Source: Candidatus Eiseniibacteriota bacterium (GTDB taxonomy: Bacteria > Eisenbacteria > RBG-16-71-46 > CAIMUX01 > WJJG01). From it: a stretch of 41,119 nucleotides of DNA. This document shows positions 1-41,119 of the stretch, one piece after another; positions within the stretch are counted from its first letter, which is position 1; every line of letters starts with the position of its first letter. The notes below the pieces were generated by a model that did no database searches, was not told the origin of the DNA, and saw nothing but the letters and a program-made list of their open reading frames with translations. The stretch covers positions 1-41,119 of the forward strand of contig JAGMDA010000025.1 of assembly GCA_023128935.1 (NCBI GenBank). The letters run 5' to 3'. The position numbers and the translations under genes were made by a program.

Positions 1-285
1 GTTCAGAGGATTCCAGCCCTCAGTGATCCGCCCCCCCACCCCCTGCGCTCTCAGTCCCTTGGCAACGTGCGCCTTCCTCGGCGCTCGTGTGGGTGCTGTG
101 GCGAGGATGGCGGAAAAGCAGAAACCGCCAGCCCCAGCTACCAGGCCCTGGGCCGACGGTCCCCACATTATCCTGCAAGACATACGCATAGCGACGGGTG
201 GGCCTGGCAGGACACACGTGTACGATCACTTCAAAAGATACTCACGATGCATTGCCGGTGTCAACCCTCTGGGCGTAGGCGTGCG
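1..285. other. Left-end stretch with no confident gene
   Basis: No recognisable gene lies beyond the stop of the preceding gene at 286. Two weak minus-strand reading frames compete. One runs from GTG at 229 to TGA at 20 (69 codons, Gly/His/Arg-rich, no similarity I recognise). The other runs from ATG at 189 off the window edge (63 codons, with an Ala/Gly/Arg-rich tail). Neither has a clear ribosome binding site. A 15-codon GTGA-coupled frame (289 down to about 242) also follows the preceding gene. A sigma70-like promoter at 235-264 could serve whichever is real, or a gene beyond the edge. Confidence 0.3.
235..264 (-). promoter_or_regulatory. Possible sigma70-type promoter
   Basis: On the minus strand a perfect -35 box TTGACA (264-259) is followed after 18 bases by TATCTT (240-235), four of six matches to the -10 consensus. 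It lies just past the end of the gene stopping at 286 and points to the left edge. The spacer contains one copy of the dispersed hexamer GCAATG. The call rests on sequence only and the -10 box is weak. Confidence 0.35.
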
Positions 286-846
286 TCACCACTGGGTTTC
301 CGGCTGGACAGCCACCCCGAGATAGATCTCGAACTCGCGTTCACATTCACCGCATACCGCCAAGTCTCTGTCACAGAGATAGCCCAGTGGTCCAGTGCAA
401 TATGGGCACATTATCGCAGCGTCAAGGCGCGATTCTTCGAAAATACCACGTTCCAGTCTTCCCAGATCACCGCACTTACTCAGAGCCTTCACCTGAGCCT
501 CAAGCAGTTCAATGCGGTTCAGTGCCTCCCGTAGCTTCCCGGCACACGTCTCACCAAGCGTCTCGTCTCGGCCCGGGAGCAGCCCTATCGGACGCCCCGA
601 TCCGCGCCCCATCAATACGTCGCGCTCGACGGCCAGCACACCCCGAGCTACCTGCTCCGCTACCGCAGCCACCATCACATCCTCGGTGCGGTGCTCCACC
701 TCCAGCCTCTCCGCCTGTCGCTCCAGCCCATCCGCTATATCCCTCAGGTCACCCGCTGTCAGGTCGGGCCTGCCTGCCCACTGCCTCAGCACTGTGGCGT
801 ACACTCTGAGCTGCACCACTATCGCCTCTTGTCGGTCGTCAATCAT
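286..846 (-). CDS. Hypothetical protein with C-terminal zinc ribbon
   Basis: A 186-residue protein whose ATG at 846 overlaps the stop of the DnaB-like helicase gene in an ATGA junction, which fixes the start. The first two thirds look alpha-helical and charged. The last 50 residues carry a CPYC...CGEC arrangement (two CxxC pairs about 18 residues apart) typical of a small zinc ribbon. It is the last confident gene of the early operon and is translationally coupled to the helicase, so a role near DNA replication or regulation is possible, but I do not recognise the family. The function is unknown. Confidence 0.8.
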   Translation of the reverse strand: MIDDRQEAIVVQLRVYATVLRQWAGRPDLTAGDLRDIADGLERQAERLEVEHRTEDVMVAAVAEQVARGVLAVERDVLMGRGSGRPIGLLPGRDETLGETCAGKLREALNRIELLEAQVKALSKCGDLGRLERGIFEESRLDAAIMCPYCTGPLGYLCDRDLAVCGECEREFEIYLGVAVQPETQW

Positions 847-2204
847 CAGAACTCCAATCGTCCTTGCTCCGCCTCGGGCTCGACATACTGCCCGGTTCGC
901 TCGTCCCACTCCACTGTGATTTTCCTCCCACTGTGCCTGCTTCTCTGGTGCTTGAGCAAGATGATTGACGCTGTGTCACCGTCCTGCTCTGCATTGGGAT
1001 AGCCACTGCGCCACGGTGCAATGACGGCCATGGCATCTTGGGTAATTTTCCGCGCTCCTTCGAGGTCAAACATTGACGGGTAGCGGCATCGATAATTAGC
1101 CTTGCTAGCTTCTTTGCTGTCGGGCGGATCCTTGGCCTGGCAGCCGACAAGGATGGGCAGGCGGTATTTCGTCTTCAATAGCTTCAGCCGATTCAGCACG
1201 TACACCATCCGGTCATAGGCGCTCTGGGCGCGGAATTTCTTCTCTATCTCGATGTTCTGGAGGTTCTCGATAATCCACAGGTCGAAGGTCTCGTGATAGC
1301 GTGCAGCCGTAGCCTCGAGGCTCTCGATTGAGTGTGCCGAGTGGGCGAAGGCCACTTGTCGGCCCGCGAGCCAGGCCACGGTTTCCTTGACGAGATCCAT
1401 CGCACGCTCATCAAGATCACCAAGCATAATCTGATCGCTGGCTATCTCGCTGTGCTGGCGGATCACGGCGCGATCAATGAATTCGTCGTAAGGCATATCG
1501 AGCGACTCCACACGCACCCTGTAGCCTGCCCGTGCAGCAGCCAGGACGTGACTGACGATGAGGCTAGATTTCCCCAGATTGGACCAGCCCGTGACAAAAT
1601 ACAGGCCCTCGGACCAGCCGCCTATCAGCTCGTCCAGCACGCGGAATCCAGTCGGGATCCCCGCGAGGCCCGTCGTCGCCCTGGCCTCTATTTTCTGCTC
1701 GAGCCGTTCGATATACGCTTCGTAGCACTCCTCGGGGGTGGGTGGGCACACCTCGGCCATGGCCACATTCTCGGCCTGGGTCTGGAGATCCGGCAGCGCC
1801 TTCGCGTCGCGCCAATCGTCGCCAGTCACGTAGATGTACGCCTGGCAGGCATCCCGCATTTGGCGCACTCTCGCGAGACGTAGCAGCTCCTCGGCGTACT
1901 GATCCATCTTCGCGATGTAAGTCGGGCCTTCGAAGAGCGTCGACACCCGTACGATGGCATCGGGATGCTTCGCCTGATCCAGCTTGGCAGCCACTGATAC
2001 CGCGTCGGCAGTGTCACCTCGCGCGTGCAGCTCCTTGATCGCGCGCAGTGCATCTTGATGAAATAGCGAATACAGCGTGTCGCACTCGACCCGGGCCAAG
2101 GTGGCCTCGGCCTCGTCATGGCAGGCCGTCATGGCGGCACGAAGAAATGCCTGCTCTACGGCCTCGTTGTGCGGCGGTACCTGCCTCAGGCCTTCGTCTG
2201 GCAT
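846..2204 (-). CDS. DnaB-like replicative DNA helicase
   Basis: A 452-residue helicase that should unwind the phage replication fork as an ATP-driven hexamer. An N-terminal DnaB-type helical domain (about 10-115) and a linker lead to a RecA-like domain from about residue 180, with the typical lead-in 'GIPTGFRVLDELIGGW', a Walker A motif GWSNLGKSS (206-214) and a Walker B-like strand LWIIENLQNI (309-318). The Walker B acidic residue is Glu where most DnaB proteins have Asp. The C-terminal part keeps a helicase-type HQRSR.GR segment. Length matches the family. The gene overlaps the upstream initiator gene by 19 bases, a usual phage initiator-helicase pair. The start at 2204 is the first in the frame; no better one is evident. 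Confidence 0.9.
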   Translation of the reverse strand: MPDEGLRQVPPHNEAVEQAFLRAAMTACHDEAEATLARVECDTLYSLFHQDALRAIKELHARGDTADAVSVAAKLDQAKHPDAIVRVSTLFEGPTYIAKMDQYAEELLRLARVRQMRDACQAYIYVTGDDWRDAKALPDLQTQAENVAMAEVCPPTPEECYEAYIERLEQKIEARATTGLAGIPTGFRVLDELIGGWSEGLYFVTGWSNLGKSSLIVSHVLAAARAGYRVRVESLDMPYDEFIDRAVIRQHSEIASDQIMLGDLDERAMDLVKETVAWLAGRQVAFAHSAHSIESLEATAARYHETFDLWIIENLQNIEIEKKFRAQSAYDRMVYVLNRLKLLKTKYRLPILVGCQAKDPPDSKEASKANYRCRYPSMFDLEGARKITQDAMAVIAPWRSGYPNAEQDGDTASIILLKHQRSRHSGRKITVEWDERTGQYVEPEAEQGRLEF

Positions 2205-3199
2205 AGCTCCTCGGGCTTCTTTTCGCAGCCGGGCTGCATACAGCGCCGATTGATATCGAGGAAGCTGTACTTATGCAGCGGGCACATCTCCTCGCCGATG
2301 CGATTCCAGCGTCGGCCGTCGAGGTCAAGGCCATTGGCGTCGATGGGGCCACGGGGGCCGTCGGCGTTGGTGCGCTTCTCGATCTCGACTGGGACCGCCA
2401 CGATACCACCGTCGAGAATCTCCTGGGGACGATCTACGGGCTCACCGGTCTTGCTGTGCCTCTTACGGAAAAACCAGAAGAGCTTGAACCACTTCTCACC
2501 GAGCTTCTGCCGGTAGAACCCGTCGAAGCCTTCGCGCAGGAGCCGCCGCATTGCCCAGAGCGCTACGGCGCAATCGTGCCGGCCCTTGAGGTAGTCGTCG
2601 GCAAGGCCCTCGAACTGTTTGCCCCCTGTGGCCGCCTTGTGCCCGTGCCTCCCTGCCGACTCTACCCAGAGAATCTTGAGCTTTGCCTTGGTCCGTGCCC
2701 GTGGCACCCTTTTCTGAATCTTTCCGTTGGGGACTATAGGGGTCTTTTTCTTTTTCTTTCCCAGGAGAAGAGGGGGAGTATGAGGGGGGGAAGGGGCCGC
2801 TTGCTGGTGCTCCTGAGCACCGCTAGTGGTGCCCCTCGGCACCGGTGCTCCTGAGCACCGGTGCTCCTGAGCACCGCTAGGCTTGTCAATTGGCTTTCCG
2901 CCCCACTCTGCGTTGCTCACTGAATAGACTGACGCGCCATTGGGTGACCTTCTGTGCAGCTTCAGGTATGCGCGCCTCTTGCCCTTGGGATGGTGCGTGC
3001 AAAGCCAATTGACGGCCTTTCGGGCGCTGCGCTTGGACCACCCGAAGCGTCGTGAAAAATCGTTGGGGGAGAGCATCACTTTCCCAGTGCTATCGTGGAA
3101 GGAAATGGCATAGGTGAAAACAATGTATGCCTGATCGTACATGTGCCCCCTGTTAACGTGATCCCAGAGATCGCGCCTTAGCGGGGCATAGCTTTTCAC
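2186..3199 (-). CDS. Probable replication initiator protein with internal origin repeats
   Basis: A 337-residue protein from GTG at 3199, chosen because it forms a GTGA overlap with the upstream stop at 3196. An ATG at 3223 is an alternative. The N-terminal about 90 residues look like a winged helix (LSPNDFSRRFGWSKRSARKAVNWL). A low-complexity linker (about 100-160) rich in Ser, Gly, Pro and Lys follows, then a helical domain. The C-terminus carries a Cys/His cluster (CPLHK...C...GC) that may bind zinc. The linker DNA is a tandem array of 16-bp palindromes (2806-2875) next to a pyrimidine-rich tract, the arrangement of lambda O, where the origin lies inside the initiator gene. Position directly before the DnaB-like helicase supports an initiator or helicase-loader role. 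The assignment comes from architecture and context, not from recognising the family. Confidence 0.65.
   Translation of the reverse strand: MKSYAPLRRDLWDHVNRGHMYDQAYIVFTYAISFHDSTGKVMLSPNDFSRRFGWSKRSARKAVNWLCTHHPKGKRRAYLKLHRRSPNGASVYSVSNAEWGGKPIDKPSGAQEHRCSGAPVPRGTTSGAQEHQQAAPSPPHTPPLLLGKKKKKTPIVPNGKIQKRVPRARTKAKLKILWVESAGRHGHKAATGGKQFEGLADDYLKGRHDCAVALWAMRRLLREGFDGFYRQKLGEKWFKLFWFFRKRHSKTGEPVDRPQEILDGGIVAVPVEIEKRTNADGPRGPIDANGLDLDGRRWNRIGEEMCPLHKYSFLDINRRCMQPGCEKKPEELCQTKA
2806..2875. repeat. Tandem 16-bp palindromic iterons, predicted replication origin
   Basis: Three identical copies of GGTGCTCCTGAGCACC occur at 2806-2821, 2844-2859 and 2860-2875. A diverged copy with its own symmetry, GGTGCCCCTCGGCACC, lies at 2828-2843. 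The last three units abut with exact 16-bp periodicity. CACCGCTAG follows both the first and the last unit. Each unit is a 7+7 palindrome around a CT centre. A T/C-rich tract (about 2738-2762) lies next to the array. Iterons plus a strand-asymmetric easily melted tract inside an initiator gene match lambda-type origins. Confidence 0.7.
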
Positions 3200-3495
3200 T
3201 GGACACCCCGATGCCCCACCCATGCCGGAGCAACGACGCGCGCATTCTTGAAATAACGCCCGTGGATCTTGATCAGGTAGCCGCGCCGCACGAGCGTTCG
3301 GATGGAACTGATAAATTCTCCAGCACTAAGTGCTGTGGTCGTGGCGGTGAAATCTTGGACCGAGACGCCATGCTCGGTGAAGGCATTCTGGTGTTCCACA
3401 ACAAACAAGATGACCATCAGATCGTTGGGCGTAATGGTTTTATCTCTGACCTGAAAAAATAAATCGTGATTGACGTAGTAAACACCTTCACACAT
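3196..3495 (-). CDS. Winged-helix-like DNA-binding protein
   Basis: A 99-residue protein with ATG at 3495 preceded by AGGAGG at the ideal distance (3501-3506). Its centre (ITPNDLMVILFVVEHQ... through IRTLVRRGYLIKIHGRYFKNARVV) has the helix-helix-helix-wing pattern of a winged helix: a predicted recognition helix followed by a 'RRGYL' turn and two beta strands. It precedes the presumed initiator with a GTGA overlap. It could be a replication accessory factor or a transcription regulator. It has its own strong leader, with a hairpin and RBS shared in form with the gene at 14224, so it is probably well expressed. The specific family is not recognised. Confidence 0.6.
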   Translation of the reverse strand: MCEGVYYVNHDLFFQVRDKTITPNDLMVILFVVEHQNAFTEHGVSVQDFTATTTALSAGEFISSIRTLVRRGYLIKIHGRYFKNARVVAPAWVGHRGVQ

Positions 3496-3525
3496 AAAAA
3501 CCTCCTACCCCGACAGCAGCCGGGG
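3496..3525 (-). promoter_or_regulatory. Hairpin leader and strong ribosome binding site
   Basis: Before the ATG at 3495 the minus strand reads a 5-bp hairpin (CCCCG at 3525-3521, loop 3520-3513, CGGGG at 3512-3508), then AGGAGG and five T's to the start codon. The same order, a small GC hairpin then GGAGGTTTTTATG, stands before the gene starting at 14224. The hairpin overlaps the stop of the preceding small gene. It could keep the RBS open, mark an RNA processing site, or end upstream transcription. Confidence 0.5.
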
Positions 3526-3687
3526 ACCAGGCAATCGGCGTAGCCAACTGCCGTCAGGGAGAAGGTAAAATTGGTGGGGCTGGATGCCTGGTCCGTCCCT
3601 ACGCCTTCTCCGATTCTCACTCGCGACCACGCAGGCCGCATGGAGATCGTAGACAACCCGAGCCCCAAGCGTCAAGGGCAATGTCAC
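3505..3687 (-). CDS. Small hypothetical basic protein
   Basis: A 60-residue frame from GTG at 3687 to TAG at 3505, starting just after the stop of the previous gene (3693) and ending just before the next RBS, so it fills the gap exactly. The protein is rich in Leu and Arg (a run of five Arg in the middle) and ends in a Pro/Gly/Leu tail with no domain I recognise. No strong Shine-Dalgarno is visible. Two GCAATG-type hexamers surround the start. It is probably real because of the exact fit between its neighbours, but an untranslated spacer cannot be excluded. Confidence 0.45.
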   Translation of the reverse strand: MTLPLTLGARVVYDLHAACVVASENRRRRRDGPGIQPHQFYLLPDGSWLRRLPGPRLLSG

Positions 3688-3692
3688 ATTGC

Positions 3693-3944
3693 TCACGAGT
3701 TGCGCTCCAGTTGCTCTCTTGCCAGGGCCTCGACGGCCTGGTGGTGCTCGGCGAGCTGCGAGTAACAGGTGCGACAGAGGGGCGGTGCCTGGTGCTGGAT
3801 CAGGATCTCTTGCGACAGCGCCAGGCCGCCCGCCAAAAGTAAATTGTCGAAGAAAGGGAGCCGCCCGCCCACATCCTCGTCGGTGAAGATGCGAGACGCG
3901 CCTATGGCTACCTCGGCGGGCGCACCGCAGATAAAACATTTCAC
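3693..3944 (-). CDS. Small two-CxxC zinc-binding protein
   Basis: An 83-residue protein. The GTG at 3944 makes a GTGA overlap with the methyltransferase stop and has GGAGG eight bases upstream, so it is preferred over longer in-frame starts. The N-terminus begins MKCFICGAPA and a second pair CRTCY sits about 55 residues later, giving a CxxC...CxxC zinc site. The region between is mixed, with a Leu/Ala-rich helix. It belongs to the run of small Cys-rich genes that accompany the methyltransferases (3.7-7.8 kb). Such proteins in phages often act as regulators or anti-restriction factors, but no function can be read here. Confidence 0.65.
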   Translation of the reverse strand: MKCFICGAPAEVAIGASRIFTDEDVGGRLPFFDNLLLAGGLALSQEILIQHQAPPLCRTCYSQLAEHHQAVEALAREQLERNS

Positions 3945-4912
3945 AATCTTGGCCTCCAATTCAAGCACAAAAATGTAAGGCTCTGGCCAGCGCCCGTACC
4001 GCACTCACGCGCCTCCGTATTCGCCCTCAGCCACTCGACACGCTTCGCTGGCAATTGCCCCGCCCGGCTCGTCTCCTTGCCACCCTTGACCGTGACGATC
4101 TTCCTCGGCGCCACCTCGGGAATACAGTCCTCACTGTCGCGGTAGGTGCACCACTCACACATCCCAGCCTGCTGAGGCAGCAGCGCCCCGTATCCCATCT
4201 CCTCAGCCTCCTCGACGATGAAATCCCCCTCGTATCGCCCCGAGAAACCAACCTCGAAGATGAACCAGCCATATGTCATCTGCCCCTTGATTCGGTGGTC
4301 TACGCGCCCCTCGGGATAAAAATTGATCCGCGAGACGAACTGATAAAATCTCCTGAGCTGCCTCGACCTGAATAGCCCCGCGTATCGAGCCTTGCCCTCA
4401 AAGAGCTGCGTACGCTGGAGTACACACACGAGGCCGCCAACCTTGACGATCTCGAGCAATGCCTGGACGACCTCAGAGCAGCGGTTGAATGGCGGGTTGA
4501 CACAGGCTGCGTCGAAAGAATCCGGATCGTAGGGACTCGCGAGAATGTCCACACCGCCCACGCCTGTGATGTGCTGGCCCGCGCGAATATCCGACGCCTC
4601 GACGACCCGGCCTATCCTGCACTGACCTCGGTGGATGTCGTAGAGGCCACGCCCATTGGCCGTGATTTCCGCGAGATCCCCGCGGACATTGTCGCCGACG
4701 AAGATGTCTGGCCAATAGCCCCCGAGCTCCCCGGTCATCGCCCCCCGCCCGCAACAGGGGTCAAGGATGTCACTGGCCAGGGCGAGCTTCGGTTCCCTCC
4801 GGAGCAGAGACCGAGTCACGTGCGGGGGTGTCTCGTAGCAGTCATGGGCAATGATCTCACTCGTCATTTCCTCGGGGGTGCGCAGCTTGCGCTCGTTGCC
4901 AACCCTACCCAT
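3941..4912 (-). CDS. DNA methyltransferase, NPPF type (probably N6-adenine)
   Basis: A 323-residue protein with the AdoMet-binding motif I ILDPCCGRGAMTGEL (around 49-63) and the catalytic motif IV VNPPF (138-142). The motif order I then IV and the NPPF tetrad place it among amino-methyltransferases (adenine N6 or cytosine N4); NPPF usually goes with adenine. The early YETPPHVTRSLL segment resembles substrate-entry regions of phage adenine methyltransferases. A C-terminal Cys cluster (CEWCTY...DC) may bind zinc. No endonuclease is beside it, so it is probably an orphan enzyme protecting phage DNA. The start ATG at 4912 overlaps the end of the 39-residue gene upstream by 8 bases. The target sequence is unknown. 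Confidence 0.85.
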   Translation of the reverse strand: MGRVGNERKLRTPEEMTSEIIAHDCYETPPHVTRSLLRREPKLALASDILDPCCGRGAMTGELGGYWPDIFVGDNVRGDLAEITANGRGLYDIHRGQCRIGRVVEASDIRAGQHITGVGGVDILASPYDPDSFDAACVNPPFNRCSEVVQALLEIVKVGGLVCVLQRTQLFEGKARYAGLFRSRQLRRFYQFVSRINFYPEGRVDHRIKGQMTYGWFIFEVGFSGRYEGDFIVEEAEEMGYGALLPQQAGMCEWCTYRDSEDCIPEVAPRKIVTVKGGKETSRAGQLPAKRVEWLRANTEARECGTGAGQSLTFLCLNWRPRL

Positions 4913-5024
4913 GCTTCATCCTCTCGCTCCGTCGGGGCCGCCATCGCCCAAAAATAGCCTCGAGCAATGCGCGGTCGCGGTATGTTTCCCGGTACCACTC
5001 ACGCTTCCGTTTTTTGAGGCTCAT
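4905..5024 (-). CDS. 39-residue basic peptide gene between two methyltransferase genes
   Basis: The frame starts at ATG 5024, overlapping the stop of the cytosine methyltransferase gene in an ATGA junction, and ends with TAG at 4905 inside the first codons of the next methyltransferase gene. It exactly bridges the gap. The peptide (MSLKKRKREWYRETY at the start, WRPRRSERMKHG at the end) is very rich in Lys and Arg with aromatic residues, as expected for a small nucleic-acid-binding or translation-coupling peptide. The fit of both ends with the neighbours' overlaps is the main evidence. The function is unknown. Confidence 0.6.
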   Translation of the reverse strand: MSLKKRKREWYRETYRDRALLEAIFGRWRPRRSERMKHG

Positions 5025-5875
5025 TCCATTGCCCTTCTTGCAAGAGTGATAAATGCAAGCGCCACCACTGCCGGAACGACTCCATTGCCACAGGCTCTAA
5101 GCTCACCCACCCGGTTGGTAGGCCCATGAGCCACTCCACAAATCGCGGGTTGAGTCGCGGGTAGAGCTGCGCGCCATCCTTCGTAGTCGTCTGGCCCTGG
5201 TGGAAATGCTCGGCCTCGACCTTCAGCCCCGGTGAGCGCCGCGCAAGCTGCGATGGGCAATTCCCTCGGCCCTCTACCGTTGCCGTCGGCGTGCTCCACA
5301 TCCGTATTGCATCCGTCAGTGTCGTGCCCGCGTGGGTTTTTACGCTCGTGTAGCCAGCCTTCCCGGAGCTGCGCGAGTCTGTCGCGGTCGCGGTGGGCCA
5401 GGATGAAGAGTCTCTCTCGCCTGTGCGGTGCGCCGACATCGGACGCTCGAAACATTCCCCACTCCGCGTCGAACCCGAGCGAGGCCAACGATCCAAGAAC
5501 GGGACCGAGCCCCCCAGCAATGAGCCCTGGGACGTTTTCCAAGAAAACGATTCCGGGCTCCACCTCGCCAATAATGCGCGCGATGTCGGGCCAGACCCAT
5601 CGGTCGTCCTCGGTGCCCTTTTGCTGGCCGGCGCAGCTCCACGGCTGGCACGGGAATCCCGCAGTGATGATATCCACCGCCCCACGCCACCCTGCGCCGC
5701 AGAAGGTCGCAATGTCAGACCAGATAGGCGCCTGAGGCAATGTCCCGTCTTCCATGCGCGCGACCAACATTGCGGACGCATAAGTCTCCCTCTCCACGTG
5801 ACACACTGTGCGATAGCCGAGAATGGCAAGTGATAATCCGAGCGTGAAGCCGTCGTAGCCGGAACATAGAGCCAT
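5021..5875 (-). CDS. DNA cytosine-5 methyltransferase
   Basis: A 284-residue C5-methyltransferase, taking the ATG at 5875; a GTG ten codons earlier at 5905 is possible but overlaps the previous gene by 25 bases. Motif I reads LCSGYDGFTLGL (3-14). The catalytic loop GFPCQPWS (73-80) carries the nucleophile Cys76. ENVPG (113-117) is motif VI and HRRERLF (151-157) is motif VIII. The C-terminal GNGVVPAV matches the motif X region. All core motifs are intact, so the enzyme should be active. The target-recognition region between about 165 and 230 is short and has no recognisable specificity. With no partner nuclease nearby it is probably an orphan phage enzyme that blocks host restriction. Confidence 0.93.
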   Translation of the reverse strand: MALCSGYDGFTLGLSLAILGYRTVCHVERETYASAMLVARMEDGTLPQAPIWSDIATFCGAGWRGAVDIITAGFPCQPWSCAGQQKGTEDDRWVWPDIARIIGEVEPGIVFLENVPGLIAGGLGPVLGSLASLGFDAEWGMFRASDVGAPHRRERLFILAHRDRDRLAQLREGWLHERKNPRGHDTDGCNTDVEHADGNGRGPRELPIAACAALTGAEGRGRAFPPGPDDYEGWRAALPATQPAICGVAHGPTNRVGELRACGNGVVPAVVALAFITLARRAME

Positions 5876-5880
5876 GCCAT

Positions 5881-6138
5881 TCAATTTCGCTCCCTCCACG
5901 GCCACGGATGCAGCTTGAATTCACGCCCACCAACGCATGTCAGGCAACGGTGAACCATGAAATATCGACAGTATTTGCAGCCCGGGAAGCGCGTCAGGCG
6001 CAGGTGGTGAAGCCGCTGCTGCTCCTCGCCGAAGGTCCAATGCTGTCGGCAGCTCTCGCAGTAGTACGCGCTGAGTTTCAGCGGGTCGGTTAGCGCCACA
6101 GGATGCGCGGGGCCTCCGCATTTTGGACAAGCAGTCAT
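5881..6138 (-). CDS. Small zinc-ribbon protein
   Basis: An 85-residue protein with three CxxC pairs: CPKC near the N-terminus (4-7), CESC around residue 27, and CKYC...CLTC near 54-68. The first two pairs could form one zinc ribbon and the last two a second. The ATG at 6138 overlaps the previous stop (6135) as ATGA. It sits directly upstream of the C5-methyltransferase. The C-terminus HPWPWRERN is aromatic and basic. The family is not recognised. It is one of five consecutive Cys-rich genes, which suggests a nucleic-acid-related or anti-restriction role. Confidence 0.7.
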   Translation of the reverse strand: MTACPKCGGPAHPVALTDPLKLSAYYCESCRQHWTFGEEQQRLHHLRLTRFPGCKYCRYFMVHRCLTCVGGREFKLHPWPWRERN

Positions 6139-6341
6139 CCTTCTCCCCGCTTCCGAATCGTATTGACCAACATTGCAATCTCCATCCGCGTGTCACACTC
6201 CAGCACCGTGCCACAGCGACAGCAACAGAACGTATACACCGCGCCATCGAGCCTCTCACGGCAGTGATCGTGGAAGTTTTGTATCAACTCAGTCTCGCGG
6301 ATGAAGTAACCGCAATGCGGGCATTTTTTGGTGTTGCTCAT
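6135..6341 (-). CDS. Small zinc-ribbon protein
   Basis: A 68-residue protein with an N-terminal CPHCGYF and a central CCCRCG, spaced about 30 residues apart, a classic four-Cys zinc ribbon with extra cysteines. A short helix (RMEIAMLVNTIRKRG) ends the protein. It is coupled to both neighbours by 4-base overlaps (6338/6341 and 6135/6138), so it should be co-translated with them. No specific function is recognised. Confidence 0.7.
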   Translation of the reverse strand: MSNTKKCPHCGYFIRETELIQNFHDHCRERLDGAVYTFCCCRCGTVLECDTRMEIAMLVNTIRKRGEG

Positions 6342-7177
6342 TGGCTGTCCTCGCTGCCTGCACAGTCAGGGCAATCGTATTCCTCAGCCTCACCCATACA
6401 TATTTCGCAGGCGCCACAATTGTCATAGCAATAGCCCTGCTGTAACTTCCCTGTCCCGCCACAGGTCTGGCACGCCCTCGGCAATGCGGCAGCGAGATCA
6501 GCAAGAGCGTTCAGCATTTCATCGGTCGGCATAATTTTCGATGTTTCTGCCCATTCGGCACGTGCTTTTTCCACAGCCCGCGCCAATGTCTCGAACTCGC
6601 GGAGCCGCTCCCTCGCCGCATTGGGCAACGGCCCGACCTCCAGCAATAATCCGAGGTCCTCTACTGCGCAGCAATGTGCGCAGTCCCTGTCGCGTTTGAT
6701 GCCGAGCCGGTCGCTACTTTCGAAGCACTCGCATGGCACACCATCAGTCACCGTCTGACATGCCTCCTCGATGCCGCGAAGCCGCTCACGAAGCTGACGT
6801 ACCTCTATTGCCAGAGCGCCGTAATCTTTTCCGTATTTCTCGATCCGCACGTCTCTATCGTGGCGCTGATTTTTGATGCGCCGATGGCAGTCGCACGCAT
6901 AGTCAACCTGCCCCGCCGCCTCCTTTGCGTGCCTTTCGAGTTCATCACGAACCTTGCGTTCACCGGTAAGCTTCTCCCTGATTTCCCATGCGTAGCACAG
7001 CGGGATTGTGACGAATAGCTCCTCCCGCCCTATTGCGCTATCAATCTCATCGTTAAAAATCTGCTCCCCTGAAATTGCAAGGTCGCTCTTCGCTGTCCCA
7101 CCGCAAGAGGGGCAATTGCGATACCGGATGCCGTCATGCCAACTTCCGGTACCACCACAATTTTTGCATTCTTTCAT
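6338..7177 (-). CDS. Protein with DnaJ-type CxxCxGxG zinc motifs at both ends
   Basis: A 279-residue protein from ATG 7177, chosen for its ATGA overlap with the stop at 7174 and the GAGGGA before it. The N-terminus has CKNCGGTGSW...CPSCGGTAK and the C-terminus CQTCGGTGKL...CEICMGE...CPDCAG, both the pattern of the DnaJ zinc domain. The middle (about 60-220) is charged and helical, probably coiled coil, with further Cys pairs near 95-100 and 160-170. There is no J-domain HPD motif, so it is not a co-chaperone of the usual kind. Phages often carry such proteins in early operons with unknown roles. It may act as a scaffold binding nucleic acid or protein. Confidence 0.7.
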   Translation of the reverse strand: MKECKNCGGTGSWHDGIRYRNCPSCGGTAKSDLAISGEQIFNDEIDSAIGREELFVTIPLCYAWEIREKLTGERKVRDELERHAKEAAGQVDYACDCHRRIKNQRHDRDVRIEKYGKDYGALAIEVRQLRERLRGIEEACQTVTDGVPCECFESSDRLGIKRDRDCAHCCAVEDLGLLLEVGPLPNAARERLREFETLARAVEKARAEWAETSKIMPTDEMLNALADLAAALPRACQTCGGTGKLQQGYCYDNCGACEICMGEAEEYDCPDCAGSEDSQ

Positions 7178-7839
7178 TTTTCCCTCGCTCTCCACGCAGC
7201 CAGGACGGCATCGGTAGGTGTTGCGCCCTCACCTGCGACAAGCTGCGGATCGTCATCCCTGCGCCATACGCGGTAGCCCGCCGTGCCGGCGCAGTACATT
7301 TCGTGGCCGCTGCGGCTGAGCCACTCCCACGCAGCGACTTGATCGCGAAACTTGTCTCGCTCCTGCTCCAGTCCTTCGCACTCGGCCTGCAGCTGAGACG
7401 CTATGCCCGCAGGACTCGCAGACTCGATAGGCCCCCCTCGCGCTTTGTCGCGCCAGTACATCACCTTTGCCATGTCGCTCGCTTTCCAGGCCGCACGCAC
7501 GGCCGCGATAGGGGCAGGATCATCCAACATCGACCCTACATCGCGCGGCCCACCCACCCCCAGCGCATTGCGCAGCCTGTCGAGATCTCTATACAGAGAT
7601 TCGGTCTCCTCCGTCTGTGCTTCGAGCTGCTCTTGCAGCGCATCTTCCAGGGGTCGCCGATTCCACTCGTCGAGCGCTTGCTGGCGCGCACTCTCCGGAT
7701 TGTCGAGAGGGGATTCGCGCGAGTTGTATCCACACACATTGCAGTGGCCCCAGAAGGAGCCAATCGCTTCAATGATCTCGATGGTGATATTTTCGCCCGG
7801 GGCCACCGCGGCGGCCCCACACCTTGGACACGGCTTCAT
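7174..7839 (-). CDS. Lar-like restriction alleviation protein, zinc domain plus helical tail
   Basis: A 221-residue protein. Residues 1-63 fit the Lar family domain: MKPCPRCGAAA at the start, HCNVCGYNS in the middle, and a final helix ending ALDEWNRRP. In the Rac prophage, Lar reduces type I restriction by the host. Here a long helical extension (about 64-221) is added, with a probable coiled coil and several Trp. Many phage proteins share only the zinc fold, so the anti-restriction role is an inference, strengthened by the nearby methyltransferases. The start at 7839 overlaps the preceding gene (7836). Confidence 0.65.
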   Translation of the reverse strand: MKPCPRCGAAAVAPGENITIEIIEAIGSFWGHCNVCGYNSRESPLDNPESARQQALDEWNRRPLEDALQEQLEAQTEETESLYRDLDRLRNALGVGGPRDVGSMLDDPAPIAAVRAAWKASDMAKVMYWRDKARGGPIESASPAGIASQLQAECEGLEQERDKFRDQVAAWEWLSRSGHEMYCAGTAGYRVWRRDDDPQLVAGEGATPTDAVLAAWRAREK

Positions 7840-8426
7840 TGGATGACCTCACACTCGAAGCGTCCCCATCCGAGAGCGCTTGATTTCTCCGGGCGACCCT
7901 CGCAAATACCGACACCGAATCCGGCAGCCTGGACGAGCGCGATAACCTGATCGCGACTCAGCATCCGACCGTCAAACTCAATAAGGACCTCGGCCTGCCA
8001 CTCGGTATACTCGGGGCGGTAGGCCAGGCCGCGAGTGCTGATGCCGATGGTGACGGCGTCCTCACGCATCACACCCTCGTGCGGAGTCCCGTCGAGCCTC
8101 TTGATCGGTACGAGCATTGCGCCATTGCCGGCGTCGACAAAAAGGGACTGACGGATCTCGGTCATCTTGATGCCGTCCATCACCCTCGCGGCTGAGACGA
8201 TTGCCTTTTTTAGTGCCGTCACGGGGAAACATTCGAGGCCATCCGCATTGCGGTATTTCGCAGCTTCAGATTCCTCGCGTGGCCGGCGCTCTTCCTTCGC
8301 GCGCTTGGCCTTTTTTTGTTGCTTGTCCCTAATTTCCTTCTTGGCTTTTTCGCTGAAACAATGCACCACGAGCGGCGATCCCGCCCGGTTGAATACCCTG
8401 ATTTTGAGTCTTTGGATACTGTCCAT
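7836..8426 (-). CDS. Conserved-looking phage protein of unknown function
   Basis: A 196-residue protein. A very basic Lys/Arg/Glu-rich helix (about 25-58) is followed by a compact alpha/beta domain with the sequences FPVTALKKAIVSAAR, MTEIRQSLFV and a C-terminal LVQAAGFGVGICEGRPEKS...WGRFE. I associate this type of sequence with phage early regions but do not know a function. The glycine-rich end followed by a WGRFE strand gives it a ferredoxin-like look. It lies after a 103-bp noncoding gap with short repeats, so it may begin a transcription or translation unit. The start ATG at 8426 has GAAAGG upstream. Confidence 0.6.
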   Translation of the reverse strand: MDSIQRLKIRVFNRAGSPLVVHCFSEKAKKEIRDKQQKKAKRAKEERRPREESEAAKYRNADGLECFPVTALKKAIVSAARVMDGIKMTEIRQSLFVDAGNGAMLVPIKRLDGTPHEGVMREDAVTIGISTRGLAYRPEYTEWQAEVLIEFDGRMLSRDQVIALVQAAGFGVGICEGRPEKSSALGWGRFECEVIQ

Positions 8427-8529
8427 CTGCCATGCCTTTCAGTCTTGTCGCCCAATGCCATACCGTGCCATACCGTGCCAAACCCGGCCCCGCCGCGCCT
8501 GCCATACCCCGCCGCGTACTCTGTCGATC
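8427..8529. repeat. Noncoding gap with tandem CCATACCGTG repeats
   Basis: This 103-bp gap is one of the few in the early operon. CCATACCGTG occurs twice in tandem (8458-8467, 8468-8477), followed by a partial copy CCAAACC; a further CCATACC lies near 8502. On the minus strand this reads CACGGTATGG repeated every 10 bp, about one helical turn, so a bound protein would contact the same face. No good promoter boxes are evident. It could be an operator or a remnant of expanded sequence. Confidence 0.45.
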
Positions 8530-9522
8530 CTACTCTTCTCTCGCCACAGATCGACCGCCGCGCCGGAACCAGACACGTCCCTCGATTGCCTCATCTGTCA
8601 GGATGGTCTCGCCGGCGCACGCCGTGAATATCTCCGGGTGTCTCTCGAGCGCTTGCTCCTCGCCAACTTCGCCGAGCTTGCGTAGACAGCTACGAATACG
8701 ACTGCGCCAGTCCTGCCATGACAGATCGTGGCTCGTACTGAGGGGGCAATGCATCGCAGGATTGAGACGGTCCTGCGACATTGCGTACGTCGTCGGATCG
8801 GTGACTCGATAGGCCCCGAGCTGCGCTTCGGTCGTGAGCCATGGGCCGTCGTTTTCAGCGTTTCGAATCTCGTACACCTGCGGATACAGGCCGGTCAGTC
8901 GGTCGGTGTCCTTCTGGTTTTTCGTCGCGCCGAGCGCCATCAGCGAGATCGTACGGTTGGCGAGGAGCGCCTGGACATCGGCGTGTAGCGCGGTCGGCTC
9001 CTCTTCTGCATTGCTCTCGGGTTCTGTGGCCGGCCTTATCATCGGCCCGACACGCTCCGTGCAGCCCTCCACGCACTCACGCGGATCTTCGAGGTAGGCC
9101 CTGCAATGCAGGCTGCCGTCTTCGCGTGTCTCGCCGTAGTCGCAGGTCTGGCAGGCCTCGGGCAATGTGGGTGCCTCGCCAAAGTCTTCCGCCTCCAGGC
9201 CATCCTCGGCCGCCTCCACCCTTGGCTCGTCATCGAGGGGCGGCACGCCCCCGGTCCCCGGCAGCGGTCCGCCCAAATCCCGATAAAACGCCAGCCCGTC
9301 ACCCTCGCGGATTGCACACTCCATCTCACGCACGTGGTTGCCGAGGCGCACAGCCCCGGTCTCCACATCCGATGCCAGGCCAATGGCCGTGTCCATGTCC
9401 TTCTTCCCCACGTAGCCCGCGAGGTCTCCGATGAGCGATTGCATTGCCTTCGCCTCGCCCTTGATTGCGCTTGTCGCGCGTGCTTTTTCTAGCTCCGTCA
9501 TCCCGTCTATCCTCTCTCTCAT
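8530..9522 (-). CDS. Hypothetical early protein with internal Cys cluster
   Basis: A 330-residue protein from ATG 9522 (ATGA overlap with the RuvC-like gene). The N-terminus is helical (TELEKARATSAIKGEAKAMQ), followed by an acidic Pro/Gly/Glu linker (about 95-125). A cysteine cluster CQTCDYGE...HCRAY...CVEGC (about 125-160) looks like a zinc knuckle of the kind seen in phage 'CxxC...C...C' proteins. The C-terminal half is helical with Trp-rich stretches. Nothing identifies a reaction. Its place between the recombination genes and the Lar-like gene suggests a DNA-related role. Confidence 0.6.
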   Translation of the reverse strand: MRERIDGMTELEKARATSAIKGEAKAMQSLIGDLAGYVGKKDMDTAIGLASDVETGAVRLGNHVREMECAIREGDGLAFYRDLGGPLPGTGGVPPLDDEPRVEAAEDGLEAEDFGEAPTLPEACQTCDYGETREDGSLHCRAYLEDPRECVEGCTERVGPMIRPATEPESNAEEEPTALHADVQALLANRTISLMALGATKNQKDTDRLTGLYPQVYEIRNAENDGPWLTTEAQLGAYRVTDPTTYAMSQDRLNPAMHCPLSTSHDLSWQDWRSRIRSCLRKLGEVGEEQALERHPEIFTACAGETILTDEAIEGRVWFRRGGRSVAREE

Positions 9523-10070
9523 ACGCGCCCCCCCGTCTCCATAAACCACTCACACATTGCTAGCGCGTCCCAATCGTGACCCTCCCTGAGCCCCGCAGTG
9601 GGACCAGGTTCTGTCGTGGCGGTTCTCTTCTTCCCCGTCACCGGGTCCTTCCATTTCCGCCTCTCCTTCAGCTTGACTTTCTGCGACCCGTAGATCTCGA
9701 TGAGCCTCGTTTTCACTTCGATCTTCTTACCGTGAGCCATGCCGATGAGCCTCGCGAGTACTACCGACCTCGGCACACGATGGACCGCCGACTCGCCGAG
9801 GTAGCACTCTGCCAGCTCGACGAAGCGCCCCACCTGTACCGCCGTCTCTAGCGCCTCGGGACGGACACCCCTGCCGTAGGCGCGGATGTCCTCGATGGCG
9901 AGGTAGTGCTGCTCTCTGGTGTTGAGGGCGGTCAGCTCACAATCAAGCCTCCCGCGAATCCGCGCATTCTCATCGTATACGTGGACCAGGATCGTCCTGC
10001 TCGTGTCGATAACGACGAGCGCGGATCTGAGAGGCCCGGGGTCGATGCCGTAGATGCGGGAGGCGGTCAT
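9519..10070 (-). CDS. RuvC-like Holliday junction resolvase
   Basis: A 183-residue RNase H-fold nuclease. The first strand carries GIDPGP..SALVVID (8-22), the second the catalytic Glu in YLAIEDI (around 55-62), and the C-terminal helix GHDWDALAM (around 165-173) supplies the last acidic residues, matching the D-E-D/D set of RuvC-family resolvases. A basic loop (KERRKWKDPVTGKKR) could hold DNA. It would cut branched recombination or replication intermediates before packaging. It lies in the recombination block, overlapping the Rad50-like gene by 4 bases. Confidence 0.85.
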   Translation of the reverse strand: MTASRIYGIDPGPLRSALVVIDTSRTILVHVYDENARIRGRLDCELTALNTREQHYLAIEDIRAYGRGVRPEALETAVQVGRFVELAECYLGESAVHRVPRSVVLARLIGMAHGKKIEVKTRLIEIYGSQKVKLKERRKWKDPVTGKKRTATTEPGPTAGLREGHDWDALAMCEWFMETGGRV

Positions 10071-11392
10071 CCCCGCACCTCCACAATCTCCCCGTCCTCG
10101 ATAATCAGGTCACACTCTTCACCCTTGCCGACAACTTCCAAGAGCGCCTGCATCTTTTTCTCACGCGCGAATTCACACACGAGCCGTCGGCTCTTCGCGT
10201 CGAGCGTGCAGCCCTCGCGCATCAGGATGAGCCGCAGCCGAGGATTGAGCGCTACCGCAATCGCCATGGCTATCCTGAGCCGTCGGGACATGCTCGCACG
10301 CGCCAGCGGCCGACCGTCATAGGTCACGCCATTCTCGTCGAGCGAGAGCTTTGGTACGGGAAACTCGGCCGCTTCGAGCAATCCGCGCTTCTCCTCGTCG
10401 ATGTCATCGAGCTGCTTCGTGAGCTTCTCTGACTGCGTGCGGCGTCGACCAACTTCATCCTGTGCCTCGCGATGGCGAGCATTCTCACGGACCATTCGGT
10501 TGGTGCTCTCGGCACCCTCGATCCTTGCGCGGATCGGGTCGGGATCGATGACGGCTGCCTCGGTTTTTTGGGTGGCTGCCTCGTCGATTTTGATGACAGC
10601 TTCCTGTTCCTTGGCACTCTTCTTCGTGCGGGCAATGTGGCCCTTGGCGCGCTCGACTGCCGCCAACGCAGCCACCAGCTGTGACTCTGCGTCGAGGACG
10701 TCCTCACGCATCTCGTCGAGGCGTATGCGGCTGTCCGTCACCCTGTCACGAGCCACCACTGCCGCGTCCTGAGAATCTCTCGCGGCTTCCAGCTCTTCGG
10801 TGAGACTGGCGATTGACACCTCTTCGGTAGGCGCCCCGTCGTGCAGCGGGAGTCGCTCTACGAGCGCCTTCGCCTCTTTGAGTGCTACATTGATCATCGT
10901 GCGGGTGCTGAAGAGTTCTTTACGTTTGGCGTTATGATCCGTGAAGTCGATCCCCACGAGGTTGCCCACTATCTTGAGCTGCTTTTTCTCGTCGAGGCGG
11001 ATGAACTCCGTCGGGTCGAACGCCAGCCCCGCGCCCACCAGGGCGTCGAGGAATTTCTGCGGTGACGGTCGGGTGAGCCCGTCCTTGGTCGTGATTTTGA
11101 CCGGCGTATTGCCACTCGCGAGCAGCTTCCTCGTGACCGTGAACTCCCCGAGGTCGAGGGTGATGGAGCCGCTGTCCTGCCCCTCACGGATGGTACACGC
11201 GGGTATCGTTTTCGTCCCGCCGAGCGCGTACATCACGCAGTCGATGACGGTCGATTTCCCCTGCTCGTTGTCACCGCCGAGGATGAGCGTCTCGCCGTCG
11301 GGGTCTATCCTAACGGCCTTCAAAATGCCCACATTCTCGGCCTTCAGGCTGATCAAATAGAGGGGCTCTGGTGCTATCGTAGCGGTCATCAT
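10067..11392 (-). CDS. SMC/Rad50-like ATPase with coiled coil
   Basis: A 441-residue ATPase. The N-terminal head has the Walker A motif GGDNEQGKST (39-48), with the serine/threonine-rich 'VIDCVMYALGG' that follows in SbcC/Rad50/RecF proteins. A coiled coil spans about 170-340. The C-terminal head has a signature-like ARASMSRRLRIAMAIA and a strand LRLILMREG in the Walker B position. The normal Walker B Asp is not present; the Glu is. The signature lacks the usual SGGE core. The coil is short, so it resembles RecF or truncated Rad50 more than full SMC. It may pair with the Cas4-like nuclease or the annealing protein. Activity is uncertain because of the changed motifs. Confidence 0.8.
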   Translation of the reverse strand: MMTATIAPEPLYLISLKAENVGILKAVRIDPDGETLILGGDNEQGKSTVIDCVMYALGGTKTIPACTIREGQDSGSITLDLGEFTVTRKLLASGNTPVKITTKDGLTRPSPQKFLDALVGAGLAFDPTEFIRLDEKKQLKIVGNLVGIDFTDHNAKRKELFSTRTMINVALKEAKALVERLPLHDGAPTEEVSIASLTEELEAARDSQDAAVVARDRVTDSRIRLDEMREDVLDAESQLVAALAAVERAKGHIARTKKSAKEQEAVIKIDEAATQKTEAAVIDPDPIRARIEGAESTNRMVRENARHREAQDEVGRRRTQSEKLTKQLDDIDEEKRGLLEAAEFPVPKLSLDENGVTYDGRPLARASMSRRLRIAMAIAVALNPRLRLILMREGCTLDAKSRRLVCEFAREKKMQALLEVVGKGEECDLIIEDGEIVEVRG

Positions 11393-12273
11393 TTCTCCAT
11401 TTCGTCAGCGCGCTTGTTGAGTTCGTTAACGAGTTTTTGCATGTCATCTTTGCTGAGGTCGAGAGCCCGGGAATCCGGCAAGCCAATCTCCGAGGCAATT
11501 TTGCCTATCTGATTCCAGGAGAAGATCTTGTTCTTGTCGAAGGAACGGAGCTGGGCAACGAGCGCTGCCGGCGCGTCGCTCTTCGGTTTCTGTTTCTTGT
11601 CGTAGGCCACATTGCTGGAGCCCTCGCGCGAGAACCCCATCGCTTCGAGGTCATCCCACGTGTACCCACTCAGCCCTAGCATCTTCCGCAGTGCGGAGCC
11701 TACGGCGCGGGTTCTGGCGTGCTGCAAGAGGTTGTGCCGAGACACCTCGTCGGCCTGTCGAGTCATCACAGGCTGGCCTGCGCTGTCGTAGACGGGCTCT
11801 TTTTTGCGGGTCTTGTCGTTCCATTTCTTCGCCGGGACACAGCCGAGGAACTGATCGCGCGTGGTGGCCATGCCGAGTCCTTCGGTTGCTCCGAGCCCCG
11901 GTATGTCGATGCGCACCGTCACGGTGTAGCCGTAGTGCCCCTCGCCGTGGTCCTCGTAGTCCTTCGAGAGGATTCGGATCTCGCCGCCACCAATGCGGGC
12001 AAGGAGCTGCTCGCAAAAAGCCTCGGCGAAATAGGGGGCCGCGTCGCGTCCCTTCCCCATCCCGATGATGTCGCTCGGCCTCGCCTTCTTCACGCACAGC
12101 TCGATCACGCGATCCTTGTATTCGATCATCGCGCCAGTCTGCTGTAGCGCGTGCTCGATGGCTCCCGGTGCCGTGAGGTCGCGCGCCATCGGCAATGTGG
12201 ATGGCCGCTCGATCACAGCGACTGCCTTCGTCTCGGAATACTCGGCGTCAATGACGCCGCTCTCTTTCGCCAT
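11389..12273 (-). CDS. Possible Rad52-like single-strand annealing protein
   Basis: A 294-residue protein. The central part has beta strands (GHYGYTVTVRIDIPGLGATEGLG) followed by a helix HNLLQHARTRAVGSALRKMLGL. This is the order and feel of the Rad52/SSAP fold, where a helix of the type 'A..DA.KRALr.lG' follows the beta sheet. The C-terminal third has a basic linker and a small helical domain (SWNQIGKIASEIGLP), as in phage annealing proteins. It lies between a Cas4-like nuclease and a Rad50-like ATPase, the expected place for a recombinase in a phage exonuclease-annealase pair. The match is by pattern only. RBS GGAG lies before ATG 12273. Confidence 0.5.
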   Translation of the reverse strand: MAKESGVIDAEYSETKAVAVIERPSTLPMARDLTAPGAIEHALQQTGAMIEYKDRVIELCVKKARPSDIIGMGKGRDAAPYFAEAFCEQLLARIGGGEIRILSKDYEDHGEGHYGYTVTVRIDIPGLGATEGLGMATTRDQFLGCVPAKKWNDKTRKKEPVYDSAGQPVMTRQADEVSRHNLLQHARTRAVGSALRKMLGLSGYTWDDLEAMGFSREGSSNVAYDKKQKPKSDAPAALVAQLRSFDKNKIFSWNQIGKIASEIGLPDSRALDLSKDDMQKLVNELNKRADEMEK

Positions 12274-12277
12274 GTCT

Positions 12278-13396
12278 CTACTCCTGTTCCAATGGGTGAA
12301 TTTTTACAGTGATTGATCCTGACTTGCTCGGTGGTTTCACGGTCACTTCGGCAATGCCAGGCGCGAGGTATTTGCCTGGAGGCATCGCCCTGAAGCGGGT
12401 CTTGATGACTGTGTCCAAGTCCTTGAAGTCCTTGGCCGGTCCCTTCATTGACGGCCATTTGCGCAGTGACGAGAGTACCAGGCCATTTGCCGGGTCATCC
12501 ATGTCGACGATGGTCTCCCGGTCAATGACGATGGCAGGCTCGCACGTCACGCCGCAGTACGGGCACAGCTCGCAGGCTTTTGGGTTGGCGACGAATGGCG
12601 GTACGATCTTCTCGCGGACGTGCCTGTCAACGGCCTTGACGGCCTCGACGACGCGAAACGCACGCTCGGCAGTGAGCTCGACAAACGCCAATTTGATCCT
12701 CGAATTGTCCTTGTTGACGAACAACAAGATAGCGCCGTCAAGCACCTCTCCGGTCTGCCCGTAGGCGAGCAGATAGCTCACTACCTGCGGCACGTATTTG
12801 ATAAGCCACGGCTTCGACGTGGCACTCTCTAGCCACGCTGCACACTCAATCGGATCGTCCGGCAATGCAGGCCAAATCATCCCCGACATGCTTTTGATAT
12901 CCAAGACCCACTTGCGGTCGCCGTAGTGTGGGTGAGTGAGTATCCCATCCGGGTGGCCACGCCACAGGAGCACCTCACCGAGTCCCGAGGGGCCGGTGCC
13001 GTAGTACTCGACGGTCTCCTGCGCACGCTCAATGCGGAATCCCATCAGCTCGAGCGCCCGCCTCGTATCTTCCTCAAGCTCATTGCCGACGTGGAAAATG
13101 CCCGCCACGTGAGTCTCGAGTGGGCTCTTCTCCGCGCCGATACGCTCATAATAGAGCCGCCTCAGGCACATATCGCCGAGCGACGACGACCGGCAATGCG
13201 GCTGTGCTTTCGGCGGGAACTGCCGGCTCGCTAGCCTCTCATCCCACAGCTCCGCGATGACCGGCCACTGCGGTACCTCGGCGCCCTCCGGTGCGAGCGC
13301 TGCGAGCTGTGATTTCAAGCGCGCATTGTCGAGCCGCAATGAATCAATTTCCTTCTGCAATTGCCTCAACTTCTTCTCCTTCCTTGGGTTGCGCAC
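12278..13396 (-). CDS. Cas4/RecB-like PD-(D/E)XK exonuclease, probable Fe-S
   Basis: A 372-residue nuclease. The frame opens at GTG 13396, but a TTG at 13369 has a better ribosome binding site (AAGGAG) and may be the real start; both lie inside the preceding gene. A short coiled coil (5-35) precedes the catalytic domain: a first Cys in SSLGDMCLRRLYYERIG, then GNELEEDTRRALE, GHPDGILTH, and the nuclease motif WVLDIKSM. A CPYCGVTC cluster plus a preceding CEL supplies the other cysteines. The layout C...CxxCx(n)C around a PD-(D/E)XK core is that of Cas4 and AddB iron-sulfur nucleases. It would resect DNA ends for the annealing protein next to it. Confidence 0.8.
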   Translation of the reverse strand: MRNPRKEKKLRQLQKEIDSLRLDNARLKSQLAALAPEGAEVPQWPVIAELWDERLASRQFPPKAQPHCRSSSLGDMCLRRLYYERIGAEKSPLETHVAGIFHVGNELEEDTRRALELMGFRIERAQETVEYYGTGPSGLGEVLLWRGHPDGILTHPHYGDRKWVLDIKSMSGMIWPALPDDPIECAAWLESATSKPWLIKYVPQVVSYLLAYGQTGEVLDGAILLFVNKDNSRIKLAFVELTAERAFRVVEAVKAVDRHVREKIVPPFVANPKACELCPYCGVTCEPAIVIDRETIVDMDDPANGLVLSSLRKWPSMKGPAKDFKDLDTVIKTRFRAMPPGKYLAPGIAEVTVKPPSKSGSITVKIHPLEQE

Positions 13397-13619
13397 GCAT
13401 TGCTGTAAGCTCTACGCTCTGCCGTGCGACAGTACCTACGGCCTCGATCAGATCCTCTCGTAGTGCCTCGTCGCGCACTTGAAGCACGCGGATCGTCTCC
13501 GTGTAGTCGGCGGTACGCGCGTCTAGCTCCCGCTCGTAGCGGACCATGAGCCACCCGCAGAGCGCGATAGCGAGCACGAGCGCCGCGATGATGGGCAGGC
13601 TATCGTCGCTGTGGGACAC
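13344..13619 (-). CDS. Single-pass membrane protein with coiled coil, i-spanin-like
   Basis: A 91-residue protein from GTG 13619, chosen for GGGAGG six bases upstream. A hydrophobic segment (about 8-26, LPIIAALVLAIALCGWLMV) is followed by RYERELDARTADYTETIRVL and a helical periplasm-length domain, the shape of an inner-membrane spanin (Rz). An outer-membrane lipoprotein partner was not found, and the gene is far from the amidase, so a holin accessory or another membrane protein is equally possible. It overlaps both neighbours. Confidence 0.5.
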   Translation of the reverse strand: MSHSDDSLPIIAALVLAIALCGWLMVRYERELDARTADYTETIRVLQVRDEALREDLIEAVGTVARQSVELTAMRAQPKEGEEVEAIAEGN

Positions 13620-13956
13620 CGTACACCTCCCGATCCAAAAATGCCCAGCAACCGCTATCGCGGTCACGCACGTAGTCGTGGGGGTGCCCAGGGTCACGGA
13701 GGCAGAGCGCGTAAAGCTCGGAGGGATCCGAGGCGTTCCACGCCGCACAATTCTTACATTGCCCGTAGCGTGGCCGGGCTATCGCTATCGGGGCCGCCAT
13801 CTGCGCCCTCGCAAGATCAAGGACCATGGTGAGGGCTTCAGCATCCTCGGGCTGCCCATTTTTTCGGAAAAATTGAGCCATCGACAGGAGCCCGGGGATA
13901 CGGTCGCGCGTCGACCGGCAGGATTCCAGGTGGTCAATCGCCTCCTGGGGTGTCAC
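13600..13956 (-). CDS. Small zinc-knuckle phage protein
   Basis: A 118-residue protein from GTG 13956, preferred because GGGAGG stands eight bases upstream; an earlier in-frame start at 13989 would overlap the previous gene by 56 bases. A helical N-terminus leads to CKNCAAWNASDPSELYALCLRDP...DSGCWAF. The CxxC...C...C pattern, with aromatic residues after the first pair and a terminal CW, recurs in many phage early proteins of unknown role. It probably binds zinc. Confidence 0.6.
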   Translation of the reverse strand: MTPQEAIDHLESCRSTRDRIPGLLSMAQFFRKNGQPEDAEALTMVLDLARAQMAAPIAIARPRYGQCKNCAAWNASDPSELYALCLRDPGHPHDYVRDRDSGCWAFLDREVYGVPQRR

Positions 13957-14224
13957 TGCTCTCACCTCCCGCCGCAGCAGCGCGCTCACGCGCCAGGGCC
14001 TCGTCGACCTCGCGCCCTACGCGGCGCAGTGCAGGCGAGAGCGGCATCACCGTGGCGGACGGAGCGATCCTCTCTAGCGCGTCAGCAATGCGGGCCGCCA
14101 TCAGCCCCGGTAGTGCGACCGTGCAGCACTGGTGCTCGTGGGACCACAGGGCACAGCTGCCATAGGTGCAGTAGCCGCCACCTGAGCCCATCGGGCAGTA
14201 ATGGGGCGCCATTTTCTCGGACAT
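13934..14224 (-). CDS. Cys-rich small protein, first gene of the early operon
   Basis: A 96-residue protein starting at ATG 14224 with GGAGG six bases upstream. The N-terminal 35 residues hold five Cys and three His (HYCPMGSGGGYCTYG...HEHQCC), likely a zinc site. The rest is an Ala/Arg-rich helix and a Gly/Ser/Asp tail. It is the first gene after the promoter-operator at 14360-14402, so it should be among the earliest made phage proteins, a position often held by host-takeover or regulatory factors. The function is not recognised. Confidence 0.65.
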   Translation of the reverse strand: MSEKMAPHYCPMGSGGGYCTYGSCALWSHEHQCCTVALPGLMAARIADALERIAPSATVMPLSPALRRVGREVDEALARERAAAAGGESSDTPGGD

Positions 14225-14258
14225 AAAAACCTCCGTCTCCCCCGGCCCGTCGAGCCGG
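14225..14258 (-). promoter_or_regulatory. Hairpin leader and ribosome binding site of the early operon
   Basis: A 5-bp GC hairpin (CCGGC at 14258-14254, loop 14253-14247, GCCGG at 14246-14242) is followed by GGAGG (14234-14230), five T's and the ATG at 14224. The GGAGGTTTTTATG string is identical to that at 3495. The promoter at 14374-14402 would start RNA near 14366, giving a leader of about 140 bases that ends in this hairpin. Confidence 0.5.
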
Positions 14259-14359
14259 AGCGATGGCCCGGCAGGGGCCGATACGGACCCGCCGGGACGC
14301 GAGGGAGCAGAGGCACAGGGTGTGTGCTCACGGGGGGAATCTGCCGGATTCTCGCTCTA

Positions 14360-14402
14360 CTCCGTGTGATCTCAGAGTACACACGGAGAGGCTCCGTGTC
14401 AA
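14360..14402 (-). promoter_or_regulatory. Early promoter overlapped by three operator-like repeats
   Basis: On the minus strand TTGACA (14402-14397) is followed after 17 bases by TACTCT (14379-14374), three of six matches to the -10 consensus. Three 9-base elements overlap it: GACACGGAG (14400-14392, over the -35), CTCCGTGTG (14388-14380, just before the -10) and CACACGGAG (14368-14360, at the expected start point). The last two are a perfect inverted repeat 11 bases apart; the first differs by one base. A dimeric repressor or activator bound here would control the early operon. No obvious cognate regulator is encoded nearby. Confidence 0.6.
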
Positions 14403-14490
14403 GCGGCTCTCGGCGTCGGGCCTCATCCTCCCGCGCAAAGGGAGAAGAGGTACGCGTACCATATGGGGATCTTTTTTTTCGCGGGGCCCG

Positions 14491-15039
14491 TCAAAAAATA
14501 GCACGAGCCACGTAGGTAGCCTGCGCACCGCGACACCCCGCGAGGAGGAGGCGCAGATTGCCTCGACTGGCGGCACCGGCGATCAGCTCGACCCCCGTCG
14601 AGACTACCTCGGTGCCGAGGGCCTCGCCCGCGTACTCGGCGCCACAGGCCGGAGAGTAGCGGTAGACCCGCCGGGCGTATGGATCCCACGCGGAGCCCGC
14701 GATCCGGGCCGCTGAGGTGGCGAGCTCCAGATCATCCTCGGCCGCGTGGCCTAGCTCGTGGATGAGTACGTCCACGGCCGCGCCCGGGGAGAGCCCTCGC
14801 GCGAGCCGGATCGTGCGGCTCTGCGAGCAAAAATCGCCCGAGCATCCCTCGAGCGCCCACGTCCGCACCCACACCGGGGAGGTGAGGAGGGACGCGAGAT
14901 GCGCGACCATCGGGGAGGTGGTGGCGCCGTCGGGGAGGCTCCCGCGGATCATCCGGGGGATCGCGGAGAGGTCCGCACGCTCGAGCGCGGACTGGGCGCG
15001 GCTCGCGAGCCGTCGTCTCTCTCTCCGTCCGATACCCAC
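14491..15039 (-). CDS. Zincin-like protein with HELGH motif
   Basis: A 182-residue protein from GTG 15039 with GAGGAGG at optimal distance. HELGHAAED (94-102) is a zinc metallopeptidase HExxH motif. Glu residues 40-60 positions later (in AEYAGEALGTEVV...VELI) could be the third ligand of a gluzincin-type site. Two short helices precede it, with a Cys pair at 66 and 71. No signal peptide or transmembrane segment is visible, so it acts inside the cell or in the virion. It is divergent from the plus-strand gene pair and shares their G+C-rich composition and lack of GCAATG. It could process a phage protein or attack a host one; catalysis is inferred from the motif alone. Confidence 0.65.
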   Translation of the reverse strand: MGIGRRERRRLASRAQSALERADLSAIPRMIRGSLPDGATTSPMVAHLASLLTSPVWVRTWALEGCSGDFCSQSRTIRLARGLSPGAAVDVLIHELGHAAEDDLELATSAARIAGSAWDPYARRVYRYSPACGAEYAGEALGTEVVSTGVELIAGAASRGNLRLLLAGCRGAQATYVARAIF

Positions 15040-15661
15040 TGTGGCCTCCTCTCTCTACCCATATCTATACACAGACCGTGCCAGGCCTACTGGATCGCGT
15101 CTACGCGCGGGCGCAGAGAAGAAAAGAGGAACGCGGTCTGTATAGAGGGGCAAAACTACGACTTTTTTATCCTAGCCCTTTTTGGAAAAGCCGGGTTAAA
15201 GCCCGCGCCTGGGGCGGCTCTCCGCGGTAAAGAGACCAGGCGGGTAGGGATAGGGGGTCGTGACAACTCGGCCCTACCCCGAGAGTGGCCCTGCGACCGG
15301 ATCCTGATCCTCGGAGCTCCGGCCCGATAGGACCAAAAAGCCTACCCCAGGCTGGAGAGCCGCGCTGAGAGCGGGCTGTGATTTTTGGCAGGAGAGTTGC
15401 ATAGTAGTCGGTGTCGAGAGAGACTGGAGCCCCCCGGAGCAGGCAGACGACAGGGGGCCGAGAGCCGGGCCGATACCGCCAGCTCCGACCAGCCCCCAGC
15501 CTACGGGCGAGCCCGCTACCGACGCCAGACGGACGGGCCAGTAATGGGGGGCCGTGGGAGACGGGAGAGAGCCCCGATCCAGCCTCGCTCGGCTGTTGAG
15601 ACTGAATCGCCCCGCTACGGGGCATCGGATACGCCCCTCGTGAGAGGGGAAGGAGGTCACC
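15040..15661. other. Divergent intergenic region with an imperfect inverted repeat
   Basis: A 622-bp stretch separates two divergent genes. It holds no convincing gene; open frames here are antisense products of high G+C. CTATACACAGACCG (15065-15078) is mirrored by CGGTCTGTATAG (15134-15145), identical apart from two extra bases. Each arm presents TATAG in the direction of the gene it faces, so these may be paired promoter elements or a shared binding site, but I cannot assign -35 boxes. A T-rich run lies at 15162-15185. The plus-strand gene has AGGAGG at 15651-15656 for its RBS. Confidence 0.4.
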
Positions 15662-17296
15662 ATGACCAACACCAACACCAACACCAACACCAACACCAAC
15701 ACCCCCGAGGTAGAGGCGGCCCATGCCACTCTCATCGAGGCCATCGAGGCTGCCCAGGCCTCGTGGACCGGGTGGGACTGGTGCGAGGGATTCGCCGTGC
15801 GCGAGGGCGACAGCATCTACCCCGACGGTCCGCTCGGCGACGAGGAGATCGAGGCACTCCGCGAGCAGATCGCGGCCAGCGTCCGCTCCGAGGGGGAGTG
15901 GGTCGACTACCCCTACCCCGATCCCGATCCCGACGGGCCGGAGTACGAGACCGTCCTGGAGGGCGCTCTCGACGCCGAGACGGTTCACGAGATCGTCGAG
16001 GAGACGCTCGCGGCGATCCGCGAGTACCGCGACACGGCCGCACGGATCGCGGGCCAGGCGTCCGACCTCGGTGCCGAGGCCATCGAGGCCCTGCGCGCCG
16101 GGAATCTCGAGTCGGCCGTGGGGCTGCTCGAGTCGGCGTGTGACGCGGAGCGGGAGTACGGGGACGATCCCGTGTGGAGCGTGCCGCGCGATGCGGCGCA
16201 GGCTCTGCTCGGCGACGAGGCGGAGGTCTACGAGGGCGACTCCGGCGAGGCGATTCTCGGGGCCACCGACGACAGCATCATCGCCGGCTGCACCCCGCTC
16301 GCTGGCGCGGTACAGTGCGGCCTCGACCGCCGCACGGCGGAGGCTCTCTACCACGCTCTCGACGCGTGGGGGGACGTCGACCTCCGCGAGGCTCTCGTGG
16401 GCCTCGCGGAGCAGCTCGCCGAGCGCTCTGGCGAGGAGTGGGACATGGCCGCCGCCGAGGAGCGGTGGAGTGGCCACGCTCACGAGAGTCTCGTCGAGGG
16501 TGCCGTGGACGCGGCACTCGACACGAGGGGCCTCCGCGAGGACATGTGGACCGTAGATCCGGAGGGGGTCTACGAGATCGATATCGTGACGGAGGAGACG
16601 CGCTACCCCGATCCTGCGAATCTTACGGTCACAGAGACCGTGTACGTCGCCTCGTGCCACGGCGACGGGACATCCGATAGCGGGTGGCTCCGGGAGTACA
16701 CCACTCGCGAGGAGGCTCACGCAGCGCTCGACGCGGGGATCCTCGGGGCCGATACCGCCCCTCGCTCCCCGGGTGGCACCCTCCCCGCTGATGCCCTCGT
16801 CGCCCGGTCACCCGAGGCGAGCCGGGCATGGCGCGCCGATCCCCGGAGCGGACCGATACCCCTCCGGGCAGAGGATTATCCTGGTCTCCCCGAGTGCGCG
16901 GTGTGCGCCGCGGGTGAGGTCGACCCCACCCCTCCCGCTACCCACATTTTCACCCGGGCCGACGAGGAGGGGCGCACCGAGAAGATCCCGATGTGCTCCG
17001 TGTGTGCTCGTGAGCTGAGCCGGGACGACGCCGCGCACTGCGAGATCATCGATGAGGCGATGGTCCGTGAGGAGGAGACGAGCCGCGAGAAGCTCCTCGC
17101 GTGCGGGGGATTCGTCGCGACACGCCCTCCAGCTCCCGAGGGAGAGAGGCCCTGCGAGGCCCACGTCCGGTGTGCGGCCACCGTACTCCCTCCGGAGGGG
17201 CACGAGGATCCGTACCTCGTCTGGCTGATCGACGGGGCGTGTCGCGTCCTGATCGCCGGTGTGGATTACGGCGAGGCCCTCCCGGGGCTGCTCTGA
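15662..17296 (+). CDS. Acidic 544-residue protein of unknown function on the opposite strand
   Basis: A 544-residue protein with AGGAGG before ATG 15662. It opens with a Thr-Asn repeat (residues 2-14) encoded by a hexanucleotide repeat. The body is very rich in Glu, Asp and Ala, mostly helical (for example EAIEALRAGNLESAVGLLESA), with a proline-aspartate run PYPDPDPDGP near residue 85. Near the C-terminus CAVCAAG and CSVCARE form a possible zinc site. No family is recognised. The gene runs against the rest of the phage, is much richer in G+C, and contains no GCAATG, all signs of separate origin. The acidic character would allow DNA mimicry or host-protein binding, but that is speculation. It overlaps the next gene by one base (TGATG). 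Confidence 0.8.
   Translation: MTNTNTNTNTNTNTPEVEAAHATLIEAIEAAQASWTGWDWCEGFAVREGDSIYPDGPLGDEEIEALREQIAASVRSEGEWVDYPYPDPDPDGPEYETVLEGALDAETVHEIVEETLAAIREYRDTAARIAGQASDLGAEAIEALRAGNLESAVGLLESACDAEREYGDDPVWSVPRDAAQALLGDEAEVYEGDSGEAILGATDDSIIAGCTPLAGAVQCGLDRRTAEALYHALDAWGDVDLREALVGLAEQLAERSGEEWDMAAAEERWSGHAHESLVEGAVDAALDTRGLREDMWTVDPEGVYEIDIVTEETRYPDPANLTVTETVYVASCHGDGTSDSGWLREYTTREEAHAALDAGILGADTAPRSPGGTLPADALVARSPEASRAWRADPRSGPIPLRAEDYPGLPECAVCAAGEVDPTPPATHIFTRADEEGRTEKIPMCSVCARELSRDDAAHCEIIDEAMVREEETSREKLLACGGFVATRPPAPEGERPCEAHVRCAATVLPPEGHEDPYLVWLIDGACRVLIAGVDYGEALPGLL
15665..15700 (+). repeat. Hexanucleotide repeat (ACCAAC)6 after the start codon
   Basis: Six perfect copies of ACCAAC directly follow the start codon of the 544-residue gene and encode Thr-Asn repeats. 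A 6-bp unit keeps the reading frame if copies are gained or lost by slippage, so copy changes would alter only the length of the N-terminal tract, and possibly translation efficiency. Confidence 0.9.
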
Positions 17297-17565
17297 TGGC
17301 CATCGTCAGGGCGGAGCTACTCACCGACGGCTCGCGCCGTCAGTGCGAGGTCTGCGGGCTGGCCCCCGCCGACCTGTACGACGTGGAGGCGGATCTGTAC
17401 CTCTGCGACGAGTGTATGTGCCCTCGGCCCAGCCACGGGATCTGCCCTGCGTGCCTCGAGTGGTACCACCCAGACATCTGGTACGAGGAGCCGGAGGAGT
17501 GGCGCGAGCGCGTCACTCGAGAGTGGGAGAGCCCATCCCGCATCTGCGCGTGGTGCGGAGGCTGA
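17296..17565 (+). CDS. Small four-CxxC zinc protein, partner of the acidic protein
   Basis: An 89-residue protein. The ATG at 17296 shares its A with the stop of the upstream gene (TGATG), so the two are translated together. It has four Cys pairs: CEVCG (about 18), CDEC with an extra MC (about 40), CPAC (about 53) and CAWCG at the C-terminus. This gives two likely zinc ribbons. Acidic and Trp-rich segments (WYHPDIWYEEPEEWRERV) separate them. It belongs to the same high-G+C cassette and ends just before a strong terminator. It probably works with the acidic protein; no biochemical role can be assigned. Confidence 0.75.
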   Translation: MAIVRAELLTDGSRRQCEVCGLAPADLYDVEADLYLCDECMCPRPSHGICPACLEWYHPDIWYEEPEEWRERVTREWESPSRICAWCGG

Positions 17566-17581
17566 GCCCCCAAAGAAGAAA

Positions 17582-17611
17582 CCCCGGCTGGGAGACCGGG
17601 GCTTTTTCTTG
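17582..17611. terminator. Bidirectional intrinsic terminator
   Basis: CCCCGG (17582-17587) and CCGGGG (17596-17601) form a stem around an 8-base loop, followed on the plus strand by CTTTTTCTT. On the minus strand the same stem is followed by TTTCTTCTTT. It therefore ends the plus-strand cassette at 17565 and also the minus-strand late transcript arriving from 17812. Confidence 0.85.
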
Positions 17612-17811
17612 CGTCGTCGACGAGGGGGGTACATCTAAGAGCGCAAGGCTATCCTATCACAGGCCGAGCGTGGGACGCAAGAGCCCGTCCCGCAGTCGCA
17701 GCCACACCCCACGAGGCCCACGTCGCCGGCGGTGACGCTTCGTCCTCCTCCTCCACCCCGTGACGACGTCGAGCGCCACGAGCGGGGGGATCTTCCCGGT
17801 TCGAATGGCTT
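17612..17811. other. Convergent intergenic spacer
   Basis: A 200-bp gap between the terminator and the end of the lysis-region gene at 17812. No gene, promoter or tRNA is supported. A TTCGAAT string near 17800 looks like a tRNA T-loop but has no pairing stem. Confidence 0.5.
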
Positions 17812-18237
17812 TCACTCGGTCGAGGGCTCCCCGGAGCCCGCCGGTGCGTTTCCCTCTGCCCTCGCAGTGAGGGCGTAGTCGAGGGGCAGCAGATCCGCAT
17901 CGATGCGGCCTGCCTTGGCCTCTTGATGGTAGCCCGATCCGAGCGCCTTCACTGCCTCGGTCTCGTCGAGAGACACCGGGGCGAAGCCGAACGCCTTCAG
18001 GATCCGTGACATTGCGGCCACGAATTCGTCATCCTTTTTCGTCCGCGTGTGCTTCGCGATCCGCTGGACCACCCCGTGAATCTCGGGGATGGAATCCCGG
18101 ATGAAGTCCCACCTTGATTTTTTCCCGGTCTCCACCTCGGCGCGCCACTGCGAACGCAGGTGTCCGATGACGCCAACGAGCGCGATGATGATGTACAGCC
18201 ACTGAATCACGTCTTCGATCTTGATTCCCTCGAGCAT
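17812..18237 (-). CDS. Membrane protein of the lysis cassette, holin candidate
   Basis: A 141-residue protein with one hydrophobic segment near the N-terminus (WLYIIIALVGVIGHL, about 13-27) followed by a charged helical domain and an acidic Pro/Ser tail. The ATG overlaps the amidase stop as TAATG (18237). A membrane protein coupled directly to an endolysin is usually a holin, a holin regulator or a spanin. One segment and a large cytoplasmic domain fit none of the common classes exactly, so holin is only a candidate. Confidence 0.5.
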   Translation of the reverse strand: MLEGIKIEDVIQWLYIIIALVGVIGHLRSQWRAEVETGKKSRWDFIRDSIPEIHGVVQRIAKHTRTKKDDEFVAAMSRILKAFGFAPVSLDETEAVKALGSGYHQEAKAGRIDADLLPLDYALTARAEGNAPAGSGEPSTE

Positions 18238-18683
18238 TACGGTGCTCCTTCCAACGGCATCCTCTCGGACACCGCGTCAATAATCCGGTCCCACGATTCT
18301 ATCACATTGCGCCCGGGGCACGCGGTCATCGAGTGCTGGCTGTGTCGAGTAATATCCGTCCGGGGATCAAGGTCGTGCCTCACGCATATCTCGACGAGGA
18401 GATCCGCAAGAGCCTCCTTAGCCTCGAGGCTAAGCGGATCAAGCTCGTAATTCCCGCCGATGGCCACACCGATGTGGGTGCGGTTGCGTCCCCGGCAATG
18501 CGCGCCATCTTCAGACTCGTCACGCCCGGCCTGGCTGTGCCATCCAGCGCATGTCTCGACGAGGACCCAGTGGTAGCCGATGTCTCGGAAGCCACGCTTC
18601 TCGGTGTGGTAGGCACGAATGTACTTGAGCGGCGTCGTTGACGGCACCGCCGTGTGATGGACCACGATACCAGTAACCTTCAT
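18237..18683 (-). CDS. N-acetylmuramoyl-L-alanine amidase (endolysin)
   Basis: A 148-residue amidase of the amidase_2/T7-lysozyme type, cutting the bond between muramic acid and the peptide stem of the cell wall. The start at ATG 18683 makes an ATGA overlap with the upstream gene. HH at 9-10, His114 and Cys122 in TACPGRN are the zinc ligands expected for the fold, and GYHW (36-39) matches the region that follows the first strand in T7 lysozyme. It lacks a signal peptide and a wall-binding domain, so export depends on a holin. The size is typical of endolysins from phages of Gram-negative bacteria. Confidence 0.92.
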   Translation of the reverse strand: MKVTGIVVHHTAVPSTTPLKYIRAYHTEKRGFRDIGYHWVLVETCAGWHSQAGRDESEDGAHCRGRNRTHIGVAIGGNYELDPLSLEAKEALADLLVEICVRHDLDPRTDITRHSQHSMTACPGRNVIESWDRIIDAVSERMPLEGAP

Positions 18684-18964
18684 GCGCCCACCACCCGATA
18701 CACCGAGTATCCCACGCCCGCAAGCGATGCAGCGCCAGCAAGGTACGCCACGGCCTTCTCCTTCCAGCTCCAGACGCCCTTTACGTCGACACGCATTGCC
18801 GCCATGTCCTCGGCCATCTCCGCACGATGGTGTGTGCACGCGTCACGCTGCGCGTCGGCGAGGCCATTGATAGCGGCCTTGATTTCACGGACACCGGCCT
18901 CGGCCCGCGTCTCCATCCGATCCAAGCGTCCTATTAGCTCTGGATGCGCGTCGCAAGTTGACAT
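18680..18964 (-). CDS. Small membrane protein upstream of the amidase, holin candidate
   Basis: A 94-residue protein with a helical, probably coiled N-terminal region (RLDRMETRAEAGVREIKAAINGL) and a C-terminal hydrophobic segment (about 70-90, VAYLAGAASLAGVGYSVYRV). This is the layout of XhlA-type lysis proteins and some class III holins. It precedes the amidase with an ATGA overlap. The RBS GGAG lies before ATG 18964, inside GCAATG. It is a better placed holin candidate than the membrane protein downstream, but neither is proven. Confidence 0.55.
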   Translation of the reverse strand: MSTCDAHPELIGRLDRMETRAEAGVREIKAAINGLADAQRDACTHHRAEMAEDMAAMRVDVKGVWSWKEKAVAYLAGAASLAGVGYSVYRVVGA

Positions 18965-18996
18965 TGCTCAACTCCTTTCGGCTCAGGGACACATTG

Positions 18997-19395
18997 CTAC
19001 CACGACGTGACAACCTTAGTTGCGCTGGCGCTGTCGATGGCCATCCAGTCATTTTCCGGGATTTTATAGTAGATCCGAATTCCCGTCGTTGGGGCGCTCG
19101 GCGCAGACGCTACCGGGGCCAGCTCGATGTAGCTCAAGGCCGTGATCGTGGTAGCCGTCACAGTCGTAGCGCCAACGGTGCCGACCGAGGAGATATTGCC
19201 ACCCGTGATAGATAGCGTGCTGTCTGTGACGGTGGCTGCTGTGATGGTGCCGGAAGCGGTGAGGTCGACGATCTCCAGGGGCTCGGGGGTGATGCTCCCG
19301 AAGAGCGAGTGGCTGCCACAAAAAAGATAGCCGACGGCATGGGCTGAGGGGGCAAGGGCAAGGAAGAAAACAAGGAGGATTGAGAGTCTTACCAT
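18997..19395 (-). CDS. Secreted fibre-like protein with signal peptide
   Basis: A 132-residue protein. A Sec signal peptide MVRLSILLVFFLALAPSAHA with an AHA cleavage site (about residue 20) is followed by a Thr/Ser/Ala/Ile-rich repetitive region (TASGTITAATVTDSTLS...GTVGATTVTATTITAL) typical of beta-structured fibre proteins, and a C-terminus (RIYYKIPENDWMAID) of the type that ends many phage fibre proteins. A Sec signal on such a protein is unusual. It overlaps the preceding gene by 7 bases. It may be released into the periplasm or outer membrane rather than built into the virion. Confidence 0.65.
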   Translation of the reverse strand: MVRLSILLVFFLALAPSAHAVGYLFCGSHSLFGSITPEPLEIVDLTASGTITAATVTDSTLSITGGNISSVGTVGATTVTATTITALSYIELAPVASAPSAPTTGIRIYYKIPENDWMAIDSASATKVVTSW

Positions 19396-19874
19396 GTCTG
19401 CTCACCGCCTTCACCGCGGCGGATGCCCCGCACGACTATCGTCACCGTGCCCGGGGTGGTCGAGCCCGTCGAGCATGTGGACGTGAGCACGAGGTATCGG
19501 CAGGGCTTGATGTCCTCGATCCAGATCATTGACTGTGCGCCGGTGGTCGACCATGCCTGCAAGGACGAGTGGCCGTCAACCGCAAAAACACTCGGTAATG
19601 CAACATTGTCCGCACTCACCGACGAGCCCATAATCTTCAAGTCGCCCGCAATGTTGATGTTGTCCGTGACCACGACGGAGGACACCACCGACACCATAAG
19701 CACGTCCTCAACGGGGATACAGCCGATGACAGTCTCTGCCGTGGAGTCGTAGGTGCCGGTCAGGGTGCCCCAGAAAAAACGCGGGTTGCGCTCGGGGTGC
19801 GCACCTGTCGGGTCGGCGGCAACTGCCGGCATTGCTGTCGCCAGAGCCAGAAGCAGGATCAGAATGAGTCGCAT
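19389..19874 (-). CDS. Secreted protein with signal peptide
   Basis: A 161-residue protein with a clear Sec signal peptide MRLILILLLALATAMPAVAA (cleavage after AVA or VAA, about residue 19-20). The mature part is beta-rich with Thr, Ser and Val (for example VLMVSVVSSVVVTDNINIAGDLKI), contains three Cys that could form disulfides outside the cytoplasm, and has no transmembrane helix. It precedes the other signal-peptide gene and overlaps the HNH gene by 16 bases. It may be a surface or superinfection-exclusion protein. The function is unknown. Confidence 0.65.
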   Translation of the reverse strand: MRLILILLLALATAMPAVAADPTGAHPERNPRFFWGTLTGTYDSTAETVIGCIPVEDVLMVSVVSSVVVTDNINIAGDLKIMGSSVSADNVALPSVFAVDGHSSLQAWSTTGAQSMIWIEDIKPCRYLVLTSTCSTGSTTPGTVTIVVRGIRRGEGGEQTW

Positions 19875-20206
19875 TGCTGACCGTCCTTTCGGTGATGTTT
19901 TGCGTGACAGCCTGCGCAGAGGGCCTCAAGATTTCCGAGGGCCAGGGGCTTGCCGCCGTCCTTGATCTCTTTCTCGTGGTGGGCAATCGTCGCGACCGCA
20001 CCGCACCTATTGCAGATCGGATTCCTTCGAAGAAAAATGGCACGGGTCTTCCGCCACGCGGCGGTGCCATAGAACGGATCCCGTTTCTTCTCGCGCCGAG
20101 TCTTGAGCTGGGGGTCGTCCTTCGCGTGGTCCGGGCAGAACCGGCTCTCCCGCACGAGAGCGGGGCAGCCAGGCTTAGCGCACGGACGCAGGGGGCGGAG
20201 TGGCAT
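19859..20206 (-). CDS. HNH endonuclease
   Basis: A 115-residue nuclease from ATG 20206, with AAGGA upstream. A Cys pair (PCAKPGCPAL) and CPDHA form an N-terminal zinc ribbon. The catalytic domain has NPICNRCG, AHHEKEIKDGG, and LEALCAGCHAKHHRK, the Cys4-HNH arrangement. HK97-type phages often need such a nuclease beside terminase for packaging. Here it lies between tail-fibre and lysis genes, which is unusual, so it could instead be a free-standing mobile nuclease. Confidence 0.85.
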   Translation of the reverse strand: MPLRPLRPCAKPGCPALVRESRFCPDHAKDDPQLKTRREKKRDPFYGTAAWRKTRAIFLRRNPICNRCGAVATIAHHEKEIKDGGKPLALGNLEALCAGCHAKHHRKDGQQCDSF

Positions 20207-20208
20207 TG

Positions 20209-20469
20209 CTATTCCTTCTCCTTCGCAATGCGCTCGGCACGCACCTGTTCGGCGATGGCTTTGAACCGCGCCAGCTTGTCCTCGGTCGCGCCGAATGCTA
20301 CGCCTGCCAGGCGGACAACCTCCCTCGAAGCGTGGGCGGTCAGCCAGTCCTCGAGCGACACGTCGATGGGGCGGCCCGCCGAGTCCTGCGTGCCCATCAA
20401 GCTCGCGCCGAGACGCGCCATCTCCTCTACGTCTTCGTCCTTGACGGTGACTGTGATCGTGATGTCCAT
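20209..20469 (-). CDS. Small helical protein
   Basis: An 86-residue protein with AAGGAG before ATG 20469. A beta-strand start (MDITITVTVKDED) is followed by helices (EEMARLGASLM, EDKLARFKAIAEQVRAERIAKEKE). It sits between the fibre-like gene and the HNH nuclease, separated by a few bases from each. No family is recognised. A fibre chaperone is a possibility based only on position. Confidence 0.55.
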   Translation of the reverse strand: MDITITVTVKDEDVEEMARLGASLMGTQDSAGRPIDVSLEDWLTAHASREVVRLAGVAFGATEDKLARFKAIAEQVRAERIAKEKE

Positions 20470-20478
20470 GGCTTCTCC

Positions 20479-21504
20479 TTATGCGCTCGTGATGGTTTCC
20501 CACGCGGCGCCGTTCCAGAATTTCATCTTGTTGGCTGCTGAGTCGTAGTACTGTTCACCTTCAACAGGCGCGCCAGAAGCGGCCTTCGGGGTGAAGACTG
20601 CACCGAAAGTAAGGGCGGGCGGGCCTGTGTATGCGAGATTGCCAATCAGATCAGATTTTAGCGCTGAAACGGCGAGCAGCGCATTGCATTTGAAGTTTTC
20701 CCACGCGCTGGAGTCTTGAATGTGAACCACGCCGCCATCGTAAGAAAGACGAGCATGCCCAGCGGCGGGGAGCCCCGGCGCTGCTGTAGAGAGATCCAGG
20801 CCATATGTAGCATCGGGGGGGCCATCATCGCTGGCGTTCGCGATATGCGAGGCGCGCAAGATCCAGCAAAGAAACGGCGCATAGCCGGCATCGTTTCTCA
20901 CCCAAACACAAGGGTCTGTAAACCCAACCTTCCCGTGGGCAGCCTTGGCATTGGTCGCGGCCAGGCCAGAAAACTCGATTCCATAGGTGGCATCGGGCGG
21001 CCCAGCCCCCGCGAGATTAGTAAGCAGATCCGCCTGCATTTGATCTAAATACGCCAGCGCCCACGCCTTCGCCGCGCTCCCAAGGTCGCTCGCGGAGTCA
21101 ACATCAGGGATAATGTCTTTCGCTGTCGTGAGTCCTTCGGAAAAACCCGGCGCGCCGGTGCCTGCTTTATCTGTAATGTCATCGCTCTGCATTGCATCCG
21201 CCACCGCAAGCGCTGCGTGTACCTCCGCGAATCGCTTCGCCGCCGACCCGAGGTCTATCGAGTCGTCCGCCGAGGGCACATAGTCGTCGAGGTCGGTGGG
21301 GATGACCCGCCACGCTGCACCGTCGTAGACTTGGTAGCTGTCGTCGTCCGCGTCCCACCAGGGCAGGCCCTCCTCTTTGTAGGCCGGCTCCGCATTACCG
21401 GCGTGAGAGCTGTAGCACGCCGCGATGGCGTCGATGATGTTCGGCATGGTGGTGCTGCCGAGGGCCGTGCCGCCGCTGTAAATTGGAGGTGTTTCCTGTG
21501 ACAT
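20479..21504 (-). CDS. Tail fibre-like structural protein with internal repeats
   Basis: A 341-residue protein, ATG 21504 with GGAG upstream. It contains internal repeats: DLGSAAKRFAEVHA and DLGSAAKAWALAYL, and GPPDATYGIEF and GPPDATYGLDL, with a third related GPPALTFGAVF. The C-terminus QYYDSAANKMKFWNGAAWETI is of the type found at the ends of many phage fibre proteins. It lies directly after the tail-tip gene, the usual place of a receptor-binding or side fibre protein. It probably trimerises and contacts the host surface. Confidence 0.7.
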   Translation of the reverse strand: MSQETPPIYSGGTALGSTTMPNIIDAIAACYSSHAGNAEPAYKEEGLPWWDADDDSYQVYDGAAWRVIPTDLDDYVPSADDSIDLGSAAKRFAEVHAALAVADAMQSDDITDKAGTGAPGFSEGLTTAKDIIPDVDSASDLGSAAKAWALAYLDQMQADLLTNLAGAGPPDATYGIEFSGLAATNAKAAHGKVGFTDPCVWVRNDAGYAPFLCWILRASHIANASDDGPPDATYGLDLSTAAPGLPAAGHARLSYDGGVVHIQDSSAWENFKCNALLAVSALKSDLIGNLAYTGPPALTFGAVFTPKAASGAPVEGEQYYDSAANKMKFWNGAAWETITSA

Positions 21505-21514
21505 TGCTCACTCC

Positions 21515-24500
21515 TCAGTATCCGTTGGCCACGACGTGGATAGTGCGTACCACGCGCGCAGCGGCATTATACACGCTGATGAGGCAGATGGTCGTCGACA
21601 CTCCAGAGATCACAATATGATCGCCTGCCTGCTCACTGATGATAGATGCTACGACCTGCGGGGCGGCCTGGAAGCTCTTCACCCACGTGACGGTGAGATC
21701 TCCACCCGCAAGCGAAGTCACCGCCTGCGTCTCGCGGATGTCGGGCATGTCTATCTCCCAGTCCCACGAGGGGATGTGTAGCGGGTCGCTCTTGGTGGCC
21801 TGCAGGACGGCACGGAGATTGAATTGCTCGCCGTAGTAGAGCCCTGGTACGAGCCGCGTGAAGTCGTCGAATGCGGTGCCGTCGTGGATTGATATCTGCG
21901 CTTCGGCACTGTGGCTCTGCGCGTGCTCGGGTCCGCCTGTCAGCAGGTCGACCTCAAGGAGGAGGTCGGGAGACTCAAGCAGATCGAAGTCACGCCAGAT
22001 GATGGCGCCTGCGGCTGCCTTCCGTGCAATGCCGAGCGTGGTCATTTCGCTCGTGACGGCGGTCTCTGCGGAGTAACCGAGGTCAACCTGATCGGTGCTG
22101 TCGATGGTGTACTCCCCGCCGTCGCCGGGCATTACGCTGATGCCCTTTGCGGGGGATGTGTCGTGCTGGAAGGGCGACGCGCATAGCCCGAGGCCGCCCG
22201 ATACCGAATAATTATTCGTCGTCGTGTAGCGAACATAATTGCCAAAAGTTGGACCCATCCCGCTGAAGGCGGTGCCCTTGAAAAGCAATGTGCGATCATA
22301 GAGAACCCAATAGGTTGAGCCGTAAAGGATGACCGACAGCAGGTGCGTATGGCCTAATTGTGTCGTGTCGATGTCTATCGTCTGCTGCAATACGCCGGGT
22401 TCAGATGCGCTCGCATCGTAGACAGATATCTTGTCGTCCTCGGCCAGGGCATAGACGCCATAGCCGCTCGCACCATTGGCTAGGATGACGGCCAGGCCGT
22501 TGCCTGCCCCTGCTGGCATTGCGATGAAGACTAGCTGCAAGTGGAGACAATCGCCGCTCGCCATTGCTGGTGTCCTACGGTAGCCTGCCGTGGCGCCGCC
22601 ATTAGAGCTCAACATCCAATAGTCGCTATTGGCGGGGACTGCGGGCGCCATATAGACGGGGCCATGCGCGGTCCAGCCATCACCCACCGCCGGGTTGTTG
22701 TCGGCCGTTGCTACGTCGACCGCAAATTTAACTTCACCCCATTGCTGAGAAACGTCAGACTGTACCGCCAGAAGTCGCCCAAAATAACAAAATGCTATTC
22801 CGCCGTCCAGGTGACTCCTGACTATGCCCATCAGCTCGTCATCAACATAGACCCATGTATCATAGCGAAGCTCCACCCTGATGCGGCGTTCCTTTGAGCA
22901 GAAATCACCCGCTACGATCAGCGAATCCAGCGGGATGTTTTTGTCCGCCACAATCGTAATATGGTCGTGCTCGACATAGACCCACCCAGACGCGCTTGTC
23001 CCTCCGCTGCGAGCCAGGATAAAAGCAACGTCACCTTCATCGACCCTGACGGCGGCCTCGATTGTAACAAATTCAAGTGAGCTTGTCGATCCGTTGGCCT
23101 TGCGATAATAGCGAAGTGCAGTGCCTGAAATGTGCACCTTCCCGTCGCCGTCTATTTCCTCGTCGCCGGTACCGTAGCCGGTCCAGCCGTCCGCAGTCGG
23201 CAGACCTTCGGTGCTCGGGTCGTATTCGTCATCCCACGCGCCTGCCGTCCAGGCCGTTTTGTATCCGCGCCAATTGGAATCCCACGTGAAGGGCAATGGC
23301 AGTCGCGGGTAAGCGCGCCCCGAGAACGTGCCGCCAAAGGTCTCGCTTACCGTCTTCTTCGCATTGCTCACGTCGATGGTCGCGAAGGCCACATACGTCA
23401 GCGCACGATTGGCGGAATAGACGCCGTTGCAGCGAGCCTTGATCCAATACCAGCCCTTGATTTGCGGCCAGTGCTCGCTCGCCTCAGTGACTGCCACGAG
23501 CGTAGCCGCGTCCCACGTCGAGAGAGTAAGCTGGTGCCGCACCTCGTAGACGACCTTGCGGACATCCTCGACAGGGACCCACGCGAGGAGGCATGCATTG
23601 CCCTTGTAGCTGCTGCGCAGGCCGGTCACGTCCTTGGGAGCCTCGGTCATCGCATCGATATAGACTGCGACCTCTACCCACTCCGAGGCCTGTATCCCGC
23701 GCAATGTGCGGATGCGGAAGTCGTATGTCCCCGCGTCGAGATCGGGAATGTCGACAGTGTCTCGCGTGGTCATGCATGCGGGCTCATGCTCACTGCCGCC
23801 CGGCAATTGGATTTGGATCTCGTACTTGCTCGCAATCGTGTTCTCCGGATGGACCCATCGCAGGGAAACGCCCTGCTTCACGTTGGCCCCCTCGCGGTAG
23901 AGGTAATCGCCGCCCTCGAATACTCGAGGGGGATTCGGAGGAAGCAGCTCGGGAGGGATGGTCACGGTGACGGTGTAGGGTGGGATGGCTCCGGAGTCGG
24001 CGTCGTACACCTCGGGCGCATACGGTACGAGCGTGAGTCTGGCGCCTAGCTCACTGAGGGGCTCGACATTCTTTACCAAACACGACTGCACGGATTCGTC
24101 GGTGACCCCGAAGGCAAAGAGGTCGCCCACGGCGCAGTCGAATGGTACGCCACCGCTGCGCATCAAGACCAAGTTATCACCCTCGACGGTAACAATGTCC
24201 CACTCGGAGATGGTGCCGTCGGCCTTGCGTACGCGGACCACGTAGGTCTCGCCAAGCTCCATTGTGCATACCTCGTCGACGGTGAGGATGGTGGACACGA
24301 CGGCCTTCACGCGACCGGCAGCTACGCCGATGAGCGCGCTGTCGTGCTGCACGTCTACGCGGTCGCCGCATTGGCAGACAAGGTGCTCCCAGTTCGTTTC
24401 AAGCGTGAAGATCTCACGGCGGTACTGCGCCACTGCCAGGTGATACCGCGCCAGCTTCCACACGTGGTCGGAGTCCGTGACACCAAAGAAATCAAGGGCC

Positions 24501-26932
24501 TCGAACACGGTCGCATTGCTGGAGCTGTAGCCGTCTGCGTAGACAATGCGCTCCGTCTGCGTGTAGTCCTCATCCTCATTGACGAAGCGGCAGCGGTAGG
24601 CGTGTGGTAGCTCGACGAAGACTATTTGCCCCTGGAAATTCTTGGAGTTCTTTGGGGTGAAGAGCTGTACAGGTGTGGCGCGCACATCGTCGATGATGAC
24701 ACTGAGCTTGCCGTCCTTCGGCGCCCGTGCGGCCCTGCCTGCGGCAGCAATGTGGGTCAGAACTTCGTCGACAGTAGTGCCAGTATCGAATACGGCACTG
24801 AACGTAAACCCCTTGTCATCGCAGAACTCAGACCACGTAGCCAATCCGTCAAGATCAATGTCACCGTCTAGTGCGGCGTCGAGATTCGCCGGATGCTGCG
24901 CTACGTACCGATAAAGATCCGCTGGGTTGCTCGTAATCTGGTCGGCGTCCCACGCGCTCGTGGCGCGGTTCCATTTCTTGCATTTGGACTGAACGAGAAT
25001 GTTGAACGTATCGACAACGCCATTGAGCTGCCCCGTGGCCTTCAGCTTTAGAGCGATTTTCGCTAGGTATGGCGGCTCAAAGTTAATGCTTGCGCCCTCT
25101 TTGATGGATCGTATGGCGGTCCACTGCATTGCGTCTATCTCGCGCTGGCCATCGCCCTCGTCGGATGTTCTCGTGACGCGCACGTCCCACTGGCTACGGC
25201 TCGGGAAGTCAAGCTCGAACGAGTGGCGGATCGGCTTGAGTGACGCGCCCTCGAGGATGTGCCCGTCCTGCAGCGAGACCGTACATGCGAAGCCTGCGCC
25301 TCCGCCGGCAGCGGCAGGGAGCGCGACGGTGACCGCGCCCGTGTAACCATTGCCGTAGCCGCCGAGCGAGACGGCCGAGGCGCCTATTGATGGAGGCGGC
25401 GGCGACACTTGGATCTTCCCAGGGTCGAGATTGATCGCCACCGTGGTCTGCTCCGGTGCATCCTGCGGCAGCTTTGGATTGCTCCCGCTCGTGTCGATGG
25501 TCACGTCTGCCGTGCCTGATGCACCGGAGCCGCCGGCCCCGGTGAAGACAAGATCATACCGCCCCGGAGTGTAGCCGCTGCCGCCATTGGTGAGCGTGAG
25601 GCCCTTCACGAATCTGCCGATGGGGTTGCTCCATGCGCCACTCGTGCCTGTCTCGCGGAACTCGACGGTGAGGTGTGCGCGTCGCGTGTTGAGCGATCCA
25701 TCGGCGTTGAATGCGGCGAGTCCCGGCAGAAGAATGTCCACGGTCGCGCTGTCTGTGTCGCTCGCTGTGGTCCGGACTTGCGGGATATTTTTCTTGAGGT
25801 CGATGGCCAACGCCTCTTCGGTGACGCTGTCCGTGGCGTATTTTGTAATCTCGTGGGAGCCCGCCGTGCCGTAGACGCCCTGCTCCGCGTGGCCGGGAAA
25901 AGAAGAAAGTACGTTGTCACCTATCTTCGCGTCGGCCCACACAAAGTGCAGCTCACCGTAGCCGAGCACAAAGAGGCAGTGTAGGTACTGATCGGAGCCC
26001 TGCACGCTCGTGTACGGCAAGGATCCGTAGCTCGGATATATCTTGTGCGTACCAAGTACGACAGCGATGACGCCGTAACGATTCACCTGGTTCTGCGTCC
26101 CGGTGATCGAGTAGGCATTCGGCCGGTCGAGGCCGGACAGATCCCGGAATGTCGGCTGTGGTGGCGGCACGAGGGCATTGATGGCCATCAGCCCGAGGCT
26201 GCCGGCGACAGCGCCACCCACGGCGCTCGACACGTGCAGGAGACGACCGAAGAGTCTGCCACCGGCGCCACCTGCCCAGGCCATGACTGCGATGGTGAGG
26301 ATGGTCCTCAGGAGGTTGCGGCCACTCTGCGGTACGACCTTGATCGTGACGAGGCCGCCCCCCTTGACGCGAGCTAGCCATGCCTCCCGAGACACAGGGA
26401 TACCCTGCACGTCCACGTGGGCGTATTTGCGCCACTTCTCGATGACGGTCTGCTCGACCACGTCCTGCAATGTGATGCCGGAATCGAATGTGAATGTTGA
26501 CCGCTCCTCTGACAGGGGCTTGGGCTGCACTACCACGCGGACCGTCTCAAGCGTGATGTATCGAAAAAAGCCTTCGATCCTGTTTTTCCAGCGCGGACCA
26601 CGAAGGCACTGTGAGACGACACCGATGCCTTCTTCGCAATGTAGAAAGTTGCCGTCCCCGCATACAACACCCACGTGGCACGGCTGCCTGAGCTGCCTCA
26701 GGAGCACAACATCGGCCTCTTGTGGGTCGTCAACCTTGCGCCAGCCTTCCGCCTGTCTGGCCTCTATCTCCTTGGCCTGAAGTTCGGGCGTGAGTCCATA
26801 GGTGTAGGACGGTAGAGAGACCCGGTACCTATCGAGGTAGGCCATGCGCACGAGGCCCCAGCAATCGACGCCGCTCTCGTCACGTCCGTTCTCCGCGTAG
26901 GGGATGCCTATGTAGTCGCTCCAGGGCTTCAT
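21515..26932 (-). CDS. Giant tail-tip protein: NlpC/P60 peptidase fused to lambda J-like host-specificity protein
   Basis: An 1805-residue protein. Residues 1-130 are an NlpC/P60 cysteine peptidase: Cys24 in GVDCWGLVR, His86 in CHVGVV and a third polar residue His98. A ubiquitin-like or lambda I-like segment (about 135-215) and a hydrophobic glycine-rich stretch (about 215-265) follow. The lambda J-like core, including TTVDEVLTHIAAAGRA and the LARYHLAVAQYRREIFTLET region, spans about 270-1000. Fibronectin III-like domains (from about 1040) and a long C-terminal beta-rich receptor-binding region complete it. In lambda, K, I and J are separate genes; here one polypeptide carries all the parts. 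The peptidase would cut cell wall peptides during DNA entry. The start ATG overlaps the previous stop (ATGA). Confidence 0.88.
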   Translation of the reverse strand: MKPWSDYIGIPYAENGRDESGVDCWGLVRMAYLDRYRVSLPSYTYGLTPELQAKEIEARQAEGWRKVDDPQEADVVLLRQLRQPCHVGVVCGDGNFLHCEEGIGVVSQCLRGPRWKNRIEGFFRYITLETVRVVVQPKPLSEERSTFTFDSGITLQDVVEQTVIEKWRKYAHVDVQGIPVSREAWLARVKGGGLVTIKVVPQSGRNLLRTILTIAVMAWAGGAGGRLFGRLLHVSSAVGGAVAGSLGLMAINALVPPPQPTFRDLSGLDRPNAYSITGTQNQVNRYGVIAVVLGTHKIYPSYGSLPYTSVQGSDQYLHCLFVLGYGELHFVWADAKIGDNVLSSFPGHAEQGVYGTAGSHEITKYATDSVTEEALAIDLKKNIPQVRTTASDTDSATVDILLPGLAAFNADGSLNTRRAHLTVEFRETGTSGAWSNPIGRFVKGLTLTNGGSGYTPGRYDLVFTGAGGSGASGTADVTIDTSGSNPKLPQDAPEQTTVAINLDPGKIQVSPPPPSIGASAVSLGGYGNGYTGAVTVALPAAAGGGAGFACTVSLQDGHILEGASLKPIRHSFELDFPSRSQWDVRVTRTSDEGDGQREIDAMQWTAIRSIKEGASINFEPPYLAKIALKLKATGQLNGVVDTFNILVQSKCKKWNRATSAWDADQITSNPADLYRYVAQHPANLDAALDGDIDLDGLATWSEFCDDKGFTFSAVFDTGTTVDEVLTHIAAAGRAARAPKDGKLSVIIDDVRATPVQLFTPKNSKNFQGQIVFVELPHAYRCRFVNEDEDYTQTERIVYADGYSSSNATVFEALDFFGVTDSDHVWKLARYHLAVAQYRREIFTLETNWEHLVCQCGDRVDVQHDSALIGVAAGRVKAVVSTILTVDEVCTMELGETYVVRVRKADGTISEWDIVTVEGDNLVLMRSGGVPFDCAVGDLFAFGVTDESVQSCLVKNVEPLSELGARLTLVPYAPEVYDADSGAIPPYTVTVTIPPELLPPNPPRVFEGGDYLYREGANVKQGVSLRWVHPENTIASKYEIQIQLPGGSEHEPACMTTRDTVDIPDLDAGTYDFRIRTLRGIQASEWVEVAVYIDAMTEAPKDVTGLRSSYKGNACLLAWVPVEDVRKVVYEVRHQLTLSTWDAATLVAVTEASEHWPQIKGWYWIKARCNGVYSANRALTYVAFATIDVSNAKKTVSETFGGTFSGRAYPRLPLPFTWDSNWRGYKTAWTAGAWDDEYDPSTEGLPTADGWTGYGTGDEEIDGDGKVHISGTALRYYRKANGSTSSLEFVTIEAAVRVDEGDVAFILARSGGTSASGWVYVEHDHITIVADKNIPLDSLIVAGDFCSKERRIRVELRYDTWVYVDDELMGIVRSHLDGGIAFCYFGRLLAVQSDVSQQWGEVKFAVDVATADNNPAVGDGWTAHGPVYMAPAVPANSDYWMLSSNGGATAGYRRTPAMASGDCLHLQLVFIAMPAGAGNGLAVILANGASGYGVYALAEDDKISVYDASASEPGVLQQTIDIDTTQLGHTHLLSVILYGSTYWVLYDRTLLFKGTAFSGMGPTFGNYVRYTTTNNYSVSGGLGLCASPFQHDTSPAKGISVMPGDGGEYTIDSTDQVDLGYSAETAVTSEMTTLGIARKAAAGAIIWRDFDLLESPDLLLEVDLLTGGPEHAQSHSAEAQISIHDGTAFDDFTRLVPGLYYGEQFNLRAVLQATKSDPLHIPSWDWEIDMPDIRETQAVTSLAGGDLTVTWVKSFQAAPQVVASIISEQAGDHIVISGVSTTICLISVYNAAARVVRTIHVVANGY

Positions 26933-27405
26933 GCAAACAGCCCCGGAAAGTCGGCGGGGTTGTAGATGCCCGCAGGAAAAGGCTCAGAGCGGTTGGCGCC
27001 AAAGGTCAGATCCCCCTTGATCGTAAACACATCGTAAGTGACGTCGGTCAGCTTAAATGCCCACGGACCGCCGATAATGGTATCCGGCTCGCTGCCGAGA
27101 ATGAGCGAAACTTCAACGGAAACGCGAGACGCGACCGGCCGGAGGAGGGCTATCATCTGACGATCCACATTGCAGACCTCCAGCTTGGATTGCGCCACCT
27201 TCGCCATGTCTTCAAGCGGGATCATTAGGCTCATCGAGAAGGGTGAGAATGTGTCGCCGCTGGAGACAATTGCCACATTGTTGTCGACGATACGGACGGG
27301 ATTAGCCCAGTCGGTATGGTCCAGCTCGACAAGGAATAACGGCGCCTCGCCCGTCTCTTGGGCGAAGATGGCGGCGAGTGCGGTAACGCTCAGCGCGCGG
27401 CTCAC
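26929..27405 (-). CDS. Minor tail protein (DUF1833-like)
   Basis: A 158-residue protein from GTG 27405, coupled by GTGA to the gene before it. The ELDHTDWANPVRIVDNN start and the strand pattern (FKLTDVTYDVFTIKGDLTF) fit the DUF1833 type of lambda L-like tail proteins, which sit at the tail tip between the tape measure and the J-like hub. It lacks the iron-sulfur Cys domain of lambda L. The gene order (tape measure, 115-residue protein, this, tail-tip fusion) supports the assignment. Confidence 0.7.
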   Translation of the reverse strand: MSRALSVTALAAIFAQETGEAPLFLVELDHTDWANPVRIVDNNVAIVSSGDTFSPFSMSLMIPLEDMAKVAQSKLEVCNVDRQMIALLRPVASRVSVEVSLILGSEPDTIIGGPWAFKLTDVTYDVFTIKGDLTFGANRSEPFPAGIYNPADFPGLFA

Positions 27406-27749
27406 GGCATCACCTCAACCTGGAAAGTCGCGCCGTAGTAGGCGCCATTGCGGGACAGGCCGGGCTTCGTGGCGAATCGGCACTCAACAGAGGCGCGAGT
27501 TCGTGGGTGATTCCACCAAAAGCGCTGCGTGCCGTACTCAAGGGTGTCGTTGTAAAAGTCCATCAGATCGTTGACCTGCGCGGACGTAAGCAGATACGCC
27601 ACGTCGAAGGCGACGACCACGGCAGTGAAGCGGGCGCGGACATTTGCGGGCCCTGCGTCATTCGGCGAGCGGATCGTGTTGTCTTGTTGTCCCTCGGCAT
27701 ACGAGGAGCGTAAAGGGTACTCGGGCAATGTGGCTGGCCATGCGCTCAT
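27402..27749 (-). CDS. Minor tail protein, lambda M-like by position
   Basis: A 115-residue protein with ATG 27749 overlapping the tape-measure stop (ATGA). A short N-terminus (WPATLPEYPLRSSY) leads to a beta-rich core with RFTAVVVAFDVAYLL and a Trp pair in QRFWWNHP. In this place siphoviruses carry a small protein that joins the tube to the tip complex. I recognise the position and general shape, not a specific family. Confidence 0.65.
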   Translation of the reverse strand: MSAWPATLPEYPLRSSYAEGQQDNTIRSPNDAGPANVRARFTAVVVAFDVAYLLTSAQVNDLMDFYNDTLEYGTQRFWWNHPRTRASVECRFATKPGLSRNGAYYGATFQVEVMP

Positions 27750-29887
27750 CGTCGAGACCCCCTTGGTTTGATGTTGTAGATGTCGCGCATCTCAGGATCA
27801 AATTCCCTTGCCCTGAAGTTGCGCTTCATTGCATCGCGTAGAAGTATCTCTATGTCCACACTGCCATCCCCACGCTCGGTACTCTCTATCTGCACCGGCT
27901 CGCCACGTGCTCGCATGTCGTTGACGGTGACACTGACAACAGGGGCCGCGCCACGGACGCCAAGCTCCGAGCCCATCCGCGCGAGAGGAAAGATTCCCTC
28001 GGGGCCTGCCTCGCCAGCAATGTGCCCAGGGGCCACTGCCGTTGCGCGCGTGAGCACTGCGCCACGTGCATGGGCCTGGACATTGCCGCCTGCCGTTGCT
28101 GCGGCTGCTGCCGGTCGACCAAAGATGCCGGGAAGCATGGAGGAGAACGCATCGCTGAAGAGTGTGTTCATCATTGACGAGGCCATGTCCTCGAGGGTGC
28201 TCTGGACCTTGTCGCCCATCGTCTTGAATAGCTCGGACACGGAGCGCGTGGCCTTGCTCGTCGGGTCAACCATGGTCTTGGCCAGGCTGCCGAACTCACC
28301 CTTGATTTCTTTGAGCATGTCCGGGACGTAGGAATGGCCAGCGACCTTGTCATACATCTTGGAGAAGTAGCCCACAACCTTGTCGGTGTACTCACCGATG
28401 GTCTTGACAATGCCACCGTACCGCCCTACCAGTTCTTTGTAGATGACATCAGTAAAAGGCTTGAGCACCGCCCCTGCTCGCTCTGCCAGGCCGCCAAAGT
28501 AGCCGATTGCCCGGTCAACGAAGACCTTGATATCGTCCCCGTACTTGTGCCATACGGCGGTCAGCACGCCGATAGCTACGACAATGGCCGTGATGGGTCC
28601 GCCGAGAAAAGCGGTTATCACACCAGCCGCACCAGCGATGACGCCCCAGATGGATCCGATAGCCGAGACCAGGCTGCCGATGGCCCAAACAACAGGGCCA
28701 GCAATGGCTGCTATCCCGGCAATGCTCGTGATCCATTTCAGAATCTCGGGATTGGTCTTGCCAAGCGTGCGCGCAACCCCGGTCAGGCCCTTCGCCGCGT
28801 CGGCCAAGAAGGCGAGTAGCCCCGTCTCGGCCAAGGCCAGCTGCATCTCTTCGAAGGCTGAGTTGAGCTGACGAAGAGATCCAGCCAGGCCCTTCATCCT
28901 GACATCGGCCATGGCCTTGGCCGCGCCAGCGGCGCCTTCCGCCTTCTTCTGGAATCCCTCCAATGCATCGGCCCCCTGGATAAGCGCGCCTGCCATGGCG
29001 GGTCCACCGCGCTTTTGGAAGATGGCCAACTGTACGCCGGCATCGTTCACATGCGGCGCGAGACTCTTGAGAATCTGATCGAAGGGGAGCGCCCTGCCGG
29101 CAGTATCCGTTAAGGCTATCCCAAGGCCCTTCAGCTTCTTAGCCACCTCGCCCGACGGATTGACTACGGCCCCTAGGATGGACTTGAGCGCGGTACCTGC
29201 GCGCGTTCCCTTAATGCCTGCCTCGTGGAACATCGCGAGCACCGATGTCGTGTTCTCCAGGCTGTATCCTGCAGATCTAGCCAGGGTACCGACCTCGTTC
29301 AATGCGTCGGAAAGATCGACCACGCTCATATTGGCACTGTTGGCCATCTTTACGAGCACGTCCGTGGCGCGTGCCGTTTGATCGACGCCGAGATTGAATT
29401 GCTTGAGCGCCGTGCGCGTGCGATCCGTAGCCTCCTCGAGTTCAATGTTCGCGGCGGCGGCAAGGTTCAGCGTTGCGGGCAATGTGGCCTTGATCTCCTT
29501 GAGCGTGTTGACGCCGGATTGGGCCAGGACGCCCATCGCGTCAGCCGCCTCCGAGGCCGAGTACTGCGTGGCCGCGCCAAGCTCTCGGGCGAAATCGGAC
29601 AGGCCCTTGAAGTCCCTCTCGGTGTCCTTCGTGAGGCCCCGAACCTTGTTCATCGATTGCTCGAAGGTCGCAGCCGTCCTGGCGATAACCATACCCATCC
29701 CAACAATAGGAAGCGTGAGGCCCATCGACATCCGTTTGCCGACGGATTGCATCTGCTTGCCAACGCGCTTCATCCGCCCGGAGTAACCAGCAACGGACTT
29801 CTGCGCGTCGCGCACGGCCATGGTGAGCGACTTGGTGTCACCCGTGAAAATGGCCTGCAGTACGCCTATTTTCTTTCGCTTCGCCAT
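27746..29887 (-). CDS. Tape measure protein
   Basis: A 713-residue TP901-type tape measure protein, which sets tail length and is ejected during infection. The N-terminal 100 residues are basic and helical. The conserved block from FEQSMNKVRGLTKDTERDFKGLSDFARELGAATQYSASEAADAM to AGIKGTRAGTALKSIL (about 75-240) is diagnostic. Hydrophobic segments (about 400-460) could span membranes. At about 1.5 angstrom per residue it predicts a tail near 107 nm. The ATG at 29887 directly abuts the previous stop. Confidence 0.93.
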   Translation of the reverse strand: MAKRKKIGVLQAIFTGDTKSLTMAVRDAQKSVAGYSGRMKRVGKQMQSVGKRMSMGLTLPIVGMGMVIARTAATFEQSMNKVRGLTKDTERDFKGLSDFARELGAATQYSASEAADAMGVLAQSGVNTLKEIKATLPATLNLAAAANIELEEATDRTRTALKQFNLGVDQTARATDVLVKMANSANMSVVDLSDALNEVGTLARSAGYSLENTTSVLAMFHEAGIKGTRAGTALKSILGAVVNPSGEVAKKLKGLGIALTDTAGRALPFDQILKSLAPHVNDAGVQLAIFQKRGGPAMAGALIQGADALEGFQKKAEGAAGAAKAMADVRMKGLAGSLRQLNSAFEEMQLALAETGLLAFLADAAKGLTGVARTLGKTNPEILKWITSIAGIAAIAGPVVWAIGSLVSAIGSIWGVIAGAAGVITAFLGGPITAIVVAIGVLTAVWHKYGDDIKVFVDRAIGYFGGLAERAGAVLKPFTDVIYKELVGRYGGIVKTIGEYTDKVVGYFSKMYDKVAGHSYVPDMLKEIKGEFGSLAKTMVDPTSKATRSVSELFKTMGDKVQSTLEDMASSMMNTLFSDAFSSMLPGIFGRPAAAAATAGGNVQAHARGAVLTRATAVAPGHIAGEAGPEGIFPLARMGSELGVRGAAPVVSVTVNDMRARGEPVQIESTERGDGSVDIEILLRDAMKRNFRAREFDPEMRDIYNIKPRGSRR

Positions 29888-30175
29888 CTACTTCATTGCC
29901 TTTGCGAGTGCTCCGAAAATGTCACTGGTCTTTCGCTCTAGCTCGTCCTGACTCGGGAGTTTCTCGCCTCTCTTCCGCCGCCCTAGCAGCTTTTCGAGCC
30001 TCGGCAGGCGCTTCTTCCGGTTGAACGCCGCGACGTGCCATGCTGCCGTGAGGGCCAGATCAGATTCGTATTCGCGTCGACGCTGCACTCCGTCAATGTG
30101 TGCTCCGTACTCCCTCGGACACATTTCCCAGAACTCGAAGAGGGAGAGACCTGCAGCGACCGCCTCCCGCTGCAA
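29888..30175 (-). CDS. Tail assembly chaperone, downstream frame (gpT-like part)
   Basis: A 95-residue frame whose only local start is a TTG. The sequence SLFEFWEMCPREYGAHIDG...AWHVAAFNRKKRLPRLEKLLG has the 'FW.M.P.EY' and 'AWH.A...R....P.LEKLL' features of the second part of tail assembly chaperones. It lies in the -1 frame relative to the upstream 121-residue chaperone, and a slippery site ends that gene, so it is most likely made only as a fusion (121 + 6 + 95 = 222 residues) rather than alone. Confidence 0.8.
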   Translation of the reverse strand: MQREAVAAGLSLFEFWEMCPREYGAHIDGVQRRREYESDLALTAAWHVAAFNRKKRLPRLEKLLGRRKRGEKLPSQDELERKTSDIFGALAKAMK

Positions 30176-30199
30176 GCTCCCCCAGTTGATCAGTTTCCC
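30152..30199 (-). other. Programmed -1 ribosomal frameshift site
   Basis: GGGAAAC (30199-30193) lies in the exact X XXY YYZ phase (GGA AAC in frame) two codons before the stop TGA at 30190. A 7-bp stem-loop TGCAGCG...CGCTGCA (30174-30168 with 30158-30152) begins 18 bases downstream. Slipping back one base passes the stop and continues as LINWGS into the downstream chaperone frame. Lambda G/GT uses GGGAAAG. Confidence 0.85.
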
Positions 30200-30555
30200 T
30201 CTGCGTCCTCTGCCGGCGCGTCTTCGCTGTCGCCTTCCTTGGCGCTACCTTTCGATGGAAAGGCGTACTTCACGGCCTCGGAGATTGCCCGTGAGACGGC
30301 GTCAATGCCTGCCTCGTCGATGATGTCGCCAACGTCGCCAGGCTGGTAGCGCTTCTTTTCTCCGTGGCTCAATGCGGCCTGCAGGAGGATTCGGAAATCG
30401 TTGGCGCAGAAGGATGCCTCCATCTGCTCGAAGATTTCCGTCATCGTCTTGCCTAGCTCATGCTCGATTGAGCAGATGGCGTTCCACCCGAGCTTGATCC
30501 GATATTCCTTGTCGCCAGCCTCCAGGGTGACGATTCCGCGTTCAGGATTTTCCAT
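30190..30555 (-). CDS. Tail assembly chaperone, upstream frame (gpG-like; GTA gp10-type)
   Basis: A 121-residue protein (ATG 30555) that starts MENPERGIVTLEAGDKEYRIKLGWNAICSIEHELGKTMTEI, the pattern of the GTA gp10-type tail assembly chaperones, with a helix near FRILLQAALSH and an acidic Ala/Glu/Asp tail. It would coat the tape measure protein before tube assembly. Its last codons form the slippery site, giving a small fraction of longer fusion protein. It lies between the tail tube and tape measure genes, the invariant position for this pair. Confidence 0.85.
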   Translation of the reverse strand: MENPERGIVTLEAGDKEYRIKLGWNAICSIEHELGKTMTEIFEQMEASFCANDFRILLQAALSHGEKKRYQPGDVGDIIDEAGIDAVSRAISEAVKYAFPSKGSAKEGDSEDAPAEDAEGN

Positions 30556-30570
30556 GTTGCCTCGCTCCTA

Positions 30571-30999
30571 TCAGGGGTTGGTCCATGTGGGCTTGCCCGT
30601 GATTTTCCACGAGAGCGAGTCGGTCATGATGTCCTGCACGGGATTTGCGGCCTGGAAGCCTGTCAGGAAGGCCTTGAAGGTCCAGTACCCGCCACTCGGG
30701 AACACGATACGCCAATAGCGCGTGAGTCGTGCCTGGAGATCGGCAATGATGTTACCGCGCTCCGTGCCATCCTCTACTACCTGGCACTCGACAGAGACCT
30801 CCCCTCCGTCGACGAGCCCAGGAATGAACTCCTTATGATCGTCGGGGCTCTGCTGATGCGTCGCCTCTTGCGAGTCGACCTCGATGTTCGGGCCACTGAT
30901 GTCCTTCATTTCGGCCAGGGCCGCGAAGTTCGTTGGTGTTGCAATGTCGCCGCGCTGAATGACGGTCCCGAAGCCTAGAGATGCATTGGTTGCTGACAA
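30571..30999 (-). CDS. Major tail tube protein
   Basis: A 142-residue protein. The start is TTG 30999, supported by AAGGAGG nine bases upstream. The N-terminal GFGTVIQRGD.ATPTNFAALAEMKDISGPNIEVDSQEATHQ is the usual beginning of lambda V-like tube proteins, followed by a predicted beta barrel (GGEVSVECQVV, YWRIVFPSGGYWTFKAFLTGF). It would form the stacked hexamer rings of the tail. Size and position agree with this. Confidence 0.85.
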   Translation of the reverse strand: MSATNASLGFGTVIQRGDIATPTNFAALAEMKDISGPNIEVDSQEATHQQSPDDHKEFIPGLVDGGEVSVECQVVEDGTERGNIIADLQARLTRYWRIVFPSGGYWTFKAFLTGFQAANPVQDIMTDSLSWKITGKPTWTNP

Positions 31000-31033
31000 T
31001 GCTCTTCACCTCCTTGGTGATATCGACCTCGCC

Positions 31034-31402
31034 TTACGACGGGATCCGGATAATGGCGAATTCGACCGCCAAGTTGCTAGCCTCGAGGTAACATTTCCCG
31101 TCGGATTGCCGAAAACCGGTCACGGGGATCGGGCCGAGCATGGCTATCTCACCGGCGCCTATGCTGTAGTCGGTGATGTCGCCCTCTCGATTGCACTGGT
31201 CGGTGACGCTCTCCACCGTCACCGTGTATGGATTGGCTCCGTCGGTGTTCCAAGCCAAGATCAACTCTCGGCCAGTCAGATCGAATTCATTCTTGTCCGC
31301 CGCGTCCGCCGCGTCCCACGAAATGTCAGCCGCGTCAGCGACCAACGGCAGGGCCGGGTAGTTCCCCGGTGGTTCTTGTACTGTCAGTTCGGTGCGCGCC
31401 AT
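31034..31402 (-). CDS. Tail-region structural protein of unknown role
   Basis: A 122-residue protein with GGAGG before ATG 31402. The sequence is beta-rich (ELILAWNTDGANPYTVTVESV, FAIIRI) with Ala/Asp-rich N-terminal segments (PLVADAADISWDAADAADKNEF). Similar small proteins occur between tail terminator and tail tube genes in some siphoviruses. Being between structural genes suggests a virion or tail protein, possibly decorative. No family is recognised. Confidence 0.6.
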   Translation of the reverse strand: MARTELTVQEPPGNYPALPLVADAADISWDAADAADKNEFDLTGRELILAWNTDGANPYTVTVESVTDQCNREGDITDYSIGAGEIAMLGPIPVTGFRQSDGKCYLEASNLAVEFAIIRIPS

Positions 31403-31406
31403 TTCT

Positions 31407-31793
31407 TTACTCCTCCTCGCCCCAGATGTTTATTTCAATCCGGAGCCTCCATAAGTCAGGGGCGTCCTCGTATGCGTCGCTGTCGGCCTCGACGAAGGCG
31501 CCCTGGATGACGACACCACCTGCGGTGCCTTGATACCCTTGAAATGCATTGCGGACGGCTGCGCCTAGCTCATTGGCCTTGGCATAGGTAGCCGCCCAGC
31601 AGTCGAGCTGATAGGTGGCGTCGTCGAGGTTCGACGAGCCACTCTGTGAGACCGGGCGATCTCCGCCCTGCCGCAAGTAGCTGATACAGGGAAGCTCAGG
31701 GTCTTGCCGGATGAAGCCCGGCTCTATCCGCTGCGCCACGAGCAGCAAGACATCGGCATCCCCCGTGAGGATAGCTATGATTGCCGCATACAT
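31407..31793 (-). CDS. Tail terminator protein (DUF3168-like)
   Basis: A 128-residue protein. ATG 31793 overlaps the stop of the preceding gene (TGATG); a GTG one codon earlier (31796) is possible. A hydrophobic first helix (YAAIIAILTGDADVLLLVAQRI), PCISYLRQGG..., and YQLDCWAATYAKANELGAAVRNAF match the DUF3168 tail terminator family, which caps the growing tube and joins it to the head. The order connector, completion protein, this gene, tube is the HK97 pattern. Confidence 0.8.
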   Translation of the reverse strand: MYAAIIAILTGDADVLLLVAQRIEPGFIRQDPELPCISYLRQGGDRPVSQSGSSNLDDATYQLDCWAATYAKANELGAAVRNAFQGYQGTAGGVVIQGAFVEADSDAYEDAPDLWRLRIEINIWGEEE

Positions 31794-32359
31794 CACGATA
31801 GCCGCCGCAGTTTCCGCTTCATCCCTTTACCGAGAGTCCCGCGCAGTGCGCGCTTCCGAATGCGGTCAGCGAGCTTGCCCAGCTCTACGCTCATCTGGCT
31901 CGCAAAGATGGCGAACACACCATCTGCCGTGGCGTCGAAGGCCCGCTGGAGAAACTTGTTGGGCCTCATCCTGCCGACCGCCTGCCCTGTCGAGCGCTTG
32001 ATTCGTGCGGCTGTACCATCGTGTACGAGGTGCGCATGGCGGGCCGTGGCGGTGACAATGAGCTTGGCTTCTGACCGGCGCCGGCGCGTAGATTTTATGA
32101 TCCCTATCGAGTCGCGCAACTTCTCATTGTCATCATAGGGATCTGTAGAATCACCACCACCCCGCGAGTTCTTGCCGACAGGCGCGGCTATCTTGGCCGC
32201 TGCAACCATCGGCTTCAATGCCTTCTTCCATGCCTTCTCCATGGCGGGACGAGCAAGGCCAAGCTTGGCCGCAATGTCCAGCCCGGCGATGAAATCTTCC
32301 GCCCCCGCGAAATGCAGACCAAAGGCCGCAGAGCCACGCGCCTTCCCGAGCGTCGCCAT
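31793..32359 (-). CDS. HK97 gp10-like tail completion protein
   Basis: A 188-residue protein from ATG 32359, coupled as TAATG to the upstream stop. A helical start, then KPMVAAAKIAAPVGKNSRGG...LRDSIGI, then AHLVHDGTAARIKRSTGQAVGRMRPNKFLQRAFDAT. The AP(V)..G.L..SI and H.V..GT....P..FLQRAF pattern is characteristic of the HK97 gp10 family, which completes the tail-neck junction. The C-terminal 40 residues are very basic (RIRKRALRGTLGKGMKRKLRRLS). Confidence 0.85.
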   Translation of the reverse strand: MATLGKARGSAAFGLHFAGAEDFIAGLDIAAKLGLARPAMEKAWKKALKPMVAAAKIAAPVGKNSRGGGDSTDPYDDNEKLRDSIGIIKSTRRRRSEAKLIVTATARHAHLVHDGTAARIKRSTGQAVGRMRPNKFLQRAFDATADGVFAIFASQMSVELGKLADRIRKRALRGTLGKGMKRKLRRLS

Positions 32360-32694
32360 TACTCGGCCCTCGCCTTCGCGATGACCTTCAGCCACTTGCG
32401 CCTGCCGAGAGAGGAGATTGACTTGATGTCGTAGCTCTTCTCCTCGAAGACAACCCGGTGCTTCACGGCAATGTCAGTCCGGTACCGAATAGTAAACTCT
32501 TTGGTGACTGTGGCGATGGTCTGCTCGGCCGTGAATTTCTCATCGGCGCGAGCCTCGAACACACGGGCCCAGACGGTTGCATATGCCTGCCAGCATTTGA
32601 GGGGCTGCCCGGCTTCGTCACGGGACACCGAAAAAGCCTGAAGCTCGACACGTCGGTCGAGCTTGGGTGCCGCTATTTGCCCGCGGGTGTACAT
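32359..32694 (-). CDS. Head closure / head-tail joining protein
   Basis: A 111-residue protein from ATG 32694, taken over an upstream ATG at 32799 that would overlap the previous gene. The sequence LDRRVELQAFSVSRDEAGQPLKCWQAYATVWARVFEA...VTKEFTIRYRTDI..KHRVVFEEKSYDIKSI is the SPP1 gp16-type head-tail joining fold: a beta barrel starting with '.R..L......D..G......W....TVWA.'. It closes the portal after packaging. The start codon lies in a GCAATG hexamer. Confidence 0.85.
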   Translation of the reverse strand: MYTRGQIAAPKLDRRVELQAFSVSRDEAGQPLKCWQAYATVWARVFEARADEKFTAEQTIATVTKEFTIRYRTDIAVKHRVVFEEKSYDIKSISSLGRRKWLKVIAKARAE

Positions 32695-32707
32695 TGCTTT
32701 GCTTGCC

Positions 32708-33301
32708 TCACAAAAAGAAGTCGACCTTGAACCGAAGAATGATGTTCTTGATGGCTTGCTGTCGGCATTCGGTGCCGTCGTACAGATCGGCCACTGCATA
32801 TTTGATGGCCTGCTTCAAGCTCTGCGGTGTCGTGGCTGCCCCGCTATCGAGGGGATAACCACACACGTAGGTGATGCGGACGCTGTTGGGCTCGTCGTAT
32901 GTCGAGGGCCAGCTAGCATCCTGCGGTAGGTAGATCCGTCCGACATTGCTGAGGTCGTCCGGGGTCGTGCCGCCGCCGCTTGTGTCGACCACGTAATCGT
33001 CGTCGACCGTGAGGGTCTGCCACGTCCCGTCCGTGTCGCGATACTCGACGGACGTGACCGACTGTAGGGGCGGACGAGGAAGCTCAATCTCTTCTGCCCC
33101 AGGGAAGTCATTCAAGAAGAGCTTCCTCGTGGCCTCCACCAACTGACGACTGGTCACCTCCTCGATCCGTGACGTAGCCTCGGCTATTAGCTCCTCGATG
33201 GTCGTATCGGCGCCGTCTGTTTCGATACGCGCAAGAGCCTTCGCCTCGGCTACGGTCACCGGGTCGATAGTCGGAGGCGTCACCAGGATCGTCGGCTTCA
33301 C
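32708..33301 (-). CDS. Head-tail connector protein (HK97 gp6-like)
   Basis: A 197-residue protein starting at GTG 33301 with a GTGA overlap. The N-terminal PPTIDPVTVAEAKALARIE...EELIAEATSRIEEVTSRQL is the helical bundle of the gp6-like connector family. A beta insertion (about 75-135) is followed by a C-terminal helix (LKQAIKYAVADLYDGTE). It forms the ring beneath the portal to which the head closure protein binds. It is longer than HK97 gp6 (about 108) because of the insertion, as in many relatives. Confidence 0.85.
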   Translation of the reverse strand: MKPTILVTPPTIDPVTVAEAKALARIETDGADTTIEELIAEATSRIEEVTSRQLVEATRKLFLNDFPGAEEIELPRPPLQSVTSVEYRDTDGTWQTLTVDDDYVVDTSGGGTTPDDLSNVGRIYLPQDASWPSTYDEPNSVRITYVCGYPLDSGAATTPQSLKQAIKYAVADLYDGTECRQQAIKNIILRFKVDFFL

Positions 33302-33627
33302 TTCTTCTTGCCGCCCTTCTCGAGCGCCTTGGCCCGGGCTTTCTTGTTGGCGAGTTCGGCGGCATGCTCGATGGATCCCGGCTCGTCGGCCACTTCACCC
33401 CTGGACTCGTCGGCGCTATCGCCTCCCGGCTCGTCGGCCTTCTTGGGCTTGGCCTTCTTGGGCTTCTGGAATTCCTCGGCGAAGTAGGGGATCTGTCGGC
33501 CGGCTGCCTCGTCGAGGACGTCGTAAGCCAGCCCGCGCCGGATGAGCTTTTTTGCCTCCGACGTGGCAATGTCCTTCACCGATCCGCGCGCGCCGGCCTC
33601 GCAGTCATACATCAGTCTCAGCTTCAT
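33298..33627 (-). CDS. Small basic-tailed phage protein
   Basis: A 109-residue protein with GGAGG four bases before ATG 33627. The start MKLRLMYDCEAGARGSVKDIATSEAKKLIRRGLAYDV looks like a small beta-alpha domain seen in short head-region proteins of HK97-like phages. The tail is low complexity, alternating Lys-rich (KKAKPKKA) and Asp/Glu/Gly-rich stretches, ending GGKKK. It lies after a strong hairpin and before the connector gene. The function is unknown, but it is probably virion or head assembly related. Confidence 0.6.
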   Translation of the reverse strand: MKLRLMYDCEAGARGSVKDIATSEAKKLIRRGLAYDVLDEAAGRQIPYFAEEFQKPKKAKPKKADEPGGDSADESRGEVADEPGSIEHAAELANKKARAKALEKGGKKK

Positions 33628-33658
33628 TTTTCCTCCGTCGGGTCGATAGGGATCGGCA

Positions 33659-33684
33659 TAGGGGCGGACCGAGGCCCACCCCTA
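33659..33684 (-). terminator. RNA hairpin between head accessory gene and connector genes
   Basis: On the minus strand TAGGGGTGGGC pairs over 11 positions (two of them G-U) with GTCCGCCCCTA around a CTCG loop. No U-run follows, so it is more likely an attenuator or mRNA-stabilising hairpin than a full terminator. It begins seven bases after the stop at 33691. Confidence 0.6.
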
Positions 33685-33690
33685 CATCAA

Positions 33691-34392
33691 TCAGAGAGTA
33701 GCGCTCGCGCCGACCTGGCTGGCGAGCCGGTGGCGTAGACCATAGCCCTCGGCGACGACCGATACCGTCCCATTTGCCGTCGTGGTGACCTTGGCGGCGA
33801 CGTGCGAGAACCCCGAGCTGAGCTTGGACACGTCGAGGTCGACGAATGCTTGACACTCGTTGGTCGCGACGGTCACGGTACCGCCTACATCGGTGCTCGT
33901 GATCGTCAGGGCAACGTCGTCATCGTCGCCCGGATCGCTCGGGTACAGAAGGACATTGGTGGTCGACGCCAATGCCTCGACGCCCGGCACACCATAGACG
34001 GCATGGTTGACACACAGGACCAGGCCCGCGGCGTCGGCGAACGTCCGCGTTGCCACGGCGGTCGTGCCCTGCGTAAACGTGAGCCCGTTGATAACGACAA
34101 GGTCCCCTGCGCCCGCACTTGCGAGGGCCACCGTAGCCTTCGTCACAAGTGTGTTTGCGGTCACCGTGGCAGTTGCCCCACTGATCGCAGCCGCCGAGGT
34201 GCCATCCTCATCGGTCGCCTCGTAGAGCGCGATAATTGTGGTTTTCGTGGCCGCCATCGCTCCACCCATGAGGTGGAAGCAGGCACGCGGGAAATTCTTG
34301 ACATTGATGTACCGTCCCGTGACGTTGGTGTTGTTCAGCGCCTGGCAGACCACGGCGACGAGGAACTGAACCATTTCGGCAAGCCGTTTCAT
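33691..34392 (-). CDS. Head-region protein, possible capsid decoration protein
   Basis: A 233-residue protein after the major capsid gene. The start ATG 34392 lies in GCAATG. It begins with a hydrophobic helix (MVQFLVAVVCQAL) and a conserved-looking YINVKNFPRACFHLMGGAMAAT, then is almost entirely Thr/Ala/Val-rich predicted beta structure (ISGATATVTANTLVTKATVALASAGAGDLVVINGLTFTQ). The second half contains DLDVSKLSSGFSHVAAKVTTTANGTVSV. It is bracketed by hairpins on both sides, so its mRNA is probably set to its own level. Position and beta-rich composition suggest a decoration protein, but I do not recognise the family. Confidence 0.6.
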   Translation of the reverse strand: MKRLAEMVQFLVAVVCQALNNTNVTGRYINVKNFPRACFHLMGGAMAATKTTIIALYEATDEDGTSAAAISGATATVTANTLVTKATVALASAGAGDLVVINGLTFTQGTTAVATRTFADAAGLVLCVNHAVYGVPGVEALASTTNVLLYPSDPGDDDDVALTITSTDVGGTVTVATNECQAFVDLDVSKLSSGFSHVAAKVTTTANGTVSVVAEGYGLRHRLASQVGASATL

Positions 34393-34446
34393 TGCTTCGT
34401 CCTTCCGTCAGATGTTCGAGTCTCGGGTTCCCGGGAAAGAGGTAAA

Positions 34447-34464
34447 GGCGGGCCGAAGCCCGCC
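34447..34464 (-). terminator. UUCG hairpin after the capsid gene
   Basis: On the minus strand GGCGGGC TTCG GCCCGCC forms a perfect 7-bp stem with the very stable UUCG tetraloop, six bases after the capsid stop (34470), followed by TTTACCTCTTT. It may partly end transcription or protect the abundant capsid mRNA from 3' decay. The short U-run makes full termination doubtful. Confidence 0.75.
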
Positions 34465-34469
34465 CGTTG

Positions 34470-35837
34470 TCACTTCAAGATCACGTAGGGGCTCACTTCG
34501 GTGCTGGCGTCTCCCAGCGTGAGCGGCTCGCGGCACCACCCCTGACCGTCGACGGACTTCACGATCTTGACGATGGTCTTGTTTGCCAGGTAGTCGTAGT
34601 GCGGGGACATCCCGATGAGCGGGCCGAAGCCTTCGCGGACGATGTAGTGAGACAGATCCAGGAGACTGAGATCGCCGAGGGTGCCGAGCACCGGAACACG
34701 GCCGCTCCACAGGAAGGGGATACCGTCGAGCGAGGCAGGGAAACCCTTCACGAGATTGTCGTCCGTGTAAAGGCGGTTGCCGCTGGAGTCCTTCATGTCC
34801 TTACACTGGACGAATCCGGAGCGACTACCTACCCACACACAAGCGTCCTGCGACTCGGGATACAGGGCTGCCTGCATCGCCAAGATATCCTCGTAGAGCC
34901 ACTTGCTCGCGGTGTTGCGGGTGATCAGGATGCGCCCTGGCGTGTAAATGACACCCAGGGGCTTGCCCGCACCGTTGCCGCGCAGGAAGGTATAATCCTC
35001 GGCCGAGGCGAGTGCCTGACCAAGCAGATCCATGATAAATGCCTCGGCTGCCGGCGCATTGCGCAGGAGCTTGTCCGTGACTTTGCAATAGGCCGTGACC
35101 TCCTTGGGATCGAGTGTGATGTCCTCGATCTTGGCGTCGGTCTCGGTCATGGTCGCACCCTCGGCGGCCCACACGACAGAGGCGCCACCCTCGGCGCCGT
35201 CGCCGCCCTGCGTCAGGGCAGGGATGGTGAGGGGTGCGTCAGGAGAGGCTCCAGCCGGGATGACTCGCGCACGGGAGCGGACAATGCCGCGCTCGGAGGA
35301 AAGCTTGAGAAGTTGATTTACCATGACCTCCGGGGCCACGAAGAGACCGCCCTCGGCGCCGATGCCCATGGAGAATGCGCGCTTCTCACTGATGCCCAGC
35401 TCCATGGCCCTTGCTGCGTATCGGCGACAATGCTCGGCCATTCGTTCCGAGCGGGGCGCGAAGCGCATGGCCTCCAGGAAATCACCCGAGGTGCGAAACT
35501 CGTCCTGCTCGGCAGGCGTTACGGTCGGGTTCTGTGCGCGGATCTCGGGGTCGTTGGTCGGCGTCTGCGTGGGGTCCTGCCGCTGCGCTGCTACTGCTGC
35601 GGGGATCTCCTGTGCGCTACGGACTTCGCCCTCCATCGCCTGGAGACGGTGCTCGCGTTCTTTCTCGTCAAGCTCCGTACGGACCTCGGCGAGCGTCACT
35701 TCGATCTCGCTGAAGCGCTTCAGTTCCTCTTCGGTGAGCTGTCGCTTCTCCACCTTGATGAGGTCGAGCAGCGCGCGAGCCTCCTTGGTCAGCTCTTCAC
35801 GCTGGCGCCGCAGTTCGAGAATCTTCTGATACAACAT
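34470..35837 (-). CDS. Major capsid protein (HK97 fold)
   Basis: A 455-residue protein from ATG 35837, preferred for its GGAGATCA RBS and short gap from the protease; upstream in-frame starts lie within the protease gene. The first about 75 residues form a highly charged coiled coil (RQREELTKEARALLDLIKVEKRQLTEEELKRFSEIEVTLAEVRTE), the delta or scaffold region that the protease removes. The remainder carries the capsid signatures: GGLFVAPEVMVNQLLKL, LDPKEVTAYCKVTDKLLRNAPA, DYTFLRGNGAGKPLGVIY, KDSSGNRLY and GIPFLWSGRVP. It has no separate scaffold gene, consistent with a fused delta domain. Confidence 0.95.
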   Translation of the reverse strand: MLYQKILELRRQREELTKEARALLDLIKVEKRQLTEEELKRFSEIEVTLAEVRTELDEKEREHRLQAMEGEVRSAQEIPAAVAAQRQDPTQTPTNDPEIRAQNPTVTPAEQDEFRTSGDFLEAMRFAPRSERMAEHCRRYAARAMELGISEKRAFSMGIGAEGGLFVAPEVMVNQLLKLSSERGIVRSRARVIPAGASPDAPLTIPALTQGGDGAEGGASVVWAAEGATMTETDAKIEDITLDPKEVTAYCKVTDKLLRNAPAAEAFIMDLLGQALASAEDYTFLRGNGAGKPLGVIYTPGRILITRNTASKWLYEDILAMQAALYPESQDACVWVGSRSGFVQCKDMKDSSGNRLYTDDNLVKGFPASLDGIPFLWSGRVPVLGTLGDLSLLDLSHYIVREGFGPLIGMSPHYDYLANKTIVKIVKSVDGQGWCREPLTLGDASTEVSPYVILK

Positions 35838-35854
35838 TGATCTCCATCCTCTCT

Positions 35855-36475
35855 TTATGCCAGCGTCAACAGACGGCGCTCGAGTTGTTCGAGCTGCTGG
35901 CTCCACGTTGCAGAGGGCTGCGTGCCCTCGGGCCCAGTGCCGCTGGTGGCACGAAATTCGTCGTATACTTCCTTGGCTGATCGAACGTCTGAAGACGTCG
36001 TCGGGTAGGCAGGGAACGTCACGGGGCCGACATCGTAGAGCCGGCTGACCTCGATGATGGTGCGGACGGGGGGATCTATCGTCTCGTCCCACTCCTCCTT
36101 CGAGAGCCGGAATCCGAAGCTGGATTCTCGAATGTCGCCTCGGTCCATGCTCACGATGAGATCGCGTGCCCACTGCGCATCGGGCGGATCAATCTCATAC
36201 CGGAGGCCGTGGTCGTCCTCGAAGAGGCGTAGCGTCCCGGCGCTTGCCCTGCCGAGCACCTTGCCGTCGTCGTGGTTGTACAGCGCCCGCACGTCGTCAC
36301 GGTCGAGAGCAGCCAGGAATGCGCCTGGCCGAATCTTCTCGCGGAAGCCTCCGAGGTCCAATGAAAGCTCGTTGAAGCGTGCGGCATAGCCCACAATCTT
36401 CGGCTTCCCGTCCGCGCTACGAACGATCTTCGGCTGGTCCCTCAGGGTACGGATTTCACGCTTCGGCTGCGCCAT
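35855..36475 (-). CDS. Prohead protease (HK97 family)
   Basis: A 206-residue serine protease that trims the capsid N-terminus after prohead assembly. Start ATG 36475 with GAAGGAGG five bases before it; longer in-frame starts overlap the portal gene more. Core motifs VGYAARFNELS, the catalytic His68 in ALYNHDDGKVLG and the catalytic Ser in IRESSFGFR (118/119), then VSRLYDVGPVTFPAYP at the substrate-binding end. All expected features of the U35 family are present. Confidence 0.93.
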   Translation of the reverse strand: MAQPKREIRTLRDQPKIVRSADGKPKIVGYAARFNELSLDLGGFREKIRPGAFLAALDRDDVRALYNHDDGKVLGRASAGTLRLFEDDHGLRYEIDPPDAQWARDLIVSMDRGDIRESSFGFRLSKEEWDETIDPPVRTIIEVSRLYDVGPVTFPAYPTTSSDVRSAKEVYDEFRATSGTGPEGTQPSATWSQQLEQLERRLLTLA

Positions 36476-37766
36476 CAGGCCCTCCTTCGTCGTCATCTTG
36501 GGATGGGGAAGGTGATGGATCCTTGGGCGCCTGGCCCTTGTCGGCATAGACAAGCTGCCCGGCAGGAACCATGTTCATCGGATTCAGGAATATCTGACCC
36601 TGGCCGTCAGGCAGGGGATTCTTGTCGAACATTTCCCGCACATCGTCAGCGCACCACCAGCCCCATTGCCGACCAACCGCGAAGCCCTCATTCTGGGATT
36701 TGAAATCGCCACGCATTAGGCCGGCGAGATTGGTCTTGATGTAGAGCCCGGCTCGCCGTTCGTCACGAGTCAGAAGCCTGCGACTCAGCGCCTGGTCCCA
36801 TCGAGAGCACCACGGAGCGTGTGTGTCGTTGGCATTGTCGATGTTCGAATGCTCAATATTGGTGTAGTGCGCGTGGCTGTAGTCCATCACCTTGTGGGGC
36901 TGTACGCGAAACCATCGGCATATCTCGGGGATGGAAAATGCTCGCGTCTCCAGGAACTGCGCGTCGTCGGGCGAGAGGCTCGTCTGCCGCCACTTCATCC
37001 CCTCTTCAAGGATCATATATCGGTGGGAATTCTCTAGCCCCTGGTGCTCAGCCATGGATTTTTGGAGCCGCCCGAAACCAACGTCTCCCAGCTCCGAGGG
37101 GTGCTCGAGTACGCCGGATGGCTTGACGCCATTGGCGAAAAACCGCGAGCCGAATTCCTCGGTGGCCATCGCGTGCCCTAGCGATTCCCGAGCCTGCCGA
37201 ATGACCGAGTACCCTACCAGGCCATCAAAGCCCAGCCCCCTGTAGTGCAGCACCAAGTGCGCAGGCAAGATAACTTGCCGACCGCCGGGTACACACGTAC
37301 GATACTGGAGCTGCCGAGTCAGCTTGTCACGCTCGGGCCACGTGCGATCCGGCAGGAGGGGCCACAGGGCCACAGGGAAACCCGCTGCGTCTCGCTGGAT
37401 CTCTGCATACGCATTGCCAAATGTCACAGCGTGAGCGTCCATTGTCTCGCGGAACTCGAACCACGTCATCCCTGGGTTGGGATCGCTGAGCAAGTACACC
37501 ACGGGGTGGTCGGTAATAACCTCGCGTGACTGCCCCTCCTTGCGAAGCAGATGTATCGGGAGCCCCGCCCTAGTGCCGGCATGGACGTTGACACAGGCCC
37601 AGACGGCCGAGAGATTCATTGCCGTGGCCTCTGTGACGACAGGGCCGGCTGCCGTTGCGGCGTAAAGCGAAGTGAGCTGTGTGCTCAGGTACGTAGCGGC
37701 GGAGAGCTTTATGCCGCGCACCTTGCGCCAGACCAGAGATAGTGCTCGCCGTACTCGACTGAGCAT
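36456..37766 (-). CDS. Portal protein (HK97 family)
   Basis: A 436-residue portal, the dodecameric ring through which DNA enters and leaves the head. MNLSAVWACVNVHAGTRAGLPIHLLRKEG and DHPVVYLLSDPNPGMTWFEFRETMDAHAVTFGNAYAEIQRDAAGFPVALWPL are the family signature. GLGFDGLVGYSVIRQARESLG and the C-terminal WCSRWDQALSRRLL...FDFKS-type segments follow. It overlaps the large terminase stop as TAATG. The C-terminal PSPSQDDDEGGPDGAAEA is acidic and disordered. Confidence 0.95.
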   Translation of the reverse strand: MLSRVRRALSLVWRKVRGIKLSAATYLSTQLTSLYAATAAGPVVTEATAMNLSAVWACVNVHAGTRAGLPIHLLRKEGQSREVITDHPVVYLLSDPNPGMTWFEFRETMDAHAVTFGNAYAEIQRDAAGFPVALWPLLPDRTWPERDKLTRQLQYRTCVPGGRQVILPAHLVLHYRGLGFDGLVGYSVIRQARESLGHAMATEEFGSRFFANGVKPSGVLEHPSELGDVGFGRLQKSMAEHQGLENSHRYMILEEGMKWRQTSLSPDDAQFLETRAFSIPEICRWFRVQPHKVMDYSHAHYTNIEHSNIDNANDTHAPWCSRWDQALSRRLLTRDERRAGLYIKTNLAGLMRGDFKSQNEGFAVGRQWGWWCADDVREMFDKNPLPDGQGQIFLNPMNMVPAGQLVYADKGQAPKDPSPSPSQDDDEGGPDGAAEA

Positions 37767-39508
37767 TAGCCTACCACCCTCACGTCGCGCCGCTCGTAAA
37801 TGCTTGTTTCGTCCTTGCTAATGATAGCACGGCCAACCGCCATGATGTCTGCCACGACGCCATCAATCTTGTTTTCCCGGGCTTCCTTGACCGGGTAGAT
37901 GTTGTCCTTTTTGTCCTCGCGTGCAACCACATTGCTTATCATCCAGGTCTGGACCGGGTCGCCGTTGTGGTGGTAGGTCCCGGCGATGACGCTTGCCTCG
38001 AGCTGCTTCATTGGCTCGGAGAATTCTTTGACAATCGCGGGGATCTCAACCATTGGCATGCCCTCTTTGGCCATCCGTGTCGCGAACTCGGTCGCCTGGA
38101 AAGGATCGTAGCCGACCGCTTCAATCTGGAAGATGGTCTTCAGCTCAACCAAGTCATCCTCGATAACCTCGAAGTCAATGATGGCGCCCTCTGTCTCAGT
38201 GAGCCAGCCCTCCTCGCGCCATTGTCGGTAGTGCTCGTTCTCCTTTTTTTCGATGGTATCCTCGGGGAGGTAATACTTGCCGAAGCTGTAGTAGTGCCAC
38301 TTGAGGCGCTCCTCGTCGGGCGTCTTCGGGTTGTAGATGGGCCTTCGGAACAGGATCCGCATTGCCGCAATGTCGACTTTCGACGCAAGATCGAGACCTA
38401 TCCAACACTTGCAGCCGACGAAGTCACTCATCGACAAGGAAGTGTCGGCGCATTTTCGCCAGGCAATCAGATCCATCCATGCGGTGTGGGTGCGGTTCCA
38501 GATATTGAGGTGGCGACAAAGCAGGACGTTTCGACGGCGGACATTTCGCAGCGCCGTCTGGTATTTCTCCTTGAGCCTTTCCTTGAGGACCGAGACGGCA
38601 TAGTTCGGATTCGCCTTGATCCAGGTATCAAATTCCTCCCACGAATCATCCTTGTCGACCGTGTAGATGACGCAGAAGAGCTTCTCATTCTCGAAACCTT
38701 CGATCCGCTCAAGCACCTTCGTGACGGCGGTACGCTTGGCATAGCAGGGGCCGGCGATGTTCTCTCCAGCCGTCGTGATGACGACGCCCAAGGGCTGCTC
38801 TCTGGAGCCTGTGCCGGTCTCCATTGCGTCGTAGAGCACATCCTTGCGGTGCTCGTGATACTCATCGACGATGAAGCACGACGGGCTTGCGCCCTCTCCG
38901 GGATCCCCCACCAACGGCTCGAACTTCGCTGCCGTGTCCAGAATTGAGACGTTCTTGACACCTATCGTCAGGCCGTAATGCTCCTTGAACTTGGGTGACT
39001 TTAGGGCCATCAGACGCGCCGGGCCGAACACCTCAAGGGCCTGCTTCTCCTTGGTCGCACCGCTGTAAACCTCTGGACCTACCTCGCCGTCGGCGACGAA
39101 CATCCACAGGCCGATGATGGCTGCCAGGGTGCTCTTGGCATTCTTGCGCGGGATCTCCCCATAGAATTCCGTGAAGCGGCGCAGGTCGTCGTCCTTGCCG
39201 ACCCACCCAAAGAGCGTGGTGAGGATGAAGCATTGCCAGGGCTCAAGGTGTATTTCCCTCCTCGGATCGCCCACGGCGGGCTTGGCCCATTGCGCCTTGA
39301 CGTGCACGAGGCCCTCGGCGAATCTGCAAATCCGATGGGCCTTCTGCTCGTCGAAACGGTACGGCCAATCAGCATCCGGTATGCGGGCGAGGTCGTCCAC
39401 CTGCCGCTGGCAGGCGAGCCGGACCCACTTGCACGCAGGGGTGGTGCCCGAAAGCACGGCCACCACGTAGGCCATGGCCATTGCGACATACCTGCTCGGC
39501 TTACCCAT
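37766..39508 (-). CDS. Terminase large subunit
   Basis: A 580-residue packaging ATPase-nuclease. Start ATG 39508 (MGKPSRYV), within eight bases of the small subunit stop; an upstream frame extension exists but is not needed. Walker A-like EIPRKNAKST (118-127), Walker B CFIVDEYHEH (211-220), and a coupling segment ITTAGENIAGPCYAKR follow the Terminase_1 family. The RNase H-like nuclease has WIGLDLASKVD, EAVGYDPFQ and IDGVVADIMAVGRA, giving the three acidic metal ligands. The family is the HK97 / P27-partner type. Confidence 0.95.
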   Translation of the reverse strand: MGKPSRYVAMAMAYVVAVLSGTTPACKWVRLACQRQVDDLARIPDADWPYRFDEQKAHRICRFAEGLVHVKAQWAKPAVGDPRREIHLEPWQCFILTTLFGWVGKDDDLRRFTEFYGEIPRKNAKSTLAAIIGLWMFVADGEVGPEVYSGATKEKQALEVFGPARLMALKSPKFKEHYGLTIGVKNVSILDTAAKFEPLVGDPGEGASPSCFIVDEYHEHRKDVLYDAMETGTGSREQPLGVVITTAGENIAGPCYAKRTAVTKVLERIEGFENEKLFCVIYTVDKDDSWEEFDTWIKANPNYAVSVLKERLKEKYQTALRNVRRRNVLLCRHLNIWNRTHTAWMDLIAWRKCADTSLSMSDFVGCKCWIGLDLASKVDIAAMRILFRRPIYNPKTPDEERLKWHYYSFGKYYLPEDTIEKKENEHYRQWREEGWLTETEGAIIDFEVIEDDLVELKTIFQIEAVGYDPFQATEFATRMAKEGMPMVEIPAIVKEFSEPMKQLEASVIAGTYHHNGDPVQTWMISNVVAREDKKDNIYPVKEARENKIDGVVADIMAVGRAIISKDETSIYERRDVRVVG

Positions 39509-39986
39509 CGAGATCACCCCAGTGATCATCGGCCTTGGCGGGATCCCACGAGCGTGTGCCCGACACATTTGTACGGCTGCTCGGAGTCATGCCGAACTCG
39601 GCGACGAAGGATCTCATCAGCAGCAGGGCTTTGTTCGCGATTGACAGGTACGGCGATTGCATAGGGGTCTCGTTCTTGGGGGACTTGACGACCATGCCGA
39701 ATTTGCGTATTTGCTCCTCGGCGTAGACCCAGCGCCCGTACACCACGCAGTAAGCCTCGAGCGCAACGAGATCCACTTCGGTGAGGAGCCCGAGCCGGTG
39801 GAGGATGGGGGCAATGCGTAGCCACTCCCTCGCGGCTACGGCGTCTAGCGAATCCGGAGGCCTCGGTACGTCGTCTCGGATGGGGGGCTGCGGCTCGTCA
39901 TGGTTGACGCGTTGCGGGTCGTGCTTGGCGGAGCCGGTCAGCTCCTTCAGGTTTTTCGGCTTCGGTGCCGGTCCTCTACGACCCAT
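39501..39986 (-). CDS. Terminase small subunit (P27 family)
   Basis: A 161-residue protein starting MGRRGPAPKPKNLKELTGSAKHD, the hallmark of P27-type small terminases, with PDSLDAVAAREWLRIAPILHRLGLLTEVDLVALEAYCVVYGRWVYAEE in the helical core. It binds the packaging site and regulates the large subunit. The overlaps with both neighbours (11 bases upstream, 8 downstream) support the start. It is a small-large pair in the standard order. Confidence 0.92.
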   Translation of the reverse strand: MGRRGPAPKPKNLKELTGSAKHDPQRVNHDEPQPPIRDDVPRPPDSLDAVAAREWLRIAPILHRLGLLTEVDLVALEAYCVVYGRWVYAEEQIRKFGMVVKSPKNETPMQSPYLSIANKALLLMRSFVAEFGMTPSSRTNVSGTRSWDPAKADDHWGDLDG

Positions 39987-41073
39987 CGAGCACCGCCTTC
40001 TGGTCGGTGAGTGTCTCCCAGCGCTGCACTATCACGTCGCAGTAGCCGGGATCTATTTCGTGAGCGACACACTTGCGCTCAAGTTGCTCGGCGGCAATCA
40101 ACGAAGTACCGCTGCCGGCAAACGGATCGAATATCAGGCCATCGGTGCAGTTCCCGATCAGCATCCGAATCCAGTCAAGCGGCTTGGCGTGGGAGTGCGC
40201 TGTGGCCCGCTGCGTGATGGGGAACTGGAAGATATCGGACAGGTGCTTGCCTCGCGGGTCGGGCGTGTACTGATAGCTTCCTCGGCTGTTCGTCGCCACC
40301 TTGGCTTCGCCCGGCTCTCCGTAGTGGGAGCCGTTGAAGTCGTAGTTGAGCGGCCCGTAAAGCAGGCAATACTTGCCTCGTCGGAGCGGCCTGCCGGGTG
40401 TGTACCAGGAGGTAACGCAATCCCAAGTAAAGCACCATGCTGGCGAGCCAAACGCACTCACAACATCGCCCAGGCGGAACCCATCGCAGAACGCAAGCAC
40501 ATTGGTAGCGTGGACTTCGCGCGCCGGGATTTCCTTGTCCCACGGCGGATCGAAAATGTAGCAGCCAATATCCTCCGGTACCGGAGCACGCAAGCTGTCC
40601 CCGCACAGCAGTCGGTGCGCACCCATCAGCCACAGATCGCCAGGCTTGGTTACCGGATTCTCTGGCGGATCGGCAGGAGGTGGAGCGCTGCGCGGAGCTG
40701 GCTGCACCAGTGCGTCGAGTCTCAGCAGTCCGCTAGGATCGAATTCCTTCAGCTCCACCAGCAACGGCTGGAGCGAGGCCGTGAAGTCACCCGCAATGTG
40801 CGGATTGTTGCACGTGATGTTGAGTGCTTTCTCTTTGATCTCGTCGAGGTCGACCACCACCACACGTGTCTCGGTGTCGCCACGAGCAAGTAGCACCCTG
40901 AGTCGCTGGTGACCAGAGACCACGTTGCCGGTGCGCTTATTCCAGACTATCGGCTGCACATTGCCGAAGCGCTCAACCGAAGCCGTGAGTCCTGCCAGGG
41001 ATTCGCTGCTGATCGAGCGTGGGTTGTAGTCGGCAGGCGCCAGGGAGGCCAAGGTTTTCTTGCGTATGATCAC
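39976..41073 (-). CDS. ParB-like domain fused to beta-class DNA methyltransferase
   Basis: A 365-residue protein, GTG 41073 chosen for a GTGA overlap with a frame coming from the right edge; the frame itself stays open to the edge. Residues 5-95 are a ParB/sulfiredoxin-like domain (DYNPRSIS at 15-22; VVSGHQRLRVLLARG at 51-65). From about 145 a methyltransferase follows with DPPW (175-178) before FDPFAGSGT (315-323). Catalytic motif first and AdoMet motif later is the beta class, which methylates adenine N6 or cytosine N4. Such ParB-methyltransferase fusions sit next to terminase in many phages. The role may be modification coupled to packaging or to protection of DNA. Confidence 0.9.
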   Translation of the reverse strand: MIIRKKTLASLAPADYNPRSISSESLAGLTASVERFGNVQPIVWNKRTGNVVSGHQRLRVLLARGDTETRVVVVDLDEIKEKALNITCNNPHIAGDFTASLQPLLVELKEFDPSGLLRLDALVQPAPRSAPPPADPPENPVTKPGDLWLMGAHRLLCGDSLRAPVPEDIGCYIFDPPWDKEIPAREVHATNVLAFCDGFRLGDVVSAFGSPAWCFTWDCVTSWYTPGRPLRRGKYCLLYGPLNYDFNGSHYGEPGEAKVATNSRGSYQYTPDPRGKHLSDIFQFPITQRATAHSHAKPLDWIRMLIGNCTDGLIFDPFAGSGTSLIAAEQLERKCVAHEIDPGYCDVIVQRWETLTDQKAVLDGS

Positions 41074-41119
41074 GCGCGCGACCCCCCTGGGCCAAAACCT
41101 GCGGATAAAAAACTCGAGG
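41070..41119 (-). CDS. C-terminal end of a gene entering from the right edge
   Basis: Fifteen codons end with SSFLSAGFGPGGSRA and a TGA that overlaps the next GTG start (GTGA), the usual coupling in this genome. The gene body lies outside the window. The identity is unknown. If the contig were closed end to end, a stop at position 20 in the same frame would leave no start for this peptide, so either the contig is not circular at this joint or this frame is not a gene. Confidence 0.4.
   Translation of the reverse strand, partial: SSFLSAGFGPGGSRA

Follow-up and report, generated by a model that had tools for sequence, protein, structure and literature searches.

Introduction

In cyanobacteria, HIP1 and its alternates are over-represented words that coincide with matching methyltransferases, and a model of methylation-directed repair has been proposed for them (PMC4390886). 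In Helicobacter, CCGG, a methylated site, is over-represented (PMC4687349). Whether iterated words such as HIP1 originate by selection or by methylation-biased repair is a long-standing question. Phages normally avoid short words, and the Chi sites are asymmetric words of 5-8 bases. Here we describe a phage genome in which one short asymmetric word is strongly iterated on both strands, and compare it with these systems.

Results and Discussion

The phage and its metagenome bin

The window, by which we mean the whole stretch of 41,119 nucleotides that was analysed, is contig C168 in a metagenome bin of 4.59 Mb from Candidatus Eisenbacteria. RpoC of this bin shares 73% and 62% identity with that of Candidatus Eisenbacteria MAGs and ~50% or less with that of others. 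The window encodes a tailed phage, with terminase, portal, HK97-type capsid, tape measure, J-like tail protein and DnaB helicase, and a recombination module comprising a Cas4/AddB-like exonuclease, an SbcC-like ATPase and a RuvC-like resolvase. An Rfam scan and a tRNA scan of the window gave no matches. The parts referred to below are as follows (RCATTGC is the word under study).

249..14091, no strand: left backbone with 33 RCATTGC sites; replication, recombination and two methyltransferase genes
14092..18008, no strand: island without sites, 3.9 kb, 68.3% GC
18009..40964, no strand: right backbone with 47 RCATTGC sites; lysis, tail, head and packaging genes
12278..13396, minus strand: Cas4/AddB-like exonuclease of the recombination module (PHROG 1706/1990, TIGR00372)
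37766..39568, minus strand: terminase large subunit with 7 hexamer sites (PF20441, PF03354)

Short tandem and inverted repeats of GGTGCTCCTGAGCACC at 2797-2880, within gene 2186-3223 adjoining the DnaB helicase, are a possible origin or protein-binding site. The product of 7174-7839 (minus strand) carries an N-terminal zinc-ribbon like that of the restriction alleviation protein Lar (PF14354, E 5e-6, just below the cut-off).

Size of the excess

The original prediction was that the hexamer GCAATG (CATTGC on the other strand) occurs about 103 times where about 17 copies are expected, a sixfold enrichment. We counted 103 copies against a zero-order expectation of 17.2 (6.0-fold), which ranks first among hexamers, split between 44 GCAATG and 59 CATTGC. 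Copies do run across the phage, from 250 to the last at 40959-40964, but not uniformly, with none between 14,091 and 18,009. Expectations rise with Markov order, from 24.0 (order 1) through 26.4 (order 2) and 46.5 (order 3) to 84.1 (order 4). At order 4, where GCAATG had been predicted to be an extreme outlier, it was among the top five (z 4.2) but was not the single most extreme; this test is saturated, since the motif is already contained in GCAAT and CAATG, both of them top 5-mers. The related hexamers CATTGG and CATTGA, given earlier as about 8 to 15 copies, are in fact present 27 and 25 times.

Synonymous codon shuffling, in which proteins and codon usage are kept, gave 86 copies in coding sequence against 30.0 (z ~12), again the top hexamer. 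When genes were called more simply and the SD was given a Poisson floor, the figures were 85 against 34.0 (z 8.8). Moreover, CATTGC was the top hexamer in each of three disjoint parts of the backbone, with 38 vs 9.6 in 1-13.4 kb, 39 vs 9.3 in 18-30 kb and 23 vs 7.3 in 30-41 kb. The excess of GCAATG/CATTGC in the window is real.

The unit is a heptamer

What is iterated is not the hexamer but a heptamer, RCATTGC (= GCAATGY): a purine precedes CATTGC in 80/103 copies, and further positions carry <=0.1 bit. GCAATG had been identified as the recognition sequence of BsrDI, and its six letters do match, but the phage unit has seven. Against 11.8 ± 3.6 copies in dinucleotide shuffles (maximum 24), RCATTGC occurs 80 times, ~seven times chance. 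In codon shuffles ACATTGC (34 vs 6.6) and GCATTGC (31 vs 9.6) are both in excess, with CCATTGC and TCATTGC close to expectation; ACATTGC is the top heptamer in all three backbone parts (14 vs 1.6 in 1-13.4 kb). The word is asymmetric and not palindromic, with 39 GCATTGC and 41 ACATTGC vs 8 GCATTGT and 5 ACATTGT. One-base variants are about as frequent as expected in codon shuffles; the exceptions are CATTTC (22 vs 11) and changes of the final base, which are mildly raised.

These variants bear on whether a mutational or repair bias of phage replication makes RCATTGC, with neither benefit nor methyltransferase. The weak excess of CATTGA/G/T (65 vs 44) could represent steps to or from the site, as such a bias might leave. 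However, single-base precursors are not depleted (CATCGC 44 vs 46, CACTGC 28 vs 28, CGTTGC 23 vs 26) and seven bases make a long context for a mutation signature, and we consider this explanation very unlikely. A single-step deamination source, CATCGC to CATTGC, is rejected on the CATCGC count.

Layout on the genome

As originally described, copies lie in both orientations and inside many genes. Both coding orientations are enriched (47 and 39), sites occupy all three codon phases in either of them, and 86/103 copies are within genes, with equal densities in coding and noncoding DNA (17 copies in 6.3 kb of the latter). RCATTGC thus shows the genome-wide over-representation in coding and noncoding DNA by which HIP-type words are recognised. 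It had also been argued that neither gene starts nor a protein motif explain the copies. Both points hold, as about 3/103 sites supply a start codon, ruling out a gene-start signal, and the excess extends over all frames and both strands and persists in codon shuffles. The hexamer fills 38.6% of protein-permitted positions, first among 180 anagram pairs, and hexamer-permissive positions are only mildly raised (223 vs 182); therefore synonymous choice is the main route of the pressure. The dipeptide Ala-Met is also raised (44 vs 26), as is His-Cys (11 vs 4).

Chance, codon usage or repeated protein motifs would be the simplest source of such a count. Hexamers of other phages reach codon-shuffle z of ~3-8, and when IMG/VR was scanned for triple GCAATGY clusters, two strong, high-density matches among those listed proved to be protein repeats. 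Here, however, z values of 9-12, occurrence in every frame, on both strands and in noncoding DNA, and recurrence in three independent thirds leave this reading practically refuted.

Outside the island, the spacing of sites fits a random distribution, ruling out regular spacing, and 48/102 neighbours have the same orientation. No tandem or dispersed longer repeats extending the motif were found. Examples of sites in inverted pairs are:

3678..3692, no strand: inverted pair of sites, GCAATGTCACATTGC (from the site list)
38359..38373, no strand: second close inverted pair, GCATTGC C GCAATGT, within the terminase gene

Strand symmetry, the absence of phase and the presence of sites in noncoding DNA therefore point to a reader of double-stranded DNA rather than of RNA or protein, and the random spacing and orientation of neighbours likewise fit a site at the DNA level. 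We infer that the word acts on the DNA level via a protein. That one phage has built up an asymmetric word so strongly, and symmetrically on its two strands, implies a DNA-level reader that works genome-wide.

A site-free island

The island is the most foreign part of the window, with a tetranucleotide distance to the rest of 0.43 against 0.15-0.27 for other 4-kb windows. Its own composition predicts only 0.3 sites, and the backbone carries 2.8 per kb; the gap therefore means that the backbone density of sites does not extend into the island. From its composition, the island reads as acquired DNA in which the word was not gained. It carries a 544-aa acidic ORF (15662-17296, plus strand) starting MTNTNTNTNTNT, with a tandem ACCAAC repeat at 15665-15703, and an ORF at 14491-15039 (minus strand) that is weakly DUF6782 metallopeptidase-like.

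The presumed host and related phages

A sample of the bin (163 kb) contains 126 sites vs 106 expected at Markov order 1 and 91-120 at orders 2-4, and the genome-wide density of the word in the bin is 0.56/kb. In this sample a Y is commoner than an R before CATTGC. Among 47 genomes of the class (the bin and 46 others) there was no outlier for the word, and none nears the density of the phage. Per-contig enrichment was examined in about 40 contigs of the bin; those with close site pairs (C138, C637, C846, C863, C870 and others) showed no preference for RCATTGC, and the cluster in C138 has mostly Y before CATTGC. If the bin is the host, these results lend no support to two of the meanings first offered, namely a host-wide oligonucleotide bias and an uptake-like tag that phage and host have in common.

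Relatives were sought with the terminase large subunit as query, and about 100, comprising terminase-based IMG/VR loci and GenBank phages, were compared. Their highest hexamer ratio was 2.6 vs 3.85 in the window, and their highest heptamer z 4.0 vs 18.6. By terminase, the nearest relative (60% identity) carries 3 heptamers vs 2.3 expected. A family-wide phage trait is ruled out, as TerL relatives (41-60% identity) and 13 GenBank phages lack an RCATTGC excess. Close relatives were not found in IMG/VR by portal, DnaB, tail, capsid or TerL, nor in GTDB genomes by TerL; a dispersed match among those listed in the IMG/VR scan, G047 (36.8 kb), has 64 vs 45 expected. In the literature we did not find a phage report of the word RCATTGC. 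Since the bin, the 46 other class genomes and the ~100 relatives are without the excess, it is neither host-wide nor inherited across the phage family. The excess is phage-specific, and composition, codons, genes and the presumed host do not explain it.

The enrichment had been called unusual for a phage, which is true of its size but not of its kind. When 14 phages were compared with the window by codon shuffling, the top hexamer of the window was highest (z 8.8) and those of the others reached ~4.0-7.8; hexamer biases are thus common in phages, and that of the window is the strongest seen among the 14 compared. Within a relative, L333 (IMGVR_UViG_3300028004_000001), the palindrome CTCGAG occurs 25 times vs ~6 expected in 8 kb, and this is possibly another iterated-word phage. 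Marinobacter phage AS1 (L198), with two annotated methyltransferases, has 26 GGTACC vs 10 in codon shuffles.

The host data also weigh on a Chi-like role, in which RCATTGC would attenuate a host AddAB/RecBCD-type nuclease and feed recombination, so that numerous copies in both orientations would benefit a phage whose DNA is linear. The recombination module, the random placement of sites on both strands and the asymmetric 5-8-mers that serve as known Chi sites would all suit such a role. Chi is normally host-enriched, however, and the presumed host, with its 126 vs 106 and more Y than R, is not enriched for RCATTGC, so another host would be required. No Chi-type orientation bias along replication was seen in the phage, which alone was examined (44/59; same-orientation neighbours 48/102). 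We regard a Chi-like role as quite unlikely.

Absence of CGATCG

CGATCG, the PvuI site and HIP1 core, is missing from the whole window (0 vs 29.95 in shuffles and ~40 by Markov-2), including the island, where 6.7 are expected. The window does contain many GATC (251), and in the bin CGATCG has its normal frequency (88 vs about 80-100). Because restriction is the usual cause of such an absence, at least one of the phage's hosts probably has an enzyme specific for CGATCG; the binned organism may be that host, or it may not. In a 20-kb stretch of phage contig L372 (IMGVR_UViG_3300012041_000029), with a ParB domain 65% identical to that of the window, there are 0 CGATCG vs 8.9 expected, hinting at a restriction pressure common to both.

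One reading of the word builds on such a host: the window would be misbinned, and the true host would use RCATTGC genome-wide as a HIP- or uptake-like signature that the phage shares. GC of the window is 61% vs ~58% in the bin, its tetranucleotide distance is 0.22 vs 0.09-0.20 among bin contigs, and CGATCG, absent here and normal in the bin, suggests a host with a CGATCG restriction enzyme. On the other hand, the scan, confined to the 47 genomes of the bin's own class, revealed none that bears such a signature, and to our knowledge phages do not usually adopt the HIP or uptake tags of a host in full. We therefore consider this reading unlikely.

Candidate readers of the word

Three phage methyltransferases had been proposed, and three putative genes are present.

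39976..41073, minus strand: candidate reader, a ParB_N domain fused to a beta-class N6/N4 DNA methyltransferase (PF01555 1e-13, PF02195 3e-4)
3941..4912, minus strand: candidate reader, putative DNA methyltransferase (PHROG 799, E=3e-26; NPPF motif in the translation)
5021..5905, minus strand: unlikely candidate reader, C5-cytosine methyltransferase, HhaI-like N-terminal part (TIGR00675 8e-26; HhaI 2e-15)

The ParB fusion adjoins the terminase small subunit, and its PDB matches are DNA methyltransferases, including MboIIA, and Spo0J. Genes of this type are common in phages (443 records). A frame at 4999-5880 (minus strand), which likewise matches a DNA methyltransferase family (PHROG 1008, 2e-28), overlaps that of the HhaI-like gene, the matched parts sharing ~320 nt; this may represent dual coding, a frameshift or a split gene.

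Our preferred reading, to which we give a probability of about one in three, is that RCATTGC is a double-stranded DNA recognition site multiplied over the phage backbone by a phage-specific pressure, with a methyltransferase as the driver. It rests on analogy and on the candidate genes. This DNA methyltransferase would be sequence-specific and would act on the genome of the phage, and our guess is that it is one of the phage's own three. The most plausible would be the ParB fusion beside the terminase or the PHROG-799 enzyme, as beta-class N6/N4 methyltransferases include enzymes with asymmetric targets, e.g. MboII. For the HhaI-like enzyme a short palindrome would be expected as target, which speaks against it. 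The phage contig with the 65% identical ParB domain has no excess of the word, and the ParB domain alone is therefore not the reader. Sites could be gained by either of two routes: the modified base may be useful to the phage, for self-marking or protection, or methylation may tilt mismatch repair to retain the site, as proposed for HIP1.

The same sequence evidence would be left if RCATTGC were bound by a different protein of phage or host that benefits from numerous scattered sites, for instance a factor in nucleoid structure, replication, packaging or segregation. Random spacing and both orientations suit a protein that coats or condenses DNA. Yet no such protein was recognised among the tested ORFs of the window, and a dimeric binder rarely has a short asymmetric site, making this possible but rather doubtful.

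Returning to the methyltransferase reading, a further step would be that the phage has evolved a signature of its own across the genome: a mark of seven bases, not palindromic, which an enzyme encoded by the phage reads and by which phage DNA is told apart from host DNA. We advance this tentatively. If true, the self-signature, whether for modification, packaging or protection, would be the viral counterpart of HIP1. At 41 kb and with no more than three candidate methyltransferases, this genome is a tractable test case for the origin of iterated words.

Comparison with known systems

HIP1 (GCGATCGC and alternates, in cyanobacteria) resembles RCATTGC in being a short word far over expectation on both strands, in coding and noncoding DNA, and in both cases methyltransferase genes lie in the same genome as the word. 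However, HIP1 is palindromic and belongs to bacterial chromosomes, whereas RCATTGC is asymmetric and phage-confined, its link to a methyltransferase is only a candidate one, and the HIP1 core is entirely absent from the phage. Chi sites share asymmetry and dispersal, at 5-8 bases, but are host-enriched and oriented, unlike the phage word, which has no orientation bias and is not enriched in the bin. DNA uptake sequences (DUS/USS) are similarly dispersed on both strands, at about one per 0.5-1 kb; they are, however, tags of naturally competent bacteria, and the host bin is not enriched for the phage word. Mycobacteriophage stoperators and start-associated sequences are likewise repeated, short and phage-specific, but are intergenic, oriented and longer, whereas RCATTGC is mostly intragenic, unoriented and seven bases long. 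The site of BsrDI and M.BsrDI, GCAATG, equals the first six bases of GCAATGY. By this comparison RCATTGC can be described as a non-palindromic, phage-borne variant of the highly iterated oligomers.

Follow-up and report, generated by a model that had tools for sequence, protein, structure and literature searches.

The 41,119-nucleotide window that we analysed, which is the entire contig C168 from a metagenome assembly of 4.59 Mb in 872 contigs (a genome 87% complete), contains a phage genome filled with copies of the hexamer GCAATG and, within it, a G+C-rich block that has none. The block bears a foreign compositional signature, its genes are arranged as a module apart from their neighbours, and it has a terminator of its own. 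On composition, there is good support for a different ancestry of the block. We consider it probable that the block is a moron-like cassette, acquired after the phage genome had been filled with the refined form of the word, GCAATGY.

The phage genome and its host bin

The window encodes a siphovirus-like genome with terminase subunits, a portal, a major head protein, a tape measure and a J-like tail protein. The same phage also encodes an amidase, a Cas4-type exonuclease, a DnaB-like helicase and three DNA methyltransferases. On the whole contig, every recognisable phage gene outside the block lies on the minus strand, and plus-strand genes are found in the block only. Comparing dinucleotide composition, we find that the phage is closest to its own bin (distance 50), which supports the bin as the host of the phage. 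Searches for close relatives with the terminase, the Cas4-type exonuclease, the phrog_1499 protein and the capsid returned none above about 47% identity, the level at which the nearest terminase relative stands.

GCAATGY is over-represented in the phage DNA

Counting both strands of the window, we found 103 copies of GCAATG against 23.8 ± 4.1 expected. The seventh base was C or T in 80 of these copies, giving the refined word GCAATGY. Outside the block's motif-free gap, GCAATGT exceeded its first-order expectation 9.5-fold and GCAATGC 4.8-fold, and the two ranked first and fourth among the 7-mers of the phage. The refined word showed no strand bias (37/43), and the spacing of copies outside the gap was random (CV 0.90; 17% of simulated sets were equally or more even). 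Shuffling of synonymous codons left 31 copies in genes as compared to the 96 observed; therefore, the enrichment sits in the DNA and not in the proteins. In the two parts on either side of the gap (1-14090 and 18010-41119), no 7-mer signal is stronger than GCAATGY, which is present at 2.1 copies per kb on both strands.

A 3.9-kb motif-free gap coincides with a block of foreign composition

The sequence-only reading had described a gap of about 3.9 kb in the 14-18 kb block, where about ten copies would be expected, and a next longest gap of about 1.6 kb. Our counts bear this out. The gap measures 3925 bases, 9.8 copies would be expected in it at the window mean, and the next longest gaps are 1607 and 1531 bases. 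In 20,000 uniform placements, a maximum gap of at least 3925 bases had a probability of 0.0027 for the hexamer, and the same test with the 80 copies of GCAATGY gave P = 0.026. As that reading had also stated, the gap coincides with a G+C-rich cassette carrying genes on the opposite strand, with the qualifier that one of the three genes lies on the minus strand.

We also checked the k-mer and codon profiles of the block, as the same reading had proposed, and they set the block apart. A compositional two-model segmentation placed it at 13938-17897 with a gain of 213 nats, while the next best segment elsewhere reached 11. Among sliding 3576-base segments, the block had the most extreme GC-corrected dinucleotide distance (192.6 against a median of 59.3) and also the largest tetranucleotide distance. 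Third-position G+C was 0.81-0.87 in the block genes compared to about 0.72 elsewhere. Measured from the block, the GC-corrected dinucleotide distance was 192 to the phage, 185 to the host bin, and 164 and 181 to two further members of the family. The edges of the block fall at gene boundaries and the flanking genes are intact; the two ends have no direct or inverted repeat of at least 9 bases in common. The protein encoded on the right flank is perhaps holin-like.

Table 1. Positions of the motif-free gap, the cassette and its elements, and the flanking genes in the window
Feature	Position	Strand	Remarks
GCAATG-free gap	14091..18009		neighbouring copies at 14085-14090 (+) and 18010-18015 (-)
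G+C-rich foreign cassette	14225..17811		best gene-bounded limits
Left flanking phage gene	13934..14224	-	Cys-rich product of 96 aa; the final motif copy ahead of the gap (14085) lies in this gene
182-aa zincin-like protein	14491..15039	-	HELGH at residues 94-98, TEVVSTG at 143; pI 9.2
Non-coding region between divergent genes	15040..15661		about 620 bases, inverted repeats; putative divergent control region
544-aa acidic orphan protein	15662..17296	+	pI 4.1; (TN)n repeat at the N terminus, two CxxC pairs close to the C terminus
89-aa protein	17296..17565	+	zinc-ribbon-like with four CxxC pairs; its start codon overlaps the 544-aa gene's stop codon
Intrinsic terminator	17579..17612	+	stem CCCCGGCTGGGAGACCGGGG with a following T-run; can be read on either strand
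Right flanking phage gene	17812..18237	-	141 aa, N-terminal hydrophobic segment; adjoins the amidase gene 18237-18683

Genes and elements of the cassette

The codon-position G+C supports coding of the cassette genes, with values of 0.71/0.61/0.81 for the 182-aa gene and 0.74/0.52/0.85 for the 544-aa gene. A strong Shine-Dalgarno sequence stands before the first gene of each unit, GAGGAGG upstream of the former and AAGGAGGTCACC upstream of the latter. The intergenic region between them contains an imperfect inverted repeat, CTATACACAGACCG / CGGTCTGTATAGAG, at 15065-15147, possibly an operator pair, and the non-coding part folds better than shuffled versions of it (single-strand fold z -3.1). 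Searching the cassette for sigma-70 consensus promoters, we obtained no match, and the Rfam matches at 17572-17643 and 14826-14892 were far below the gathering scores.

Like phage zincin-like metallopeptidases (DUF6782 and similar), the 182-aa protein has a HELGH followed by a TEVVSTG stretch. The latter presumably resembles a motif of the phage zincins, a likeness that we take as a lead only. Unlike those zincins, the protein matches DUF6782 with just 15.7 bits (E 0.009) against the curated Pfam cut-off of 27 bits, which does not support placing the product of 14491-15039 in this metallopeptidase family, and it had no homologue in our searches of phages, viral contigs, the host class and plasmids. 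Its PADLOC matches to reverse transcriptases (E 0.004 and 0.04) were judged spurious.

The 544-aa protein had no homologue in phages, viral contigs, host relatives, the host class, genome contigs and plasmids, and the 89-aa protein had none in phages, the one set searched with it. For the 544-aa protein, a likeness of residues 239-270 to a ryanodine-receptor domain was rejected, as the whole-protein E value was 0.003, no stretch passed alone and Pfam gave no match; the better score of this stretch came after post hoc trimming and is not independent. Single-sequence structure predictions of the 544-aa and 182-aa proteins gave mean pLDDT values of 37 and 40 and were unusable.

Motif absence, base composition and rival explanations

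With 68% G+C, the block is poor in AA/TT and CA/TG steps. Its own dinucleotides predict only 0.54 copies of the word, or about 2.3 after multiplying by the fourfold enrichment of the phage, and most of the copy deficit is thereby tied to composition. To go beyond these counts, we scored site use, the fraction of places permitted by the encoded proteins where the word actually occurs. The set of 41 phage genes used 89 of 231 permitted sites (39%), whereas the block used 0 of 17 (Fisher P 0.0004). The difference persisted against phage genes with a third-position G+C of at least 0.76 (12/31; P 0.004). Across phage gene classes of rising third-position G+C, use was 13/29, 16/34, 48/137 and 11/30 (45%, 47%, 35% and 37%), with no clear fall. 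When codon use was modelled together with one enrichment term, phage codons gave P = 0.0035 and the codons of the block itself P = 0.07. Thus, the motif is truly lacking from the block, in part independently of G+C, yet not independently of the codon and dinucleotide style of the block. Given the P of 0.07 under the block's own codons, the motif says little on the time of entry. The sequence-only reading had taken the motif as an independent marker of ancestry, and this view is half right: a different ancestry has good support, and the motif brings some information beyond G+C, but its independence is lost once the codons of the block are considered. The motif agrees with composition and has limited independent weight. 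Elsewhere in the phage, in the stretch 32708-36173 around the major head protein gene, 3 of 18 permitted sites were used where about 7 were expected.

These results bear directly on the view that the block is a native G+C-rich stretch in which a half-A+T word can scarcely occur, so that a separate ancestry is unneeded. A structured control region and the gene of an acidic protein, under constraints of their own, would be an example of such a stretch. The low number of copies expected from the block's dinucleotides, the P value obtained with its codons and the folding of its non-coding part all favour this view. We nevertheless consider it unlikely, since the GC-corrected dinucleotide signature is far off too, over three genes as well as the non-coding part, and since motif use in phage genes does not clearly fall at higher third-position G+C.

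An assembly or binning chimera, with other DNA joined into the phage contig, is very improbable. The source is indeed a metagenome bin of 872 contigs, and no match to the block turned up in the rest of the bin or elsewhere, but a chimera would require a pair of false joins that both coincide with gene boundaries and leave ribosome-binding sites and stop codons intact, and neither an N nor a repeat is present at the joins. Even less credit goes to a self-moving mobile element such as a transposon, an intron or a homing cassette. Being self-contained, on the opposite strand and of foreign composition, the block would fit such an element, but we found in it neither the mobility enzyme nor the end repeats of a transposon or homing element: there was no transposase, integrase, recombinase or homing nuclease match, the ends share no repeats, and the bin has a single copy.

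The block as a probable moron-like cassette

Morons are accessory cassettes described for temperate phages, for example phage DLP4 (PMC6469090). Like phage morons (PMC6469090), the block has a foreign composition, distinct from that of the surrounding phage, and a separate transcription unit with its own terminator, a stem-loop and T-run at 17579-17612. It likewise stands at a module boundary and has accessory-looking orphan genes. Unlike phage morons, it consists of three genes as a divergent pair of units. No consensus promoter was recognised in it, although the 620-bp divergent intergenic region has inverted repeats, and the collections searched yielded no related phage without the block.

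The block lies where the lysis genes meet the early genes for recombination and replication, and partly opposes the flanking transcription. It is built as a transcription module of its own, with a putative divergent control region, the zincin-like gene to the left and, to the right, an operon of two genes that ends at the terminator, and it may be expressed apart from the phage operons. Its arrival would have been by horizontal transfer, and recent, and its function is probably an accessory one, directed at the host or at rivals. In this reading, GCAATGY is missing mainly because the G+C-rich codon use of the cassette excludes it; in addition, the cassette may have been too briefly under the phage's force to gain motif copies. 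As our searches brought up no close relative of this phage, we infer the insertion, its timing and the accessory role. An orphan accessory cassette of this kind often holds undescribed host-interaction genes. The acquisition of a motif-free cassette would be an ordinary kind of phage mosaicism.

The word in the host bin and in relatives

The stronger puzzle is one 7-base word that fills the phage genome but not the host. In 202 kb of the host bin, GCAATG occurred at 1.16 times the first-order and 1.39 times the second-order expectation, ranking 531 of 2079. Samples of the two other family genomes gave 1.1-fold and 0.56-fold for the hexamer, and one of the two (G004) reached 2.0-fold for GCAATGT alone. 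A backward-pattern control had suggested a 3.7-fold enrichment in the host; it was discarded, as Markov expectations on the 202 kb gave 1.2-1.4. The distant phage relatives examined did not have the motif enrichment either. The lack of notable enrichment in both the host bin and these relatives speaks against GCAATGY being a Chi or uptake signal of the host, and we rejected it as either; the over-representation in the host that marks Chi is not seen here, a result that is valid only if the bin is the true host.

Chi is enriched in lambdoid Rec-minus phages, with a median observed-to-expected ratio of 3.1 (Bobay et al. 2013, PMC3784561). Like Chi in phages (PMC3784561), GCAATGY is a short asymmetric word over-represented throughout the phage genome. 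Unlike Chi, it shows no notable enrichment in the host bin, and its density is about ten times that of Chi in phages (2.7 versus 0.2 per kb). Moreover, the present phage seems to encode its own Cas4-type exonuclease. Searching the literature for GCAATG together with phage, we found no relevant report.

One possibility is that a methyltransferase or another DNA-binding protein encoded by the phage acts at GCAATGY. More broadly, there is a modest chance that the word is a phage-specific functional DNA signal, continually gained and present at 39% of the protein-permitted places, so that stretches without it would show when genes entered the phage. Such a signal might, for example, be recognised by a DNA-binding or DNA-modifying protein that the phage encodes. 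If GCAATGY were a true phage signal, its absence would serve as a second, composition-aware marker of recently gained genes in phages without sequenced relatives.

The three DNA methyltransferase genes lie at 3941-4912, 4999-5880 and 39976-41073, one of them having a ParB-like N-terminal part, and their products are candidates for acting at the enriched word. Over the whole window, GAATTC is also over-represented (26 copies against 9 expected from third-order composition), which is odd for a palindromic restriction-type site.
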